Positions 1-64,000 of a DNA stretch of 64,000 nt are shown in pieces (the first letter of the stretch is position 1; each line of letters opens with the position of its first letter). This stretch comes from an uncultured Acidobacteriota bacterium (GTDB taxonomy: Bacteria > Acidobacteriota > Terriglobia > Terriglobales > Acidobacteriaceae). The notes below the pieces were generated by a model, which worked only from the letters and a program-made list of their open reading frames with translations, did not search any database and had not been told where the DNA came from. The stretch is from assembly GCA_903832055.1 (NCBI GenBank), contig CAILAC010000017.1, positions 186,001-250,000 on the forward strand. The letters are read 5' to 3'. Both the position numbers and the translations under genes were made by a program.

Positions 1-387
1 AGAACTTCTTTGCAGCGACTGAGTATCGGTTACTTCCCATGCTCACCAGAGTGATTCGTGAAGTGACTGCATCATGACTCCCGCTGCGTCGACATAACGT
101 TCGCCGCTCAGCTTCTGACTGGACACTTCTGTATCCAATCTTGTACTTTTACAGCAACGCATTGCGGCTCAACCCCAAAGACCGATTCCGCAAGGGCGAT
201 AACTGATGGCACAGGAAGCAGTTTTCACGTCGTGCCACGATGGATTCCCTATTCCTGAAATACTTTGGCAATCCGGAATTTCGCTGGAGTACGTGTGCGG
301 ATCACCCGCGGAGATGGAAAGAAGAAGAACTAGCCGCTGGCCGCACGCGAGGCATCGGCTATTGCGACAATGACGGTGGAGGCATCC

Positions 388-1896
388 ATGGCGACACAAC
401 CCGAATCGGCAGCGACTGCGAACGATCTTTCTCTGCAGCCTCCAGAAGAATTCAAGAAAGCACTCGGGCTTTTTGATTCCATCATGATCGTAGCGGGCAT
501 CATGGTGGGCTCGGGCATCTTCATTGTCAGCGCGGAGATTACGCGGCAGGTGGGCGCTGCGGGCTGGCTGCTGGTGGTCTGGGCTATCACCGGAGTACTC
601 ACGCTTGCCGCGGCGCTCAGCTACGGTGAACTCGCCGCGATGATGCCCGAGGCGGGCGGTATGTACGTCTACCTGCGCGAGGCCTTTTCTCCGCTGATCG
701 GATTCCTGTACGGATGGACTCTGCTGACAGTCATCCAGACCGGGACAATTGCAGCGGTTGCCATCGCGTTTGCGCGCTTCAGTGGAGTTGCCTTCCCGCA
801 AATCAGCGAAAGTAACTACCTCATCGCTCCCATTCGTCTTCTGCCTGGGTATGCCATCTCGCTTTCAACGGCACAGGTACTTGCGCTTGGAGTCATTCTG
901 CTGATCACGATCGTCAATTGCCTTGGTGTCCATTGGGGCAAGTGGATCCAGAACATCTTCACGATGGCCAAGCTTACCGGGATGGTGGCGCTGTTGCTTC
1001 TGGGCGTAGTGGCCTGGATACTGCATCCGCAGGTGCTTGCTGCCAACTTTCACCAGGCGTGGCAACCCCAGGATGTGGTCGGCATCAGCGGCGTAAGCGC
1101 ACTCACAGCCTTCGGGATGCTGGTCGCACTTTGCGTCTCCCAGACCGGCTCATTGTTTTCTGCGGACTCATGGCATGACATCACCTTTGTGGCCGGGGAG
1201 GTCCGCAACCCCAAGCGCAATCTGCCGCTCGCCCTGGGGCTGGGAACCGGACTTGTCATTGCGCTCTATATGCTCTGCAATCTCTGCTACCTGGCGGTGG
1301 TTCCGCTGCATGCAATTCAAACCGCGCCCAATGACCGCGTAGCCACCCTGGTGGTTGATACCGTGCTGCCAAGCTTTGGCAAGCTGGCCATGGGAATTCT
1401 GATCATGGTATCGACCTTCGGCACCGTGAATGCACTTACTTTGGCTGGGGGGCGGGCCTGCTACGCCATGGCTCAGGATGGGCTGTTCTTCCGCCGTGCC
1501 GGCCGACTGAACCGGGCGCAAGTTCCGGGTTGGGCGCTGGCGCTGCAGTGCGTCTGGTCACTCGTTCTGGTGTTGCCGCGCACCTATGACGCGGCTACCG
1601 GGCAGTATGGGAATCTCTACAGCAATCTGCTGGACTATGTGATCTCCGCAGCGCTGCTGTTCTACATTCTCACCGTGTTTGCGCTGTTCCGGCTGCGGCG
1701 CACCCGCCCGGACGCACCGCGACCCTATCGGGCATGGGGATACCCGTGGCTGCCCGTCCTCTACATTGCCGGAGCAGGGATTGTGCTGGCAGTATTGTTC
1801 TGTTTCCGCACTGCGACTACTTGGCCGGGGTTGCTGATCATTGCGAGCGGCATTCCGGTGTACTTCTGGCTACGCAAGCAGTCGCGTTCGTTGTAG
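388..1896 (+). CDS. APC-superfamily amino acid permease
   Basis: A 502-residue polytopic inner-membrane protein of the amino acid/polyamine/organocation family. The opening helix after about residue 30 carries the family's GxxxGxGIF-type signature (read as IMVGSGIF), and about a dozen hydrophobic stretches follow. The C-terminal RPYRAWGYPW motif is also typical of the family. I placed the start at 388 rather than the in-frame ATG at 370 because GGAGG lies five bases before 388 and nothing resembling a ribosome site precedes 370. Its substrate cannot be read from sequence. Its position near a hydroxyproline catabolic operon and a GntR regulator makes hydroxyproline, proline or a small peptide-derived amino acid the natural guess, which is inference only. 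Confidence 0.88.
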   Translation: MATQPESAATANDLSLQPPEEFKKALGLFDSIMIVAGIMVGSGIFIVSAEITRQVGAAGWLLVVWAITGVLTLAAALSYGELAAMMPEAGGMYVYLREAFSPLIGFLYGWTLLTVIQTGTIAAVAIAFARFSGVAFPQISESNYLIAPIRLLPGYAISLSTAQVLALGVILLITIVNCLGVHWGKWIQNIFTMAKLTGMVALLLLGVVAWILHPQVLAANFHQAWQPQDVVGISGVSALTAFGMLVALCVSQTGSLFSADSWHDITFVAGEVRNPKRNLPLALGLGTGLVIALYMLCNLCYLAVVPLHAIQTAPNDRVATLVVDTVLPSFGKLAMGILIMVSTFGTVNALTLAGGRACYAMAQDGLFFRRAGRLNRAQVPGWALALQCVWSLVLVLPRTYDAATGQYGNLYSNLLDYVISAALLFYILTVFALFRLRRTRPDAPRPYRAWGYPWLPVLYIAGAGIVLAVLFCFRTATTWPGLLIIASGIPVYFWLRKQSRSL

Positions 1897-2037
1897 GTTC
1901 TTCTGCAGCATCGGCATCGGAAAGATGTCATTCCGATTGTGCCGGATTACCAGTCATATACAGCTATGCCGGGCTTTGAGGCCTGGATTTCTGTAAGTCT
2001 GGTTTGGCTGCGATACGATAGTTCAGGGTAAGCACAT

Positions 2038-2814
2038 TTGAAAACGAAGACCTTAACTCCGACTACTTCCAACTCTGTGCGCGGCCGCAACCGCGACGCC
2101 GCCCCGGAAAAGAAACGCGCGAAGCCCGAGCACGGGACGAGTCTCCTGACCGCCTTCCAGGAGATTCGGGAGCTGATTGTTCACGGTAAGATATCTCCGG
2201 GTACCTGGATCGTAGAGGCAGATCTGGCAGAAAGGCTCAACCTGAGCCGAACCCCGGTGCGCGCTGCCATTCACTGGTTACAGCGCGAGGGTTATGTGCT
2301 TGAGCATCGCAACGTGAGCAAGTCGCGCATGATCGTTGCTCCTCTGACCCGTGAGGATGCCAACGAGCTTTACCGCATCATCGGCCATCTCGAAGGCCTG
2401 GCCGGCCGGGGCGTTGCGGAAATGCCCGAAAAAGAGCGTCTGGAGCTAGGCAAACAGCTCAACGAAGTCAATGAAAAACTGCTGGCCATTGCTGACGGCC
2501 GCGGCGGACCATCGAGCGATATCTTTGACCTGGATCGGAACTTTCATCGACTGATCGTCAAAGCCGGCGCCGGCAACCGGCTCTCAACTCTGCACAGCGC
2601 TATTGAGCCGCAGACTGAGCGTTACTGGCGGCTCTATGCCAGCTCGATCATCAATGCTCTGCACTCCTCAGTCGATGAGCACAAGGAGATTATCCAGGGC
2701 GTCCTGGAGGGCGATGCGGACGCCGTTGAACGAGGACTGCAAAGTAACTGGCTCAAGGGCGCAGAGCGACTCGGCGCAGTCATTGACATGTTCGGCGAGC
2801 GCGGAAGCTGGTAA
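2038..2814 (+). CDS. GntR-family (FCD-type) transcriptional regulator
   Basis: A 258-residue regulator. Residues about 40-105 form the GntR winged helix, with the typical 'LAERLNLSRTPVRAAIHWLQREGYV' pattern (shown only as family resemblance). Residues about 115-240 form the all-helical FCD effector domain with spaced acidic and histidine residues (for example the DRNFHRLIV segment). Members bind palindromes and respond to small carboxylates, sugar acids or amino acids. The start codon is TTG, with AGGG a few bases upstream; no better ATG exists because the next ones are inside the helix-turn-helix. It is convergent with the catabolic operon and is the only dedicated regulator seen in the locus, so it is the best candidate to control it. 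That assignment is inference. Confidence 0.87.
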   Translation: MKTKTLTPTTSNSVRGRNRDAAPEKKRAKPEHGTSLLTAFQEIRELIVHGKISPGTWIVEADLAERLNLSRTPVRAAIHWLQREGYVLEHRNVSKSRMIVAPLTREDANELYRIIGHLEGLAGRGVAEMPEKERLELGKQLNEVNEKLLAIADGRGGPSSDIFDLDRNFHRLIVKAGAGNRLSTLHSAIEPQTERYWRLYASSIINALHSSVDEHKEIIQGVLEGDADAVERGLQSNWLKGAERLGAVIDMFGERGSW

Positions 2815-2848
2815 TTTTCCTGACAAGGAACATACGGTAGCCATTGGT

Positions 2849-5647
2849 TCAGAACTTCGGCCGCAGGATGACTTCGGTTTCCCCAGGGCCGAGCGGAATT
2901 GCATACGCGCCTCGTACCTGCTTCCAATCCTTTTCCGGCTGGTAGCTTTTGGCGGTCGCTGGTTTCACCGGCTGCTCGATTCTAAGGTGGGCCTCCGGCG
3001 TGATGTCGCTGGCACCTTCAAGCGTCAGTTGGACCCTGCCGGTTGCCGGATCAAAGTCAACCCGTTTGAACTTGCCCGCATCCAGTGTCAACCAGAGTCC
3101 TGCGGGAGCCAGATAAAGCCGATTGCGGAAGGAATCCAGCACGGTCACGGAAATCGTTCCATTGTCGTGCTGCAGATTGCCGCCAAAAGCGAGCCATCCT
3201 AGCACCGGATCTCTGACGACATAGGTGGCCGTATTCATCGCATGCCCCCAGAAACCAGAGCCATAGTCGCCAGAGTATGGGTCGAATGCCAGCTTGTCGG
3301 GGAACGAGTGAAAGGCGGCCGAGGCGAACCCTTCCTCATCGATATTGCTCAGCTCGCCCATCGTTCCGCCGTAACCGACGCGCAGCAGATAGAGATTGTC
3401 AGGATGCTCACGGTAGGCGGAGAGCACCGGAATGGCATTGATGCCCGACCCGTAGTGATGTAACTGCCGCTCGAGGCGCTGGATCTTGCCACCATAGATG
3501 AAGTCCCAATAGCGACGCGCACTGCCGTTATAGCCCCAGCTCGGGATCGTTGGATCATAGCCCAGGATCGCGCTCAGGGTAATATCGGCCTTCTCCTGAA
3601 AGCCGAAGTAGTGGGTCCAGGCATAGACCTCTTCCTGACCGGTAGAATCCCACGGCATCTCGCTGCCAAAGGGATACTCTTCGGAGTTCCAATGATCGGC
3701 CCGTTTGCGCATCTGCGACTCGAGGGTCTGCGCTTCTTCGGCAAGCCCTTCACGCTTCAGATCGTCGAGCAGATAGACAAATACATCGCCCTCCATCTGG
3801 CCAAACTGAGTGTAGTACGGGGCAAATTTCATCATCGCCATGGTGGTCTGATAGGCGTGCTCCAGGTACCACTGCCACTCGTGATGGGTGACCAGTCCGG
3901 GATGATTCCGCGCCAGCCGGTACAGAACCCAGTAGGCCGAAGCAACGTGTGGATAGTTAAAGGAACGGTCCACCGCTTCCGATGCTTCTTTGCTCCAACT
4001 GGTCCAACTCTTCCAGTCCTGGTCTGAGCGGTAATAGCCCTCCGGCATTTTGTCTGGCTGGTAGTAGAACAGGCTCTTCCGCACTCCAAATTGGTTGGGC
4101 CCTTCACTGTATTGCAGGTGACCCCAAAGGACGCCGTCCACAAACTGCTCCAATTGGGAGACTTCCTGTTTGTCCGGTGCGCCATACTCTTTCATCACTG
4201 CTGCCAGCCAGGAATCGGAGCCGGCTTCGTCGCCCAATCCAGCGATCCAGACGCGGCTATCCTGCATCACCTTCTCATCTTTTTCCCGATCGTAGCTGAT
4301 GATCCCCGGCGCGCGATGGAAAGGGTCTGCTGGGTCTGCGAGCCACTGCTTTGTGGTTAAGAAGTGCCCCAGGTCCGCGACAGCTTCGCTCTCGGGCTTG
4401 ATCACGCGATAGCTGATGGTCTGCAGAGTGCCGTCGGCATAGGTAATGGACAAGCGGGCCTGGCCCCAGGTGTGACCGGTCAGCCGATAGTTTTTCCATC
4501 CTCCGGGCGTGGTGGCGTCCGGTGTAACACCAATCGCGCCAGCTGGCTCAACCTCAATGGATTGAACCGTTTGAGGATAGTTGAGAAAGAGATGACCTTG
4601 CATATCCCTTGGCAGAATGTAGCCGGGAACGCCAATCGCTACCGGGCGCTTGTTTGCCGCGAGCGTCTTCTCGATGCCCTGAATTGAATCTGAAAGCAGG
4701 AAGCGAACACCATACGTGCGCGATTCGCCCGGTAAAAGAGTTGCTGTGGTCGGCAAATTCCACGGCTTGGCCTGCTTCCATTCCTTGTCCTGATAGGCGC
4801 CACTGTGGACCATCCACTCGTAGAAGCCTTCAAACGTAGTACCGCGCGGCGTGGGGTCGCGGAATATCTCCGGTTTGGCGCTGGACACATCCCGCCCCCA
4901 TCCCTGGTCAAAAATTGGATTGTAGGCCTCAAACGGGCTGTGTCCGTCGGGCACAACCAGCAGTGCCGGGCCCTTGCCATTGAGCCGGGTCACTTGCAGA
5001 TACCCGGCATCCTCGCCAATATAGGGGTCATAGAAGCTGCAAAGGGCATGCGCCTGCTCCAGCGAACGGTCATTGATGACGTTGTTGAAGATCATCGGAA
5101 TACCGAGCGAGCCGATCTCAAGCGGATGGTCGCTGGTATTGGTCAGCGTAAAGCGCAGCGCCAGCCCGTTTCCGCTTTGTGCCCAACTACGAACAATGCG
5201 CAGGGGAATATCGGCGGGAAGCGTGGGAGCCAGATCGGCCGAGGCCAGCAACTCTCCGGAAACAGGCAGCGGCTTGACCGGAGTGCGGGCCAGTGCAGTT
5301 GAGTAGCTGGTCCAGTCCCCGTCTTTTGACGTACGCAGACGCAGATCGATGTCGCCGAGGTGGTAGTAGCCATTTGGCGAACGCTGAACAAGCAGATCGC
5401 CGGGAGTAAAGTCGAATCCGCTCGCCGCATGTGACTTCGGCAACAGGGCGGCGACTGTCTGCGACGAATGGACGAGTTTCAAAGTGAATCCTGGCGTCTC
5501 CAGCGTGTCGATTCCACCCTTGAGCATGGGCCCGGGAACGGGCACTGGTTTGGGTGGCTCCTGGGCCGCGCCGTCACCTGCGCCGGCAACCAGGCAGGCG
5601 GCGATGGCAAGGTTGAGGAAGACTGGGCTTTGCCGCAAAATACGCAT
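2849..5647 (-). CDS. exported DUF5695-like protein, possible carbohydrate-active enzyme
   Basis: A 932-residue secreted protein that I recognise only at the level of a DUF5695-like family. An N-terminal signal peptide (about residues 1-28, ending in an alanine-rich segment) follows the chosen start. GAGAGG sits upstream of 5647, whereas a longer reading from 5710 would bury the signal peptide. The first 430 residues look beta-rich. From about 450 the sequence becomes helical and tryptophan/tyrosine-rich with repeated HxxW and YxxxxGxxxG patterns, which suggests an alpha/alpha-barrel of the kind used by glycosidases and lyases. It is the last gene of the minus-strand series that begins with the hydroxyproline genes. 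No catalytic residue can be assigned. Confidence 0.72.
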   Translation of the reverse strand: MRILRQSPVFLNLAIAACLVAGAGDGAAQEPPKPVPVPGPMLKGGIDTLETPGFTLKLVHSSQTVAALLPKSHAASGFDFTPGDLLVQRSPNGYYHLGDIDLRLRTSKDGDWTSYSTALARTPVKPLPVSGELLASADLAPTLPADIPLRIVRSWAQSGNGLALRFTLTNTSDHPLEIGSLGIPMIFNNVINDRSLEQAHALCSFYDPYIGEDAGYLQVTRLNGKGPALLVVPDGHSPFEAYNPIFDQGWGRDVSSAKPEIFRDPTPRGTTFEGFYEWMVHSGAYQDKEWKQAKPWNLPTTATLLPGESRTYGVRFLLSDSIQGIEKTLAANKRPVAIGVPGYILPRDMQGHLFLNYPQTVQSIEVEPAGAIGVTPDATTPGGWKNYRLTGHTWGQARLSITYADGTLQTISYRVIKPESEAVADLGHFLTTKQWLADPADPFHRAPGIISYDREKDEKVMQDSRVWIAGLGDEAGSDSWLAAVMKEYGAPDKQEVSQLEQFVDGVLWGHLQYSEGPNQFGVRKSLFYYQPDKMPEGYYRSDQDWKSWTSWSKEASEAVDRSFNYPHVASAYWVLYRLARNHPGLVTHHEWQWYLEHAYQTTMAMMKFAPYYTQFGQMEGDVFVYLLDDLKREGLAEEAQTLESQMRKRADHWNSEEYPFGSEMPWDSTGQEEVYAWTHYFGFQEKADITLSAILGYDPTIPSWGYNGSARRYWDFIYGGKIQRLERQLHHYGSGINAIPVLSAYREHPDNLYLLRVGYGGTMGELSNIDEEGFASAAFHSFPDKLAFDPYSGDYGSGFWGHAMNTATYVVRDPVLGWLAFGGNLQHDNGTISVTVLDSFRNRLYLAPAGLWLTLDAGKFKRVDFDPATGRVQLTLEGASDITPEAHLRIEQPVKPATAKSYQPEKDWKQVRGAYAIPLGPGETEVILRPKF

Positions 5648-5810
5648 ACTTAAAACGGCCTCTCTTGCCTTGCTGAATCGCACTCCCTGCCCCCGCATAC
5701 CCTGGGACAAGGAGTGGAAAGCAATGCTTGGTTTATGCCTTTACACCTGAAGTCGGCTGGCTTGAGACAAAATTCTGAACGGACGAGCAACCGTGGCCGC
5801 CGGCAGTGGA

Positions 5811-8111
5811 TCAATGCGCTGCCTGTGACGCGTTCCAGTTCGGCGTCTCCTGGCCAATAAGGTTATGCACAAAAAAGTCTTCCAGCTTGCGTTGCCCGTA
5901 CTCCCCGCCTGCTCCATGGCCGCCACCGGGCACATAGAAGAGGTCGAAATCCTTGTTCGCCTTGATCAACCGGTCTGCCACCTGAAAGGTTGAGGCTGGA
6001 TCGACATTCTTATCCATTTCCCCGACGACCAGCATTAGCTTGCCTTGCAGGCGATAGGCATTGTCCACATTTGAGGACTCAGAATATTGCGGCCCAACCG
6101 GCCAGCCCATCCACTGCTCATTCCACCAGATCTTGTCCATCCGGTTGTCATGGCATCCGCTATTGGAGACGGCGACCTTGTAGAACTCCGGATGAAACAG
6201 CAGCGCACCCATCGCGCTCTGCCCACCCGCGGAGGTTCCAAAGATGCCCACGCGCGATATGTCGTACCAGGGATACTTTGCCGCGGCCGCCTTATGCCAA
6301 AGAATCCGATCCGGGAAGCCCGCATCCTTGAGGTTGTGCCAGGCCACGTCGTGAAAGATCTTTGATCGATTATTGGTGCCCATGCCATCCATCTGCACCA
6401 CGACAAATCCCAGCTCGGTAAGCCGCTCAGTACGGGTCGTGAAAGTCTTGGGTACAAACGAGCCCTGTGGACCAGCGTAGATGTCTTCAATCACCGGGTA
6501 TTTCTTCTTGGGATCAAAGTTGGCCGGCTTGTAGATCACACCCCAGATATCGGTCTTATGATCGCGCCCCTTGGCAACAAAGACCTCGGGTGGGTGCCAC
6601 CCTGCCTCGATGAGCTTATGGATGTCTCCCTTTTCGAGGACCATCAATTGCTGGTTATCCTGAACGCGATAGAGGGCCATCGTGGGTGGCATATCAATTC
6701 TGGACCAGATATCCACGTAGTATTTGCCATCTTCGGAGTATTCCAGGTGATGGTTGCCATCGCCTTCGGCAAGCGGCGTCAAACCCGTTCCGTCAAAGTT
6801 GATGCGATAGGCATGAACAAAGTAAGGATCCTCACCGGGTCGCATGCCGCTGGCTTCAAACCATATCTGGCGCTTTTCATCATCCACCCGATTAACGGCA
6901 CGGACGACCCACTCGCCCCTGGTGATCTGGTTCTTCACCTGGCCGGTCTTGCCATCCAGCAGGTAGAGATGCGCCCACCCGTCCCGTTCGCTCATCCAAA
7001 CGATCTCTTTCCCATCGGCCACATCATGACGGTAAACCTTGCCGGTGTCGTACTGGTTCATCACCAGTGGCCGGTAGTCGATGAAGGTATTGCTCTCTTC
7101 GGAGATCAGGCTGTGCGCTTTACCCGTGGCTGCATCGACTTCAACGACTCGATAGACCTGGTGACCGCGCTGATTGTACTCAAAGGTGAAGCCGCGGCTG
7201 TCTTTCCACCAGACCGGGTCAGAGATTCCAAAGGCGTTGGGAAACGTCTCGTTGCTGACGATGATCTCTGACTTTGCGGCGACATCAAACAGCACCGGCT
7301 GCTCCACTGCAAGTACATCGCCGGCCTTGGGATAAACCATCGAAGGATAGTCCGGCTGCAACTGATTGGCAGGCGAAGACTCAATATAGTGAATTACCCG
7401 GCGATGCCCTGGAAGGATGCGGTAAGCCACGAAATGCTTTGAATCTGGCGACCAGACAATGGTTTTGGGAGCGTAGTAGTTCCCTTCTGACCCATCCGTA
7501 CTGAGTACAATTGGCTGCGTCGATCCCTTTGCGCGCACCGCCACGTTGTAGTTCAGCACATAAGCATCCCATTTGCCGTCGGGCGACGGGACTGTATGCG
7601 CATCGCCGTTCAAAGCCCTGGGCGTGTCATCATAATCGTCATCGGAATCGTACTCGTCGTCGCCGGGTTGCAGTGTGCTGGCCTTTGAACAGATGTAGCT
7701 GGTAAGGTCGCAGTGCCAGCGGGCGTTCTGGAGCAGAAACTCGACGGCTCCCCGCTTCTCCACAAACCGGAAGCGTGGAAAGGGCAGTGCCAGCGGCTTG
7801 TATTCTGTGCCAGAAGCCTTGGTGAGAGCCGCCGCGAGCTTTGCTGGATCAAACGGGGCCTGCCGCGTCTGATCCTCGGCATTGACGAGGACGAATTCGT
7901 GCCCGCCTTCGACCGACTTCCGGTAGACAAACGCATCCCCTCCCTCAATCCAAAACGGCGGCTCAGGGATGTTGACCGCCAATTCGGCGAAGTCCTTGCC
8001 CACCTTCGCCGCGCGTTCATAGTCTGATGTTTTTACCTGAGCACCGGACTGAGCTGCTGTCAGTACCGCCCACATTGAAAGAGTAATTCCCAGCATGTGT
8101 CCTACTCGCAT
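5811..8111 (-). CDS. S9-family prolyl peptidase (DPP-IV-like), exported
   Basis: A 766-residue peptidase of the prolyl oligopeptidase family. A short signal peptide is followed by a DPP-IV-type beta-propeller (about residues 60-490) and a C-terminal alpha/beta-hydrolase domain (about 510-750). The nucleophile elbow reads GTSAGGQ (Ser), the acid is in the GEMDKNVDP segment, and the histidine is in GGGHGAGG. Family members remove X-Pro dipeptides or cut after proline in the periplasm. The start at 8111 has GGAG five bases upstream, and a GTG at 8126 is the less likely alternative. Placed beside hydroxyproline catabolism genes, it would provide the peptide-trimming step for proline/hydroxyproline-rich substrates. 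That linkage is inference. Confidence 0.9.
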
Positions 8112-8174
8112 CGACTCTCCATCCACTCCGTTTCTTCTGTCTTATTCCGCTTGATACCGCTGAAGGAAGGTTCC

Positions 8175-10583
8175 TCAGGCATAGGTACAGACCACGACGA
8201 ATTCCTTTTGATTTCCGGTTTCAAACTGAACCGAATCCTTTTCCAGAACCGTTTCCGTATCCTGACCTGATGGTCTCTTGGTGCCTGCCAACTGAGCTGG
8301 CTGGCCGTTGACGGTGGCCGATTGCAGCCTCTTCGTGCGCGGCAGGCGCAGCTTGCAATGCACCTCCTTCGGGGCGCCAGAATCAAAATGCACCTTTGCC
8401 GTGACCTGGTTGGGCGCATCCGCAATCATGTGAAAGCTGACTCGCCCCCAGCGTGTCGGTGCCTTCTCGATTCGAATCTCCTTGCCTGAGGTCACCCACT
8501 CCCGAGGTAGCCCCTTGGCTAGATACAGTCGGTCTACATCGGAATCCTCAAGCACCAGCATCCATCGCACGAGCAGCGGAATCGTCTGTTGCGCTGGAAT
8601 GCAGAAAAGGGCTGTGCTCCCGGTGATGCCCGCGACCTCCCCGGCCGTCCAACTACCCCGGCTGTGATCGTGATACCGGTGAGCGTAGAGAAACAGCAGG
8701 AACTCTTCAATGCGGTCGAGCCGCAGCAGCATCTGCGCGTAGCCATACGAGATGAAGCCAAGAATGTCGCGTCCATCGGCATGCGCCGGCTCCACGTTGG
8801 CCACGATGCCCAGCGTGGTTGCGCCATAAGCGCGCATGCAGTCAATGACCACGCTGGCCAGGTCAGTGGGCAGAATGTCTGCCTGCAGCAGTTCTGCATA
8901 CGCCCGATGCGGCCAGCCCTGCGGGCTGGGGTGTTCGGTGGCCATCGACTCGCGAAAGGTAAGCTGGGCTCCGGGCAAGGGTCCGATGTATGGCGGGTTC
9001 AACTCATGGCGAACACTGCCGCGCACACTCGCCACCACAGCTGACGCTAACTGGTCAGCATGCCGCAGCCAGACTCCCGCAGGCTGCTCCCATCCCAGAG
9101 TTTTCCATGCAGTAGCCAAATCACGAAGTCCGCGCGCCGCAAACGCGCTGTTCGAAAAATAAGGCCGCCACCAGATTTCGGGCTTTGGCATCAGGCAGGA
9201 GTCGGACTCGCTCCAGCCATGGATCAGGCCATAGCCCGTATCCTCCTTTGGCAACCGCAGGCTCTCCTCGTGCATGGCGGTCAGAATTGCCGCGGTAGCC
9301 TCAAACTTTGCGCGGTGCTTCTGCAGCAGTGCGCGATCCCCGGTGTAGTGGAAGTAACGCGCGATCAGCGAAAGCGTCAGGCCGAACTGCGCCGTCTCCG
9401 GGCCGCGCATGTTGATCATCCCCCGGGCATCCACAAACTCGGAGTAGTAGTTGTCCAGCACATCGCGGGCCATCGCAAAGCGACCCCATTCCAGATTGGT
9501 AAAGAGCGCGCTGGTGAAAATATCCTGAAATCCGTCATACTCCGGCCCGTAATAGTCCCGGTCCACGGCACCATACTTGGGATAAACTCCTCCCGGCCGT
9601 ACGATCAACTCCTTGGCGAAGGCATGCCGCGCCATGTCTACCCAGGACGGATCGGGCAGAGCAACCTCAACAGCATCGCGCAGCTGATGCTGCCAATATT
9701 GCGTGAACTGAAGCAGGGCGGCGTAAAACTCTTCTGCGGAGGGGTCCAGCCGGGCCGGCGGAAATGCAGGATAGCTGTAGCCGTACTGAACTCTGACCAT
9801 CTTTCCGTTGCGAATCCGCGCCGTACGGTGCCAGGTCTGCACAACGAATCGGCCAGTCGTCTGCACGTCGGCAAAGACAATCACCTCGTCATATCCATTC
9901 GGATCATCCTGCGCGGGAAAAACTTTCCGCACCGCCGGCAGCCATCCTCCCAGCAGCCCTTCATAGCGATGCGCGGCCGCAGCCTGGTCAATCTCGGGAA
10001 GGTATTGCACTGGATGGTAAGTGCGCGTGCTTCCACTGGGATAGACGGGCATCGTGTCGAAACACTCCCGGGTTCCGACGATGGTGTTCCACTGCGGCCG
10101 CTCGTTGGGATCGGTGGGCTTTTCCGAGGCCATTGGCGGCGCGGCTGCCTTCACCTGCTCAGGATCGGGATCACCATCGCGAAGCAGGCGATCGGCCAGC
10201 AGATCCGGGCCAGCCATGCCAATGTCGCTCAGCTTCAGCCCCAACCACGGCGGATTCGCATCGGGAAAAGTGGCCTCCACCCGCTTGGCCAACTGCAGAC
10301 CGCGGCCATCCGGGCTTACCAGTGTGATTGCCCCGTCATGGTTGCGCAGGTCTTCGTAGACCTTCCAGTTGCCTGGCTGCGCTCCTGACTCGAAGCTGGT
10401 CAGCAGGGTGTGCCCAGCCGTGTCCAGTTGCCCGGTCTTGACCCAGGCAAAGGCTTCTTCCTTTGCCTGCGCGGCGGGCACCCCGCCCTCGGCATCGACC
10501 TCGATGGCAAGGCCGTTCATCGCCACCCCGGCGACCGCCAGACTCTGCAGAAATTTGCGACGATCCATCCAGTTTTGCCCCAT
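8175..10583 (-). CDS. Tat-exported protein of unknown function, probable alpha/alpha-toroid enzyme
   Basis: An 802-residue protein that I do not recognise by name. It starts with a twin-arginine signal (MDRRKFLQ at residues 6-13) and an Ala-rich hydrophobic segment, so it folds before export. Residues about 50-330 look mixed. Residues about 330-690 have the helical, aromatic-rich repeats (WxxxxMARDVL, YFHYTGDRALL, GWSESDS) seen in alpha/alpha-toroid glycosidases. About 700-802 is a beta domain with a 'VNGQPAQL' turn like those closing glycoside hydrolases of such folds. The gene lies between two exported peptidase genes on one strand and has its own promoter-like region with the TTGTATACAA motif. 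A role in glycan removal from peptides is plausible but unproven. Confidence 0.68.
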   Translation of the reverse strand: MGQNWMDRRKFLQSLAVAGVAMNGLAIEVDAEGGVPAAQAKEEAFAWVKTGQLDTAGHTLLTSFESGAQPGNWKVYEDLRNHDGAITLVSPDGRGLQLAKRVEATFPDANPPWLGLKLSDIGMAGPDLLADRLLRDGDPDPEQVKAAAPPMASEKPTDPNERPQWNTIVGTRECFDTMPVYPSGSTRTYHPVQYLPEIDQAAAAHRYEGLLGGWLPAVRKVFPAQDDPNGYDEVIVFADVQTTGRFVVQTWHRTARIRNGKMVRVQYGYSYPAFPPARLDPSAEEFYAALLQFTQYWQHQLRDAVEVALPDPSWVDMARHAFAKELIVRPGGVYPKYGAVDRDYYGPEYDGFQDIFTSALFTNLEWGRFAMARDVLDNYYSEFVDARGMINMRGPETAQFGLTLSLIARYFHYTGDRALLQKHRAKFEATAAILTAMHEESLRLPKEDTGYGLIHGWSESDSCLMPKPEIWWRPYFSNSAFAARGLRDLATAWKTLGWEQPAGVWLRHADQLASAVVASVRGSVRHELNPPYIGPLPGAQLTFRESMATEHPSPQGWPHRAYAELLQADILPTDLASVVIDCMRAYGATTLGIVANVEPAHADGRDILGFISYGYAQMLLRLDRIEEFLLFLYAHRYHDHSRGSWTAGEVAGITGSTALFCIPAQQTIPLLVRWMLVLEDSDVDRLYLAKGLPREWVTSGKEIRIEKAPTRWGRVSFHMIADAPNQVTAKVHFDSGAPKEVHCKLRLPRTKRLQSATVNGQPAQLAGTKRPSGQDTETVLEKDSVQFETGNQKEFVVVCTYA

Positions 10584-10611
10584 GTGCGTTGGAAACCCAA
10601 AAGTAGGTGGA

Positions 10612-10627
10612 GATCCTGCTCAGGATC
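10612..10627. repeat. 16-bp palindrome GATCCTGCTCAGGATC
   Basis: The arms GATCCTG and CAGGATC are separated by two bases and lie 29-44 bases upstream of the 802-residue Tat protein gene. The loop would be too tight for a stable RNA hairpin, so if it is functional it is more likely a DNA-binding site in the leader. Confidence 0.4.
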
Positions 10628-10692
10628 CGCCTCAAGTGTGCTGATTTGCCCGGTCGTCGATCAATGCGATTTTTATCACAAACGCGCTGATT

Positions 10693-10702
10693 TTGTATAC
10701 AA
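10693..10702. promoter_or_regulatory. TTGTATACAA palindrome, candidate GntR-type operator
   Basis: This perfect 10-bp palindrome lies about 110 bp upstream of the gene starting at 10583. On the minus strand it is followed at 17-18 bp by an extended -10-like TGTGATAAA, so it sits where the -35 box should be. The same half-site (ATACAAA in the direction of transcription) occurs upstream of the hydroxyproline epimerase operon and both DUF1680 genes around 23.6-24 kb. Binding by the locus GntR protein is inference. Confidence 0.45.
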
Positions 10703-10735
10703 CTATGAATCCATCAGCAGAAAGGCCATTCAGAG

Positions 10736-12514
10736 TCAGGGATGCTCGGGATGAGGGCCGTAAAACTGCCACGCCGAACGAAAATCCTGCGTAAGTTTCT
10801 GGTGGGTCATGCTGGCGCGCAGCAGTTCAATCGGCATGGGTCCACCCTGCAGCAGGGCATCGTGGAACTGCTTCTCGGTCATCCGGTGGCTATCCACCAA
10901 TTCCTTGCGCAGGGCGCGAATCTGCAAGGCGCCCATCAGGTAGGCGCACTGGTAGAGCGGCCCAACCGAACCATCAAACGACCGGCGCACCTCTGCGGCC
11001 GCGTTGTCCGGTTCGTGGCCAACCGCACTGATCAGGTAATCGATGCACTGCTTCGGAGTCCACTGGCCCAGATGAAAGTGCATGGTGAACATGACGCGGG
11101 CGCTGCGATGCATTCTCCAGAAGAGAGCGCCAACGCGCTCCTCAGGAGTCTTGTGGAAGCCGCGGTCGTAGAACTCCATCTCCCATTGGAACGCGTCCCC
11201 CTCACCCCAGAAAGGGGTTTCAAACAACTGCCGATAGGTGTGGTACCGGCTTCCGATATAGAACTGAAGAAAGTGTCCGGGAATCATCTCGTGGAAGGCC
11301 GTTGCATGGGCAAACGGGATGTTATTGCCGCGCATGCTCATCTCGCGCTGCTCGTAGGTCATGGTGTCGGTTGGATAAGAAACGCTGATCTCGTCTCCGC
11401 CGGTAAAGAAGGGGTTTACCAACTGCCGCTCTGGCGTCATCATGATCATGCGCCACGTTTCGTCAGCCAACGGCGGTACGGTCACCATATCGTTCTCCTT
11501 GACGAACGCCGACCCGTCAACCACCAGCTTCCGTATCAGTTCCGGCTGCTCTCCGGGTGCAACGTGCATCTGCTTCACGTGCTCCAGCGCCGCGTGCCAG
11601 TCATCTCCATAGCCCATTTCATGCGAGGCCTTGAGCATTTCCTTCATGCACCAGTCCATTTCGGTCTGGGCAATTGCGATCAATTCCTCTGGCGTGTAGG
11701 GAACGAGGTTATCTTCAAGATCGGCCATCAGTGCATCCCGCCCCACCGGATCTCCGATGATCGTTGTCTTGTCCCCGTCCGGGATGCCGACCAGCTTCTC
11801 CTTCAGGAAAGCCTGGTAATCCACCAGAGCCTTTTCCGCATCCTTGTACGGCAGGCCCACCCACCAGGTAAAGGTGGGGTCGTAGCTGTTGTAGAAGTTG
11901 AACCACTTTCGCAAGCTTTCGCGCAGCTGCGCCACTGCCCGGTTAGCCCGATAAGCCACGATGGGATTTACTTTTGGCTTGCCGCCGCTATCTGCGCGGG
12001 GGGCGGGGTCAAACGCCTTGCGCGTCGCCTCGATCTGCTTGACCATCGCGGTTAGTTCGCCTGCAGCCTTCTCAGCGTCCGGCCGCTTCACCGTCCGTAC
12101 GCCATCGGCCATTTCAGCAATCGTGCCGGCAAACGGTATCAGCGTCTGCATCTCCTCAATCCGGTGCTTCTCAATTGCCAACCTGTGCTGTTCTGAAGTG
12201 ATGTGGTTCTTCAGCAGCAGATAGTCGAGCTTGTCCGACTCTGACATTGCGGCAAAATCCATGGTCAGCAGAACTGACTGCTCGTCGTTCAGAAACCTCT
12301 CAAAGCGCGCAATGTACAGCGGCGATACCCGCACCGTATAGGTCGCCTCCAGGGCCTGCTCGTCTGCGGCGTATTGGTCAATCAGTCCCGGCATACGGTC
12401 AGCGCCGGCATGCGGAGCCTCTGCCGACACCACTATCCCCGCGCACAAAAGGGCAACCGTTGCCACCCGGAACCGGCCCTTGAGAAACATCCAACCTGAC
12501 CCGCACTTCTGCAT
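10736..12514 (-). CDS. DUF885 family metallopeptidase-like protein, exported
   Basis: A 592-residue member of the DUF885 family, whose members carry a zinc-binding HExxPGH-type signature. Here it reads HEMIPGH at about residue 405, with a downstream glutamate-rich helix (GEGDAFQWEMEF). The start at 12514 has GGGAG seven bases upstream and leads into a signal sequence within the first 38 residues (hydrophobic VATVALLCAGIVV). DUF885 proteins are thought to be peptidases, but their substrates are largely unassigned. It follows the semialdehyde dehydrogenase gene on the same strand after a 151-base gap. Together with the S9 enzyme it suggests extracytoplasmic peptide breakdown feeding the hydroxyproline pathway. 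Confidence 0.86.
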   Translation of the reverse strand: MQKCGSGWMFLKGRFRVATVALLCAGIVVSAEAPHAGADRMPGLIDQYAADEQALEATYTVRVSPLYIARFERFLNDEQSVLLTMDFAAMSESDKLDYLLLKNHITSEQHRLAIEKHRIEEMQTLIPFAGTIAEMADGVRTVKRPDAEKAAGELTAMVKQIEATRKAFDPAPRADSGGKPKVNPIVAYRANRAVAQLRESLRKWFNFYNSYDPTFTWWVGLPYKDAEKALVDYQAFLKEKLVGIPDGDKTTIIGDPVGRDALMADLEDNLVPYTPEELIAIAQTEMDWCMKEMLKASHEMGYGDDWHAALEHVKQMHVAPGEQPELIRKLVVDGSAFVKENDMVTVPPLADETWRMIMMTPERQLVNPFFTGGDEISVSYPTDTMTYEQREMSMRGNNIPFAHATAFHEMIPGHFLQFYIGSRYHTYRQLFETPFWGEGDAFQWEMEFYDRGFHKTPEERVGALFWRMHRSARVMFTMHFHLGQWTPKQCIDYLISAVGHEPDNAAAEVRRSFDGSVGPLYQCAYLMGALQIRALRKELVDSHRMTEKQFHDALLQGGPMPIELLRASMTHQKLTQDFRSAWQFYGPHPEHP

Positions 12515-12665
12515 TTGTCACTCCCCCGGAATAGAAATTTGCTCGCGTTTCCGCATACGGTCGCAATTGCAAGAGGGTCCAGATGCCGGTGACCGCGAAC
12601 ATCGGCTTCTCGCCTGCGCATACCGGCCCCGCTGTCAACGAGGAAAGGCCGGTGATTGCGCAGGG

Positions 12666-14267
12666 TTACAGCTTGTTGGTCCGAGTCGAATTCCAGGCCC
12701 CATTCCACAGCCGAAGCAGGCCAAGCGGATTGTCATCCCTCAGCGCTTCGGGCAAGACAGATTGCGGCAGGCCCTGGTATGCCACCGGCCGCGCAAAGCG
12801 AAAGATGGCCTGGCTGCCCACAGAAGTCGATCGTCCATCTGAGGTGGCAGGAAACGGGCCGCCATGAACCATGGCATGGCACACCTCGACGCCGGTGGGA
12901 AAGGCATTGAATATCAGGCGCCCCACTTTGCTCTCCAGCACAAGCAACAAATCCTCGTACTCCACGAGATCAGCCTCGGTACCCAGTATCGTGGCCGTCA
13001 GGTGCCCTTCAAGTGCGCGGGCAGCTTGCAGCATCTCTGCCTTGCCATGCGCGTGTACCAGCAGCGTGGTCGGTCCAAACACTTCTTCGGCCAACGCAGG
13101 CTCGGCAGCTAGGCCCGCAAATGTCGTTTCCAGCAGCACTGTCTTCGCGCCCCAGCCCGACCCGGCAGTTGCTCCAGCGGCAGTTTGCAGGTGCCCCCGC
13201 GCAGCAACGGACTTCTCGTACACAGCAGCAATCCCACTGGTCAGCAGCGAGAACGCCGGTCCGGCGTTCGTCAACTGCTGCAGCCGCTCTGCAAAGGCTG
13301 AAGACGCACCTGCAGGCGCAAACACCAGTCCCGGTTTCGTACAAAACTGCCCGCCCCCCAGCGTAAACGAGCCGTGCAATCCCGTCGCCAGCTGCTCTGC
13401 GCGATCTGCCAGTGCCCCCGGCAGAATAAAAACCGGGTTCACGCTACCCATCTCTGCATACACAGGAATCGGCCGTGGGCGCTTCGCAGCCAGATCCATC
13501 AGCGCCTTCCCGCCGCGGAGCGAACCGGTAAAGCCCACCGCGCATATCTCAGGATGCGTGACCAGAGCTGATCCAACCTCATGGCCGTCATCAAAAAGCA
13601 GCGAAAAGACTCCCGATGGCAGCCCGCATGCCTCAACAGCCTCAGCCACAATCCGGCCGGCGACCTCGCTGGTAGCCGGATGCGCCGGATGCGCTTTTAC
13701 AATCACCGGATTGCCCGCTGCCAGTGCCGATGCCGTGTCTCCACCGCAAACCGAAAAGGCCAGCGGAAAATTGCTCGCCCCGAAGACTGCGACGGGCCCC
13801 AGCGGACGCAACATCGACCGCACGTCGGGCTTGGGCGGCGTGCGATCAGGATTGCCGGTGTCAATCCGCGCCATCACCCATGAACCTTCTTCCACCACGT
13901 CGGCAAAGTGGCGCAACTGGCCGCTGGTGCGGGCCACTTCTCCCGTCAGCCTCGGACGAGGCAGGGCTGTCTCGGCATGCGCATGCTCGATCAGGCAACC
14001 CGCAGCCGCATCGATGCCATCGGCAATGCGCCGCAGAAACTGCCCTCGCGCCCGGCCGCTGAGTACGCCGTACACCGGCGCAGCTGCAACCGCCGCCAGC
14101 ACCGCCGCATCGACATCCGCGGCATGAGCCGGGTAAAAAGCCGGCGGCAAAGCAGACCCATCCACCGGGTTGAATCCATGAAAGGCGCGCGTCACAGTCG
14201 CCTCATTGGGAGAGGCCATCTGCCCTGCGATTAACGACCTGCCGTGCACTTCAAACGATGTATTCAT
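12666..14267 (-). CDS. 2-oxoglutarate semialdehyde (2,5-dioxovalerate) dehydrogenase
   Basis: A 533-residue aldehyde dehydrogenase. The cofactor segment reads FGASNFPLAF near residue 160, the catalytic glutamate follows in the VYAEMGSVNP segment near 270, and the nucleophilic cysteine is in GGGQFCTKPG near 310. Length and motifs match the NADP-linked 2-oxoglutarate semialdehyde dehydrogenases that end the hydroxyproline, L-arabinose and glucarate oxidative pathways. It is 26 bases downstream of the DapA-family deaminase gene, which makes the product of that enzyme its substrate and 2-oxoglutarate the end product. The start is chosen at the first ATG; TTG or GTG codons 9-12 bases upstream are possible. 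Family call is firm; pathway role rests on the operon. Confidence 0.9.
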   Translation of the reverse strand: MNTSFEVHGRSLIAGQMASPNEATVTRAFHGFNPVDGSALPPAFYPAHAADVDAAVLAAVAAAPVYGVLSGRARGQFLRRIADGIDAAAGCLIEHAHAETALPRPRLTGEVARTSGQLRHFADVVEEGSWVMARIDTGNPDRTPPKPDVRSMLRPLGPVAVFGASNFPLAFSVCGGDTASALAAGNPVIVKAHPAHPATSEVAGRIVAEAVEACGLPSGVFSLLFDDGHEVGSALVTHPEICAVGFTGSLRGGKALMDLAAKRPRPIPVYAEMGSVNPVFILPGALADRAEQLATGLHGSFTLGGGQFCTKPGLVFAPAGASSAFAERLQQLTNAGPAFSLLTSGIAAVYEKSVAARGHLQTAAGATAGSGWGAKTVLLETTFAGLAAEPALAEEVFGPTTLLVHAHGKAEMLQAARALEGHLTATILGTEADLVEYEDLLLVLESKVGRLIFNAFPTGVEVCHAMVHGGPFPATSDGRSTSVGSQAIFRFARPVAYQGLPQSVLPEALRDDNPLGLLRLWNGAWNSTRTNKL

Positions 14268-14293
14268 CCCTGTCACCAATGGGCCTGCCTTCT

Positions 14294-15226
14294 CTATTCA
14301 GTTACGCTTGCCGCAAATTTGGCAAACGGCTTTTCATCGATTGGAGCACGGTCGCGAAGCGCGATGGCCAGGGTCGCCTGCGCATCTGCAAGATCCTTGC
14401 CTGCCAGTTCCAGCCGCGGCCCACGAACCCGGGCAGATCCAACGCCCACCTCTTCCTGCACCCACTTGATCAGTTGGACGAACTTCGGCACAGTATCCAT
14501 CCGCAGCAGCGGCAGGAACCAGCGATACAGAGCGAATGCCTCTTCGCTCTTGCCTTCCCTGGCCAGATTGAACAGGGCCACTGATTCCGCCGGATAGGCA
14601 TTCACCAGTCCGGCGACCCATCCCACGGCCCCGGCCTGCACGCCCTCCACCAGAGCGTCGTCAACGCCCATGAAAATCTTGATCCGGTCCCCCAGCAGCG
14701 CACGAATCGACGAAACCCGGCGCACGTCCGTGCTGGATTCCTTGACCGCATGCAGATTCGGGTGCTCCGCAGTCAGTTCGACAATCTGCTCCGGCAAAAA
14801 GTCGGTCTTGTAAGCTACCGGATTGTTGTACAGCATGCATGAGAGCGGCGTCGCAGCGATGACCGCTGATACATGCCGCTTCATCTCGTACCAATCAGAT
14901 GCGTACACATAGGGCGGCAGCACCATCAGCGCCTGGCAACCGACTGCCGCTGCCTCTTTCGCCAGTTCTACGGCATGCGCAGTTGAAAGTGCGGAAATGG
15001 CAGCCACCACCGGGGCTTTCCCGGCCACGGCAACAGCCGTTTTGAGAATGGCGATCTTCTCTGCATGCTCCAGCGTTGCTCCTTCGCCGAGCGAGCCAAG
15101 CATCACCAGGCCGGTACATCCATTGCCCAGCAGCCACGCTGCATGCTGCGCTAGAAATGCGTGATCTACGGCAAGATTTTCATCAAACGGGGTTGTCATT
15201 GTGGGCATTACACCAGACCAGTTCAT
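14294..15226 (-). CDS. DapA-family 1-pyrroline-4-hydroxy-2-carboxylate deaminase
   Basis: A 310-residue TIM-barrel protein of the dihydrodipicolinate synthase/N-acetylneuraminate lyase family. The Schiff-base lysine is in the LHAVKESS motif (about residue 165), the tyrosine in MLYNNPV (about 138), and the substrate loop reads GSLGEGATL near the N-terminus. In hydroxyproline operons the family member converts 1-pyrroline-4-hydroxy-2-carboxylate to 2-oxoglutarate semialdehyde plus ammonia. AAGGAG precedes the start at 15226, and the ATG overlaps the stop of the upstream flavoprotein gene by four bases (ATGA), showing translational coupling. The family alone also allows lyase functions such as KDG or 4-hydroxy-2-oxoglutarate aldolase. 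The flanking genes favour the deaminase. Confidence 0.88.
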   Translation of the reverse strand: MNWSGVMPTMTTPFDENLAVDHAFLAQHAAWLLGNGCTGLVMLGSLGEGATLEHAEKIAILKTAVAVAGKAPVVAAISALSTAHAVELAKEAAAVGCQALMVLPPYVYASDWYEMKRHVSAVIAATPLSCMLYNNPVAYKTDFLPEQIVELTAEHPNLHAVKESSTDVRRVSSIRALLGDRIKIFMGVDDALVEGVQAGAVGWVAGLVNAYPAESVALFNLAREGKSEEAFALYRWFLPLLRMDTVPKFVQLIKWVQEEVGVGSARVRGPRLELAGKDLADAQATLAIALRDRAPIDEKPFAKFAASVTE

Positions 15227-16554
15227 TGGTTCTCCTTCAAATTCACGGGTTGTGATTCGGAATAGACCAGGGCAGAAACCGGCACCGGCATCAGCGGAGG
15301 CCGCACCGAGATCTGCTTCCAGCCAAATAATGTCTCCAGTGCCGCGCTGCAGATGCGACCCTGGCACGGACCCATGCCGCAGCGGGTCTGCAGCTTGGCG
15401 TCAGTCCAGCCACTGCGTTTTTCCAGCGCCGCGTAGGTGACATCTTCGCAACGGCAAACAAGGGTGTCGGGCTGCGCCAGGGATCGCAGCTCCGGACGAA
15501 TGCGAAATGCGGCCTCAAGCCTCCGGGCAAACTTCCGTTCTGCCACCCTGCGGCCCTGCAGGCTTCTGGTTGGCTTCCCGGCGCTCGCGAGGCCGGCGAT
15601 TTCGCCTTGCACGAGGGCGGCGTCCAGGCCTCCAATGCCCGTAGGCTCCCCGGCGCAGTAGACATGTGCAACCGAGGTCCGCTGCTCCTCGTCCACCTTT
15701 ACCAGGCCATGCTCGATCGCGCAGCCCAGCAGAGAGGCCAGCTCCGTATTCGGAACCAGGTGATAGCCGCAGGCGACCAGGTCGCAGTCCTCGGTCCACG
15801 TTCTCCTGCCGTCTGTCAATTGCACGCCGGTCAACTTGCCGCCAGCTATATCCGCAAGCGCCGCCACCGGCCAGCAACCCAGGTGAAACGGCGCTGATCC
15901 GAGAGCTGCCCGGTACTGAATCCCCTGCAGAATCTTGGCCGGATGCGACCACAGACTGATGGCAAACGGCAGCATCTGCGCGAGCGGGGCCTGTTCGGCA
16001 ACACAGACCACCTCGGCCCCGTAGCCGCGCAGATGTGCGGCTACGGCCAATAGCAGCGGACCCGAACCGGCGACCACGATCCGCTTGCCCTTCACGTCAA
16101 ACCCACCCTTGACCAGAGCCTGCAGGCCACCCGGACCGAAGACACCGGGAAGCGTCCAGCCGGGGAAAGGCAAAAAACGCTCCCGTGCTCCCGTGGCCAG
16201 GATCAGCTTTTCATAGCGCAGACTCACCGCATGAGGTTCACCCCAGACAGGACAATCGGCCGCCTCACCCGATTCACAGATGGCCCGCAGTTCTCCCGCC
16301 GCCGGCGCGTCATACACACTGTAACCAAAGAGAAAACTCGCTCCGCTGTCCCGCAGCCGCTTGAGGGCATGGTTTTTGGCCGCTTCCCCTTCGGATTGCC
16401 CTTTCAGCATGGACCGACCAACGCGCCAGATCTGACCTCCCGGGGCAGGATTTTCGTCAAGCAGCAGGACCCGGCTACCGGAACGCGCAGCCGCGGTTGC
16501 CGCGGCGATGCCCGCAGGCCCGGCACCAACCACAATCACCTCGTAATGGCTCAT
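15223..16554 (-). CDS. D-hydroxyproline dehydrogenase subunit, FAD/NAD(P)-binding (HcnB/OoxA-like)
   Basis: A 443-residue flavoprotein that opens with a GxGxxG Rossmann motif (VVGAGPAGIAAA, residues 7-18) and has a second nucleotide-binding motif (VAGSGPLLLA) near residue 160. The C-terminal 70 residues hold a BFD-like [2Fe-2S] cluster motif (CRCEDVT...CGMGPCQGRIC). This is the architecture of the HcnB/OoxA subunit of heteromeric amine dehydrogenases such as D-hydroxyproline dehydrogenase, D-octopine/nopaline oxidase and hydrogen cyanide synthase. Its ATG overlaps the stop of the preceding ferredoxin-like gene (ATGA) and it overlaps the following deaminase gene in the same way. Electrons probably go to a membrane quinone pool, which cannot be read here. 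Confidence 0.9.
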   Translation of the reverse strand: MSHYEVIVVGAGPAGIAAATAAARSGSRVLLLDENPAPGGQIWRVGRSMLKGQSEGEAAKNHALKRLRDSGASFLFGYSVYDAPAAGELRAICESGEAADCPVWGEPHAVSLRYEKLILATGARERFLPFPGWTLPGVFGPGGLQALVKGGFDVKGKRIVVAGSGPLLLAVAAHLRGYGAEVVCVAEQAPLAQMLPFAISLWSHPAKILQGIQYRAALGSAPFHLGCWPVAALADIAGGKLTGVQLTDGRRTWTEDCDLVACGYHLVPNTELASLLGCAIEHGLVKVDEEQRTSVAHVYCAGEPTGIGGLDAALVQGEIAGLASAGKPTRSLQGRRVAERKFARRLEAAFRIRPELRSLAQPDTLVCRCEDVTYAALEKRSGWTDAKLQTRCGMGPCQGRICSAALETLFGWKQISVRPPLMPVPVSALVYSESQPVNLKENQ

Positions 16555-16799
16555 CGCTGGGTCTCCACAATCATGCCGTCGCGAACCACCACCTGACAGG
16601 AGCGCCGATGGGCGCGGCCATCGATCAGAGCGCGGCATTCAAAGCAGATTCCCATCCCGCACAGTGCAGTTCGCGCCTCCCCGGTCACAGAAATCCGGCA
16701 GGGCTGCCCCGCATTCAACATCGCCGCCGCAACCGTCGATCCGGCTGCCACCGCAACAGAACCGCCATTCAGGAAGATCATGACCGTGCCGTCAGGCAT
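16551..16799 (-). CDS. D-hydroxyproline dehydrogenase small [2Fe-2S] subunit (HcnA-like)
   Basis: An 82-residue ferredoxin-like protein. The four cluster cysteines occur in the pattern CGMGICFEC followed about 12 residues later by a single Cys (RRSCQV). This matches the gamma/HcnA subunit that wires the two flavin subunits together. AGGAGG lies seven bases before the start at 16799, the start overlaps the end of the upstream FAD gene by eight bases, and the stop overlaps the downstream flavoprotein ATG. Such tight packing argues that the three proteins form one complex. A longer N-terminal reading to 16820 exists but lacks this ribosome site. Confidence 0.9.
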   Translation of the reverse strand: MPDGTVMIFLNGGSVAVAAGSTVAAAMLNAGQPCRISVTGEARTALCGMGICFECRALIDGRAHRRSCQVVVRDGMIVETQR

Positions 16800-17934
16800 A
16801 GACAGCCTCCTGCGCCGCAAACCTATTTGGTAAAAAAGGCTGCGGATCGATCACGGAAGTTCGGCTCAGCATCTGATCAGCCAGCAGACGGGCTGCGCCA
16901 GGAGCGTTGGTAATCCCCAGCCCCTCAAACCCCGCTACCAGCCACAAAGACGGGTCTGCAACCTCGCCGGTCAACGCCCCGGCTGGGCCGATGAGCGGGA
17001 GCTTGTCCGGCGTCGCCGCCCGAAATCCCGTCCACAGCCGCAGGCCAGAAAGTTGACCCAGACCAGGCATATACGCGAGTGCCCGCTCCAGCATTTGCCC
17101 GACGATCTTCGTCTCGGCCCTGGAATCGTCGTTGTCAAACTGCCGGGATGATCCAATCAGCAGCTGCCCCGTGCGCCGGGGCTGCACGTTAAACGCAACT
17201 GAATCGGATTCGGTCGAGTGAGCGCTTTTCAGATATCCCAGCTCGACGAGTTGATGGTTCACAAAACCCGGATACCGATCCGTAATCAGCAGATGACCCT
17301 TGCGCCGCCTGATCGGCAAACCCGGCAGCAATGAACAGTCCGCACCCGCCGCCAGCAGAATCCTGCCGGCCGTCAGCTTCGTTCCGTTCGCCAGGCGCAC
17401 CATCCCCTGTGAGGCAAACACGGCTTCAGAACCCTGTAGCAACTCCGCACCAGCCTGAACAGCTTCCTGAAGGAAGAAATCAGCCGCAGCCGGTGGATAC
17501 ACTACTCCATCGTCCGGCACCAGGAGTCCGCCGGCCAGTCCTCCGCGCAGATGGGGCTCTGCCTTTGACAACTCGGCCGGACCGAGCACCGATGCCTGTA
17601 CCCCGGCAGCAGCGCAAATCCGGGATTTGTTGTGCACCTCCGCCATCTCCTCCTCATCGGCAGCCACCCAAATCGTTCCGCAGGCCTCGTATTCCACGCT
17701 GCCCGGTAACTCGGCCATCAACTCGGACCAAACACTGCGAGAGTAGTGCGTGAGCGCCAGCTGTGCCGGCGAATCGTCCATCACCACCAGGTGGCCCATG
17801 CCCGCCGCAGTCGCGCCGCATCCAGGGCTCTTACCCTCAACTACGCCAACCCGCAAGCCGGCCAGCGAAAGTTCGCGCGCGCATGCGCAGCCAACGATTC
17901 CTGCCCCGATGATCACGACATCCAGATTTTTCAT
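16792..17934 (-). CDS. D-hydroxyproline dehydrogenase catalytic FAD subunit (HcnC/DadA-like)
   Basis: A 380-residue FAD-dependent oxidoreductase of the DAO family. The dinucleotide motif at residues 7-20 reads IIGAGIVGCACARE, and the C-terminal FAD closure motif near 345 reads VAGFEGLGITNAPG. It corresponds to the catalytic beta/HcnC subunit that oxidises the C-N bond of cis-4-hydroxy-D-proline to 1-pyrroline-4-hydroxy-2-carboxylate. Its ATG overlaps the epimerase stop codon (ATGA at 17931-17934), so it is coupled to the enzyme that makes its substrate. Alternative substrates such as D-proline, sarcosine or opines would fit the family. The epimerase and deaminase neighbours decide for hydroxyproline. 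Confidence 0.9.
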   Translation of the reverse strand: MKNLDVVIIGAGIVGCACARELSLAGLRVGVVEGKSPGCGATAAGMGHLVVMDDSPAQLALTHYSRSVWSELMAELPGSVEYEACGTIWVAADEEEMAEVHNKSRICAAAGVQASVLGPAELSKAEPHLRGGLAGGLLVPDDGVVYPPAAADFFLQEAVQAGAELLQGSEAVFASQGMVRLANGTKLTAGRILLAAGADCSLLPGLPIRRRKGHLLITDRYPGFVNHQLVELGYLKSAHSTESDSVAFNVQPRRTGQLLIGSSRQFDNDDSRAETKIVGQMLERALAYMPGLGQLSGLRLWTGFRAATPDKLPLIGPAGALTGEVADPSLWLVAGFEGLGITNAPGAARLLADQMLSRTSVIDPQPFLPNRFAAQEAVYA

Positions 17935-18887
17935 GGAAACACAATGCCGCCTGCGAACGGGTCTCTTGGATCGAAGTGGAGCGTGGACTCGGCAGTAATC
18001 CACGCTCGGCCCGTGATTACCGGGTGGATCCGGCCATCGGTGGCCCCGGCAATCCTCGCGTCAAATGAGGTCCCCAGAATCCCTTCCTGCACCCAGAGTT
18101 CCCCCGGCTTCAGCTTTCCATCGGCAAAAAGGCAGGCCATCTTGGCGCTCGTCCCGGTGCCGCAGGGCGAACGATCAAATGAAGCTCCAGGGCAGAGCAC
18201 AAAATTGCGCGAAGAGCCTCGCGATGTCCGGGGCGCAGCAAAGAACTCAATGTGGTCGATCAAGCCGCCATCCTCACCAGCAATTTGCTGGCGAATCAGA
18301 GCGAGTCGGGTCGCGGTCGCCGCAGCCACTAACTGCTGCCGGTTCTCAATTTCGACCGCAAAGGGGTGCTCGCCTATCAAAAAAAACCAGTTTCCTGCCC
18401 AGGCAATATCCCCCACCAGAACCCCATACCCAGGCACCTCGACAGGCACGCCCGCCCTGTAGCGGTAGCTGGGAACATTCGCCACCGATACGCTTCCGTC
18501 ATCGTGCAATTCTGCAGAAACGATACCGACCGGCGTCTCAATACGGTGGTGACCTGGCCCGATTTTCCCCAGATGCGCGAGCGTCGTTACAAGCCCGATC
18601 GTCCCATGCCCGCACATCCCAAGCAAACCTACGTCATTGAAAAATATGACCCCGGCAGCACAGGAGGCATCTACCGGCTCGCACACCAGGGCGCCCACCA
18701 CAACCTCAGAGCCCCGCGGTTCGCAGATCACCCCAGACCGGAACGAGTCGAACTCGCCTACCAGGCGATCCGCGCGCGCACGAAGATCTCCGCTTCCGAG
18801 ATCCGGCCCGCCCGTCACCACTACACGGGTTGGCTCTCCTTCGGTGTGCGAATCCACCACCGTAACCGCGCCAAAATCGAATGCCAT
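17931..18887 (-). CDS. 4-hydroxyproline 2-epimerase (proline racemase family)
   Basis: A 318-residue member of the proline racemase family with both catalytic cysteines present: Cys92 in MCGHGT and Cys242 in PCGTGTSA. Two cysteines indicate a racemase/epimerase. The trans-3-hydroxyproline dehydratases of the same family lack the first cysteine. It interconverts trans-4-hydroxy-L-proline and cis-4-hydroxy-D-proline, the entry reaction of the pathway encoded downstream. It is the first gene of the minus-strand operon and lies just behind an inverted-repeat operator and a CATAAT -10 box. The leader is short and has only a weak ribosome site (GATAGA). Corresponds to HypE/LhpA of proteobacteria. 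Confidence 0.92.
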   Translation of the reverse strand: MAFDFGAVTVVDSHTEGEPTRVVVTGGPDLGSGDLRARADRLVGEFDSFRSGVICEPRGSEVVVGALVCEPVDASCAAGVIFFNDVGLLGMCGHGTIGLVTTLAHLGKIGPGHHRIETPVGIVSAELHDDGSVSVANVPSYRYRAGVPVEVPGYGVLVGDIAWAGNWFFLIGEHPFAVEIENRQQLVAAATATRLALIRQQIAGEDGGLIDHIEFFAAPRTSRGSSRNFVLCPGASFDRSPCGTGTSAKMACLFADGKLKPGELWVQEGILGTSFDARIAGATDGRIHPVITGRAWITAESTLHFDPRDPFAGGIVFP

Positions 18888-18916
18888 GATGCGTATTCTA
18901 TCGCTAATTGTCGACG

Positions 18917-18947
18917 ATTATGAATACAAAAATTCTTTTTTGTATTC
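18917..18947 (-). promoter_or_regulatory. operator/promoter of the hydroxyproline operon
   Basis: A perfect 10-bp inverted repeat (GAATACAAAA and TTTTGTATTC, six bases apart) spans 18922-18947. A CATAAT -10-like box reads on the minus strand at 18917-18922, about 30 bases before the epimerase start. The repeat therefore fills the -35 to -10 region, the classic place for a repressor. The rest of 18953-19306 is non-coding as far as I can tell. Confidence 0.6.
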
Positions 18948-19306
18948 ACTGAAATGATCTCGCCGAAGCATCAGATTTCCTTTGGCCGAGAAGCCTAACC
19001 CCGCTCCGTGCAGCCCCCCCCTTAACGGAAAACCATGCTCCTGATCCGGCGAAAACAGCGATCCCTTTCCATAGCGTACCCGCGAGAAGAGCTCCGGAGA
19101 AAACAATTCATCCACTCCATGTAGCTGCACATATTAACAATCCACCCCCCAGCGGGCCCGAGTCTTCCAATGCCAAGGAACGGCGTGCTGATCCGGTAGA
19201 GGATTAGAGCCTGCAAGTGGCCTCTTCGAGCACGCGTCTGGGTTCTCCCCGGTCGATTGAGCCGTTGTTGGCTCCGGACGGAAAACAGGCCTGATCCACA
19301 CACATT

Positions 19307-20299
19307 CTATGGAGTCCCGGCCGCCTGTCGGGCGACTTTTGTCAACTCAGCTCCGGTGGTAAACCAGACACCGGGCTTCGATTGCATGTACGTAATCAGG
19401 TCATCCAGGTGCTGCATGGGGGCACGGTGCCCGCCCAGATACGGATGCAGCGTGAGGATGAAAACCGTTCCCTCTTTGTACGCTCCGTCAAACTCCTGCT
19501 TGTAAAGCTGGAACAGCAGATCCGGGGAAGCCATATGCCCCTGCGCTCCAAGATACGGCGTTTCGGTGAGCGTCCAGTCGATGGGCAGCTCCACCACGCC
19601 CGTATCCTGACCGTGAGCCAGAATTGCGTAAGGCACCTCAGAAGATCCCAGGCTTGAGTCGTAGAGAAATCCCTTCTTGCGAATCAGGTCCATGGTATGC
19701 GAACTGAAAGCCCACGACGGTGCGCGATACCCTGCCGGCTTCTTGCCCGTCAGTGAACTGATGCGCGCAATCGCCTTGTCCAGCAGCCGCTCCTCTTCCG
19801 CCTCGCTGTCCAAACCCGGTGGATATTCATGCACCCAGCCGTGGATGCCGATCTCGTTTCGTCCGCTCTTCAACAGCAACGGCACCAGTTCCGGATGAAT
19901 CAGCGAATCCACCCCGGTGACAAAAAAGGTTGCCGGCACTTTGTGGCGATCGAGGATCTCCAGCAAGCGCGGCGTACCGGTTTGCGCTCCATAGTCTGAG
20001 GCGGAAAGCGCTGTCGGCTCCGTGGTTCCATCGCGCAGCAATGGCGCCTGCGTGTCATCGTCAAAGGTCAGCAGAACGGCGACCCTTGCTCCCTGCGGCC
20101 ATGCCCTGGGCAATAATCGGGGCCCCATTGCCACGGCGTTCACTGTTTCCAGCAGCTTTTCGTCCGACCAGTACGTTCCCGGCTGGGTCGCAGCCTGGGA
20201 GGCTGCAACTGGTTGCTGTGCCCTCAGCGGAGCCGTGACAACCAGGCTGGCGAATAGAAAATGAGTTGCGAGCGAGAGCGGTAGACGATTCATCCTCAT
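19307..20299 (-). CDS. exported polysaccharide deacetylase (NodB-like)
   Basis: A 330-residue secreted protein. A signal peptide occupies about residues 1-28. The NodB domain shows the metal-binding TFDDD motif near residue 80, the HGWVHE motif (second metal-ligand region) near 155, and an RAPSW catalytic-arginine motif near 195. The family removes N- or O-acetyl groups from glycans in a metal-dependent way, although some homologues act on other amide bonds. AGGAG stands just upstream, giving either 20299 or the ATG at 20293 as start. It lies between the hydroxyproline operon and the DUF1680 gene, which fits a cell-wall or acetylated-glycan degradation function. Confidence 0.86.
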   Translation of the reverse strand: MRMNRLPLSLATHFLFASLVVTAPLRAQQPVAASQAATQPGTYWSDEKLLETVNAVAMGPRLLPRAWPQGARVAVLLTFDDDTQAPLLRDGTTEPTALSASDYGAQTGTPRLLEILDRHKVPATFFVTGVDSLIHPELVPLLLKSGRNEIGIHGWVHEYPPGLDSEAEEERLLDKAIARISSLTGKKPAGYRAPSWAFSSHTMDLIRKKGFLYDSSLGSSEVPYAILAHGQDTGVVELPIDWTLTETPYLGAQGHMASPDLLFQLYKQEFDGAYKEGTVFILTLHPYLGGHRAPMQHLDDLITYMQSKPGVWFTTGAELTKVARQAAGTP

Positions 20300-20389
20300 G
20301 GTCTCCTGAGATTACTGGAAAGGCGCCAATCCCCCATATACATCCCGACAGGCATCAAGCATCACGTCAGCCTCCTGTGGGTAGCTTGG

Positions 20390-20620
20390 TTAGAACGCCA
20401 GCTGCAATCGAAACTGAATGTCCGGTGAACTTCCGGAGTCCAGGCCTCGGGATTTGTCTGGTTGCCGGGACAACAGTGGTATTGGTTCCGGTAAAGTACT
20501 GCGCCGGATTGTTGGTGCTGTCAGAGTAGCCATCAAACCCAGACCAGGCAGGATGATTGAAGAGATTCGGTATCGCGAATTGAAAAATGCAGTTTGACCA
20601 TCTGAGCTGAAATGGTTCAA
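20390..20620 (-). pseudogene. remnant of the C-terminus of a TonB-dependent receptor
   Basis: Two reading frames on the minus strand share one family signature. One frame gives an 'IPNLFNHPAWSGF' stretch followed by a QIP segment, and a second frame ends in SPDIQFRLQLAF and a TAA at 20390-20392. C-termini with FNHPxW...QFxLxLxF are typical of the Oar-like TonB-dependent receptors that are abundant in Acidobacteriota. At least one frameshift separates the halves, and everything upstream is missing because the GH127 gene occupies that DNA. I read it as the broken 3' end of an outer-membrane receptor that may once have imported the glycan products. Confidence 0.55.
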
Positions 20621-23565
20621 GCCTGCGACTGGATCCAGACCTTGGACTCAATCTTGCGTCCGTGGTGGCGCCCCTCCGTCGAGTTTGGCGGTATCGTTGA
20701 TCCCTGAAAAGCCGACCCTGCGCTTCCGGCAGGTCTTTTCTTTTTGCTGCTATGAGTCGTCGCACCGGGGGCGTAATTCACCGTGTCATCGCCCGCGACA
20801 TCAGATCGGCTCTGCGCTACGCGGTTCATACGCGCGTAGTTGGGAATAGCGAGCATCGGTGTTCCATCCTGCCACTTGCCCTTGATCACCATGATGCCGC
20901 CGAGGAGTTCAGGCCGCCACTCGACTTTAAGCGGTTCGCTGCTCAAGGCCAGATCGAGGTTCGGTTGATCGGCAGTCTCTACATTGTAGATAAGCGGGCC
21001 ATATTGCAGCGCCAGCAGATTCGCATCTGCCTTGATGCGCGCATCCGGCTTGATGCGCTGCACTTCCATTGGCAGTTCAAGTTCGATGGTATCGCCCCGC
21101 TCCCAACGGCGCGTGATCACTGCGTACCCCTTGACGATTTGCGGCGTCACCGGCTCTCCGTTCACTGCAAGCCGTGTTAATCCGTCAACCCTGGGAGTGG
21201 TCGTATAAAGCTTTGAGGTCGAGCGATTGGGCACACGCACGTGCACGCTGAATGTCTTTGCTTCTTCTGGGTTGATCGTAATCGCAACTGAGCCCTTCCA
21301 CGGATACTCAGTCTTCTGCACCACCTGCACGTCGGTGCCAGCGATTTTGCCCACATTCACCCGTCCACCGATAAAGAGGTTCACATGCAGCGCATCCGGC
21401 CCCTTCGTGTAGCTCCACGTAGGCACCATCAAGAGCGTGCGCGGAATATTGCCCACGCAGCACGGGCAAACATGCCACGGGGTGCGCTCCGTGTTGACCA
21501 GCGGATTGGTATAGCAGAAGTTCCTGCCCTGCATGTCAACCGCACCAAACAGAGCGTTATACATCGTCTGCTCGTATAGATCCGCATACTTGGCGTCGTG
21601 GTAAGCGAGATTCATCTTGTACTGGAAGAAAACAAGCCCGCAGCTCGAACAAGACTCGCAATAGGCTTCGTTGGGCAGGGAGTAGTTCGGGCCAAAGCCC
21701 TCTGAGGTCTCACCGCTGCCGATACCGCCGGTCACATAAAACTTCTTGTTGACCATGTTTTCCCACAGCGAGAGAACAGCGCTCTGGTAATCCTGGTCGC
21801 CCGTCTCGGCCGCTATGTCAGCCATGCCGGAGTAGAAGTAGGTCGCGCGCACGGCGTGCCCCACTGCTTCGTACTGTTGGATGGGCGGCAAATGGCTCTG
21901 ATCGTACTCCTGCCCGCCGCGGCGTGAATCCAGAAGGAACTTCGCCAGCTTGATATAGCTGTCGCCACGTCCCTTACCCTCTGTGTCATTGACGAATCGG
22001 CCAAAGCGAACCAGTGCCTGCTCCATTTCCTGGTGGCCGTCGAACCAATCCTTCCGACCGGGCCCGATGTTGGCAACCCAGCAATCGGCAAGCTTCTTGG
22101 CTGCGTTGTAGAGGCGCAGATCACGCCCGTCGGTCAGGGTATAGTGATTGATCGCTGACTCGATGAAGTACCCTGCAACATATCCCTCGTGGTTGCCACG
22201 ATGCTCAGGCGACCAGCGTTCAGGCCACTGTTTGCGGTCGGCGAGCGTATATGCCGTCTGAAGATATCCATCGGGTTCCTGGGCAGCCAGAATGATCGGA
22301 ATCCACTTTTCAAGCGTGACCTTCATTGCCTCCTGCGCGCGCTCGATCTCCGCGTCTCCCTGCGGATCAACCATGAGCGCAATGCACATGGATTCAACAG
22401 TCTGGTGGATCCAGGCATTGGAAAATACATAGCCTTTGTGGCTGCCATGCGACTCACCGCGCAGGGCCTTGCCGGCCTCAATGAAGTTGTCGAGACCGCC
22501 TTCCCCCAGCTTCAAATCAGTGCGTTCGCACTGTGCAATGCAATGAGGTATCCAATCGACGATGAGAGTCTTCGCGCGCTCGTTCCACATCTTGTTGTCG
22601 ATCGAGTAACGGGTGGTGTAAACCACGTTCAGCCGCTCCCTCGGAGGGGCTTCTTCAACCTGCACGATGAGCTTTGACGTGCTGTTTTCCTTGTCGCCAA
22701 ATGCAGTGATCTCGAGCTCATATTGGCCCGGCTCAGAAAATGTCACAGTCGAATCGCTTTTCGCCGCATCGGCAAAGACTACCTGACCCGGTCCTGAGAT
22801 CTTGCTCCAGAGCACACTGGACGCTGCCGTCGGCTGAAGCCAATCGGCCCTGCCGGAGAGATAGCTCTTGCCACCCAGTACCACGGCGCGATCCACTCCA
22901 GCGTCGACTCGCGGCGGAAAAAGCGGCCCCGGGCCGCTGCTATAAACCTTCCACTCAAGGATGCCGGTGGAGTGAGTGCCATCCGAGGCGATTTCCACAC
23001 GCAGCTTGTCTGTCTTGATTGCATCAAAAGAGGAGCTGTTGAAGGCATTCGGAGCGACACCCAGTCCTTTGACATGCGGGACGGGGACAAATTCTGATCC
23101 GTTCCAGTAAGTCACGCGATATGACCCCGGTGCGCCGACACCCTGGCCGTCAACCCACCAGTAGACTTCCACACGATTGGTGGTGACAGGCTTGCTCCAC
23201 TCATACTGCACCCACTGCGTGTCGGTGTGCGGCCAGTTGCCGTAGCTGCCGTGATCCTGGTCGCCTGAGTTGGCGGGATCAAAACCGTCGTTCAGTGCCG
23301 ACAGTTTGGTATCCCCGGAGATATAGGAGGCAGAAGCCGTAGCTACCTTTGCCAGATTTACCGTGAGGTCGGCCTCGACCGCAGCGAACGCTTTCGAGCG
23401 GCCAACGGCTGAGAACAAGGCGGTGCCCGCGACTCCAGCTAAAAACTTCCTGCGGTTGACGGCGGCGCCATACACCGGCGACTCCTGGTTCTTTCCGACA
23501 GACGGCTCTATTGAACCTTCGGCCCCGCTGATTGAAAATCGCTCCCCGTCATTCACTGGCTTCAT
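20617..23565 (-). CDS. GH127-type beta-L-arabinofuranosidase (DUF1680), Tat-exported, multidomain
   Basis: A 982-residue protein. A twin-arginine signal lies near residues 38-60, a discoidin-like carbohydrate-binding domain at about 65-210, an Ig/PKD-like domain at about 215-305, and the DUF1680 catalytic toroid at about 310-900. The zinc-cysteine active site of the HypBA1 type is present: Glu622 (candidate acid/base, GETSEGFG), Glu637 and Cys639 (CESC), and the CPCC motif at 700-703 with the likely nucleophile. Family enzymes release beta-L-arabinofuranose, notably from hydroxyproline-linked arabino-oligosaccharides. From about residue 940 the tail is lysine-rich and low in complexity, and is encoded by a terminator-like sequence, so the native stop may be lost. 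Confidence 0.88.
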   Translation of the reverse strand: MKPVNDGERFSISGAEGSIEPSVGKNQESPVYGAAVNRRKFLAGVAGTALFSAVGRSKAFAAVEADLTVNLAKVATASASYISGDTKLSALNDGFDPANSGDQDHGSYGNWPHTDTQWVQYEWSKPVTTNRVEVYWWVDGQGVGAPGSYRVTYWNGSEFVPVPHVKGLGVAPNAFNSSSFDAIKTDKLRVEIASDGTHSTGILEWKVYSSGPGPLFPPRVDAGVDRAVVLGGKSYLSGRADWLQPTAASSVLWSKISGPGQVVFADAAKSDSTVTFSEPGQYELEITAFGDKENSTSKLIVQVEEAPPRERLNVVYTTRYSIDNKMWNERAKTLIVDWIPHCIAQCERTDLKLGEGGLDNFIEAGKALRGESHGSHKGYVFSNAWIHQTVESMCIALMVDPQGDAEIERAQEAMKVTLEKWIPIILAAQEPDGYLQTAYTLADRKQWPERWSPEHRGNHEGYVAGYFIESAINHYTLTDGRDLRLYNAAKKLADCWVANIGPGRKDWFDGHQEMEQALVRFGRFVNDTEGKGRGDSYIKLAKFLLDSRRGGQEYDQSHLPPIQQYEAVGHAVRATYFYSGMADIAAETGDQDYQSAVLSLWENMVNKKFYVTGGIGSGETSEGFGPNYSLPNEAYCESCSSCGLVFFQYKMNLAYHDAKYADLYEQTMYNALFGAVDMQGRNFCYTNPLVNTERTPWHVCPCCVGNIPRTLLMVPTWSYTKGPDALHVNLFIGGRVNVGKIAGTDVQVVQKTEYPWKGSVAITINPEEAKTFSVHVRVPNRSTSKLYTTTPRVDGLTRLAVNGEPVTPQIVKGYAVITRRWERGDTIELELPMEVQRIKPDARIKADANLLALQYGPLIYNVETADQPNLDLALSSEPLKVEWRPELLGGIMVIKGKWQDGTPMLAIPNYARMNRVAQSRSDVAGDDTVNYAPGATTHSSKKKRPAGSAGSAFQGSTIPPNSTEGRHHGRKIESKVWIQSQA
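20714..20745. terminator. terminator-like hairpin inside the 3' end of the GH127 gene
   Basis: GACCCTGC and GCAGGTC enclose a seven-base loop and are followed on the plus strand by TTTTCTTTTT. On the minus strand the A-run precedes the same hairpin and a short TTTT follows it. It would normally lie beyond a stop codon, but here it is translated as part of the GH127 C-terminus. Confidence 0.45.
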
Positions 23566-23746
23566 TGTGTCGTCCTTTCAGCAATATTGACCTCTCGAAG
23601 CTTGCGAACGGAGCAACTCGGAACATTTCAGGCCTTCAATGCACGAATCCAAGACGCACGGTTCTATTCTTCAGCTTGCTGGTCATTCGTCGCCGTTCCA
23701 ATGGGCGACCTTGAGCTTCATTTGCCGCCAATGATAGCATCCGGCA

Positions 23747-23766
23747 CTTTGTATACGTAAACGTAC
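23747..23766. promoter_or_regulatory. candidate operator upstream of the GH127 gene
   Basis: CTTTGTATAC runs into TACGTAAACGTA, a palindrome with a two-base centre, about 190 bases before the GH127 start. Read on the minus strand it contains GTATACAAAG, followed at about 17 bases by TATCAT, a plausible -10. The 23566-24071 interval between the two divergent DUF1680 genes holds this site and the promoter at 23950-23978; I see no gene in it. Confidence 0.4.
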
Positions 23767-23949
23767 GCAGCAAAGTTTATTTTTAACGGCCCCAATGAGA
23801 GCAGCGGCGATCTCAAGCAAAATCCCGGCGTACTTGGCCCCCCGTACGATGCACTCCTTGTCATGCTTTTCCCTTCGACCACACTTTACCGAGGGATAAA
23901 CTAAATTTCCACGGTCGACAAAGCGGGCCTGCGGCTCGCAATCTTTCAT

Positions 23950-23978
23950 TTGACAAATAATGCATTATTGGATACAAA
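23950..23978 (+). promoter_or_regulatory. sigma-70-type promoter with a palindromic spacer, GH146 gene
   Basis: A consensus TTGACA at 23950-23955 is separated by 17 bases from TACAAA at 23973-23978. The spacer begins with AATAATGCATTATT (23956-23969), a perfect 14-bp palindrome, so a dimeric regulator could sit between the promoter boxes. The coding start is about 95 bases downstream. Confidence 0.6.
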
Positions 23979-24071
23979 CGCTTAGGGTTTTGCCCTGATA
24001 GCCTGTCACACCTGCATGCCCCTCCCACAGCGTGCAGATATTCCATCAGCGGATGAGCAAAGGATCATTAG

Positions 24072-26456
24072 ATGAATACCAATCGTCGTGAATTCCTGAT
24101 TGGTGCGGCAGCAGTAGCGGCCGGAAGTGCCACGCCCACCCTGGCACGCGCCGCTGGCACCCCAGTACTTCCGTCCTCGGCAAAACCGCTGCCGTTAGCA
24201 TCGGTGCGCCTCACTCACTCCGACTACGCTACCGCGGTTGAAGTGAATCGCACCTACCTGTTGAGTCTCAGTGCCGACCGGTTGCTGCACAATTTCATGG
24301 TGTACGCTGGCCTCCCCTCCAAGGGTGAAATCTACGGGGGCTGGGAGAGCGACACGATCGCCGGGCATACATTAGGTCACTACCTTTCGGCTCTGGTGTT
24401 CACGTATCAACAGACGGGAGATACAGCCTGCCGCGAGCGCGCAGACTACATCGTTGCAGAATTGGCTCGCGCCCAGGCCGCTCGCGGTACCGGCTACGTC
24501 GGTGCCCTCGGCAGGAAGCGCAAAGACGGCAAAATCGTGGACGGCGAAGAGATATTCCCTGAGGTCATGCGCGGGGAGATTCGTTCAGGCGGTTTTGATC
24601 TCAACGGCTCGTGGTCGCCGCTTTATACAGTCCACAAGCTGATGGCCGGACTGCTCGATGTACATGCGGCCTGGGGCAACCCGGTCGCGCTTCGGGTCGT
24701 CACAGGCCTGGCGGAGTACTTTGCGCATGTCTTTGCTGCGTTGAACGACACCCAGATGCAGCAGATGCTGAACACGGAATATGGCGGATTGAATGAGAGC
24801 TTTGCTGAGCTTTCTGCCGCGACAGGCGACAAGCGCTGGCTTGAAATCGCGGAGCGCATCTACGACCACAAGGTACTCGATCCGTTGGTTGCCGGGCAGG
24901 ATAAGCTCGCAAACTTTCACGCGAATACGCAAGTTCCGAAGCTGATCGGCCTGGCTCGCATTCACGAGCTGAACGGGAAGCCCGATCCGGCACGTGCGGC
25001 AGATTTCTTCTGGTCCACCGTGACTCAGCATCATTCCTACGTCATCGGCGGCAACGCAGACCGGGAGTATTTCTCAGCGCCCGACACCATCGCCGAAAAC
25101 ATCACCGAGCAGACCTGTGAGCACTGCAATACCTACAACATGTTGAAGCTTACGCGCCACCTGTACAGTTGGAAGCCGGACGCCGCTTACTTCGACTACT
25201 ACGAGCGTGCTCACCTGAACCATGTGATGTCGGCACAGAATCCACGGACCGGCGGCTTCACGTACATGACGCCCCTGATGACCGGTGCTGAACGTGGCTA
25301 TTCAACGCCAAAGGAAGACAGTTTCTGGTGTTGCATTGGCACCGGCATGGAAAGCCATGCCAAGCATGGTGAGTCAATTTTCTGGGAAGGTGACGGCACG
25401 CTCCTGGTGAATCTCTACATCCCGGCTGAAGCGACCTGGGCAACCCGGAATGCCACTTTGAAGCTCGAAACCAAGTATCCGATGCAGCCTGAGTCCAGCC
25501 TCAAGTTGACCCATCTGCCCATGCCTGCCAGTTTCGCTATTGCCATGAGGATTCCTAACTGGGCCAAAGGCAAGGCTGACGTGTCGGTGAATGGCAAGCC
25601 TTTTGTCCCGGGCCTGACGAATGGTTATGCTGTCGTTAACCGGCGCTGGAAACAGGGCGATGTGGTGGCAATCACGCTACCTCTCGAACTGCGCCTCGAA
25701 CCCACCCCCGGTGATGCAAATACCATCGCAGTTCTGCGCGGACCGATGGTGATGGCAGCCGATCTCGCACCCGTCTCACAGCCTTGGGACAGCCCTGACC
25801 CAGCCATGGTGGGCGAGGACATTCTCAGTGGTTTCAAACCCTCTGCCCAGCTTGAGCGCGTCTCCTACGAAACGAAAGGCGTCGTGCGCCCTGCAGATCT
25901 CACCTTTGTTCCCTTCTACAGCCAGTATGAGAGGCGAAGCGCCGTGTACTTCAAGCGCTTCAGTGAGGCTCAATGGAAAATCGAGGAGGCTGCGTTTCTG
26001 GCAGATCAGGCGCATCGGCGCGATATTACGGCGCGCTCGGTGGATGTCATGCATCTAGGCGAGATGCAGCCGGAGCGAGACCACAACCTCGCCTCCGATA
26101 TCTCCTACCCTGTAACGTATCGCGGGCGAAACGGGCGCGACGCACGCTCTGGCGGCTATTTCGAATTCACCATGCAGACCAGGCCCGGACAGCTCGCCCT
26201 GATGGCTACCTACTGGGGCGATGAAAACGGCCAGAACTTCGACATCCTCGTCGATGGTGTGCTCATAGCTTCGCAACAGCTCAAGAATGACAAGCCGGGC
26301 AAGTTCTTCGACGTTGAATACCCCGTGCCCGAGGCACTCACCAGGGACAAATCAAAGATCACGGTACGCTTTGTCCCGCACAATCACTCCACCGCTGGAC
26401 CGGTGTTTGGCGTTCGCCTCTTCACGGCAAAACCAGCTGCGGAATCCGCAAGCTAG
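24072..26456 (+). CDS. GH146-type beta-L-arabinofuranosidase (DUF1680), Tat-exported
   Basis: A 794-residue protein with a twin-arginine signal (NRREFLIG at residues 4-11). The DUF1680 toroid spans about 50-540. The metal/nucleophile signatures are EHCNTYN near residues 350-356 and FWCCIGTGME near 417-426, the form seen in GH146 rather than the shorter GH127 HypBA1 form. A beta-sandwich follows (about 545-620), then a C-terminal region resembling the DUF4986/DUF6805 modules of this family (residues about 680-790, GQLALMATYWGDE). GH146 members cleave beta-L-arabinofuranosides of plant cell-wall glycans. It diverges from the GH127 gene across a 506-base shared promoter region. Confidence 0.88.
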   Translation: MNTNRREFLIGAAAVAAGSATPTLARAAGTPVLPSSAKPLPLASVRLTHSDYATAVEVNRTYLLSLSADRLLHNFMVYAGLPSKGEIYGGWESDTIAGHTLGHYLSALVFTYQQTGDTACRERADYIVAELARAQAARGTGYVGALGRKRKDGKIVDGEEIFPEVMRGEIRSGGFDLNGSWSPLYTVHKLMAGLLDVHAAWGNPVALRVVTGLAEYFAHVFAALNDTQMQQMLNTEYGGLNESFAELSAATGDKRWLEIAERIYDHKVLDPLVAGQDKLANFHANTQVPKLIGLARIHELNGKPDPARAADFFWSTVTQHHSYVIGGNADREYFSAPDTIAENITEQTCEHCNTYNMLKLTRHLYSWKPDAAYFDYYERAHLNHVMSAQNPRTGGFTYMTPLMTGAERGYSTPKEDSFWCCIGTGMESHAKHGESIFWEGDGTLLVNLYIPAEATWATRNATLKLETKYPMQPESSLKLTHLPMPASFAIAMRIPNWAKGKADVSVNGKPFVPGLTNGYAVVNRRWKQGDVVAITLPLELRLEPTPGDANTIAVLRGPMVMAADLAPVSQPWDSPDPAMVGEDILSGFKPSAQLERVSYETKGVVRPADLTFVPFYSQYERRSAVYFKRFSEAQWKIEEAAFLADQAHRRDITARSVDVMHLGEMQPERDHNLASDISYPVTYRGRNGRDARSGGYFEFTMQTRPGQLALMATYWGDENGQNFDILVDGVLIASQQLKNDKPGKFFDVEYPVPEALTRDKSKITVRFVPHNHSTAGPVFGVRLFTAKPAAESAS

Positions 26457-26621
26457 GGGACCGTGTGACCGACCCGTTGCTTTGACTTGCTTCCCTCGAC
26501 GACGCCGAGGCAGAGCAGTTGAACCCGGCGATGAGTCGGCCGTCGGTCAATGGAAGGCGCAACCCCTGGTTTGGTCAAGACTGAGGAATCAGGGAAATCT
26601 GCAGCGACTTGTACTGCAGAT

Positions 26622-28274
26622 TTATGGGGCTGCGCAGGCGCTGGCATCTGCGGGCGGACCGACGCGCGTGGAGGGCAGGGCAGCCAATGGCGTCAGCGCC
26701 TCCCACTCCTCCACTGCGACCGCAGCGTAGTGTCCTTCGCTTCCCGAGGCGTTGAAGACTGCACGTAAGCACTGTGTTTCGAGCTTGGGAAAACTTACAT
26801 CAAGGAATGTTTGCATCGGACTCGTCGGGTATGCCTTGACTCCCGGCACAGCGGTCCAGACGCCTTGACGCATGTACTCGAGATGCCAGCTTGCCGGCGG
26901 AGCTACGCCTTCTGACGCACCTGCCCGATGATCGGCCCAGAAAACGATGCGCACCCCGTTCAAAGTTACGGGCTGCGACCAGGTGTACTCAATCCATTGG
27001 CCGGAAGGGTTCTGGTCTGACCAGCTGCCCCACATGTCTGGCGGCAGAGGGTTTGGCCGAACAATGCCGTCATTCAGTGATTTGATCCAATACTGCAGGG
27101 GCACGGGCTCGTTCGAGGCCGATGCGTGCGCAGCCATGGCGACGTTACGAGTAGCCGCAGCGGGCGGTTGTGGTTCCCGGCTCGGTGTCACCTTCAACAT
27201 CCGCGCTGGCTTGGTGCTGTCATCCCACTCGATGCGGTCGATTGCGACGCTGCGTCGGAAGTGACCTCCACCTTTTGCATCTGCGGTGTGATAGACGAGG
27301 TACCACTGCCCTTTGAATTCGATGACACCCGGGTGCGAAGTTGTGGACGAAACAGGATCGAGAATCACCCCCTGGTAAGTCCACGGGCCCAACGCAGAAC
27401 TCGAGGTTCCATAAGCAATGCATGCGTGGTACACGGCAGGCGTGCAGGGAGAGTTCGGTCCGGCCTGATTGTCGGCGTAAACCATATAGTATGTATCGCC
27501 GCGGCGGAAGAGCCACGCTGCCTCAAAGAAGCCCGTCAGCGAGCGCACGGTGACAACCGGTCCTTTGGGTGTGACCATGTCACGCTCCAGCTCGACGCCA
27601 CGCAGTTCTCCGAAGGTTCCCCAATAGAGATAGACGCGGCCATCCTTGTCCACCATCACCGTGGGATCGATGTTCTGGATATTGTTTGCTACAGGCAGCG
27701 ACTGCGAAACGATGGGGCCGGAGGGATGCGCATCCTTCCAGGGACCGAGCGGGCTGTCGGAGACGGCGACGCCGATCACGAAAGGGTCGCGATGCTCTGG
27801 CTTGCCTTCCTGAACGGGGGCGTACAGATAGAATCGGCCGTCGGGGCCTTGCACAATCTGTCCAGCATAGGCGTGGCCAGCCTTGGACCATGCAAACACC
27901 GCCTCCGGCCGAGCGATGTTGGGATAGTGCTGCCAGATGTGTGAATCGACATTTTTCGTAGCGAAGATCTGCCATTCGTTCATCACGAAGTCATTCTGTT
28001 TCGTTCGAGCCTGATCCCGACCGGCCAGAATGTAAAGCGTGTCGCCTGTGACAACAGGTGCCGGGTCAGCGGAGTAATACGAGCCGTCTGAAAGAATCGG
28101 GTTGCCTGCACCGTGAATGATCTCCGGAGACAACAGCTGCGCCTGCGCACTCATAAACGGCAAAGCGAATGCCCCGGCCAGCACAAACAGAATTACAACA
28201 ACAGCATGACAGAGGCGACTTGAGCGGCTTGGATAGCGTAGCGGCAAGAAACTCACCCTTTCCTGAAGGCACAT
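26622..28274 (-). CDS. GH43-like glycosidase with C-terminal discoidin-type domain
   Basis: A 550-residue secreted protein. A hydrophobic signal segment (about residues 20-45) follows the ATG at 28274. A five-bladed propeller of the GH43/GH117 clan then shows the three acidic positions: YSADPAP (general base region), NIDPTVMVD, and the glutamate in GFFEAAWLFRRGD. Residues about 385-520 form a discoidin/F5-F8-like carbohydrate-binding domain ending in VAVEEWEAL. GH43 members are mostly alpha-L-arabinofuranosidases, arabinanases and xylosidases, which fits the two neighbouring arabinofuranosidase-type genes. The exact linkage cannot be read. It is on the opposite strand to the GH146 gene, ending tail to tail. 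Confidence 0.87.
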   Translation of the reverse strand: MCLQERVSFLPLRYPSRSSRLCHAVVVILFVLAGAFALPFMSAQAQLLSPEIIHGAGNPILSDGSYYSADPAPVVTGDTLYILAGRDQARTKQNDFVMNEWQIFATKNVDSHIWQHYPNIARPEAVFAWSKAGHAYAGQIVQGPDGRFYLYAPVQEGKPEHRDPFVIGVAVSDSPLGPWKDAHPSGPIVSQSLPVANNIQNIDPTVMVDKDGRVYLYWGTFGELRGVELERDMVTPKGPVVTVRSLTGFFEAAWLFRRGDTYYMVYADNQAGPNSPCTPAVYHACIAYGTSSSALGPWTYQGVILDPVSSTTSHPGVIEFKGQWYLVYHTADAKGGGHFRRSVAIDRIEWDDSTKPARMLKVTPSREPQPPAAATRNVAMAAHASASNEPVPLQYWIKSLNDGIVRPNPLPPDMWGSWSDQNPSGQWIEYTWSQPVTLNGVRIVFWADHRAGASEGVAPPASWHLEYMRQGVWTAVPGVKAYPTSPMQTFLDVSFPKLETQCLRAVFNASGSEGHYAAVAVEEWEALTPLAALPSTRVGPPADASACAAP

Positions 28275-28414
28275 CGTCCAGCCATTCGTGGTAACCCTAA
28301 AACAAATAGGTTGTGCAGATTCTGTAGCTGACGCACGATATTTCGGCCGGTGCTCACAAACCTCGTGCGCCCCGGCCGAATCAGAATCAAACCATTGATA
28401 ATGTGCAACTTGCA

Positions 28415-28455
28415 CCAGTGGGGTCACACATCCAACTGATGTGCAACCCCACTGG
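28415..28455. repeat. 41-bp inverted repeat downstream of nrdJ
   Basis: Arms CCAGTGGGGT and ACCCCACTGG are perfect. An inner CACATC/GATGTG pair extends the stem after a CA/CA internal loop, leaving a CAACT loop. It lies 25 bases past the nrdJ stop. There is no T-run, so it may be a 3'-end-stabilising structure or a Rho-assisted terminator. Confidence 0.6.
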
Positions 28456-28480
28456 AATAAAGCAGGTCAGGAATACGGCC

Positions 28481-31400
28481 TTAGCTGCAACCGCTCGTTG
28501 AACCGCAGCTCATGCAGCGGTAGCACGATCCGTTGCGAACCATGATGGCCCCGCACGTTCCGCAGCTTGGCGCATCGCCCATGTCATACATCTCACGCAT
28601 TGCATCGGAAGCATGATAGTGACCGCGATCCGTCAGCTTCGGACCCGTGACTGCAGTGGAAGCCAAACCCTGTGCAGCCTCTCCCGATACTCGAATCTCA
28701 GGAACTGGGCCTGACGCAGTCGCGCTGACCTGGTTCAGCCGCTTGGCAATGTCCTCTACCAGCCGGGTCAAAGCCGCACCCGAAACTCCCGGCACAACCG
28801 AACCCGGAGCCGACTCGTCATACCCATCCGGAAGCATGCTGGGCGGCGGTACCGGTAACTGCTGCGCCTGCGGAGCCAGCCCCGCGAACAGCGTCAACTG
28901 CGTTCCCGAAAGGAAGCGCAACTGCAGCCAGCGGAAGATGTAGTCCATCAGGCTCTTGGCATAGCCAATCTGCTCATTGCCGGTCCAGCCGGAGGGCTCA
29001 AAGCGGGTGTGCGCAAATTTCTCGCACAGCACCTTCAGCGGAACTCCGTGCTGCAACGCCAGCGAAATCGAAGTGGCAAAGGCGTCCATCAGGCCCGAGA
29101 CCGTCGAACCCTCCTTGGCCATCTTGATGAAGATTTCGCCCGGCTGACCGGTCGGATACAGGCCCACCGTGATGTAGCCCTCATGGCCCGCAATCGAGAA
29201 CTTGTGCGTCACCGAAGCCCGCTCCTCGGGGAGCCGATGGCGGACTGCCTTCGGCGGCGCGTTCAAGTCCTGATTAGCCACCGACGGAGCAACTGGAGCA
29301 ACCGGAGCAGCCGCAACCGGCTTCGCCGCTGCAGCCTTTGCCAGCGACTCAATCGTCTGCTGGAAGGCATGCGCCGCAGCAATCACCTGCTTCGAGCTGA
29401 TTTCCAGCTTGTCGCTGATCTTGCCCTCAAGCGTCTTCACGTCTGCTTCATCGGCCTGCGCACCGGCAGACAGCGCTGCCAGCACCCGCGCACCTGCTGC
29501 ATCCAGAGCGGTCGGCTCATTCTTCTTCGCATCCTGGCTGGTGTTCAGCGGCTGTACGCCCTTGGAACCGTCACGATAGATTGCCACCGACTTCAGACCC
29601 TGACGCCAGCTTTCGGCATAGGCTTCTGCGATGTCGTTGACAGTCGCCTCGTGGGGCAGGTTCACCGTCTTTGAAATCGCGCCCGAAAGAAAGGGCTGCG
29701 TCGCCGCCATCATCTTGATGTGGCCCATGTATTGAATCGACCGCGTACCCTTCGATGGCTTGAAGGAGCAATCGAACACACTCAGGTGCTCGGCCTTGAT
29801 GCCCGGCGCGCCTTCAATGGTGCCCGTCGCGTCAATGTAGCTGACGATCGCGTTCACTTCTTCGTCCTTGTAGCCCAGCTTGAAGAGGGCCGAAGGCACG
29901 GTGTTGTTGACGATCTTGATCATGCCGCCGCCAACCAGCTTCTTGTACTTCACCAGCGCCAGATCAGGCTCAATGCCCGTCGTGTCGCAATCCATCATGA
30001 AGCCAATCGTGCCCGTCGGCGCCAGCACTGTTACCTGCGAATTGCGGTAGCCATAGCGCTCGCCATAGATCAGCGCCATATCCCAGCACTCGCGGCTCGC
30101 CTCTACCAGCGCGTCCAATTGTGGGGCCACAAACGGCTCGTGGCTGGTCTTGGACTTGCCGATCTTGTTTACTTCGGCGCGGTGCATGCGGATCACGTCC
30201 AGAAATGGCTCGCGATTGGCATAGAAGCCGGGGCAGGCTCCGCCCTGACGGTCAATCTGTGCCGTCAGCGTAGTCGCCGAAGCCAGCGGGGGGCACGTGG
30301 CCGCGATAATCGAGGACTGCAAGTATGCCTGTCCGCACATGATCGCCGTCAGGCAGCCAGCAAAGTCGCGACCCGCGTCGGAGTCATACGGCAGGCCGCA
30401 CGCCATCAGCAGCGCGCCCAGATTTGCATAACCCAGGCCAAGTGGCCGGTACTCATGCGAATTCTTGGCAATCGCCTCGGTCGGATAGCCGGAGTTATCC
30501 ACCAGAATGTCCATCGCCGTGATCATGATCGAGACAGCATGGCGATACGCCGGAATATCAAACGTCCCTGCGGCGGTGACAAACTTCAACAGGTTAAAGC
30601 TCGCCAGGTTGCAGGCCGAGTTATCCAGGAACATGTACTCCGAGCAGGGGTTCGAGGCGTTGATGCGCCCAGAATTCTTGCTCGTGTGCCAGCGGTTGAT
30701 GGTCGAGTCAAACTGCATTCCCGGATCGCCGCACTGCCAGGTCGCCTCGGCAATCTTGGCCATGATGTCGCGCGCCTTGTAGGTCTTCACCGGCTTGCGG
30801 TCCTTGACCGTGAGCGTGGTGAACTCGCCATCCGTCTCGTATGCCCGCATAAACTCGTCATTGACGCGGACGGAGTTATTGGCGTTCTGGAAGAAGATCG
30901 ACGAATACGCCTCAGAGTCAGGGCCGGAGCCATCATAGCCAGCCCGGATCAGCGCATACGCCTTCGCCTCTTCCTTCGACTTGCAATCGATGAAGTCGAC
31001 AATATCCGGATGCTCCACATTCAGAATCACCATCTTGGCCGCGCGGCGCGTCTTGCCGCCCGACTTGATCACGCCCGCAAACGCATCAAAACCGCGCATG
31101 AAGCTCAACGGTCCCGAAGCCGTGCCGCCACCCGACAACAACTCCATCGACCCGCGAATCGACGAAAGATTGGTTCCCGTTCCCGAGCCCCACTTGAACA
31201 GCATGCCCTCGGTCTTCGCCAGCGTCAGAATCGCGTCCAGCGAGTCGTCTACCGCGTTGATAAAGCAGGCCGAGCACTGCGGATTCCGGTAGCCCGTCAC
31301 CGAAAAACGCACCGCGCAGGTATGCGGATCCCAGTGCCAGTTCTGCGCGTCAGAGTCCGGCTCCAGCCGGTCGCAGCCCACGTTGAACCATACCGGCGAA

Positions 31401-31843
31401 TTGAACGCCACCTTCTGCGAGACCAACATGCTCACCAATTCATCATGAAAGATCGCCGCATCCTGCGCCGAGGCAAAGTAGCCGCTCGTCAGACCCCAGT
31501 CGCGAATCGTCTCTGCCACACGCCCCACCAGCTGCCGTACTCCCGTCTCCCGCTCAGGTGTTCCAATCTGCCCGTGCAGATACTTCGAAGCCACAATGTT
31601 GGTCGCGGTCATCGACCAGTCCACCGGCACCTCAACATCCTTCTGCTCAAAGATGGACTTGCCGCTGGCATCCGTGATTGATGCCGTCCGGCGCTCCCAC
31701 TGAACTTCGTCATAGGGAGAGAGGCCGGCCTTGGAAAAGCGGCGGGTAAATGTCAGGCCACCGCGGGAAAAATTGGGCGAGTGCGAGCCGCCAGTTGTGG
31801 CAGCAGAAGCGGTCGTCGGCGAAGGGGAGTAGGTGTCGGGCAT
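28481..31843 (-). CDS. nrdJ: vitamin B12-dependent (class II) ribonucleotide reductase
   Basis: A 1120-residue adenosylcobalamin-dependent ribonucleoside reductase that makes deoxynucleotides. The active-site region contains the NPCSEYMFLDNSACNLASFNL block near residue 400, with the catalytic Cys and Glu. The first redox cysteine is in the NPQCSACFINAVDDS segment near 190. The glycyl/phosphate loop PTGTIGFMMDCDTTGIEPD lies near 625. The C-terminus has a family extension and a zinc-ribbon-like CGTCG...CYRCMSCG...C tail. About 740-950 is a linker with TSCPD/DUF-like sequence typical of the long NrdJ forms. No intein interrupts the gene. It is monocistronic behind its own promoter with NrdR-like boxes. 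Only a class II enzyme is seen here. Confidence 0.96.
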   Translation of the reverse strand: MPDTYSPSPTTASAATTGGSHSPNFSRGGLTFTRRFSKAGLSPYDEVQWERRTASITDASGKSIFEQKDVEVPVDWSMTATNIVASKYLHGQIGTPERETGVRQLVGRVAETIRDWGLTSGYFASAQDAAIFHDELVSMLVSQKVAFNSPVWFNVGCDRLEPDSDAQNWHWDPHTCAVRFSVTGYRNPQCSACFINAVDDSLDAILTLAKTEGMLFKWGSGTGTNLSSIRGSMELLSGGGTASGPLSFMRGFDAFAGVIKSGGKTRRAAKMVILNVEHPDIVDFIDCKSKEEAKAYALIRAGYDGSGPDSEAYSSIFFQNANNSVRVNDEFMRAYETDGEFTTLTVKDRKPVKTYKARDIMAKIAEATWQCGDPGMQFDSTINRWHTSKNSGRINASNPCSEYMFLDNSACNLASFNLLKFVTAAGTFDIPAYRHAVSIMITAMDILVDNSGYPTEAIAKNSHEYRPLGLGYANLGALLMACGLPYDSDAGRDFAGCLTAIMCGQAYLQSSIIAATCPPLASATTLTAQIDRQGGACPGFYANREPFLDVIRMHRAEVNKIGKSKTSHEPFVAPQLDALVEASRECWDMALIYGERYGYRNSQVTVLAPTGTIGFMMDCDTTGIEPDLALVKYKKLVGGGMIKIVNNTVPSALFKLGYKDEEVNAIVSYIDATGTIEGAPGIKAEHLSVFDCSFKPSKGTRSIQYMGHIKMMAATQPFLSGAISKTVNLPHEATVNDIAEAYAESWRQGLKSVAIYRDGSKGVQPLNTSQDAKKNEPTALDAAGARVLAALSAGAQADEADVKTLEGKISDKLEISSKQVIAAAHAFQQTIESLAKAAAAKPVAAAPVAPVAPSVANQDLNAPPKAVRHRLPEERASVTHKFSIAGHEGYITVGLYPTGQPGEIFIKMAKEGSTVSGLMDAFATSISLALQHGVPLKVLCEKFAHTRFEPSGWTGNEQIGYAKSLMDYIFRWLQLRFLSGTQLTLFAGLAPQAQQLPVPPPSMLPDGYDESAPGSVVPGVSGAALTRLVEDIAKRLNQVSATASGPVPEIRVSGEAAQGLASTAVTGPKLTDRGHYHASDAMREMYDMGDAPSCGTCGAIMVRNGSCYRCMSCGSTSGCS

Positions 31844-32125
31844 TCGGTCTCCTTAAAAACGTGGGGGGGTTCATTCAAAAAACAATGAGTCGTAACTGGG
31901 TCTCTCTCAAAAAGGACCCTCAAACAATGAGATGAAGCAGCTGACAAAAACGTGGCCAGCAACAGAAGCAAAAACAGATAGGCGCGACTCGCTTGTTTCA
32001 ACAACGGACAGAAATGGATGCCGAATTCTCAGAAAAACTGCAGTTCGGGAGTTTCGTCTGAAAAACCGAAGGAACCGGCAAGAAACCCGCATTTCTGTCA
32101 TCGTGCGTTAACAGCCGCAGATGCA

Positions 32126-32154
32126 AAAATACCGCTCTCGGTAGTGCAGGTCAA
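32126..32154 (-). promoter_or_regulatory. sigma-70-type promoter of nrdJ
   Basis: On the minus strand TTGACC (32149-32154) and TATTTT (32126-32131) are separated by exactly 17 bases. The predicted leader is about 280 nt long and ends in AAGGAGACCG just before the nrdJ ATG. I found no recognisable cobalamin riboswitch in the leader. Confidence 0.6.
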
Positions 32155-32161
32155 GCAAAAA

Positions 32162-32208
32162 CCACAATATCTTGTGTTTTGTTGTGCATAACCAGCACCA
32201 TCTTGGGC
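32162..32208. promoter_or_regulatory. tandem NrdR-like boxes
   Basis: CCACAATATCTTGTGT at 32162-32177 matches the palindromic NrdR box form (acaCwAtATaTwGtgt). A weaker copy, CAGCACCATCTTGGGC, starts 31 bases later at 32193, which is the helical phasing expected of tandem NrdR sites. Both lie directly upstream of the nrdJ -35 box. Confidence 0.6.
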
Positions 32209-32235
32209 AACCCCTGCATTTTGCTGTGCAAAACT

Positions 32236-32261
32236 GAAAAACCCGCTCCAATGGCGGGTTT
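32236..32261 (-). terminator. terminator downstream of the methyltransferase gene
   Basis: On the minus strand AAACCCGC, a seven-base loop and GCGGGTTT are followed by TTTC. It separates the methyltransferase transcript from nrdJ. Confidence 0.6.
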
Positions 32262-32420
32262 CATCATGGCAGTTGCTCACAAATTCATCGCAGGTCTAAG
32301 CCTAGTCCCATCGCCTGATGCTCGCAAGGCGCAGAAAAGGTGCAATTTGGTCCACCCCCTGTGCAAGGTGTGGAGAACCCGTACGCTTCCCATAACTGGG
32401 CAAGGCGCGGCGCGACACGC

Positions 32421-33257
32421 CTAACGCCGCGTTGCCGTCACTTGCAGATAGTGGTTTTGAATGAGCGTATGAGAGTCCGGATCACTCGCTGTGTTGCCCG
32501 ATGCCCACAGGGCCTCAAGGTCCGCCGCCAGCGCTGCCTGCCCAGCCCCATCCAGACGGCTGAATGCCACCTGCGTTGGCCCAAAGTAGCGACGGAAGAA
32601 ATCGACTGCTCCTGCCGGGCTCATCGGCAAATCAAAGTCGATCGTGATCAACTCGGCCTCAACATCAGTGAACCCCGGTGCCAGTCTCTCTCGCACCGTC
32701 GTCTCATCGCCCCACAGCACCGGAGGTGCCAGACCCGGCAGCGGCGGAGCGTGGCGGGCCATCACCTGAAACATCTTCCCTGAAAATCCAGCAGGGTTCC
32801 AGTTCGCCATCACCAGGCGACCGCCTGGCCTGAGCACACGGGCAAATTCTGCGGCTACCAACCCGGGGCGCGGAGCAAACATTGCCCCAAACATCGTCAC
32901 CACCACATCAAACGAACCATCCGCATAGGGCAACTGCTCTGCGTCGCCCTCGTCAAAGGTGGCCGCAAGCCCTTCGACGGCGGCGCGCTCGCGGGCCTGC
33001 GCCAGCAGGTTAGGCGCGATGTCGACACCCGTCACCAGTGCCCCGCCCCGAGCCAGCGGAATGGCCGTGTTGCCCGTACCACAGGCAACGTCCAACACCC
33101 GCGTGCCGGCTGCAACCCCCAACCGCGCGACAAACTCCTCAGCTGGCTTTGCAATGGTCCTGGCGACGACGCCAAAGTCGCCAGCCATCCAGGCCGAGCG
33201 CATTGACGCTTTAATCTGCTCCATTGACGGCCCCGAACCCGTTCCCACAGTACTCAT
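32421..33257 (-). CDS. class I SAM-dependent methyltransferase
   Basis: A 278-residue cytoplasmic methyltransferase of the UbiE/Methyltransf_11 type. Motif I reads VLDVACGTGNTA near residue 55, the acidic ribose-binding position is in TGVDIAP, and motif II/III shows DEGDAEQLPYADGSFDVV followed by LRPGGRLVMANW. The substrate is not evident. GAGAGG precedes the ATG at 33257; a longer frame to 33281 is less supported. It has its own terminator and lies about 100 bases downstream of the carbonic anhydrase gene. Confidence 0.85.
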   Translation of the reverse strand: MSTVGTGSGPSMEQIKASMRSAWMAGDFGVVARTIAKPAEEFVARLGVAAGTRVLDVACGTGNTAIPLARGGALVTGVDIAPNLLAQARERAAVEGLAATFDEGDAEQLPYADGSFDVVVTMFGAMFAPRPGLVAAEFARVLRPGGRLVMANWNPAGFSGKMFQVMARHAPPLPGLAPPVLWGDETTVRERLAPGFTDVEAELITIDFDLPMSPAGAVDFFRRYFGPTQVAFSRLDGAGQAALAADLEALWASGNTASDPDSHTLIQNHYLQVTATRR

Positions 33258-33361
33258 GTCAGACCTCTCGTTCGCCTGCAAATCAGGTATCCCTGCAACA
33301 GTGCGCGGCCAGTGCCCTTTACGTCAAACGACAAGCACGTCAAGCGGCAAAGGACCTGCCC

Positions 33362-34129
33362 CTATTCGCTGGCCTCAATCTTGCGCCCGTGCATCGGCTG
33401 CTCCAAACGACTGTTCACCTTGTACAGGTAGCCAAAGCTCTTCAACTGATCCCGCGAAAGCTCGACCTCCTGCTGAAACACAAACCACTTCACGCCTTCG
33501 GTGCAAGGGGGCGCGGTCAGCGAACCCATGTACGTCCAGTACGCCCGGTCGGCAGGCAGCAAGCCCATGGGGCTCATTGACTCGGTCATCTTGTCGGTCG
33601 CGCCCGCCGTCTTCGGCAGATGCTCCCACAGGGCCGATAGCACCGCGTTGGCGTTGCCCTCGTTGAGCCGGATTGCGACCACTGCCAGCTTGCCTTCCGC
33701 ATTCTTGTGCACCAGGTGCAGGCTCATGTCGGGCAGCTTGCCCTTCACCATCTCTTCACCGGGGTGGTGAAAGTGAAACTGGATCAGGTCGTAGCGCTCG
33801 CCATTGGCGATGATGTAGCTGCCCGCCGGCGGCGTCACCTGCACAGTATGGCCGTTGTTTACCAGCGTCATGCCCCCGCTGACGTAGTGAAATTCGATCG
33901 GCTGCAGCGCCTTGTTCCGGTGCGCCCCGCGAATGTCGATCGGCGACTGCTCGTGCCCTTCGGAGCAAGCCTTGTACGCCGGGTCCAGGTGCCCCCAGTT
34001 CAACGGGCCCAGCTTGCCCTCATACGCCCACGGCGCGCCCGCCTGTTGCGCCAACCCCGAAACCGCGCCCGATACCGCGACCAAACCCAACAGACCCCAG
34101 CCCAGAATCAGGCATCTCACTCGACGCAT
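33362..34129 (-). CDS. alpha-class carbonic anhydrase, exported
   Basis: A 255-residue secreted protein. A signal peptide covers about residues 1-28. The alpha-carbonic anhydrase fold shows the SPIDI motif near residue 57, zinc ligands in the QFHFHHP segment (two His) and the SLHLVH segment (third His), and the C-terminal LTAPPCTEGVKW substrate-pocket motif. It hydrates CO2 to bicarbonate in the periplasm. The start follows a GGGGGGA ribosome site. The downstream terminator-like hairpin near 34.2 kb separates it from metK. Confidence 0.92.
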   Translation of the reverse strand: MRRVRCLILGWGLLGLVAVSGAVSGLAQQAGAPWAYEGKLGPLNWGHLDPAYKACSEGHEQSPIDIRGAHRNKALQPIEFHYVSGGMTLVNNGHTVQVTPPAGSYIIANGERYDLIQFHFHHPGEEMVKGKLPDMSLHLVHKNAEGKLAVVAIRLNEGNANAVLSALWEHLPKTAGATDKMTESMSPMGLLPADRAYWTYMGSLTAPPCTEGVKWFVFQQEVELSRDQLKSFGYLYKVNSRLEQPMHGRKIEASE

Positions 34130-34208
34130 CACTTTTCCCCCCTCAAACGCACCCAAGCATTGTATGAAATGGACGCCCCTGTGGGTGATCCGTCTTTGCT
34201 CTGAGCAC

Positions 34209-34238
34209 AAAAAAGGCCTCAGCGGTGAGGCTGAGGCC
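34209..34238 (-). terminator. rho-independent terminator of metK
   Basis: On the minus strand GGCCTCAGC, a six-base loop and GCTGAGGCC are followed directly by TTTTTT, 38 bases after the metK stop. Confidence 0.88.
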
Positions 34239-34275
34239 ATTTGATGCAAGACTTGGTCCACGCTTTTGCGCTGGC

Positions 34276-35439
34276 TTACTTCGCTGCCGCCAGCAATCCA
34301 GCCTGCTCGGCCAGGGTAGCGGCCTTGTCGGTCGCCTCCCAGGTAAAGTCCGGCTCGTTGCGGCCAAAGTGGCCATAAGCCGCCGTCTTGGCGTAAATCG
34401 GACGCCGCAGGTTCAGGCTGTCGATGATGCCCTTGGGCGTAAGCTGGAAGTTCTTTCGCACCAGCGCCGTCAGCTCCGGCCCTGTCAGCTTGCCGGTGCC
34501 AAACGTATCTACCAGAACGCTCACCGGCTCTGCCACGCCAATGGCATACGCCAGCTGCACCTCAACCTTGTCGGCCAGACCCGCCGCAACGATGTTCTTG
34601 GCAATGTAGCGCGCCACATACGCCGCAGAACGGTCAACCTTTGTCGGATCCTTGCCGCTGAACGCGCCGCCGCCGTGACGACCTGCGCCGCCATACGTAT
34701 CCACAATGATTTTGCGCCCCGTAAGGCCCGTATCACCCATCGGCCCGCCGATGACAAAGCGCCCCGTCGGGTTGATGTGATACTTGGTGTTCTCGTCGAG
34801 CCACTCCGCCGGCAGCACCTTTTGAATCACGTGCTTCAAAATGTCTGCGCGCAGTTCGTCATTGCTGATCTGCTCGGCATGCTGCGTTGAAATCACCACC
34901 GCATCGATGCGCACCGGCTTGCCCGCCTCGTCGTACTCCACCGTCACCTGGCTCTTGCCGTCCGGCCGCAGGTAAGGCAGCTTGCCCGATTTACGCACTT
35001 CGCTCAGCCGCCTGGTCAGCTTGTGCGCCAGCGAAATTGCCGCCGGCATCAGCTCAGGCGTCTCGTTGGTCGCGTAGCCAAACATCATCCCCTGGTCGCC
35101 CGCGCCGCCCGTGTCCACACCCTGGGCAATGTCGCCCGACTGGCGGTTGATCGAAGAAATCACAGCGCAGGTATTCGAATCGAAGCCATAGAGCGCGTTG
35201 TCGTAGCCAATCGAGGCCACCACGCCCCGCACCAGCGTCTGGAAGTCTACATAAGCCTTGGTCGTGATTTCACCGGCAATCACCACCAGACCGGTCGCGG
35301 TCAGCGTTTCCGCAGCAACACGGCTGTAGGGGTCCTGCTCCAGGCAGGCATCGAGAATCGCGTCAGAAATCTGATCGGCAATCTTGTCCGGATGGCCTTC
35401 CGTCACGGATTCAGAGGTAAACAGAAAACGGTCACTCAA
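34276..35439 (-). CDS. metK: S-adenosylmethionine synthetase
   Basis: A 387-residue enzyme that forms S-adenosylmethionine from methionine and ATP. Family signatures are all present: [13 protein letters not shown] at the N-terminus, the [12 protein letters not shown] hexapeptide region near residue 117, and [19 protein letters not shown] near 260. The start is TTG with GGAGGA eight bases upstream; no ATG in the right place competes. It has a long leader (about 35440-35784) and a perfect terminator, so it is probably transcribed alone. Confidence 0.97.
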
Positions 35440-35784
35440 AAGTCAATTCCTCCAGTACATCGGATGCAGCGGCGGTGCGCACGGTTCGAATATTCCGGTT
35501 TGAAGACTCCGGTGCTCCCAAATACGGCGCGCCTACTCCGGTTCGCATGTCCCAACAGCCCGGCAAAAAGCCTTCCCCTGCCTCGCGAACGCAGCAATGC
35601 CCAAACTGCATCTTCTTATCGTAATTGCCCTGAGGCATTTGCGGCAAAGAGACACGCTCTCAACGGCCACCTTCGCAGGTTCAGCCGCCACTTCTTCGCA
35701 TTGAACGGCAAAACTGCAGCGGGAAGGATCAGGCTGAGAAGAAAAGAACAGCGAATGGGGGTTCCAATCTGAGCGACTGTGGAT
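35440..35784 (-). other. long non-coding leader of metK with repeated CCGGA motifs
   Basis: The 345 bases between metK and the HTH gene hold no convincing ORF. On the minus strand the octamer-like motif ACCGGA(g/a) occurs three times between 35484 and 35547 near a GGCGCGCC palindrome and a GAATATTC palindrome. I could not match it to SAM-I, SAM-II or SAH riboswitch consensus sequences, so it is listed only as a possible structured leader. Confidence 0.3.
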
Positions 35785-36279
35785 TTACGACCGGGGATCG
35801 ACACGCATCGAAAGGCTGCTCACCCCTTCGCGCCCCGGCACCACCGTCGGCCACATCCCCGTTCGATAGCCGTAATACCTCACCGCAAAGTACAGCGCAA
35901 TGCCCACCACCAGCAGCAGCAGCAAGGCACCAGCCCACTTCAGCCGCTCCGTGGCTGCATCCCTGGGGCGCACCCGCGCGCGGCCTACATTCGCGGCAAA
36001 CTCAATCCAGTTGCGGTCGTCATCCAGCAGATCGCCTGAGGCCATGTACGCGCGCTGAAAACGCGTAATCCAGTCCACCTCATCCAGGCCCAGCACGTTT
36101 ACGTACCCGCGCACAATGCCTTTGTTCAAAATCCCGCCCGGAAGCACACGGAATTCGTTCTCCTCCAGCGCCCTCAGGTGGCGCGGGCTGATTTTGGTCA
36201 CCTCGGTAATCTTTTCCAGCGCAATGCCGCGGTTTAACCGCTCCATCCGCAGGTCTTCTCCAAAGCTTCCTTTGCTCAT
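35785..36279 (-). CDS. RodZ-like HTH membrane protein
   Basis: A 164-residue protein with an N-terminal HTH_25 domain (residues about 1-72: FGEDLRMERLNRGI ... ITEVTKISPRHLRALEENEF) of the RodZ type. A short linker follows, then one transmembrane helix near residues 112-130 and a small extracytoplasmic tail. RodZ links MreB to the membrane, but the periplasmic domain here is much shorter than in RodZ. A different cell-envelope or regulatory role is therefore possible. The start at 36279 is the first ATG; a TTG at 36312 would extend it by 11 residues. Divergent from the ABC permease gene. Confidence 0.75.
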   Translation of the reverse strand: MSKGSFGEDLRMERLNRGIALEKITEVTKISPRHLRALEENEFRVLPGGILNKGIVRGYVNVLGLDEVDWITRFQRAYMASGDLLDDDRNWIEFAANVGRARVRPRDAATERLKWAGALLLLLVVGIALYFAVRYYGYRTGMWPTVVPGREGVSSLSMRVDPRS

Positions 36280-36487
36280 CGGATACAGCTCACCGGATGC
36301 AACTCTTGGCAATCAGCTCATCAAATACGGGACACACATCTCCCGAAAAGGATTTCCACAGCCACAATAAAACCTTGCGGCAGTTCAGGTCAAAGAATTC
36401 CATCCCATTTCTTCGAAATCGAACAGCTTTTGGGGGCGTTTGCTGCCAGTTTAGGCCATTTTTGAGGCTTTTGCCCATATTTAAATG

Positions 36488-36504
36488 GATATTTACTGAA
36501 TATC
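36488..36504. promoter_or_regulatory. 17-bp inverted repeat GATATT-N5-AATATC
   Basis: A perfect six-base inverted repeat in the 380-base divergent region between the RodZ-like gene and the ABC permease gene, in an AT-rich patch. It may be a regulator site. The rest of 36280-36660 shows no gene. Confidence 0.3.
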
Positions 36505-36660
36505 AAACATGCGACGCTCTTTCGGAACCATGTGGCGGTTACCTCCCGCACTTAAGTGACCAATCCCGGCATCCCGCCCCATCTGGCTGATACCCTAAGC
36601 GCAGAGCTTTCCTCACTGGCTCGATCTTTCAGAAGCAAGCAGGAACAGGCGCGGCCTCGT

Positions 36661-37764
36661 ATGAACAAACTCGTCATCGCAAATCTCGTTCACCGCCCCA
36701 TGCGCTCCATCATCTCGGTCGCTGCCATCGCCATTGAAATCGTGATGATCCTCTCCGTCGTCGCCATCTTCCTCGGCCAGCTCGACGGGCAAAAGATCCG
36801 CACCAACGGTATCGGCGCAGACATGCTCGTCCGTCCGCCCAATTCCTCCTTCCTCAGCGCCGTCGGCGGCGCGCCCGTGCCTGCGCGCAATGTCGAGGCC
36901 ATCCGCCGGCTGCCCCACGTTGCCGTCGCCTCGCCCGTCATTCAGGACTTTGCCATGGCTGGCGCACCTGAAATCATCTACGGCATCGACTACCCCAGCT
37001 ACAACGCATTGCGCCCCTTCGTCTACGTTGAGGGCGGCCCCTTCACCGGGCCCAGCGACGCCATCGTCGACGACGTCTTCGCCAAGAAAGACAAGGGCTA
37101 CCACGTCGGCGACGTCATCCAGATCATCGGCCACCCCTTCAAGATCTGCGGCGTCGTTGAAGCTGGCAAAGGCGGCCGCAAGATGGTCGATATCAATACT
37201 CTCGGCACCCTCATGGCCGCCGAAGGCAAAGCCAGCCTCTTCTATGTCAAGAGCGATGACGAAGCCAATCAGGAAGCCATTCGCCAGGAAATCAACGCGA
37301 CCCCCGGCCTCCAGGACTACCCCGTCCAGACCATGCACGAGTGGATGTCGCTCATGACCCCCGACCACATCCCGGGCTTCAACATCTCACTCAACGTCGT
37401 CACCGCCATCGCCACCCTGGTTGGGTTCCTGGTCATCTTCCTCAGCATGTACACCGCCGTCCTTGAGCGCACCCGCGAAATCGGCATCCTCAAGTCGATG
37501 GGCGCATCCAAGGCCGCCATCGTCACCATGGTCATCCGCGAATCGGTGCTCATGGCCATCGTCGGCGTCGCCGCAGGCATCGGCACCACCTACGCCATCC
37601 ACGCCTGGCTATTGCACAGCTTTCCGACTCTGTTCTTTGAAATCACCCGCGAGTGGATTATCAAGGCCTCCGTCATCGCCTTCTGCGGTGCCGTCCTCGG
37701 CGCAGCCTACCCCGCTCTCATGGCCGCCAGCAAAGACCCCATCGACGCCCTCTCCTACGAATAG
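36661..37764 (+). CDS. ABC transporter permease, MacB/FtsX type
   Basis: A 367-residue permease. One transmembrane helix at about residues 20-42 is followed by a large MacB_PCD periplasmic domain (about 45-235) and a C-terminal FtsX domain with three helices (about 250-365), including the GILKSMGASKAAIV coupling-helix pattern. This is the topology of lipoprotein-releasing or mechanotransmission ABC systems. No ATPase gene is adjacent, so its partner is elsewhere. The ATG at 36661 opens a sequence (MNKLVIANLVHRP) that resembles the usual family N-terminus, while the upstream GTG at 36556 adds an unrelated leader. Followed directly by a GGGTGCCCC hairpin element. Confidence 0.87.
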   Translation: MNKLVIANLVHRPMRSIISVAAIAIEIVMILSVVAIFLGQLDGQKIRTNGIGADMLVRPPNSSFLSAVGGAPVPARNVEAIRRLPHVAVASPVIQDFAMAGAPEIIYGIDYPSYNALRPFVYVEGGPFTGPSDAIVDDVFAKKDKGYHVGDVIQIIGHPFKICGVVEAGKGGRKMVDINTLGTLMAAEGKASLFYVKSDDEANQEAIRQEINATPGLQDYPVQTMHEWMSLMTPDHIPGFNISLNVVTAIATLVGFLVIFLSMYTAVLERTREIGILKSMGASKAAIVTMVIRESVLMAIVGVAAGIGTTYAIHAWLLHSFPTLFFEITREWIIKASVIAFCGAVLGAAYPALMAASKDPIDALSYE

Positions 37765-37790
37765 TCATTTCTGGTTATGAATTGGAGATT

Positions 37791-37830
37791 CGGGTGCCCC
37801 ACATCTCGATTTTGAGATGTGGGTTTTCAG
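37791..37830. repeat. GGGTGCCCC hairpin element, copy a
   Basis: CGGGTGCCCC leads into the stem CCCACATCTC/GAGATGTGGG with loop GATTTT and a GTTTTCAG tail, 27 bases after the ABC permease stop. Same head, loop and tail as the 60399 copy, with a different but still perfect stem. Confidence 0.7.
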
Positions 37831-37864
37831 CTCGTGTGCGCCCGGAACTGACTACGGAATCCTG

Positions 37865-37892
37865 TTTCACCCGCCAATTTCGCCTGTATACT
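37865..37892 (+). promoter_or_regulatory. promoter of the glycosyltransferase gene
   Basis: TTTCAC (37865-37870), a 16-base spacer and TATACT (37887-37892), about 62 bases before the start at 37954. CAGGAG stands upstream of the start codon. Confidence 0.5.
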
Positions 37893-37953
37893 CGCCTTAA
37901 AGCCCTCAAACACCCATATTTCCGAACAAGCGCAACAGGAGAAGTCCACAAGA

Positions 37954-39543
37954 ATGCCCCTGAAACGCCTCGCCTACCCCCTGTGGATCGTCTTCCTCGC
38001 CGTATTCGCAGCCGCGCACGCCTGGCATCTCCGCGCCGATTTCCCCAACTTCTCCCCCTGGGAAGACTGGTCAAAATACACCGACGAGGGCTGGTACGGC
38101 AACGCCGCCATCCGCGCCCATCTCTTTGGCAACTGGTACGTGCCCGGCGACTTCAACCCCGCCCCCGCCGTCCCCGTCTGGCCCTTTCTACAGTGGCTGC
38201 TCTTCTTCGTTACCGGAGTCTCCATCCAGGCCGCGCGCGGACTCTCCGTCGCCTTCTTCTTTCTCAACCTGCTGCTCAGCTACAAGCTCTTTCGCGAACG
38301 CGGCCCTCGCTGGGTCGGCCTGCTCGCTGTCACCCTGCTCGTCACCAGCCCCTTCCTCTACTGCTTCAGCCGCCTGGCGATCCTCGAGCCGCTGCTCATC
38401 GCCCTCACCCTTGGCGCCATGAATCTCGCCATCCGCATGCCCCGCTTTGCGCATAAAGAGGCGGTCGCCGCCCTCATCGGCCTCATCTTCACCATGATGA
38501 TGCTCACCAAAACCACCGCCATCTTCCTGCTGCCGGCGCTCATCTGGACAATCGCACTCCCCTTCTGGAACCAGAAGCGCAAGCTCCTTCGCATGCTTGT
38601 CGCCGCCGGCGGCACCGCTCTCCTCACCTTTAGCATGTGGATGCTCGTCGTCGTCGGTAACGATCTCTTTGAGGACTACAAATACCTCTTCTTCGTGAAT
38701 GTCTACAAGAAGCCCCACGGCGTCTGGGCCCGCTTCATGAGCTTCTGGTGGTCCTTCCACGGCGGCCTCTGGGCCGATGTTGTGCTGATTCCCCTCGCCG
38801 GCATCCTGATCATCGCCGCTGTCTACACCCGCAGTCGCATCACCGCCAAAAACTGGCGTCCCAACTGGACCGCTGGGCTGTGGCGCGACCCGCTTTTCTC
38901 CGGCTCCGTGCTCATCGTCGCCGGTTACATCGGCTTCATGACCTACCAGAATCATCCCCAGCCGCGCTACTACGCCGTCGTCGCCTTCTTCAGCTTCTTC
39001 GTCGTCGTCCGCGTCACCGCCCAGCTTTTGTACCAGCAGGCTCGGGCGCACACGGTCGGCCTCGCCATCCTCGGCCTCGTCCTCCTCACCGCCGTCGGCA
39101 ACAGCATCTGGACCATGGGCTACGTCCTGCACCCGCAGTACACCTTTGTGAACGCAGCCGCGCACCTCACCCGCTACATCGACGAGCATCCCAACGGCAA
39201 GCGCCTGCTGGTCTCCATCAGCGGCGACGAAATCACCCTCATCACCCACCTCCAGACCATCTGCGACGACTTTGGCACGCAGGACCTCGCCCCCAAGCTC
39301 GCCCGCTACCAGCCCGGCTGGTACGCCACCTGGAACGACCTCGACCCCGGCACCCTGGAAGACATCCACACCCACTTCTCGCTCGAACAAGTCGCCGGCT
39401 TCCCCGCCTTCGACGACCCGGAACGCAACACGCTCTATCTATTCAAACTCCACCCGCTACCCAACGGCCAGGTCCGCGAACCAGACGGCCAACTCCTCGA
39501 GCAACCCCTGCCCGACGACAAAATCAACATCCCCATCCAATAA
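37954..39543 (+). CDS. ArnT/PMT-like membrane glycosyltransferase
   Basis: A 529-residue polytopic protein with about 11-12 hydrophobic helices. The first periplasmic loop carries the acidic DEGWYG motif (residues about 47-52), the catalytic-acid signature of GT-C enzymes of the PMT_2/ArnT type that use polyprenyl-linked sugars. A second family-like element is SRLAILEP near 137. A soluble C-terminal domain starts near 410. It should glycosylate lipid, polysaccharide or protein on the outer face of the inner membrane. The acceptor cannot be inferred. Third codon positions are overwhelmingly C, as in the neighbouring backbone genes. Confidence 0.85.
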   Translation: MPLKRLAYPLWIVFLAVFAAAHAWHLRADFPNFSPWEDWSKYTDEGWYGNAAIRAHLFGNWYVPGDFNPAPAVPVWPFLQWLLFFVTGVSIQAARGLSVAFFFLNLLLSYKLFRERGPRWVGLLAVTLLVTSPFLYCFSRLAILEPLLIALTLGAMNLAIRMPRFAHKEAVAALIGLIFTMMMLTKTTAIFLLPALIWTIALPFWNQKRKLLRMLVAAGGTALLTFSMWMLVVVGNDLFEDYKYLFFVNVYKKPHGVWARFMSFWWSFHGGLWADVVLIPLAGILIIAAVYTRSRITAKNWRPNWTAGLWRDPLFSGSVLIVAGYIGFMTYQNHPQPRYYAVVAFFSFFVVVRVTAQLLYQQARAHTVGLAILGLVLLTAVGNSIWTMGYVLHPQYTFVNAAAHLTRYIDEHPNGKRLLVSISGDEITLITHLQTICDDFGTQDLAPKLARYQPGWYATWNDLDPGTLEDIHTHFSLEQVAGFPAFDDPERNTLYLFKLHPLPNGQVREPDGQLLEQPLPDDKINIPIQ

Positions 39544-39596
39544 ACACGCAGCACGGCAAACCGCAATTTCGCGTCCAGGCGATGTATGCTGTCTCG

Positions 39597-40001
39597 ATGG
39601 TAAAGATGAGATCGCTTCAGGTCGCCTGCGCCACCCTCTTCGCATCATCCCTTTTCTGCGGAGGAAGCTCAATCATGGCTCAAACCTCGGAACACAGCAT
39701 CGTCCGGCTCGCAGAACTGGAGATCGACCCAGCTCAGGTCGAAGCCTACAAGCGCGCGCTCAAAGAGGAAATCGAGGCGTCCGTACGCGTCGAACCCGGT
39801 GTCCTGACTTTATATGCCATCTCCGTCAAAGAGCATCCGGAACAAATCCGACTCTTTGAGGAATACCGAGACGCAGCGGCCTACCAGACACACCTGCAAT
39901 CCGCTCATTTCCTGAAATACAAGGCCGAGACCCACGCAATGATCAAATCGCTGAGGCTGCTCGAAACCGACCAGATACTCCTGAGCTCAAAGTACCGCTG
40001 A
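39597..40001 (+). CDS. exported antibiotic-biosynthesis-monooxygenase (ABM) fold protein
   Basis: A 134-residue protein. A hydrophobic leader (about residues 5-28, ending MAQ) suggests export. A ferredoxin-like dimeric alpha/beta barrel of the ABM/YgiN type follows (RLAELEIDPAQVEAYKRAL ... VLTLYAISVKEHPEQIRLFEEYRD ... HLQSAHFLKY). Such proteins act as small monooxygenases or heme/quinone-binding proteins; many are uncharacterised. Start codons at 39582, 39597 and 39606 are all possible, and I chose the one giving the most compact leader. It overlaps no other real gene and lies 53 bases after the glycosyltransferase stop. Confidence 0.72.
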   Translation: MVKMRSLQVACATLFASSLFCGGSSIMAQTSEHSIVRLAELEIDPAQVEAYKRALKEEIEASVRVEPGVLTLYAISVKEHPEQIRLFEEYRDAAAYQTHLQSAHFLKYKAETHAMIKSLRLLETDQILLSSKYR

Positions 40002-40060
40002 TGCATTCAATAGACTCGCGACGACCGTAGGATGAACAATTCCCTCAAAATCAATAGTGA

Positions 40061-40164
40061 GTCATCCTGAGCGAAGCGAAGGACGCGCTTTTCACACTCA
40101 CACTTCACACTCGCACTCGGTTGTCATCCTGAGCGAAGCGACGGACGCGCTTGCATCTTGGCCT
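40061..40164. repeat. two direct copies of GTCATCCTGAGCGAAGCG
   Basis: Copies begin at 40061 and 40133, 72 bases apart. Each runs GTCATCCTGAGCGAAGCGA(a/c)GGACGCGCTT. Between them lies a TTCACACTCACACTTCACACTCGCACTC tract that recurs near 47805, 61159 and 62728. Dispersed intergenic repeat of unknown function. Confidence 0.7.
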
Positions 40165-40175
40165 ATATGGTCTGC

Positions 40176-40820
40176 TCAGCGGCTCTTCGACTTACGCTGC
40201 AAGGCTTTTTGACGCCTGTCGGTTTCGAGCCCGAGCGCCTCAAGGCTTGCAAGAATTTTCCCAACTTGTCGCGAGGTCAAGTTCGGAAACAATCTGTAAT
40301 TCCGACCCGCCGCCCGAATTCGGAATCCGGAAATCGAATTTCCTCTGCCGCGCACAAGCGTCCCATATCGAAACCGCGAAACATCCTTGAGCAGGTAGGA
40401 TTCGGAAATCCATTCCTGATTGCGCCAATCGAACCAGCGCATCCGCGAGACTGTCAGGGTCAAACCATCGCATTCCAGCTTCTGACCACCCGGATATATC
40501 GCTGGTAGGGTCGTGAACAGATGCCACGCAGAAATCAGGAGAATGAAAAGCACAAAGCACGCAGGGAAAATAAAGCGATATGAGCCAACTGGGTACGCAT
40601 GCAAGTCTTGCCAGGGGCTCGAAGCGCCATTCCTACCGCCCCCGAAAAGACACGCGCATACCAGCGCCAGGCATAAGAGCCCATGCCCGAGGCCTATATA
40701 AAAACGGCGATATGGCGACCCAGATACCGCATCGTATTGAACTCGAACGAAACCAGGCTCGACAAGAATATCGATGATGCCCTTTGGCATTAAGGAATCA
40801 AGCATGTGACTTCGGGGCAT
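40176..40820 (-). CDS. hypothetical membrane protein
   Basis: A 214-residue protein with two transmembrane segments (about residues 43-60 and 82-102) separated by a short loop, and a C-terminal cytoplasmic part. That part contains a PH-domain-like beta pattern (LECDGLTLTVSRMRWFDWRNQ ... LLKDVSRFRYG), a common layout of small bacterial PH-like membrane proteins. Function unknown. A perfect TATAAT sits six bases upstream of the ATG on the minus strand, so the message may be leaderless. Codon use is less C-rich than its neighbours. Confidence 0.6.
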   Translation of the reverse strand: MPRSHMLDSLMPKGIIDILVEPGFVRVQYDAVSGSPYRRFYIGLGHGLLCLALVCACLFGGGRNGASSPWQDLHAYPVGSYRFIFPACFVLFILLISAWHLFTTLPAIYPGGQKLECDGLTLTVSRMRWFDWRNQEWISESYLLKDVSRFRYGTLVRGRGNSISGFRIRAAGRNYRLFPNLTSRQVGKILASLEALGLETDRRQKALQRKSKSR

Positions 40821-40826
40821 GGCGAC

Positions 40827-40832
40827 ATTATA
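40827..40832 (-). promoter_or_regulatory. TATAAT -10 box immediately upstream of the 40820 start
   Basis: Minus-strand TATAAT ends six bases before the ATG, the spacing expected for a leaderless transcript. No convincing -35 hexamer is seen. Confidence 0.4.
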
Positions 40833-40855
40833 TAAATCGCTCTCTTGCAGCCTGC

Positions 40856-42334
40856 CTACCGCCCCAGATAAACCTTGTACTGCTGCTCCAACACCCCGGT
40901 CGTCCGCGCCAGTTGCAGCTTGGCCAGGTTGTACTGGTACAGGCTCTCGACCAGGTTGGTCTGCGCCCCGGCCAGCGAAGCCTGCGCGCGCACCAGCGGC
41001 AGCGTATCGTCCAGACCGGCATTGAAGCGGTCCGTCTCATCCGACAGCGCGGCCCCCGCCAGGTCTACATTTGACCGCGCCACATCTACCAGCTTCTGCG
41101 CCGCCTCGACATCCATCATCGCCGACCGTACCTGCACGTCAATCCGTGTGCGAATCTCGCTCAGTTGCAGGTTTGCCCCCGCCAATTGCGCCCGCGCCAC
41201 ATCCGCATCACCGCGCAGGCTCGCCTCCTGGAAGATCGGTACCCGCAGCGTACCCATCGCCGCCAGAGTCCCGTGATACACACTCCCGGTCACGCCGGTC
41301 ACCGCATAGTTCCCGCGGAAACTCAGCGAAGGCAGCCGCTCCGCCTTGCGCGCACCCACTACCATCCGCGTCTCCCGCACCTGGGCCTGATATTTCTGAT
41401 AGTCCTGCCGGTTTTCATACGCCTGCGCGCGCAGCTCTTCAGCGCTCCGCGTCGCCAGTTCGCTATATGGAGCCGGATCAGTCAGCGCGATCTTTTGCCC
41501 CGGAGCAAGTCCAATCTCCCGCTTCAGCAGAATCTCGGCCTTTTCGTGCCGGTTCTCCGCTGCCACCACCGTCTGCTGCTGCTGTTGAAACTGCACCCGC
41601 GCCCGCAGCTCATCCAGATTAGCCACCACTCCGGCCTCATGCTTGTCATGTGCCTGGTCCAGCAGCACCCGGTCGGCATCCAACAGAGCCTTGGCATTAT
41701 CGACTTCGCTCTGTGCCGCTATCGCCGCCAGATACGCCGTTGCCACCTGCTGAACGACCTCGCCCCGGCCCGACTTCATGTCAAAATAGGCAACTTTTTC
41801 CGCTGCCCGCACCGCCTTGTAGCCGTCAATGGTCGGGCCGCTGAAGAGCGACTGCTCATAGTTGATCTGGCCCACTGTCACATCAGCCTTGGTGATGAAC
41901 GACAGGTTCGACGGAAATCCCCCCGGAAACAGCCCACTCAGCTTCTTCACAAACCCCGGCCCAAAGCCAAACGCAGCCAGGTTGTACTCATGCACGCTGG
42001 GGCCGCCGCTCACCGTAATCGTCGGCATGAAGAGCTGCAAGGCCTGCAGTTCCTGCCCGCGCAGCGTCTTCTGGCTAGCCTCGGCGTTCTTGAGACCCAG
42101 ATTATTTTCCAGGCCCCGCGTTACCGCGTCGTCCAGCGAGAGCTTTACCACCTCATCGGTCGCCGGATGCAGCGTCACACTGCCGTAAAACGGGTTCGCC
42201 GCAGAGCTCATGCCGGCATTCGGGTTGGCCTGGGCCAAACCAGACACACCGGCGCTCAGCGCCAGAAGCACAGTCAACAACGGCAAAGCCGCACGGCGGG
42301 GAGCGGGAGAAAAAGCGCGATTCACAACCATCAT
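40856..42334 (-). CDS. TolC-family outer-membrane channel protein
   Basis: A 492-residue protein with a signal peptide (about residues 1-35) and two tandem outer-membrane efflux (OEP) repeats. Long amphipathic helices are rich in Ala, Gln and Glu (for example VDNAKALLDADRVLLDQAHDKHEAGVV and the equivalent VDVARSNVDLAGAALSDETDRF in the second half, quoted in part). It would form the trimeric exit duct of an RND or ABC efflux system, but no pump genes are adjacent. The nearby ArsR regulator is on the same strand upstream and may control it. The C-terminus ends in the usual short helix. Confidence 0.88.
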   Translation of the reverse strand: MMVVNRAFSPAPRRAALPLLTVLLALSAGVSGLAQANPNAGMSSAANPFYGSVTLHPATDEVVKLSLDDAVTRGLENNLGLKNAEASQKTLRGQELQALQLFMPTITVSGGPSVHEYNLAAFGFGPGFVKKLSGLFPGGFPSNLSFITKADVTVGQINYEQSLFSGPTIDGYKAVRAAEKVAYFDMKSGRGEVVQQVATAYLAAIAAQSEVDNAKALLDADRVLLDQAHDKHEAGVVANLDELRARVQFQQQQQTVVAAENRHEKAEILLKREIGLAPGQKIALTDPAPYSELATRSAEELRAQAYENRQDYQKYQAQVRETRMVVGARKAERLPSLSFRGNYAVTGVTGSVYHGTLAAMGTLRVPIFQEASLRGDADVARAQLAGANLQLSEIRTRIDVQVRSAMMDVEAAQKLVDVARSNVDLAGAALSDETDRFNAGLDDTLPLVRAQASLAGAQTNLVESLYQYNLAKLQLARTTGVLEQQYKVYLGR

Positions 42335-42534
42335 TCTCTCAGATGTACGAGTTGCCCTGAGGATTCTGACGTTTGCCTTTACAGCGTGAGAAATCTGCCT
42401 CCACCCACGCTTTTTCGTCGGCCCGTTGCTCAGCCACTGCCACTGAACGGCTAAAATCCGGAAGCCGCGCTTGGCCTCCCGGATCCGCAGAGCGCAGAAC
42501 TGGCCCCCATTTCAGCCCTCAGGGGGTCAGCCGG

Positions 42535-42873
42535 TTATCCGCCGCTCTCGATCTTTGCGATAAGCACGCGGCGCAATATCTGGCAGGCCTGCTCCACCTC
42601 TGGAATCGCCAGCGAGCAGTAAATCTTCTTCCCCTCGCGCCGGGAGACCACAACCCCTGCCCCTTTGAGAACGGCAATATGCTGTGAAAGATTGGCCTTT
42701 GAAATCGCAAGCGCCCCTTGCAGATCTGTGCACGACCATTCCTTCTGGCTCAGCAGGTCAAGCAAGTGCAGCCGAGTCGGGTTGGCAAAGGCCTTGCAGA
42801 GTTCTGCCTGCCTCTCGTATACGCGCTTTTCAATCGCTATACGAGGGTCTGTTTCCATTGCACTGATGGGCAT
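42535..42873 (-). CDS. ArsR-family transcriptional regulator
   Basis: A 112-residue winged-helix regulator (AKAFANPTRLHLLDLLSQKEWSCTDLQ ... SKANLSQHIAVLKGAGVVVSRREGKKIYCSL in pieces). One cysteine lies in the alpha-3 equivalent region (EWSCTDL) and another near the end, but there is no clear CxC metal site. It may sense metals, redox state or another signal. The start at 42873 or the ATG 15 bases later are both possible. A TATACT box eight bases upstream suggests a leaderless or nearly leaderless transcript. Positioned 200 bases upstream of the TolC-like gene on the same strand. Confidence 0.85.
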   Translation of the reverse strand: MPISAMETDPRIAIEKRVYERQAELCKAFANPTRLHLLDLLSQKEWSCTDLQGALAISKANLSQHIAVLKGAGVVVSRREGKKIYCSLAIPEVEQACQILRRVLIAKIESGG

Positions 42874-42881
42874 AACGCTAG

Positions 42882-42887
42882 AGTATA
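42882..42887 (-). promoter_or_regulatory. TATACT -10 box of the ArsR gene
   Basis: Minus-strand TATACT eight bases before the chosen ATG, within GCGTATACTC. No strong -35 is visible. Confidence 0.4.
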
Positions 42888-43003
42888 CGCCGAACTTCGC
42901 AGCCGCTTTTAGTTTTTCAGAGCGGCCCAGGCAACCCGGATGGAACACCGAATCTGTTCCAGTGAGGCTGCCGGGCTACCCGCCGTCTATCAGCTTCCGT
43001 ACA

Positions 43004-44680
43004 TCAGCCGCCGTTCGGCCCATTGTGGCAGTCGTAGCAGGTCACCGCTTTGCCCGCCGCAAATGCCTTGGTGCCGCCTTCTGTCTTGAAGCTTCGCGCC
43101 ATGCTTGTCTTCGACAGTACCGTACCTCGGAACGTCGCTCCGTGGCAGTAAGCACAGGTCTGACGGTTGTTCTGGGCGTAGTCACCATGCCCACTCACCC
43201 ACGACTGACCAATCGTATGCATCCCATGCGGACCACCGTTGGCCGTCACCTTCAGGTTGGTATGGCACACCACACACTCCGTCACCTTGCCCAGATGTCC
43301 CTGCAACTCCATGCTGTAGACATTGTCGTTCGGCTGCAGAGACACAAACTCGGCATGTGTTGACCCATGGCAGGCCGAGCAGAAGAGCTTGCCATGCCCC
43401 GTGCTGAAGCGAAACAGGTTTGACCCCGCCACCGGCACATTATTGTTGGTCGCAAACGTTGTATCTGTCGTCTGCCGCCATTTTCCGGTCGCATCATAGG
43501 TCGTCACAAACCGCTGGCTGCTGTTGTGGCACATCTGGCAAGCCGGTTCCACCAGCCACGGATTGCGCGTCGCGTCTGCAACGTGGGTGGTATTCCCGTG
43601 GCAATCCGAACACTGTTGCGTGTTCATCGCCCCACGCTTGCACTTGGTTACCGGGCCCGGATGGCATTGATAGCACCCCGCCACGTCGCTCGGTGCTTTG
43701 TCAAAACTCACCCCGCTGGCGGGCACAATCTGCGGCCCATGCAGCTTGTGCATCGCCGCCGAAAGCGACTCCACCCCCGCCACGCCCGGCAGAGAAAGCG
43801 CATTGTCTGAGTGGCAAGCCGCACACAGCACCGGGGTTCCGCTCAAGGCCGTCTGGTACAAGCTCGATCCATAAGTCCACCCGTTGGTCCTGAGCGTGAA
43901 CAGATACTTCGCAATCGGCCAGCGGTCGTCATGTTTCTTCAGAATATTGAGCTTCATATCCTTTGACACGTCAGCATTGTTTACCCAACCGGTGGCCGGT
44001 TTGGCCGCTGCGTCCGAGCCGGAGGCATGGCAGTTTTTGCAGCTCATCTCATCGCTCACCGGCAGCACAATATCAATCGTCGCCAGCACCGTCCCGGCTG
44101 CATTCTTTGCCACCAGGCGCGCCATTGAAAAAGGATTGACCTTGCCCGCATCGTCATACGGCATCGTCGGGATTCCAACTGCCTCCCAGAACCCCAGCGC
44201 CGCATTGAATTGCAGCCCGTGCGGAACCTTGCTCTGCGTCGAATACCCCGCCAGACCCTGCTCAGCCGGCAGTGACTTCTGGAACAAAAGCCGCGAATAG
44301 TTCCAGAAATTCGTCTTGTTCACACTCGTCGTGTTAATTGAACCCGAAGTATCCGCGATCGCCTGGTAGGTCACCGTCACACCACTCGTGACCGCGACCG
44401 GCGGCTCACCGCGCTTCAATAGCTGCGCATGAATCGTGTTGTACGGCGGCAGTACAGCAAAAACCGAATAGTCCTTGCCGTCCATGCAATGCATCCCCAA
44501 CTCGCTCCACGCCACCAGAACATACGGGCCGGGAGTCGCACTGACCGCCGGAGCAGCCTGGCTGGCATAAACAGGATGATGGTTGGTTGCAGCGTTTACG
44601 TTTTGCGCCCCGGCTGCGCCAGGACTCCCTGCCAGTGACAAAAGGCAGGCTAAGGACAAGAGTTTCAGAATAGGCTTCAT
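43004..44680 (-). CDS. nonaheme c-type cytochrome, exported
   Basis: A 558-residue protein with a signal peptide (residues about 1-25) and nine CXXCH heme-attachment motifs: CKNCH, CAACH, CYQCH, CSDCH, CQMCH, CSACH, CVVCH, CAYCH and CYDCH, all in the C-terminal 60 percent. The N-terminal 200 residues lack hemes, contain a MHCMDGKDYSVF motif and look like a beta-rich domain. It should carry electrons in the periplasm or at the outer membrane. The partner redox enzyme is not in the window. A CRP-like site overlaps its promoter. I do not recognise it as a named cytochrome such as NrfA or OTR. Confidence 0.9.
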   Translation of the reverse strand: MKPILKLLSLACLLSLAGSPGAAGAQNVNAATNHHPVYASQAAPAVSATPGPYVLVAWSELGMHCMDGKDYSVFAVLPPYNTIHAQLLKRGEPPVAVTSGVTVTYQAIADTSGSINTTSVNKTNFWNYSRLLFQKSLPAEQGLAGYSTQSKVPHGLQFNAALGFWEAVGIPTMPYDDAGKVNPFSMARLVAKNAAGTVLATIDIVLPVSDEMSCKNCHASGSDAAAKPATGWVNNADVSKDMKLNILKKHDDRWPIAKYLFTLRTNGWTYGSSLYQTALSGTPVLCAACHSDNALSLPGVAGVESLSAAMHKLHGPQIVPASGVSFDKAPSDVAGCYQCHPGPVTKCKRGAMNTQQCSDCHGNTTHVADATRNPWLVEPACQMCHNSSQRFVTTYDATGKWRQTTDTTFATNNNVPVAGSNLFRFSTGHGKLFCSACHGSTHAEFVSLQPNDNVYSMELQGHLGKVTECVVCHTNLKVTANGGPHGMHTIGQSWVSGHGDYAQNNRQTCAYCHGATFRGTVLSKTSMARSFKTEGGTKAFAAGKAVTCYDCHNGPNGG

Positions 44681-44774
44681 GGGGGAGACTCCAATTCAAG
44701 GGTGAGGAAAAACCAGGCAGTTGCAGCAAAACAGCAGGAACAGCAAACGAGTGCAACAGTTGCACAGTTGCGCA

Positions 44775-44819
44775 ACTATAGTCAGACTCGCCACACGATA
44801 AGCTGTGACGCGCATCACA
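44775..44819 (-). promoter_or_regulatory. CRP/FNR-type site and promoter of the multiheme cytochrome
   Basis: TGTGACGCGCATCACA at 44804-44819 has perfect TGTGA-N6-TCACA arms. On the minus strand TATAGT (44775-44780) follows with 23 bases between. This places the site centre roughly 40-45 bases upstream of the expected start of transcription, the class II activator geometry. Confidence 0.6.
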
Positions 44820-44862
44820 CATGTGCTCCCTTTTCATGTGCGGATCCCTCAATCGCTCGGCG

Positions 44863-44897
44863 CAAACAAAACGGGCACTGCCCCCTCGGCAATGCCC
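44863..44897 (-). terminator. terminator of the EF-G-like gene
   Basis: Minus-strand GGGCATTGCC and GGCAGTGCCC pair with one G-U wobble around a short G-rich loop, then TTTTGTTTG. Confidence 0.7.
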
Positions 44898-44939
44898 GTC
44901 TCGATTTCCCTTACGGCTGAGGTCCTTGCCAGCAGCTTG

Positions 44940-47195
44940 CTACTCGTCTTCCTCCGCCACCGGCTTCCGGGCGCTGGCCACGATCTTCTCCGCCACCGCT
45001 GGCGGCACAATATCGTAGTGCTTCACCTCCATGTGGAAGCTGCCACGCCCTTGCGTCAGCGAAGTCAGTGTCAGGCCGTAGGTCAGCATCTCAGCCATCG
45101 GCACCTCGGCATCAATCACCGCCGATCGGCCCCGCGCATGCATACCCTGCACCCGACCGCGCCGCCCATTCAGGTCGCCCATGAGCGCCCCGGCAAACTC
45201 CTCCGGAGCCTCCACTTCGACCTTCATCACCGGCTCCAGCAGGCAGGGTCGAGCCTGCTCCATCGCCTTGCGGAAGGCCATCCGGCCCGCCACCTTGAAC
45301 GAAAGCTCGTTTGAATCCACGTCATGGTAGCTGCCGTCAAACACCGTCGCCTTGAAGTCAACCACCGGATAGCCGGCCAGGAATCCCCTGAGCGCCGTCT
45401 CCAGAATCCCCTTCTCCACCGCCGGAACATACTGCCGCGGAATCGAACCGCCAAAGATCTCGTTGCCAAACTCAAAGCCCGACCCGCGCGGCAGCGGCTC
45501 GATGCGAATCTTGCAGTCGCCAAACTGCCCATGCCCGCCCGACTGCTTCTTGTGCCGCCCCTGGGCCTCTGCCTTGCCGCGAATCGTCTCCCGGTACGGC
45601 ACCTTGGGCGCCTTCAGCGTCACCTCGGTGTGATATCGCCGCTTGAGCCGCGAAACAATCGCCTCAATATGCTGTTGTCCCGCGCCGGCCACCAGGAACT
45701 CATGCGTCTCTGCATCGCGGAAGAACCGCACCAGCTGGTCCTCTTCCATCAGCTTGTGCAGTGCCCCGGCCAGCTTGTCTTCATCGGCCCGCGTCTTCGG
45801 CTCAATCGCGTAGGTCATGCTCGGCTCTGGCCGCGCCTCGGGCTCGACGCGAATCTCCGCACCCTTCTGCCCCAGCGTGTCTCCGGTAAATGTGTCGCGA
45901 AGCTTGGCCACCGCGCCCACATCCCCGGCGTGCAGTTCCATCACTTCGACGGCCTTGCGCCCCTGCATCACGCTCAGATGCGACAGACGTTCCTGCCCCT
46001 TGCGCGTGTAGTTTTCTACCACTGTATCCGTCTTGACTACGCCGCTGATTACCTTGAAGAAGCTGATACGCCCCGTAAACGGGTCACTCATTGTCTTGAA
46101 AACAAACAACGCTACCGGCTCTGAATCGGCCACCGGCCGCAGCATGATCCCTGAATCCAAACTACCCGCATGCCCGTGCCCTGCCGCGTTGCCCAGGCCG
46201 TTTCCTGAGCCGTTGCCAACGTGAATAGCCAACCCTGAACCATTTGCCTCATCGGCTCCAGTTGCCGCGTGCACTCCGTTGGCTGCTACCGACTCCATCA
46301 CTCCAGACTCCGCCCCCATCACCGCCATCGGAGCACGTTCATCCGCAGCCGGCGCATACACCTTCAAAAAGTCCAGCAGATGGTCCGTTGCTACATTGGC
46401 CAGGCCGCTCGCAAACAGCACCGGGAAGATGCGGTCTTCGCGAATCGCCTCATGCAGCGCCGTAATCAGGTGCTGCTCAGGAATCGTCCCGACGGCAAAA
46501 TACTCCTCCATCAGCTCGTCCTTGCCCTCGGCCACCAGCTCCACCAGCGCCTCATGCGCCGCGCGCGCCGCTGCCAGCATGCCCGCCGGCACCTCGCCAA
46601 TCCGCCCCCGGCCATCCCCGCCCGGCTGGTAATAAAAAGCCTGCATCGTCACCAGGTCAACGACCCCGTGAAAGCCCTCCGGCCCGGTAATCGGCAACTG
46701 CACCGGAACGCACGTCCGGCCCCAGCGCTCGTGCAGGTCCTCCATCAGCGCAGACAAGCCCTGCCCGCCCCCGGCACGCGGTGAATCCATCTGGTTCAGC
46801 ACCACAATCCGCGGCAGGTTTGCCTCCTCGGCATACTTCCACACCCGCTCCGTTACCGCTTCAACGCCACTCTGCGCATTCACCAGCACCAGCGCAGCTT
46901 CTACGGGCAGCATCGCCGCCCGCGCTTCATGAGCAAACATATGAAAGCCGGGAGTATCAACAAGATTGATCTTCACCCCTTGCCACTCGGCAAAGGCTAC
47001 TGCGTTCTGCATCGTCGTTCCGCGCGCCACTTCTTCTTCGTCATAGGCGGTTACGGCCGTTCCGTCTGCCACACGTCCCTGGGTCAAGGTCATCTTTGCG
47101 GCATGCAGCAACGCGGCTACCAATGTTGTTTTGCCACTGTGCGCATGCCCCATTACAGCTACGTTGCGGATCTCACTTCCTCGATACACTTTCAT
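44940..47195 (-). CDS. EF-G-like translational GTPase (EF-G2 type)
   Basis: A 751-residue GTPase related to elongation factor G. The P-loop GHAHSGKTT lies near residue 16, DTPGF near 80 and NQMD near 135, followed by domain II and the EF-G domain III-V pattern (SGGHGQFGDCKI). The G2 region reads RGTTMQ, which differs from the RGITI of canonical EF-G, as in the auxiliary EF-G2 group. Between the G domain and domain II, residues about 295-355 form a Gly/Asn/Ala-rich, probably disordered insertion. The start has AAGGAG upstream. Its ATG overlaps the stop of a small upstream ORF. It is not in a str operon, which also fits a paralogue. Confidence 0.88.
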   Translation of the reverse strand: MKVYRGSEIRNVAVMGHAHSGKTTLVAALLHAAKMTLTQGRVADGTAVTAYDEEEVARGTTMQNAVAFAEWQGVKINLVDTPGFHMFAHEARAAMLPVEAALVLVNAQSGVEAVTERVWKYAEEANLPRIVVLNQMDSPRAGGGQGLSALMEDLHERWGRTCVPVQLPITGPEGFHGVVDLVTMQAFYYQPGGDGRGRIGEVPAGMLAAARAAHEALVELVAEGKDELMEEYFAVGTIPEQHLITALHEAIREDRIFPVLFASGLANVATDHLLDFLKVYAPAADERAPMAVMGAESGVMESVAANGVHAATGADEANGSGLAIHVGNGSGNGLGNAAGHGHAGSLDSGIMLRPVADSEPVALFVFKTMSDPFTGRISFFKVISGVVKTDTVVENYTRKGQERLSHLSVMQGRKAVEVMELHAGDVGAVAKLRDTFTGDTLGQKGAEIRVEPEARPEPSMTYAIEPKTRADEDKLAGALHKLMEEDQLVRFFRDAETHEFLVAGAGQQHIEAIVSRLKRRYHTEVTLKAPKVPYRETIRGKAEAQGRHKKQSGGHGQFGDCKIRIEPLPRGSGFEFGNEIFGGSIPRQYVPAVEKGILETALRGFLAGYPVVDFKATVFDGSYHDVDSNELSFKVAGRMAFRKAMEQARPCLLEPVMKVEVEAPEEFAGALMGDLNGRRGRVQGMHARGRSAVIDAEVPMAEMLTYGLTLTSLTQGRGSFHMEVKHYDIVPPAVAEKIVASARKPVAEEDE

Positions 47196-47470
47196 TTGCA
47201 GCACTCCTTCTTGCCTGTTTTTGGCGGACCATCTTCATCCGGGTACATCACGCTCGTCATGTCTGGCGGACACAGGTATCCCCGGCTCGCCCGGCACAGG
47301 CAGCGCGTCATGAAATCAATGGCTGTGTCGGCAAGGCCGTCAAGATACGCAAATAAGCGGGCGAACAACCCACGTCCACGGGGATTGGACGAAATTGGAT
47401 TGGACGAAAAGGCTGCGTGAGACAGCCCGCGGCGTGTCGGATCAGGAATCGTGCTGCCGATATCCGTCAT
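47192..47470 (-). CDS. small protein translationally coupled to the EF-G-like gene
   Basis: A 92-residue ORF that I do not recognise. It has a strong ribosome site (GGAGG seven bases before the ATG) and its stop overlaps the EF-G-like start codon as ATGA. The sequence has a Ser/Asn/Pro-rich N-terminus, a central segment FARLFAYLDGLADTAIDF that could be a helix, and a Cys-containing C-terminus (RCLCRAS, KECC). It may be a real small protein or a leader peptide that sets translation of the GTPase. Confidence 0.45.
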   Translation of the reverse strand: MTDIGSTIPDPTRRGLSHAAFSSNPISSNPRGRGLFARLFAYLDGLADTAIDFMTRCLCRASRGYLCPPDMTSVMYPDEDGPPKTGKKECCK

Positions 47471-47638
47471 ACGGAGACCTCCGGCAGGCGCCAGCCAAAA
47501 GATTCATCTCTCGGCACAGCGTCGTCATTGAAGAAGACGCAGCCTATCACAATTCACACGCCATTCTCAATGCGCTGCAACACAAACAATTCGTTCGGTG
47601 GCGAGTCAAGCCGCTGTCATGCAATCCTGTTCCCAGCC

Positions 47639-47791
47639 ATGAAACTCCTCCTCGGCATCCTCGCCCTCATCCTCGCCGCCGTCTCCCTCATCGCCGACTA
47701 CAAATGGCGGCAGTGGATCGCCGCCCGCAAACGCGACCGAGACCTGGAACGAGATCGGGAACGAGACCAGAACTACTCCCCTCGACCCTAG
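47639..47791 (+). CDS. small single-pass membrane protein
   Basis: A 50-residue ORF: one hydrophobic helix (residues 3-20, LLLGILALILAAVSLIA) followed by a highly charged Arg/Asp/Glu tail. Conserved small proteins of this type are common, but nothing else supports it beyond composition and C-rich third positions like those of neighbouring genes. No clear ribosome site. Confidence 0.4.
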   Translation: MKLLLGILALILAAVSLIADYKWRQWIAARKRDRDLERDRERDQNYSPRP

Positions 47792-47885
47792 ACGAATCCG
47801 CTTTTCACACTCACACTCCACACTTCACACCCGTTCTTTCCCCCCGCACCGTTACAATTACTCCGAGGACAACGTCCAAAAGCCT

Positions 47886-48566
47886 ATGAACCGCATATCT
47901 CTTCTCCGCCCCGCCGTCTTCGCCGCTGCCGCGCTCACGCTGGCCATCGTTTCTGCCACGCCCGCCCATGCCCAGTTCGGCGGCCCGGCCGCGTCGCCCA
48001 CCACCCAGGTCCACGATCCCGCCGCCCTCAAGCCACCCGCCGGAGCCCGCGTCGCCATCATCGAATTCGAAGACATGGAGTGCCCCGACTGCGCCCGCGC
48101 CAACCCGCTGCTCAAAGAGGCCGCCACCAAGTACAACATCCCCTGGGTCCGCCACGACTTCCCGCTGCCCTTCCACCCCTGGAGCTTCCAGGCAGCCGTC
48201 AATTCCCGCTGGTTTGACACCAAGTCCAAGAAGATCGGCGATGAATACCGCGACGCCGTCTTCGCCTACCAGCCCAACATCACCTCGCTCGATGTCCTGC
48301 GCCAGTTCACGCAGAAGTTCGCAGACGATCACAAGATCGTCCTGCCCTTCGCCATCGACCCCCAGGGCAACCTCACCGCCCTCGTCAAAGCCGACTACGC
48401 CCTCGGCCAGCGCGTCGGCATCGAACACACCCCTACCATCTGGGTCACCACCACCAACTCCAAAGGCGCCCCCTTCGTCGAAGTCATCGACCGCACCAAA
48501 CTCTTCCAGCTCATCGACCAGGCCCTCGCCGACACCAAGGCAGCCACCACCACCGCCAGGAAATAG
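47886..48566 (+). CDS. exported DsbA/thioredoxin-fold protein
   Basis: A 226-residue secreted protein. A signal peptide of about 29 residues is followed by a thioredoxin-like domain with a CPDC active site (EDMECPDCARAN, near residue 66) and a cis-proline in the HTPTIWV segment near 182. The inserted helical region between them fits DsbA/DsbG-like folds. It should oxidise or isomerise disulfides, or act on a specific partner, outside the cytoplasm. Located about 3 kb from the multiheme cytochrome gene, though no operon links them. CGAGGA upstream is too far from the ATG to be a strong ribosome site. Confidence 0.85.
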   Translation: MNRISLLRPAVFAAAALTLAIVSATPAHAQFGGPAASPTTQVHDPAALKPPAGARVAIIEFEDMECPDCARANPLLKEAATKYNIPWVRHDFPLPFHPWSFQAAVNSRWFDTKSKKIGDEYRDAVFAYQPNITSLDVLRQFTQKFADDHKIVLPFAIDPQGNLTALVKADYALGQRVGIEHTPTIWVTTTNSKGAPFVEVIDRTKLFQLIDQALADTKAATTTARK

Positions 48567-48664
48567 GACTTCTCTTGACGCAACTCCGGAAGGGCGTACT
48601 CTGAAAGTATGCCCAGTCCGAAGCCCATCCTCGATTGGTCCCATATGAATAAGTCCAGGAGCAT

Positions 48665-48994
48665 ATGGAGATTCAAATGCCCCGTCGAGAAATCGTCGTT
48701 CTTATAAGTCGCGCCCTGGCCTGCATTCAGCTCATGTCGGCGCTGCTCGATGCGACCTATCTGCCCGATAGAATTCTCGCGTTCCTGCACTACGCAAATC
48801 TGCCAGAACCCATCTCTGATAGTCAGCACTTTTTCAAAATGCAGGACGAACTTGGAGTCTTGACTCTCGTTCTGCGCATCGGAATACTTCTCACGGCCTT
48901 CCTCATCTTCTGGAACTGCGGCCCATGGATTGAGCGCACCCTGTTTCCCCCCAGAATCGGCACGGAGTCCAGAACCGATCCGAGTGCAGACTAG
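48665..48994 (+). CDS. hypothetical membrane protein
   Basis: A 109-residue protein with two hydrophobic segments (about residues 10-27 and 64-84) and an intervening polar loop. No family recognised. AGGAG lies three bases before the ATG; an in-frame ATG four codons on has better spacing. It converges on the DUF2256 gene with a four-base overlap. Confidence 0.55.
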
Positions 48995-49122
48995 CTACCC
49001 TTTCGGCACCGATCCGAGCAGTACTTCACTTCCTCCCACACACGCGCCCACTTCTTGCGCCAGGCGAATGGCCGCCCGCAGTGTGCGCACACCTTGCTCG
49101 GCAAGTCCCCCTTCTTAACCAT
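48991..49122 (-). CDS. DUF2256 small zinc-ribbon-like protein
   Basis: A 43-residue protein matching DUF2256: [14 protein letters not shown] followed by KYCSDRCR, two CxxC-type pairs that could bind zinc. DUF2256 genes are regularly found beside photolyase/cryptochrome genes, as here. The start at 49122 overlaps the end of the photolyase N-terminal gene by eight bases. Function unknown. Confidence 0.85.
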
Positions 49123-49570
49123 CCTGGCCAAAGAGATTCCCTCTAGTCTGCCCGGCATCGGGCTGCATGGCGCTTCGCTGCGCCCGGCTCCAGTAGCGGA
49201 AGAATCTTCCCAACTCGCCGCCTTTGCGCAGCACCACAAACGGCTCTTCCGCAACCGTCGTCACCTGGATGCCGCCTGCGCGCAACCCTTCCGCCACCGT
49301 GTGCACGAACGGATTCAGCGACTCGGCCATATATACCCGCTCCGTTCCAAGGCCCTGGAGCACTGCCAGAGTGTCGCCGCGCAGCACCTCGGCGCCCATG
49401 GCGCATGCGCACTCGTATATAAACATCAGCCGCTTCAGGGTCCAGCCCTGCGCGCGCAGGTAAGCGTCATCCCAGATAAAAATCACGCGCGCCGCGTCGC
49501 CTGCCGCCCGGAATACCGGGTGTTCTCGCCGCATGGCATCCTCGTGCACCCAAACCGTCTGTGAACTCAT
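49115..49570 (-). CDS. photolyase-like N-terminal (alpha/beta) domain, free-standing
   Basis: A 151-residue protein ([15 protein letters not shown] ... [17 protein letters not shown] ...) resembling the N-terminal Rossmann-like domain of DNA photolyases, which usually binds the antenna chromophore. It contains no FAD-binding part. Its ATG overlaps the stop of the next gene upstream, which encodes the FAD-binding domain alone (ATGA at 49567-49570). The two genes together thus supply a complete photolyase in reversed domain order on two polypeptides. The start is set at the coupled ATG. Confidence 0.75.
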
Positions 49571-50442
49571 CGCGCACCACGCATCCCGCCGAGCCGCGGA
49601 AACAGCCGCGCGTCCAGCTCCTCGTAACTGGCATCCAGCTCGCGATTTGACTCTGCACGCACATCCACGGTCCTGCCGAAGTACCGCATGACGTTCTCCA
49701 GATTGAAGACATACGGCTTGTTGCTGAAGGTGCTCGCCACCCACTGCCACGAAAGGTTGTTGCTCGCCAGGTCGCCATCCAGCAGGTGCTCCAGAAACCA
49801 CTTCGCACCCGCCTGCCAGCGCACGCGCCGGAAATGCACAACATAGGCAGCCAGATACATCCGCGCATGGTTGTGCAGGTACCCGGTGGCAATCAGTTCG
49901 CCGATAAAGTAGTCCAGGCAGGCCACTCCCGTGCGACCCTCGACGATGTCAGTCGGCATCTCAAGCGCATACTCGGCTGAGTCAAAGCCAGTCTTGTACG
50001 GCTCAATGTCTGACCACATCCATTGCGGATGCTCAGCCCGCACGCGTTGCCAGTAATCCCGCCAGGCCAGTTCCTGGATGAGTTTTTCGGCCTCTTCCGC
50101 CCTCGGCACTCGCTCCAGCGCACGGTTCCGCACCTCGTTGAGCGAGATAACACCGTGCCGAATGTAAGCGGAGAGCCGGGTCACCTGCCCGTCGCCAAAG
50201 TTTCGAGTACGCGCGTACGCTGCGGGCTGCACCCTGGCCAATGCACGCTCCGCTGCCAACCGACCACCCTCGGTCGAGCACGCCTCGCCCACCGCCCACG
50301 GCACCAATTCGCGGATATACGCCGAGAGTTCCTCGGGCGACGCAAAATCTGTCCTCAAGCGCTCCACGGCAACCTCGCCAAACCTTTCGAGATTACCGCA
50401 ACGCAGCCAACGCAGCCGCCCGTAGAGCAATTCCATTTGCAC
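49567..50442 (-). CDS. photolyase/cryptochrome FAD-binding domain protein
   Basis: A 291-residue protein consisting only of the C-terminal photolyase domain. The helix bundle shows the FAD-cradle motifs: TRLSAYIRHGVIS, a region equivalent to the W-rich ELAWRDYW, TGYLHNHARMYLAAYVVHF and SNNLSWQWVASTFSNKPYVFN. The last is followed by the Asn/Tyr-rich stretch expected near the flavin. Catalytic photolyase activity needs the flavin but the antenna domain is dispensable, so this may work alone or with the coupled partner. The GTG at 50442 or the ATG at 50436 may start it; the radical SAM gene ends 16 bases upstream. Confidence 0.85.
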   Translation of the reverse strand: MQMELLYGRLRWLRCGNLERFGEVAVERLRTDFASPEELSAYIRELVPWAVGEACSTEGGRLAAERALARVQPAAYARTRNFGDGQVTRLSAYIRHGVISLNEVRNRALERVPRAEEAEKLIQELAWRDYWQRVRAEHPQWMWSDIEPYKTGFDSAEYALEMPTDIVEGRTGVACLDYFIGELIATGYLHNHARMYLAAYVVHFRRVRWQAGAKWFLEHLLDGDLASNNLSWQWVASTFSNKPYVFNLENVMRYFGRTVDVRAESNRELDASYEELDARLFPRLGGMRGAR

Positions 50443-50458
50443 CCGGTGAAAGGCGCGC

Positions 50459-51508
50459 TCAAGCTCCGTGGATTGTCACCAGCGCCGGCTTCTCAGCCTC
50501 ATGCCCACCCGGCATTCCTGGCGAAATCACACTCGTCTGCGGTGCCCGCCAGTGGTCGATGTAGCTCACCTGGTGCACGCAGCTTACCGTGCAGTTCGGC
50601 GAACAGCTCTTCGCTGTCAAAAACTCCCGCTTCACATCAGCCGTCGTATAGTCGGCAATCGGCGTCCCCGGGAAACCCCTCTGCTGCGAGCAGTAATGCA
50701 CCAGCCCGTCTTCGCAGATATACAGGTACCGCGCGCCAGCCCGGCAACGCCAGTCATTCGGCAGGCCCTGCGCAATCGCCTCCTGAAACTGGTTAAACCG
50801 CGAATAACTCCGCCGCTCCAGGTTTCGCACCTCAAAGTAAATCTTCGCCTCTTCCGGCAACAGCGGCTTCAACTGCCCGCTGCCATCGTGAATAATCCCG
50901 ATCGTGTTGCTGAACCCCAGCTCCAGCGCCCGCTTTGAAATCACCAGCGCGTCGTTCGGCTCCTTGATGCCGCCACCCACCACCGAGTTGATGTTCACGT
51001 GAAACTCGGCGTGCTCAGCCAGCATTTCCAGCTTCTTGTCCAGCACCTTCAGGCTCTTCATCGACACATCGTCAGGGTTCACGTTGTCGATTGAAATCTG
51101 CATGTGATCCAGCCCCGCCTCGTTCAGCCTCTGGATCCGCTCCACACTCAGCAGGTAGCCGTTGGTGATCATCCCGGCCATCGAGCCCACCTTGCGCATT
51201 CGCCGGATCACGCCATCCAGTTCAGGATGCGTCAGCGGCTCGCCGCCGGAAATCGTGATGATACTCGTCCCCAGCCGCCCCAGATGGTCAATGCGCCGCT
51301 CCATTTCGTCCAGCGGCACCGGCTTTGAAACCTTGTCATACTCGTTGCAGTACGCGCACGAGAGATTGCAAAAACGCATCGGCACAATCTGCGCCATCAC
51401 CGGATGCCCCGTCGACGCGAGCGCCCGGCCTACCAGCGCCAGTTCGCGTACCCTGCGCGAGGCCGCCCTGGACCGCATACGCGCTGTCAATTTTCGTGCC
51501 GTCTTCAC
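50459..51508 (-). CDS. radical SAM protein with C-terminal iron-sulfur region
   Basis: A 349-residue radical SAM enzyme. The CNLSCAYC motif (CxxxCxxC) sits near residue 47 and the SAM-binding GGEPL near 90. A C-terminal cysteine cluster (CRAGARYLYICEDGLVHYC ... CSPNCTVSCVHQ, quoted in part) is like SPASM/twitch auxiliary sites. It is upstream of, and on the same strand as, the split photolyase pair, which suggests a function in the same pathway (spore photoproduct-type repair or cofactor/chromophore modification). That is inference; a peptide-modifying role is equally allowed. Confidence 0.85.
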   Translation of the reverse strand: MKTARKLTARMRSRAASRRVRELALVGRALASTGHPVMAQIVPMRFCNLSCAYCNEYDKVSKPVPLDEMERRIDHLGRLGTSIITISGGEPLTHPELDGVIRRMRKVGSMAGMITNGYLLSVERIQRLNEAGLDHMQISIDNVNPDDVSMKSLKVLDKKLEMLAEHAEFHVNINSVVGGGIKEPNDALVISKRALELGFSNTIGIIHDGSGQLKPLLPEEAKIYFEVRNLERRSYSRFNQFQEAIAQGLPNDWRCRAGARYLYICEDGLVHYCSQQRGFPGTPIADYTTADVKREFLTAKSCSPNCTVSCVHQVSYIDHWRAPQTSVISPGMPGGHEAEKPALVTIHGA

Positions 51509-51573
51509 TCAGTTTGACCTCTCTACTATTCAATCACATCCGGCAACAGGCCCACGCCTGACTCGGGCCCACG

Positions 51574-51603
51574 AAAAAGGGGCACCTCGAAGGCACCCCT
51601 TTC
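51574..51603 (-). terminator. terminator of the PDZ protein gene
   Basis: On the minus strand AAAGGGG/CCCCTTT with an inner CCT/AGG pair is followed by TTTTT, 22 bases past the PDZ gene stop. It may work in both directions. Confidence 0.65.
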
Positions 51604-51624
51604 TCCCATCAGATTCATGTCAAA

Positions 51625-52536
51625 CTACACCAGCGGAGCACCCGCAGCACGATTGCCTCGCTCCAGCGCAGCCTTGTGCCGCTTCGCATCCACCTGCAAG
51701 GTCACCACCTGGCGCATCTTGTCGCGCTGTATCGTCACCTGCACCGGCTTGCCGTCGCTTGAGCGCAGCATCCGCTCCCACTCGCTGGTCGTCGTAATCG
51801 CTTCGTTATCTACCTGCAAAATCACGTCATGCGCCCTCAGCCCGGCCAGGTCGGCCGCGCTCTTGTGCGCCACACTCTTGATCAGCACGCCCGTCGAAAC
51901 GCCCAGCATGTCTGCCGTCTGCGCCACCAGCGGCTCCACAATCACGCCCACGTTCAGCGAATTGCCATGCGACCACAGCGTAAATCCACTCGGCATTCCC
52001 GCGTCACCGCCATGCGAAAAGAATCCCTGACCCTGCGAATCCGATCCACCCAGGCTGCCCAGTTGCTGCCGCGCCTCTTCTTCCACCTTCTTCCGGTCCG
52101 TAAGCTGCACGTTCAAGGTCTGCATCACGCCATCCCGGCTTACAACCATCTCCACCTTGTGCCCAGGGGCCGTCTCGCGCAGTATTCGCTTCACGTGCTC
52201 AGCGCCTTCAATCGTCTCGCCATTCATCTGCACAATCACGTCGTGCAGCTTCAGGCCCACCTTGCCGGCCGGCGCGTCGTGGTCCAGAACTGTAATCTCC
52301 GCCCCGTGACCTTCCCTGAGATGCAACGCCTGTGCCCGCTCCTGGTCAACATCAACCACGTCGACGCCCAGATAGCTCTGCGCATGATTGTGCAGCAGCA
52401 GCAGTGGATTTCCCTGCCACATTCCGCCTGCCTGCAAGCTCTGCCCATACGTTCCGGTTGCCATACTTCCTGCAAGCAACACGATCCCCGGAACCAGAAA
52501 CCAAGTCTTTGTGTACGGCCTCAAAAAGTGCTTCAT
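51625..52536 (-). CDS. exported protein with two PDZ domains
   Basis: A 303-residue secreted protein with a signal peptide (about residues 1-30). It has two PDZ domains: about 80-150 (ITVLDHDAPAGKVGLKLHDVIVQMNGETIEGAEH) and about 200-280 (GVLIKSVAHKSAADLAGLRAHDVILQVDNEAI, given in parts). There is no serine-protease catalytic triad, so it is an HtrA-like PDZ module without the protease. AGGAG precedes the start. It follows the sigma/anti-sigma pair on the same strand and could be a periplasmic sensor or partner for regulated proteolysis of the anti-sigma. That role is inference. Confidence 0.85.
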   Translation of the reverse strand: MKHFLRPYTKTWFLVPGIVLLAGSMATGTYGQSLQAGGMWQGNPLLLLHNHAQSYLGVDVVDVDQERAQALHLREGHGAEITVLDHDAPAGKVGLKLHDVIVQMNGETIEGAEHVKRILRETAPGHKVEMVVSRDGVMQTLNVQLTDRKKVEEEARQQLGSLGGSDSQGQGFFSHGGDAGMPSGFTLWSHGNSLNVGVIVEPLVAQTADMLGVSTGVLIKSVAHKSAADLAGLRAHDVILQVDNEAITTTSEWERMLRSSDGKPVQVTIQRDKMRQVVTLQVDAKRHKAALERGNRAAGAPLV

Positions 52537-52689
52537 GTTTGCTTCACTCCTGCGGTTGCTCTGCTTTGAATCCAACTCTCCTGCCCGCACTCTTGTCTGA
52601 CGGTGCGGTACAGAGAAAGTGAGTCAATCCCATACCCCAAAACTCTCCCTGACCCAATCCAATCTCCGATTGAATCCTGGAAAGAATCA

Positions 52690-53718
52690 CTACTGAATCT
52701 CTGAAACCCGCCTCAGAACCAGCCGGGAAGCTGTCCTGATTTGTGAATTTTGGTCTGAAAGGGCCACCGTTGACAAGGCCTGCCGCACGCTCGTATCTGC
52801 TTCGACTGGTTGCAGCATGCCGATAGCTGCCGACCTCAACCGCGCATCCGGATCGTTCAACAACGTCTCCAGCACCGCATTGCGCACCTGCATGTCTTCC
52901 GACACAAACGGCTGCAACCCCTCCAGCGCCTTCTGTCGCACCGTCGCGCTACGGTCATACAGCAGCGAAACAATCAGCGCATCGCGAATGGCCGTGCTCT
53001 GCAAGTCTCCCCCGCGGCATCCATGCCCGGTGCGGCATTCAGTTGCCAGCAGGCTCACTGAACTGTCCCGTACCTCAGAGCTGGTTCCATTCTGCGAAGC
53101 CAGCATCAGCAGCTGCCTGATCTGCGGGTTTTCGAGCGTTCCCTCAACCTGCCTCGGTTTGACCTCGTTATAGGTCACCTCAACCAGGTTTGAATTGGGC
53201 CGCCGCACCACGCCAGAAACCGTAGCCAGTTCACCCGGAGCGCTTGGCGTGCTCGCGGAATTGGCTGCATTCTGTGCCGAAGTCGCTGTTTCCGTAGTCA
53301 CCGGAGTGACGCCGTTCCCATTGCCCGCAATGTTGGCCACATGCCGGGCAGCATACTCATACCCGCCCAGACTACCCAGGCCCGCGCCAGCCACCAGCAG
53401 CAGCACAGCCGCAGCCGGAGCCGCCTGCAAGCCTGTCGCTGTCCGCGTCATCCACTCCGCCACCCGGTCATACCAGCGCTTCGGTGGAATCGCGTCCAGG
53501 GATTCTTCAAGCCGTGTACGGCTGCGCGCTACCAGATTTGCGTCCGGCTCCAGCATCACGTGCGCGGCAGCCAGCGTCTTGAGCGCCAACACCTGCTGCT
53601 GCTCTTCGCGGCAGTGGGCACAACCGGAAAGATGATTTGCCAGCAGATGCGCCTTGTCGTCAGACAACTCGCCGTAGGCGGCCAGCACGATGTTTTCGTG
53701 GATTTCTGCACATTTCAT
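52690..53718 (-). CDS. anti-sigma factor with zinc finger and HEAT repeats
   Basis: A 342-residue membrane protein. The N-terminus has a zf-HC2 motif (HLSGCAHCREEQ) typical of cytoplasmic anti-sigma domains. One transmembrane helix lies near residues 108-128. The extracytoplasmic part has a low-complexity Ala/Ser/Thr/Asn segment and four to five HEAT-like repeats (RDALIVSLLYDRSATVRQKALEGL and similar). HEAT repeats are unusual for an anti-sigma sensor domain. Start at 53718 preceded by AGGA. Lies downstream of the ECF sigma gene, its presumed target. Confidence 0.82.
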   Translation of the reverse strand: MKCAEIHENIVLAAYGELSDDKAHLLANHLSGCAHCREEQQQVLALKTLAAAHVMLEPDANLVARSRTRLEESLDAIPPKRWYDRVAEWMTRTATGLQAAPAAAVLLLVAGAGLGSLGGYEYAARHVANIAGNGNGVTPVTTETATSAQNAANSASTPSAPGELATVSGVVRRPNSNLVEVTYNEVKPRQVEGTLENPQIRQLLMLASQNGTSSEVRDSSVSLLATECRTGHGCRGGDLQSTAIRDALIVSLLYDRSATVRQKALEGLQPFVSEDMQVRNAVLETLLNDPDARLRSAAIGMLQPVEADTSVRQALSTVALSDQNSQIRTASRLVLRRVSEIQ

Positions 53719-53849
53719 GATGTCTACGTCCTGTACTGCCTCAAAAAGTGTTCGGCTTCCCCGTTGCCAGCTATCAGCGCTTGCGCTCCGCGGCAATCTA
53801 TACGGAAACCTGTTGTTTACTACCCCGCCCCAACTGATCGAACCCCGGC

Positions 53850-54629
53850 TTATCGGACTCCGGCTAACTGGCTTCGCAGTTTCTTTGTCGCTCTGAAGAG
53901 CGTATTTTTAGCGGTTTCTTCTGTCGTATTCAACATCTCTCCGATCGTGCGCAGGCGGAGACCCTGATAGTGCTTTAGTTCAAAAACCGTCCGCTCCCGC
54001 GGCGTCAACGTGTCCAATGCCACCTGGATGCGCTGCCCCAGCACTTTCCTGTCCAGCTCTTTTCCAGGATTTGAAAATGCCCGGTCATCGGAAACTGACG
54101 CCATCAGGTCAATCTCATCGCCGGAGTGGTCCATGACCACCGCTGAATCCTCGCGACGCGTCTTCTTCCGTCGCAGCTGGTCCAGGCAAAGATTCGTCAC
54201 GATCCGGTAGATCCACGTATAAAAGGAGCACTCGAAGCGGAAATTCCCCAGGTAACGATAGGCCTTCAAAAAAGCCTCCTGGTAAATGTCCTCGGCATCC
54301 TGCTCGCTGCCCGTCAGGTGCAGAGCCAGCCGCAGAACCTGGTGTTCATACTGCCGCACCAGCGCGTCAAACGCCGCCCGCGAACCAGCCTGCGCCTCGC
54401 GAATCAGGTCCATCTCGGTGGCGCGGATACGCATCCGCTCCTGATTGCTCAGCTCCTGACTGCCCTGCCGCCCAAGCCCGGTAGACGCAAGTCCAGCCTG
54501 CGCCTTCTCTGTGCCAGCCCGTTCGTCCGCAGATGTATTCGTCGCCATGCCTCGGGACGATTGTACGCCCAGGGTGCCAGACCATGCTGACCCTACTGGA
54601 CCGGAAAGAGGAAGTGCATCTGTCGCCAT
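53850..54629 (-). CDS. ECF (RpoE-type) RNA polymerase sigma factor
   Basis: A 259-residue sigma-70-family protein. Region 2 (AFDALVRQYEHQVLRLALHLTGSEQDAEDIYQEAF ... TWIYRIVTNLCLDQLRRKK, in parts) and region 4 (TLTPRERTVFELKHYQGLRLRTIGEMLNTTEETAKNTLF) are intact. The N-terminal 60 residues are not conserved, and CGGAG before the ATG at 54629 supports this start over longer readings to 54680. Followed by its presumed anti-sigma and a PDZ protein, so the trio probably forms an envelope-stress regulon. Confidence 0.9.
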   Translation of the reverse strand: MATDALPLSGPVGSAWSGTLGVQSSRGMATNTSADERAGTEKAQAGLASTGLGRQGSQELSNQERMRIRATEMDLIREAQAGSRAAFDALVRQYEHQVLRLALHLTGSEQDAEDIYQEAFLKAYRYLGNFRFECSFYTWIYRIVTNLCLDQLRRKKTRREDSAVVMDHSGDEIDLMASVSDDRAFSNPGKELDRKVLGQRIQVALDTLTPRERTVFELKHYQGLRLRTIGEMLNTTEETAKNTLFRATKKLRSQLAGVR

Positions 54630-54744
54630 ACGTCTCTGTCTCCGGAAGTTGCGAGTATCCGCGTACCCAATAGACGACATCCCTGTACTTTTGTGAGCAT
54701 CCCCACGCAAACTCATCCTGCCCATTCCCGCTAAACTGAAACAG

Positions 54745-55404
54745 ATGACTCCTTCTCTCTTTCCCGAACCCGCCTCCCCCCGCGACACCCCCGGCGAAAT
54801 GCTCATCGCCCACTGCGACGGCGGCTCCCGCGGCAACCCCGGCCCGGCCGGCTACGGTGCCGTCATTGAAGATCAATCCGGCCGCATTCTCGCCCGGCTC
54901 AGCGAGTTTCTAGGCAAACGCACCAACAACTATGCCGAATACTCTGCCCTGCTCGGCGTCCTCGCCTGGTGCCTCGAAAACAAGCACCGTCGCCTCCGCG
55001 TCATTGCCGATTCCGAACTGATGGTCAAGCAGATGCAAGGCAAATACAAAGTCAACAGCCCCGACCTGCGCCCCCTCTGGGAAGAGGCCCGCCGACGCGC
55101 CAATCAGTTGGAAAAATTCGAAATTGCCCACACCCTCCGCGGCGGCAACAAACTCGCCGACCAGCTCGCCAACGAAGCCATGGACCGAGGCATGGGCCGC
55201 AATGTCAACCACGCCTCCCAGACGGCCCCCTCAGCACCCGCCATCCCCATCCAGCCCAAATTAACCCAGCCCCGCACCACCCTGGATCACGCCCAGCCGC
55301 CTATTCAGCGTCAGGTTCTCGAAGGATTCGTCAAAAACGGCGTAGTCCACCTTCTCGATGGCGAACTCCCGGAAGGTATCTTCGTCAAGATCATCCGCGA
55401 GTAG
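54745..55404 (+). CDS. RNase H-family protein with C-terminal DUF104-like tail
   Basis: A 219-residue protein. The RNase HI fold spans about residues 17-140 with the metal-binding acids in HCDGGSRGNPG, NNYAEYSALL, VIADSELMV and KLADQLANEAMD. A proline-rich linker (about 150-180) follows, then a C-terminal segment VLEGFVKNGVVHLLDGELPEG resembling the AF2212-like (DUF104) antitoxin domain. It would cleave RNA in RNA-DNA hybrids. Divergent from the sigma factor gene and 55 bases upstream of vapB. The tail could be a nucleic-acid or protein-binding addition. Confidence 0.8.
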   Translation: MTPSLFPEPASPRDTPGEMLIAHCDGGSRGNPGPAGYGAVIEDQSGRILARLSEFLGKRTNNYAEYSALLGVLAWCLENKHRRLRVIADSELMVKQMQGKYKVNSPDLRPLWEEARRRANQLEKFEIAHTLRGGNKLADQLANEAMDRGMGRNVNHASQTAPSAPAIPIQPKLTQPRTTLDHAQPPIQRQVLEGFVKNGVVHLLDGELPEGIFVKIIRE

Positions 55405-55411
55405 TACCCTC

Positions 55412-55433
55412 CTTACTTTTCATTCATAGTAAG
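55412..55433. promoter_or_regulatory. inverted repeat upstream of vapBC
   Basis: CTTACT and AGTAAG are separated by ten bases and lie 27 bases upstream of the vapB start, next to TAAGAT. This is the position expected for an autoregulatory VapB operator. Confidence 0.5.
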
Positions 55434-55459
55434 ATGAGGACACCTGAAGGGAGTTCCCC

Positions 55460-55720
55460 ATGGCGATTGCAACCATGACATCCAAAGGTCAACTCACCGT
55501 CCCTGTCGAAGTTCGAACAAAGTTGGGGCTCAATCCCGGAGATCAAGTTGAATTTCTCGGGGCCGATCATGGCCAGGTCACACTCCTCGTCAGGAACCAA
55601 TCAATCCGGCGACTACAGGGGTTTCTTGGAAAGTTTGATCGAACCGTTTCCATAGAAGAGATCAATGAATCCATCGCGGAACGAGCCGCCAAAGCTGGCA
55701 GGGTTGAGACAGATAGCTAA
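55460..55720 (+). CDS. vapB: AbrB/MazE-type antitoxin of a VapBC module
   Basis: An 86-residue protein with an N-terminal SpoVT/AbrB swapped-hairpin domain (MTSKGQLTVPVEVRTKLGLNPGDQVEF, in part) and a short C-terminal segment that should wrap the toxin. It binds its own promoter and neutralises VapC. GGGAG precedes the start and only three bases separate it from vapC. Codon use is less C-rich than in the flanking genes. Confidence 0.9.
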   Translation: MAIATMTSKGQLTVPVEVRTKLGLNPGDQVEFLGADHGQVTLLVRNQSIRRLQGFLGKFDRTVSIEEINESIAERAAKAGRVETDS

Positions 55721-55723
55721 CTC

Positions 55724-56119
55724 ATGATCGGCGTCGATACCAACATCTTAGTGCGATACATTGCCGGGGACGATGCAAAGCAATCAAGGCTGGCAGCTGA
55801 GTTTATTGGTACTCTGACTTTCGAGAATCCAGGATTTGTATCGCTCGTCTGCATAGCTGAGCTCTACTGGGTTTTGGATCACACCTTCAAGGCTTCTCGT
55901 GATGAAATTGTCACAATAATTCAAATGCTGCTGACAAGTGAAGAAATCCTGATCGAAAATACTGCACTTGTCCATGCAGCTCTCAATCTCTATAACACCA
56001 CAAACGCAGACTTTGACGACTGTATCATCGCGCTCCGCTCAAGGTCTGCTGGCTGTGATTTCACCGTCACATTCGACAGAAAAGCCGCAAAAGCACTCGG
56101 CATGACTCTCTTGTATTGA
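55724..56119 (+). CDS. vapC: PIN-domain ribonuclease toxin VapC
   Basis: A 131-residue PIN-domain protein. The acidic metal ligands are visible: VDTNILV (Asp4/5), AELYWV (Glu about 46), ADFDDCII (Asp about 97) and TFDRKAAKA (Asp about 117). VapC toxins cleave specific RNAs such as tRNA. It is the second gene of a typical two-gene toxin-antitoxin unit. The higher AT content and different codon use suggest later acquisition. The region from 56120 to 56269 holds no gene. Confidence 0.92.
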   Translation: MIGVDTNILVRYIAGDDAKQSRLAAEFIGTLTFENPGFVSLVCIAELYWVLDHTFKASRDEIVTIIQMLLTSEEILIENTALVHAALNLYNTTNADFDDCIIALRSRSAGCDFTVTFDRKAAKALGMTLLY

Positions 56120-56269
56120 TTGCTCGCTAGCTTGATTCGGCTTCGAGTGAGCACCCTAAAGCATTCTTAGGAATGGTATTGAGCGAAACAGCTTAGCCCA
56201 CTGGATTTTTCACCAACAAAAATCCAACCTCACCCAAGCGAATGACTTAACAAAATTCCTGAAAATGCC

Positions 56270-57055
56270 TTAAAACCGCAGCGAAAGACAGCTCAACCCG
56301 CCATCCATCTTGCGAAACTCCCCCATCTCCAGCTCCAGCGGATCATACCCCCGCCGCCGCAGCTCCGCCGTCATCTCCGGATACCCCGCCGCCACCAGCA
56401 CCCGGTCATTCACCCGCACACAGTTCGCCGCGTAGCTCTCAGCCTCTGAAACCACCAGCAGGTCAAACCCCGCAAACTCCGGCCACCCCGCCATTTCCTC
56501 CATCACCACCAGCGTCTTCTCGCCCCTCGGCCCCGGGCCCACATACGAGATTCCGCTCTTCAAATGCAAAATCGACGTCATCGACCGCACATCCGGGCAC
56601 GAAGACGTAAAGCCTTCCCTGGCCAGATGCTCCGCCAGTTGCCGCGCCCCTTCCTCGTTGGTGCGGTGCGAAAGTCCCAGGAAAAAGTGCGTCCCAGCTT
56701 CGCAGATGTCGCCGCCATCGAGCGTCCCCGGCGCGACAATCTCGGCCGCCTGGGGATAAAACCGGCGCACCGCCGGCGCAATCGCCGCCACCTCACCCAG
56801 CCTGCTCGCCGCTCCGGGCAGCGTCAAGATCGCCCCATGCTCCGTCAAGACCGCCGTATCCTCAACAAACGTCGAGTCGGGATGATCAAGGTCAGCCGCA
56901 AGATACGTGAGCGTCAGCCCGCACGCCTCCAGTGCCGCGCAGTACGCGCGCCACTGCGCCAGCACCAATTCAAATTCAGGCACGCCAAAATCCACCGTAG
57001 TCAGCCCGTCCGCAAAATTCCGCCCCGGCTCCCGCACAATCGCCCGTGTAAACAT
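56270..57055 (-). CDS. dimethylarginine dimethylaminohydrolase (DDAH)-type amidinotransferase fold hydrolase
   Basis: A 261-residue protein closely resembling bacterial DDAH over its full length, including FVEDTAVLTE (guanidinium-binding Asp/Glu), the catalytic His in ILHLKSG near 160, and the nucleophilic Cys in GGLSCLSLRF at the C-terminus. DDAH splits N-omega-methylated arginines to citrulline and methylamine. GGAGGA precedes the ATG at 57055. Only 11 bases separate it from the upstream permease gene, so the two form an operon for uptake and use of arginine-like compounds. Arginine deiminase-like substrates remain possible. Confidence 0.88.
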   Translation of the reverse strand: MFTRAIVREPGRNFADGLTTVDFGVPEFELVLAQWRAYCAALEACGLTLTYLAADLDHPDSTFVEDTAVLTEHGAILTLPGAASRLGEVAAIAPAVRRFYPQAAEIVAPGTLDGGDICEAGTHFFLGLSHRTNEEGARQLAEHLAREGFTSSCPDVRSMTSILHLKSGISYVGPGPRGEKTLVVMEEMAGWPEFAGFDLLVVSEAESYAANCVRVNDRVLVAAGYPEMTAELRRRGYDPLELEMGEFRKMDGGLSCLSLRF

Positions 57056-57066
57056 GCTTTCCTCCA

Positions 57067-58407
57067 TTAATTCCTGACGCGCCCCCGCCACCAATAAACC
57101 GGCAACGCCACACCCAGCAGCACCAGCGCCCGTACCGCGCTCACCCGGTCCTCCTGCACATCGGCAATCAAAAACGCCAACGACCCCAGCAGCACCAACC
57201 CCGTCGTCCATGGATAACCCCACGCCCGGAACGGCCGCGCCATCTCCGGCTCATGCAGTCGCAGCACGAACACCGCCGTATAGTTCACGCAATACATCGC
57301 CGCCACCAATATCGCCGCCACCGCAATAATGTCGTCAAACCGCCCGCTCACAATGAACAGCGCCACCAACCCCGCCGACGCAACCAGCGCGGCCCGCGGA
57401 GTTCCACCCGGCCCCACCTTCGCCGCCCCGGCAAACAGCCCGTCCCGCCCTATCGCAAACAGAATCCGCGGCGCACCCAGCAGCACCGCATTCATCAGAC
57501 TCAGCAGGGTCAGCAGCGAAAGCACCGTCACGAAGCTCCCACTCCACGCGCCTAGCACCCTCTGCGCCGCATCCGCCGCCGCCAGTTTCGACCCCGCCAG
57601 CTCCGCCACCGACAGCACCCGCAAAAACGCAGCATTCATCAGCAGATACAGCCCCATCACCAGCAGCACCCCGCCAATCATCGCCCGGGGCAGGTGCTTC
57701 GCCGCATCCGTATCCTCTTCGGTAAAGTAGATCGCCTCATACCAGCCGTCGTAGGTCACCACAATCGCCCGCAACGCCGCAACCAGCGGAACCAACGCTG
57801 CAATCAGCCCCGATCCCGTTCCGCGCACGCCAACCTGCATCGCCAGGGTCGGCCCGGCATGCAGAAAGCATGCCCCCGCCAGCACCAGAAACGTCGCCGC
57901 CGTCAGCGAACTCGTCACCTTCTGCACCCCGCTGCTCAATCGCAGCCCAAACCAGTGCAGCCCGCAAAAAAGACCCAGCAGACCCAGCGAAACACCCACC
58001 TGCCAGCGACCCTCCCACCCCAGCAGCGCCGTCAGATACTCCCCTGCCGCCACTGCTCCATAGGCCACCACCGCACAGTTGTTCAGCCAGTCCGCCCAGC
58101 CCGTCGCAAACCCCGCCGCCGGACCAAACGCCCGCTTCGCGTAAACATAAAATCCGCCCGCCTCCGGCAGCGCCGCCCCCAGCTCCGCTACCTGGGCCGC
58201 CCCCAGCAGCGCATACAACCCACCCAGCACCCACACCAGCAAAATCAGCCAAACACTCCCCAGCTGCCCGGCAATCGTCCCCGGCAGCCGCAGAATCCCC
58301 ACGCCCACCGTCCCGCCAAAGATCACCGCAATCCCAAAGCCCAGCCCCAGAATCCGCGCCAGCTGGCCACGCGCCGCCTTGCCCTGGCCCGCCGTCTCCT
58401 CAGTCAA
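57067..58407 (-). CDS. APC-superfamily amino acid permease
   Basis: A 446-residue, roughly 12-helix transporter. The first helix carries GTVGVGILRLPG, and the C-terminus has the RPFRAWGYPW family motif. It is co-transcribed with the DDAH-type gene, so a guanidino compound such as methylarginine or arginine is a likely substrate. The start codon is TTG, with no strong ribosome site; GGAG lies about 27 bases upstream. Confidence 0.88.
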   Translation of the reverse strand: MTEETAGQGKAARGQLARILGLGFGIAVIFGGTVGVGILRLPGTIAGQLGSVWLILLVWVLGGLYALLGAAQVAELGAALPEAGGFYVYAKRAFGPAAGFATGWADWLNNCAVVAYGAVAAGEYLTALLGWEGRWQVGVSLGLLGLFCGLHWFGLRLSSGVQKVTSSLTAATFLVLAGACFLHAGPTLAMQVGVRGTGSGLIAALVPLVAALRAIVVTYDGWYEAIYFTEEDTDAAKHLPRAMIGGVLLVMGLYLLMNAAFLRVLSVAELAGSKLAAADAAQRVLGAWSGSFVTVLSLLTLLSLMNAVLLGAPRILFAIGRDGLFAGAAKVGPGGTPRAALVASAGLVALFIVSGRFDDIIAVAAILVAAMYCVNYTAVFVLRLHEPEMARPFRAWGYPWTTGLVLLGSLAFLIADVQEDRVSAVRALVLLGVALPVYWWRGRVRN

Positions 58408-58456
58408 TTGTGTCGAATTGGATATGCTGATACGCTCCGCCCCGGGGGATTTTCCC

Positions 58457-60316
58457 TTAACCCTGCACCACCGCCATATACGTCCGATACCGCTCCTCGT
58501 GAATCTCCGTAAACGGCGTCAGCAGCAGCGGCCCCGCCCCTGACTGCGCCGCCCAAAGCGCCTGCCCCTTCATCTGCTTCGCCGCCAGCAGTTGCTCCCG
58601 CGTAACCTTGGGCGCATCGTCGGTCAGCGCAAACAGCACCAGCGGCCCCCGCACCAGCGCCACCGTCTCCGGATGCAGCTCGTCAATCGCCTCCAGCCGC
58701 ATCGGCAGCGGCAAATTCAGCTCCACGCGGTCGCCATCCTTCCACTTCCGCTGAACCACGGCAAAGCCCTTCGTCACCGCCGCAGTCACCACCTGCCCAT
58801 TCACCCGGATTGCCGCCCCGTCAGCGCCCGTCCACGCCGGAATCCGCATCCGCAGCGCAAACTCCGCCCCCCGGTTGGCCCGCACCAGCATCGTCACCCG
58901 CCCATCCAGCGGGTACCCGCCCGACTGCGACAAACTCACCTGCGCCCCGTTCCCAGCCGTCCACTTCACCGTCGACGGCAGGTACAAATTCACATACACG
59001 CCCCCCGCGTCGTGAAAATACCCCAAAATCCGGTAATCCGCCGCCACCTGCGGCAGCGTTCCCGCGCAGCACGGAAATTTGTCGTCAAAATAGAACTTGC
59101 TGCCCGCGTTGCTGTAATCCGAATAGTAGAAAGCGCTGCCATCCTTCCCCAGCGGCTTCGCGCCCAGCACCGTGTTGTACAACACCCGCTCCATGCTGTC
59201 GCCATACTTGCCGTCACGCGTCACCCGCAGCAGCGCCCGCGTCAGTTTGAAGTGAGCATAGCTCCCACAAGGCGTCTCAAAGCTGTGCTTCGTCTTCGTC
59301 AGGCTGTCATACAGCGCGCCCGTTCCCGGCGTCCTGAAACTCTCGTCCGGACCCCAGCCACCCGTCGCAAAGCTCTGCGTCGTCACAATCATCTCGTGTG
59401 CATTCGTCGCCGCCCGCAGATGCTTCTCGCTGCCACCCTCCAGATATGCCTGCATCGCCGAACTCAGCGCATTGCAAAAGCTGTACGCGTGATGCCCCGG
59501 CAGCACATTCTTCCCCTCGGCAAGCGGGTCAAAATACGTCTCATTCAGCAGATATTTGGGAGCCATCGTGCGGTACCGCGCCCCCGCCCCGCGCTTCGCC
59601 GCAAGATAAAGATTCTCCGCCAGCGTATACGGCTCGTCCCACGTGTAGTCGTCGGTCGTATTCTCCCCGATGGAAGCGCGCCAGCGCCGCTGCACATCGT
59701 CCCGGTCAAGTGCCTTGGGCGGCAGATGCGGCTCTGCCGCGTCCGTCGTCTTGTCCAGCAGCGCAAAGGCATTCTCAATCCCCGCAAACTGGTGCGCGTC
59801 GATCAGCCCAATCACCATCTTGTCAAAGTCATAAGCGGGAAACCGGAAGTTCGCATAAAACTTGCCGGAAATCGTCGCCTCATACAACCCCAGCAGCCGC
59901 CGGACCCTGGCCTTCGCCGCCGCATCCCCGGTCACCGCATAACCCCGCGAAAGCGCCGAAATCCACTGGCCAAAGCTGTGCCCCGGCGCAAACCCCTGAC
60001 CGCCACTCGGCGTCTTGTTCAGCGGAACCTCGTCGTACCACCCACCCAGCATCGCCCCCATCGTGGGTAGTCCCGCCCGCTGCCGCCACGGCTGCAAGAG
60101 CGCATTCTCATCAAGCCCCATCAGCACTGACTGCGTCTGCTCAAACTGCGTCTGCATCAGCCCCGGAGCCAGTTGCACATCCCCGTAGCCAAACTCCTCC
60201 AGCGGCTTCGCCGTTCCAGCATCGGCCAGCGCCAGCAGCTCCGGCCCCGCACACGCAGCTGCGGCAGCAACGCCACCAGCCTTCAGTCCATTCGTAATAA
60301 AAGTACGACGCAGCAT
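58457..60316 (-). CDS. DUF1680/GH127-superfamily protein, Tat-like export
   Basis: A 619-residue protein, the third DUF1680-type enzyme of the window. The N-terminus MLRRTFITNG is a twin-arginine-like signal. The toroid retains the zinc-site signatures SFETPCGS (Glu/Cys, near residues 345-352) and FPCCAGT (double Cys, near 412-418). A C-terminal beta-sandwich carries 'VNGQVVTAAVTKGFAVV' as in GH127. It lacks the extra binding modules of the other two. Likely a beta-L-arabinofuranosidase or a related activity of this superfamily; the subfamily differs from both neighbours at 20-26 kb. It lies in a separate context, far from the hydroxyproline operon. Confidence 0.82.
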   Translation of the reverse strand: MLRRTFITNGLKAGGVAAAAACAGPELLALADAGTAKPLEEFGYGDVQLAPGLMQTQFEQTQSVLMGLDENALLQPWRQRAGLPTMGAMLGGWYDEVPLNKTPSGGQGFAPGHSFGQWISALSRGYAVTGDAAAKARVRRLLGLYEATISGKFYANFRFPAYDFDKMVIGLIDAHQFAGIENAFALLDKTTDAAEPHLPPKALDRDDVQRRWRASIGENTTDDYTWDEPYTLAENLYLAAKRGAGARYRTMAPKYLLNETYFDPLAEGKNVLPGHHAYSFCNALSSAMQAYLEGGSEKHLRAATNAHEMIVTTQSFATGGWGPDESFRTPGTGALYDSLTKTKHSFETPCGSYAHFKLTRALLRVTRDGKYGDSMERVLYNTVLGAKPLGKDGSAFYYSDYSNAGSKFYFDDKFPCCAGTLPQVAADYRILGYFHDAGGVYVNLYLPSTVKWTAGNGAQVSLSQSGGYPLDGRVTMLVRANRGAEFALRMRIPAWTGADGAAIRVNGQVVTAAVTKGFAVVQRKWKDGDRVELNLPLPMRLEAIDELHPETVALVRGPLVLFALTDDAPKVTREQLLAAKQMKGQALWAAQSGAGPLLLTPFTEIHEERYRTYMAVVQG

Positions 60317-60398
60317 CAGTAAACCCTCGCCGCAATCCTAAGCCCCCGACCCCTCTCAAGTCACCCGGAAACCGTTTCCCAGACCCAGACATTACCTC

Positions 60399-60439
60399 CG
60401 GGTGCCCCCGGTCTGGATTTTCAGACCGGGGTTTCTCAG
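60399..60439. repeat. GGGTGCCCC hairpin element, copy b
   Basis: CGGGTGCCCC head, stem CCCCGGTCTG/CAGACCGGGG, loop GATTTT, tail GTTTCTCAG. Same frame as copy a at 37791 with compensatory stem changes. Confidence 0.7.
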
Positions 60440-60468
60440 AACGACAAATCCAGGGTGTCCTACCCTTG

Positions 60469-60518
60469 CCGGGTGCCCCATCCTTGAGACAGCCTCACCG
60501 TCTCAAGGGCGAGATTCC
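60469..60518. repeat. GGGTGCCCC hairpin element, copy c
   Basis: GGGTGCCCCAT head followed by the stem CCTTGAGAC/GTCTCAAGG around a longer loop. Located just downstream of the GatB/YqeY gene (minus strand). Confidence 0.6.
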
Positions 60519-60538
60519 AAAAGTCCCCCGACTCACCC

Positions 60539-61024
60539 CTAAGCCAGACCAGCCTTCACAGCCTCGCTCACCAGCCGGCCCTCGGCGCGCAGCCCATCCG
60601 CGGCCAGCCTTGCCTGCACCGCCTTGATCACCGTGCCCATCTCCTTCGGTGACGGCTTTTGTCCGGCCCCCTCGGCGATCTGCGCAATCACCTGCCCCAC
60701 CAGCGCGGCAAGCTCCTCCGCTGAAAGCGCTTTGGGCAGGAACTCCTCGATCACTCCAATCTCCACAGCTTCCTTCGCCGCCAGCTCTGGCCGACCGCCC
60801 TTGGTGAACTGCTCAATCGAATCCCGCCGCTGCTTGATCATCGACGCCAGAATCTGCTGCGACTCCGCATCCGTCAGTTCCTCACGCTTCTCAATTGCCT
60901 TGTTCTTCAGCGCCGTCGTAATCAGCCTCAGAGTGGTCGTCCGCTCAGAGTCCCGAGCCTTCATCGCCACAATCGTCTCCCGCTTCACCCACGCTTCCAA
61001 AGTTTCCTTCAACCCATCACTCAT
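60539..61024 (-). CDS. GatB/YqeY domain protein
   Basis: A 161-residue helical protein of the YqeY family, related to the tail domain of the GatB/GatE amidotransferase subunits. Typical features are the N-terminal MKARDSERTTTLRLI block, IKQRRDSIEQF near 70 and PSPKEMGTVIKAV near 130. The family binds tRNA-like substrates, but its own function is not settled. AAGGGG precedes the ATG at 61024. A repeat-rich, gene-free stretch (61025-61272) separates it from the aminotransferase. Confidence 0.9.
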   Translation of the reverse strand: MSDGLKETLEAWVKRETIVAMKARDSERTTTLRLITTALKNKAIEKREELTDAESQQILASMIKQRRDSIEQFTKGGRPELAAKEAVEIGVIEEFLPKALSAEELAALVGQVIAQIAEGAGQKPSPKEMGTVIKAVQARLAADGLRAEGRLVSEAVKAGLA

Positions 61025-61125
61025 CGCGATACCCCTTTTCTCCAGCCACGATTGTACCCAATTGGAATACCGGCTATTCCCTATTCCCTCGTCCCTACTC
61101 CCGACTCCCTCGCCCTTTAACTTCA

Positions 61126-61190
61126 TTCCCAAAGGGAATCTGCAGCCGTCGTTGCCTTTCACACTCACACTTCACACTCACACTGCACGC
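61126..61190. repeat. ATTCCCAAAGGGAATCTGC palindrome and TTCACACTCACAC tract
   Basis: ATTCCCAAAGGGAAT is a palindrome with a three-base centre; relatives ATT(C/A)CCGAAGGGAATCTGC occur near 62627 and 62695. The following TTCACACTCACACTTCACACTCACAC tract recurs at 40091, 47805 and 62728. Dispersed intergenic repeats. Confidence 0.6.
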
Positions 61191-61192
61191 TC

Positions 61193-61221
61193 TTCACATT
61201 TCTCACAACTATGTGTATTCT
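61193..61221 (+). promoter_or_regulatory. promoter of the class-V aminotransferase gene
   Basis: TTCACA (61193-61198), 17 bases and TATTCT (61216-61221), about 50 bases before the start. CAGGAG lies ten bases before the ATG at 61273. Confidence 0.5.
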
Positions 61222-61272
61222 GTGATTGCAGCCGACGCGTCAACCCGGCCAGACTTTCAGGAGACTCGACTC

Positions 61273-62499
61273 ATGTTCCGCAAAACCCGCCTCTTCACTC
61301 CCGGACCGACCCCCCTCCTCCCCGCCGCCCAGTTCGCCATGGCCGCCGCCGATATTCACCACCGCACCGCCGAGTTCCGCGCCCTTTACACCAAGGTCCT
61401 CGCCCAACTCAAGGAGTTTGTCGGCACCAAAAACGACGTCCTGCTGCTCTCCTGCTCCGGCACCGGCGCCATGGAAGCCTCGGTCTCCAACCTCACCTCG
61501 CCCAGCGACCGCATCCTCGTTCTCTCTGCCGGCAAGTTCGGCGAACGCTGGACCGCGCTCGGTAAAGCCTTTGGTTGCAACGTCGATCTGGTCACCGTTC
61601 CCTACGGCGAAACCTTTGACCTCGCCACCATCAAGGCCGCCCTCAAGCCAGACACCAAGGCCGTTTACGTCCAGGCCACTGAAACCTCCACCGCCACCCG
61701 CCACTGCATCCAGGCCATTGCCAAAGTCATTCAGGCCACCACGCCCGAGGCGCTGCTGGTCGTCGACGGCATCACCGGACTCGGTACCACCCACTTTGAC
61801 ATCGACGGTTGGGGCATCGACGTGCTCATCGGCGGCAGCCAAAAGGCCGTCATGATTCCTCCCGGCCTCGCCTACCTGAGCGTGAGCGACAAGGCCTGGG
61901 CCGCGATGGAAGCCAGCAAGAATCCCCGCTACTACTTCGATCTGCGCAAAGAACGCAAGTCTGCCAAAGCTGGCGAAAGCGCCTATACGCCCTCCGTCGC
62001 GCTCATCGCCGGCCTCGGCGCAGCGCTTGACTACATCGCCGGCCAGGGTGGCGGCGATCTCGCCAAGGGCCGCATCGCCCTCGTTGAAAATGCTGAAACC
62101 TGCGCCGCCATGACCCGCGCCGGCCTCGTCGCCCTCGGCTTCACCCTCTTCGCGCCGACCGCACCCTCAGCCGCCGCAACCGCCGTCTCAGTCCCTGAAG
62201 GGCTCGACTCCGGCACCGTCGTCAAGGAGCTCAAGGCAAAGTTTGGCGCCGTCATCACCAACGGTCAGGGCGACATGAAGGGCAAGATCTTCCGCATTGC
62301 CCACCTCGGCTTCTTTGACTACATGGATACCATCGCCCTGCTCGGCGCACTCGAATTCATCGCCCGCGACACCCTCAAGCTCCCCATCCAACTCGGCCAG
62401 GGGCTAGCCGCCGCCCAGCAGGTCTTCGCCGATCGCAAGGAAAATCAGGTACTCAACAATCCCTGCCTCTGCGGCCGCCAAACCTGCTGCCGCAGCTAA
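61273..62499 (+). CDS. class-V PLP aminotransferase (serine/alanine-glyoxylate type, probable serine pathway)
   Basis: A 408-residue pyridoxal-phosphate enzyme. The start motif LFTPGPTPL and the PLP lysine in GGSQKAVMIPPG (near residue 195) are typical of the alanine-glyoxylate/serine-pyruvate aminotransferase group. The next gene encodes 3-phosphoglycerate dehydrogenase, so here it probably performs the phosphoserine aminotransferase step, as is known for some class-V enzymes. The C-terminus carries an extra cysteine-rich tail (CLCGRQTCC) after the normal fold, which could bind metal. Start 61273 has AGGAG. Confidence 0.87.
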   Translation: MFRKTRLFTPGPTPLLPAAQFAMAAADIHHRTAEFRALYTKVLAQLKEFVGTKNDVLLLSCSGTGAMEASVSNLTSPSDRILVLSAGKFGERWTALGKAFGCNVDLVTVPYGETFDLATIKAALKPDTKAVYVQATETSTATRHCIQAIAKVIQATTPEALLVVDGITGLGTTHFDIDGWGIDVLIGGSQKAVMIPPGLAYLSVSDKAWAAMEASKNPRYYFDLRKERKSAKAGESAYTPSVALIAGLGAALDYIAGQGGGDLAKGRIALVENAETCAAMTRAGLVALGFTLFAPTAPSAAATAVSVPEGLDSGTVVKELKAKFGAVITNGQGDMKGKIFRIAHLGFFDYMDTIALLGALEFIARDTLKLPIQLGQGLAAAQQVFADRKENQVLNNPCLCGRQTCCRS

Positions 62500-62503
62500 C
62501 AGC

Positions 62504-62548
62504 GTGGGTGCCCCATCCTTGACCCATAGTTTCGGTCAAGGATGGGAT
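62504..62548. repeat. GGGTGCCCC hairpin element, copy d
   Basis: GTGGGTGCCCC head with the stem CCCATCCTTGACC/GGTCAAGGATGGG around CATAGTTTC. It starts five bases after the aminotransferase stop, a terminator-like place but without a T-run. Confidence 0.7.
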
Positions 62549-62570
62549 CACAACTCTCCTGAATCCCAGA

Positions 62571-62740
62571 GAATCCGCTTCGGTTCTTGCACTTGCACTT
62601 GCTTCTGTCTTTGCAGTTTTGGTTGTCATTCCCGAAGGGAATCTGCTTCAACCCTTGCACTTGCCTCTGCTTCAGTCTTTGCAGTTTTGGTTGTCATTAC
62701 CGAAGGGAATCTGCTTCTGCCCTTGCATTTGCCCTTCACA
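62571..62740. repeat. 68-bp tandem repeat, about 2.5 units
   Basis: Units start at 62571, 62639 and 62707, a 68-base period. Each runs GAATC(t/c)GCTTC ... CTTTGCAGTTTTGGTTGTCATT(c/a)CCGAAGG, and each junction forms the ATTCCCGAAGGGAAT-type palindrome. A few substitutions separate the copies. The intergenic space 62500-62777 holds only this and copy d. Confidence 0.75.
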
Positions 62741-62777
62741 CTCAAACTCACACAAACCACTAACCCAGGACTTCCGA

Positions 62778-64000
62778 ATGTCTGAACTCAGCTTTGGCGA
62801 AAAACTCATCCTCGCCCGCAAGCAGCTCAACCTCTACCAGTACCAGATGGCCGAAAAGCTGGGCGTCCACCCCAACTCCATCTGGAAATATGAGCAGGGC
62901 GAAGGCAAACCGCAGGCCTCCGTGGTGCGGATTTTCGACATGTTCTGCGCTCAAAACAACATCAACTTCGATCAGTTCAGCACCAGCAAAGGCCCCTCCA
63001 TGAAGATTGTTCTCGCTGAAAAAGTCTCCCCCGCCACCCTCGCCGTCCTCGCCTCTGAGCCCGACTGGCAGATTCTTACCCCTGAAGACGTCGCTAAACT
63101 CCCCGGCAAACTGCCTGAGGCGCTCGCCGACGCGGATGCGCTGGTCGTCCGCTCTGCGGTCCAGGTCGATGACGCCCTGCTGGAGCACGCGCCCAAACTC
63201 CGCGTCATCGGCCGCGCCGGCGTCGGTGTCGATAATATCGACGCAGAATCCGCCACCCGCCGCGGCATCGTCGTCATGAACACCCCCGGTGCCAACGCCA
63301 TCGCAGTCGCCGAGCTGACCATCGGCCTGATGCTGGCCCTCGCTCGCAAACTGCCTGCGGCAAATGCCACCATGCACGCTGGCAAATGGGAGAAGAAGTC
63401 GCTCCAGGGCGTCGAATTGCGCGGCAAGACACTCGGCATCCTCGGCCTCGGCCGCATCGGCCTTGAGGTCGCCAACCGCGCCCGGCCTTTCGGTCTCGAA
63501 ATCATCGCCCACGACCCATTCGTCTCCGCCGCCGTAGCGCGCGAAGCCGGCATCAAGCTGGTTTCGACCGACGACCTCTTCGCCAATTCCGACTATCTCA
63601 CTCTGCACGTTGGACTTACGCCGCAGACCACGGGCATCATCAACGAGCGCACCATCGCCACCATGAAGAAGGGCGTGCGCATTCTCAACTGCGCCCGCGG
63701 CGAATTGATCGAAGAAACTGCGTTGGTCGCAGCCCTCAAATCCGGCCAGGTTGGCGGCGCGGCACTCGACGTATTCACCGTCGAACCGCCAAAGGATTCC
63801 CCCCTTGCCGGCCTGCCCAACGTCATTCTCACCCCGCACATTGCTGGCTCCACCGACGAGGCGCAGGAAGCCATCGGCATTCAGCTCGCCCGTCAGGTGC
63901 GCGAATACCTCAAACTTGGCGTCGTCCAGAATGCCGTCAATGCCGCCTCCCTCACCCATGAGGAGTATCTGCAACTGGCTCCGTTCATTGATCTTGCCGG
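62778..64000 (+). CDS. serA: XRE-type HTH domain fused to D-3-phosphoglycerate dehydrogenase (3' end outside window)
   Basis: An uninterrupted reading frame of at least 407 codons that runs past the window end. Residues 3-62 are a Cro/C1-type helix-turn-helix (GEKLILARKQLNLYQYQMAEKLGVHPNSIWKYEQGEGKPQ, shown in part by family resemblance). From residue 75, an internal ATG at 63000, a normal D-3-phosphoglycerate dehydrogenase begins: the NAD motif GLGRIGLEV, the catalytic Arg in CARGEL, Glu in FTVEPP and His in TPHIAGS. The sequence after it fits the long type with a serine-binding ASB/ACT region. AGGA precedes 62778; a weak AAAGG precedes 63000, so two products may exist. First step of serine biosynthesis, downstream of its aminotransferase partner. 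Confidence 0.8.
   Translation, partial: MSELSFGEKLILARKQLNLYQYQMAEKLGVHPNSIWKYEQGEGKPQASVVRIFDMFCAQNNINFDQFSTSKGPSMKIVLAEKVSPATLAVLASEPDWQILTPEDVAKLPGKLPEALADADALVVRSAVQVDDALLEHAPKLRVIGRAGVGVDNIDAESATRRGIVVMNTPGANAIAVAELTIGLMLALARKLPAANATMHAGKWEKKSLQGVELRGKTLGILGLGRIGLEVANRARPFGLEIIAHDPFVSAAVAREAGIKLVSTDDLFANSDYLTLHVGLTPQTTGIINERTIATMKKGVRILNCARGELIEETALVAALKSGQVGGAALDVFTVEPPKDSPLAGLPNVILTPHIAGSTDEAQEAIGIQLARQVREYLKLGVVQNAVNAASLTHEEYLQLAPFIDLA

Follow-up and report, generated by a model that had tools for sequence, protein, structure and literature searches.

The stretch of DNA analysed here (the window; 64,000 nucleotides from an uncultured soil-type Acidobacteriota bacterium) raises the question of whether its genes for hydroxyproline breakdown, peptidases, exported proteins and arabinofuranosidase-type enzymes jointly serve the use of plant hydroxyproline-rich glycoproteins (HRGPs). 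HRGPs are hard-to-digest components of the plant cell wall, and the enzymes described so far, in the portions of the literature available, act on their sugars. Judged by gene families, operon structure and linkage across genomes, HRGPs appear to be the best reading of the joint substrate, and the locus is likely to be a utilisation system for them. If so, it would provide a genomic marker for bacteria that recycle HRGP carbon and nitrogen.

Gene content of the locus

The locus was placed at positions 370-28427 of the window. All genes named in the original prediction were recovered where it had located them or close by, and the permease at 370-1896 was counted as an additional member. The features are as follows.

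370-1896, + strand: AA_permease_2 amino-acid permease, candidate for hydroxyproline uptake (Pfam PF13520, 5e-55)
2038-2814, + strand: GntR/FCD transcription factor, candidate regulator of the locus (PF07729, PF00392)
2849-5710, - strand: DUF5695 protein, predicted exported carbohydrate-active enzyme (PF18951, 1311.6 bits)
5811-8126, - strand: S9 DPP-IV-like peptidase, predicted exported (PF00326, 6e-43; PF00930, 1.6e-40)
8175-10583, - strand: U802, 802 aa, TAT-type N-terminus, predicted six-hairpin glycosidase-like fold (outside all Pfam families)
10736-12514, - strand: DUF885 protein, putative metallopeptidase (PF05960, 1.9e-43)
12666-14279, - strand: aldehyde dehydrogenase, candidate alpha-ketoglutarate semialdehyde dehydrogenase (PF00171, 2.1e-46)
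14294-15226, - strand: DHDPS-family protein, candidate pyrroline-4-hydroxy-2-carboxylate deaminase (PF00701, 1.9e-54; start refined)
15223-16554, - strand: FAD/NAD-binding subunit, candidate cis-4-hydroxy-D-proline dehydrogenase (PF07992, 3.6e-27; start refined)
16551-16799, - strand: small [2Fe-2S]-type dehydrogenase subunit, 82 aa (ORF and cysteine motif by direct reading)
16792-17934, - strand: DAO-family FAD subunit of the dehydrogenase (PF01266, 2e-66; start refined)
17931-18887, - strand: HypE, 4-hydroxyproline 2-epimerase (PF05544, 5e-95; NF052296, 421.7; 2azp, 3.6e-114)
19307-20299: polysaccharide-deacetylase gene, between HypE and GH127
20617-23565, - strand: GH127-type beta-L-arabinofuranosidase, TAT-type N-terminus, weak N-terminal F5/8-type match (PF07944, 3.7e-68)
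24072-26456, + strand: GH146-type beta-L-arabinofuranosidase, TAT-type N-terminus (PF07944, 9.4e-121)
26622-28427, - strand: GH43, candidate alpha-L-arabinofuranosidase (PF04616, 5.5e-35)

The HypE protein scored highest with NF052296 among the six superfamily models listed, just short of its curated cut-off of 450 bits, and its best PDB match was PA1268 (2azp). Epimerases carry two catalytic cysteines, whereas 3-hydroxyproline dehydratases carry a Cys/Thr pair. Both cysteine motifs, MCGHG and SPCGTG, were read directly in the window protein; among its relatives SPCGTG was present in 15 of 15 and MCGHG in 14 of 15, the exception being a 239-aa fragment. The FAD/NAD subunit gave a soxA-type subfamily match with a score far under the cut-off, and the aldehyde dehydrogenase reached no NCBIfam cut-off among the 25 models listed. 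Neighbouring genes overlap by 4-8 bases at all four junctions from HypE through the deaminase.

Oxidative L-arabinose breakdown also ends in alpha-ketoglutarate semialdehyde, and like the hydroxyproline pathway it employs a DHDPS-family enzyme and a semialdehyde dehydrogenase. The two window proteins of these types might then belong to an arabinose locus, or to merged routes. The window's own genome is compatible with this, as the L-arabinose isomerase AraA was absent from it (PF02610 profile search; control positive in 5/14) and two IlvD/EDD-family genes occur elsewhere. Both matches to the IlvD/EDD family lie on contigs C10 and C16, however, with no arabonate dehydratase of that family in the window, and both proteins are encoded behind the epimerase and the three-subunit dehydrogenase, with gene ends overlapping up to the deaminase. 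We regard the arabinose assignment as very unlikely.

The GH127, GH146 and GH43 genes predicted to flank the pathway were present, but they lie outside the operon and on both strands. For the GH127 protein, the PF07944 catalytic, middle and C-terminal domains all exceeded their cut-offs (230.7, 69.5 and 31.7 bits), and its PDB matches were 6ex6 (7.8e-100), 4qjy (GH127; 3e-91) and 3wkw (8.3e-55). The GH146 protein was matched by 5opj, which we take to be the GH146 enzyme BT0349 (E 8.2e-141), and by Bll3HypBA1 (8k7x/8k7y; 2e-51 for 8k7x); 5opj, 8k7x and 8k7y, the last labelled GH146 among the Foldseek matches, outranked the GH127 chains. The best PDB match of the GH43 protein was the beta-xylosidase/alpha-L-arabinofuranosidase 3qed (1.6e-49). 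DUF885 proteins are presumably metallopeptidases.

Linkage in Acidobacteriota and other phyla

In a family sample of 100 genomes, the window's own included, HypE was found in 28, and a PF07944 (GH127/146-type) gene lay within 25 kb of it in eight of these, against 0.75 expected under uniform placement with shared ancestry ignored (Poisson p 1.3e-6). The remaining 20 of 28 had no such gene within that distance, some being on short contigs, so the hydroxyproline pathway often stands alone. In a phylum sample of 297 genomes, full-length DUF5695 (>1200 bits) was found in 15. A gene of the Pro_racemase family, counted as the whole family rather than as proven epimerases, was present in all 15, versus 88 of 297 overall (Fisher p 4.8e-9, or 1.6e-8 without the window's own genome). 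It lay within 20 kb of DUF5695 in eight of the 15, with 0.16 expected under the same assumptions, and was not near it in seven; the nearby copy in genome G376 was just 32% identical to a Bacteroidota epimerase reference. Markers were absent from the DUF5695 stretches examined of G350, G107 (8.6 kb) and G149. Six further genomes of the phylum sample had lower-scoring DUF5695 matches only, three of them with the racemase family. A chance neighbourhood was ruled out by these linkage counts against the uniform-placement expectation.

Relatives of individual window genes recur in the same surroundings. Deaminase relatives (62-75% identical) were found in HypE loci of other genomes, and permease pieces (78-83%) in that of G098. 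Copies of the GntR/FCD regulator were 62-77% identical near HypE in G098, G058, G017, G088 and G052, and 72-73% identical in G238, G328 and G366. S9 relatives (55-61%) occurred in the DUF5695/HypE loci of G066 and G098 and beside HypE in G047. The GH146 protein had relatives beside DUF5695 in Hephaestia (L190, 58%) and G330 (L203, 52%), and GH43 copies 65% identical lay near HypE in G066 and G328. A 577-aa ORF in G066 was considered as an unknown gene and discarded, as it is antisense to the GH43 copy there.

Surroundings of up to 10 kb on each side were compared for 80 DUF5695 loci from several phyla. These were the best 80 of at least 566 confirmed candidates and so lean towards close relatives rather than forming a random sample. 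Cultured carriers include Granulicella mallensis and strains of Mucilaginibacter and Pedobacter. Among these best 80, a PF07944-type gene was found in 39 loci, any arabinofuranosidase-type gene (PF07944, GH43 or GH51) in 45, HypE in 18, a glycyl-radical dehydratase in four, and HypE, dehydratase or deaminase in 23. L-arabinose genes (AraA/B/D) were found in seven of the 80, S9 in 16, U802 in 15, GH27 in 11, and relatives of the permease, the DUF885 protein and the aldehyde dehydrogenase in 16, 10 and 13. Alignments extended over at least 250 residues for 36 of the 39 PF07944-type matches; those in L113 and L178 are short, and that in L181 may be just the discoidin-like part of the GH127 reference. 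With these three loci removed, 42 of the best 80 were arabinofuranosidase-type, 12 of them also with hydroxyproline genes, and 53 carried any marker.

Most of the 39 PF07944-type loci were of GH146 type. The GH127 type, on which the original prediction had drawn, proved the least conserved partner, with matches only in L124, L169 and possibly L181 among the best 80 of at least 566. GH43 proteins 64-73% identical to that of the window occurred in L146, L150, L151, L153, L159 and L170. M24 peptidases of prolidase/aminopeptidase-P type were found in L144, L184 and L192 (BLAST in all three, Pfam in two), with scores under the NCBIfam cut-offs. ORFs lacking a Pfam match were seen at L073:7273-8994, L083:17197-18960 and L080:13102-14709 and may be artefacts.

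In L126, L129, L135 and L181, the glycyl-radical enzyme replaces or joins the epimerase. All four scored above the cut-off of 1100 for NF043068, trans-4-hydroxy-L-proline dehydratase (1304.7, 1314.1, 1297.7 and 1208.3), and the best match of the L126 enzyme was 6vxc. The epimerases of L163 and L182 scored 589.7 and 604.7 against the cut-off of 376 of a 4-hydroxyproline epimerase model. L163 combines SusC, hydroxyproline genes, DUF5695, GH51, GH146 and DUF885; in L182, AraA and AraB exceeded equivalog cut-offs and AraD a subfamily cut-off. One Mucilaginibacter locus holds hydroxyproline and L-arabinose pathways around DUF5695.

These loci bear on a plainer reading, in which free hydroxyproline or collagen-like peptides undergo ordinary catabolism and arabinan or pectin enzymes are merely adjacent. 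The 20 HypE genomes with no PF07944 gene within 25 kb fit that reading, as do the breadth of the S9 and DUF885 families and the 25 of the best 80 loci (of at least 566) whose examined stretch had no hydroxyproline, arabinofuranosidase or arabinose marker. It is opposed by linkage far over the uniform-placement expectation in several phyla and, in part of these loci, by the replaced hydroxyproline route and the L-arabinose genes, and we judge it unlikely. The enzyme family that replaces the route is unrelated yet carries an annotation for hydroxyproline, and this replacement, together with the linkage, supports HRGPs as the substrate. The joint occurrence of hydroxyproline, arabinofuranosidase-type and L-arabinose genes around DUF5695 points the same way, as do the M24 peptidases and the match of the predicted DUF5695 fold to a plant-glycoprotein lyase. 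The lack of AraA in the window's own genome and the HypE score under its cut-off count against the HRGP reading. The original prediction was to be abandoned if linkage was not conserved among related genomes; linkage of HypE, GH146-type, S9 and DUF885 genes proved to recur in Acidobacteriota and, DUF5695 being the common partner, also in Bacteroidota, Verrucomicrobiota and one sphingomonad. The combination around DUF5695 appears, from the gene neighbourhoods, to recur in distant bacterial groups.

DUF5695, U802 and the nature of the glycan

The two large exported proteins of the original prediction can now be specified as DUF5695 (PF18951) and U802, which had no Pfam, NCBIfam or PDB phmmer match and fell by sequence into no curated glycoside hydrolase family. 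Spurious ORFs were excluded, as third codon positions diverged fastest in both (0.24/0.18/0.57 for DUF5695 and 0.32/0.21/0.62 for U802). The window DUF5695 protein far exceeded its Pfam cut-off of 25.2 bits and covered profile positions 1-853 of 857. Its AlphaFold model (pLDDT 89.7, pTM 0.89) matched 5no8 in Foldseek with E 2.1e-30 and a TM-score (target) of 0.82, and a profile match to 5no8 was obtained with E 2.6e-14; single-sequence phmmer returned no match at E 1. This entry, the PL27 enzyme BACCELL_00875, is an L-rhamnose-alpha-1,4-glucuronate lyase and the only solved relative found. The lyase consists of a beta-sandwich and an (alpha/alpha)6 barrel, according to the available text of PMC8377490. 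At about 15% identity, model and profile indicate that DUF5695 is remotely related to PL27, in fold and by homology, and an exported carbohydrate-active enzyme is predicted.

The U802 model (pLDDT 68.2, pTM 0.77) gave Foldseek matches to GH78 (E 7e-8) and GH127 (about 4e-6) with low TM-scores, which, because the model is moderate, indicate a fold class only. Its 15 relatives among the best 80 of at least 566 DUF5695 loci were 53-63% identical; matches in 25 of the 100 family genomes were mostly partial or about 25% identical. Both uncharacterised families are now direct enzyme candidates. With confidence a little short of even, we propose that loci consuming plant hydroxyproline-glycoproteins in full, both the sugar and the amino-acid part, make up an undescribed class spread across phyla, with DUF5695 as its core enzyme; that DUF5695 forms a new carbohydrate-active family, distantly akin to PL27, cleaving the glycan at or near hydroxyproline; and that U802 is a second new family, of six-hairpin glycosidases, acting on the same substrate.

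The kinship with PL27 suggests uronic-acid chemistry, which is absent from hydroxyproline-arabinosides and counts against extensin. A variant of the HRGP explanation, rather than its denial, is that the substrate is an arabinogalactan protein (AGP) or gum-type glycoprotein: a PL27-like DUF5695 lyase would act on glucuronate caps, taking off rhamnose or some other sugar, GH146, GH127, GH43, GH51 and GH27 enzymes would trim the side chains, and hydroxyproline would then be burned. Besides the PL27 relative itself, this variant draws on rhamnose release from gum arabic by PL27 enzymes (PMC8377490), on the action of a bifidobacterial GH146 on AGP Araf-beta-1,3-Araf (PMC10850190), and on GH43, common in DUF5695 loci, including exo-galactanases (GH43_24), all as given in the accessible parts of the sources. 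Against it stand the identity of about 15% and the absence of a dedicated galactanase, rhamnosidase or unsaturated-glucuronidase from the 25 commonest Pfam families of 59 ORFs, hand-picked from 131 unassigned ones in Bacteroidota and one Rhodothermia DUF5695 loci; as 83 families were matched, single-member families are hidden in this count. The AGP variant is a tentative possibility. The HRGP part of the predicted substrate is supported by linkage. For the extensin part, the PL27 kinship and PL27 action on gum arabic allow either reading, hydroxyproline-arabinosides of extensin type being slightly favoured over AGP glycans.

Proposed route and comparison with known systems

In the route that we infer, comprising enzyme activities, order of steps, joint substrate, export, regulation and the catalytic roles of DUF5695 and U802, exported GH146, GH127 and GH43 enzymes, probably with DUF5695 and U802, would strip arabinose-rich glycans. 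The exposed Pro/Hyp-rich peptide would be cut by the S9 DPP-IV-like peptidase, likewise exported, together with the DUF885 protein, and hydroxyproline would be taken up by the permease. The epimerase would convert it to cis-4-hydroxy-D-proline, to be oxidised by the three-subunit dehydrogenase; deamination would give alpha-ketoglutarate semialdehyde and a final oxidation alpha-ketoglutarate, with the GntR/FCD regulator controlling the locus. A recurrent locus would thereby unite the stripping of sugars, peptidases directed at Pro and two unrelated pathways for hydroxyproline.

The closest described counterpart is the HypBA1/HypBA2/HypAA system of Bifidobacterium longum, with the Xanthomonas homologues XCV2724/2728/2729, where a frameshifted prolyl-oligopeptidase gene adjoins the cluster (PMC6085000, as far as available). 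Both systems hold GH127 and GH43 enzymes for hydroxyproline-linked arabinofuranosides, those of the window being candidates. The HypBA system, as described in the available text of PMC6085000, covers sugar removal without hydroxyproline catabolism, whereas the window locus adds that catabolism, transport, a regulator and two uncharacterised exported families. Another GH146 is, according to a cited title, the last enzyme removing oligoarabinofuranosides from HRGPs.

Epimerase-centred hydroxyproline pathways like that of the window were described from genome-neighbourhood networks (PMC4113996); in its main text, as available, the terms glycosid, arabin, extensin, plant and collagen occur 0 times and peptidase once, for a Bacilli cluster. 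HRGP degradation was predicted for Latescibacteria from single-cell genomes, with GH127 proposed to open extensins, and hydroxyproline catabolism and DUF5695 are absent from the parts of that account examined (PMC4454575). Searches of the open-access literature returned no paper with both '4-hydroxyproline epimerase' and 'extensin', none with 'trans-4-hydroxy-L-proline dehydratase', 'plant' and 'glycoprotein', and, in the text accessible, no mention of DUF5695 beyond a paper on fungal velvet regulators.

Some Bacteroidota versions resemble SusCD loci in carrying SusC (L163, 612.8 vs 368.25 bits) and SusD families, whereas the receptor scanned in Acidobacteriota is of the OMP_b-brl_4 TonB type. 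A similar TonB-type receptor was observed in the window's own genome, just outside the window.

Organization of the putative hydroxyproline locus

The window (G000:C17:186001-250000 of a 4.57 Mb genome) quite probably contains a locus for the utilization of hydroxyproline-rich glycoproteins (HRGPs). Putative genes for trans-4-hydroxyproline (Hyp) catabolism run on the minus strand with overlapping ends from the 4-hydroxyproline 2-epimerase (HypE) through DAO, [2Fe-2S] and FAD subunit genes to a DHDPS-family deaminase. These are followed, across intergenic gaps of approximately 15 to 155 bases, by ALDH, DUF885, U802 (an 802-aa, putatively exported protein without a Pfam family), S9, and DUF5695 (PF18951). 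The ALDH coordinates were those of the listed ORF; an alternative start position that was examined had no start codon. A permease and a GntR/FCD regulator are located on the plus strand at the far end of the run, and three glycosidase genes are located past HypE.

17931-18887, minus strand: HypE, first gene of the run
20617-23565: GH127, carrying each of the three Pfam domains of GH127 and matching GH127 structures
24072-26456: GH146, with GH146 structures as top structural-database matches
26622-28427: GH43, matching GH43 chains of the beta-xylosidase/alpha-L-arabinofuranosidase type

PF07944, the GH127/GH146-type family, gave seven matches in six frames of this genome, and three of these frames are inside the window. 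Among the matches listed, the nearest named relatives of DUF5695 by identity were from Acidobacteriaceae and other Acidobacteriales. The locus may continue past the window edge, since a TonB-type receptor (G000:C17:179017-182976; L206:13017-16976), 40% identical to the receptor beside HypE in genome G066, is directly left of it, and a GH27 gene (G000:C17:155145-156494; L208:9145-10494), 60.6% identical to that of G066, is further left.

A polysaccharide-deacetylase-family protein with a signal-like N-terminal stretch is encoded between HypE and GH127 (19307-20299, minus strand); it was matched (43 bits) in one of the 80 DUF5695 loci described below.

Linkage in related genomes

In the family sample (100 genomes, own included), 40 stretches around HypE, DUF5695, or PF07944 places were examined. 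HypE was detected in 28 genomes (E 1e-20), DUF5695 in 10 (E 1e-10), and PF07944 in 49 (E 1e-20). Of the 28 HypE genomes, 8 had a PF07944 gene no more than 25 kb from HypE, and 0.75 were expected under uniform gene placement, ignoring shared ancestry. Six of the 10 DUF5695 carriers (G000, G066, G098, G059, G092, and G024) had this gene at most 20 kb from HypE; the two were on separate contigs in G033 and G036 and approximately 2.3 Mb apart in G047, and HypE was not found in G030 at E 1e-20. Alpha-galactosidase-type GH27 genes, one family by BLAST, were present in the G066 (assigned by Pfam; best PDB match 1uas), G098, and G092 loci. The G098 locus also contained GH51, and TonB-type receptors of approximately 1300 aa, one of which was scanned with Pfam, recurred.

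PF18951 was detected in 21 of the 297 phylum genomes (E 1e-20), as 15 full-length (>1200 bits) and six lower-scoring matches. Pro_racemase genes, a family wider than epimerases proper, were present in 15/15 full-length genomes versus 73/282 others, and in 3/6 with lower-scoring PF18951. The distance was at most 20 kb in 8 of the 15 (G000, G066, G098, G179, G238, G328, G366, and G376) and approximately 1 Mb in G242; separate contigs were involved in G292, G107, G149, G350, G330, and G226. In G107 and G149, DUF5695 lies at the end of its contig. The fetched G179 stretch contained HypE, DAO, FAD subunit, deaminase, ALDH, S9, and DUF5695 consecutively. GH146-type genes were present in the DUF5695 stretches of G226 and G242 (with AraB and AraD) and G330, and G292 had a weak GH51 match; no Hyp, arabinofuranosidase-type (PF07944, GH43, GH51), or AraA/B/D marker was found in those fetched from G350, G107, and G149.

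DUF5695 loci across phyla

Scanning with the DUF5695 alignment returned at least 566 confirmed candidates, and the best 80 of these were analysed with up to 10 kb on each side, searching all frames.

Gene families in DUF5695 loci (number of the best 80 of at least 566)
PF07944: 39
HypE: 18
TonB-type receptor: 17
S9: 16
Permease: 16
DAO: 16
U802: 15
Deaminase: 15
ALDH: 13
GH27: 11
DUF885: 10
GH31: 9
GH51: 8
Second DUF5695 type: 8
GH43: 7
AraB: 6
SusC: 6
AraA: 4
AraD: 4
Glycyl-radical dehydratase: 4
M24: 3

Among these 80, HypE or the dehydratase occurred in 21 loci (23 including deaminase-only loci), and Hyp and arabinofuranosidase-type genes together in 13. Any marker was present in 55 and none in 25, some absences reflecting contig ends since 11 loci were shorter than 12 kb. 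Under a stricter PF07944 rule, 42 loci had arabinofuranosidase-type genes, 12 had Hyp genes too, and 53 had any marker. Carriers of Hyp genes included Acidobacteriota, Bacteroidota (e.g. Mucilaginibacter, Pedobacter), Verrucomicrobiota (L179, L187), the sphingomonad Hephaestia mangrovi (L190), and a Gemmatimonadetes bacterium (L186), counted on one 33% identical HypE match.

The strongest argument that DUF5695 loci deliver trans-4-hydroxyproline is that two unrelated enzyme families for this unusual amino acid occur near DUF5695. Glycyl-radical enzymes were beside or near DUF5695 in L126, L129, L135, and L181, and all four passed the curated trans-4-hydroxy-L-proline dehydratase model. A radical-SAM activase accompanies the dehydratase (the L126 copy scored 378.7, below the cut-off of 425), and L129 has HypE as well. 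Mucilaginibacter sp. MD40 (L182) combines deaminase, ALDH, HypE, and a DAO-type oxidase with L-arabinose isomerase (826.2, cut-off 622), ribulokinase (715.3, cut-off 428), and AraD (346.5, subfamily cut-off 257). L163 contains SusC, deaminase, ALDH, HypE, permease, DUF5695, GH51, GH146, DUF885, DAO, and aldose epimerase; the gene following SusC had no NCBIfam match at 1e-15.

The second DUF5695 relative (about 24% identical, 1064-1351 aa; L128, L130, L140, L142, L150, L153, L170, and L186) has one region resembling the discoidin-like part of GH127/GH43 proteins. A further cluster, of which one member was scanned and proved to be an FG-GAP/ASPIC-UnbV repeat protein, was found in 11 of the 80 loci (L114, L116-L118, L120, L121, L126-L128, L134, and L143), often alongside TPR-type proteins.

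The DUF5695 model, built from 64 sequences (pLDDT 89.7, pTM 0.89), had one strong fold match, BACCELL_00875 (5no8, 5nok); further matches reached E 2e-7 at best, with poor TM-scores. The profile search likewise returned BACCELL_00875 alone (E 2.6e-14, each of three aligned stretches being weak singly). Five residues do not vary across the 64 sequences (R582, Y586, E684, N728, and Y753), and a sixth, H752, hardly does; all six are opposite identical 5no8 residues in the profile alignment and may be catalytic. The predicted U802 model has a beta region at its N-terminus, a region of alpha hairpins, and a beta domain at its C-terminus, and it resembles six-hairpin enzymes at the fold level only.

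Substrate and known systems

Extensin arabinosides would be expected to yield arabinose and hydroxyproline; arabinogalactan-proteins (AGPs) would also yield both, plus much galactose. Arabinosides of the extensin type are a somewhat likelier substrate than AGPs, since the commonest Pfam families in the 59 of 131 unassigned ORFs scanned included no dedicated galactanase or unsaturated-glucuronidase family, a weak argument because galactanases occur in GH43 itself and rarer families are hidden. AraA is absent from G000, which makes arabinose use there less certain, and two IlvD-family genes elsewhere in that genome make an oxidative arabinose route possible. Such a route would share its semialdehyde intermediate with Hyp catabolism.

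Systems that strip sugars from HRGPs are known from Bifidobacterium and from Xanthomonas, where a prolyl-oligopeptidase gene carrying a frameshift lies beside the cluster (PMC6085000), and HRGP use has been proposed for Latescibacteria (PMC4454575). Racemase-family neighbourhoods have been mapped, with glycosidases unmentioned in the main text by term search (PMC4113996). No paper uniting HRGP deglycosylation and Hyp catabolism in a single locus was found among the open-access papers searched.

Approximately 30 kb from the locus, a third PF07944 gene (58457-60316, minus strand) adjoins a second amino-acid permease (57067-58407, minus strand), with no Hyp gene seen beside them in the window. 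A cytochrome (43004-44680, minus strand) with MtrC/MtrF-like and cytochrome c7/c3 domain matches possibly functions in extracellular electron transfer, and a eukaryotic-type carbonic anhydrase gene (33362-34261, minus strand) adjoins that of S-adenosylmethionine synthetase.
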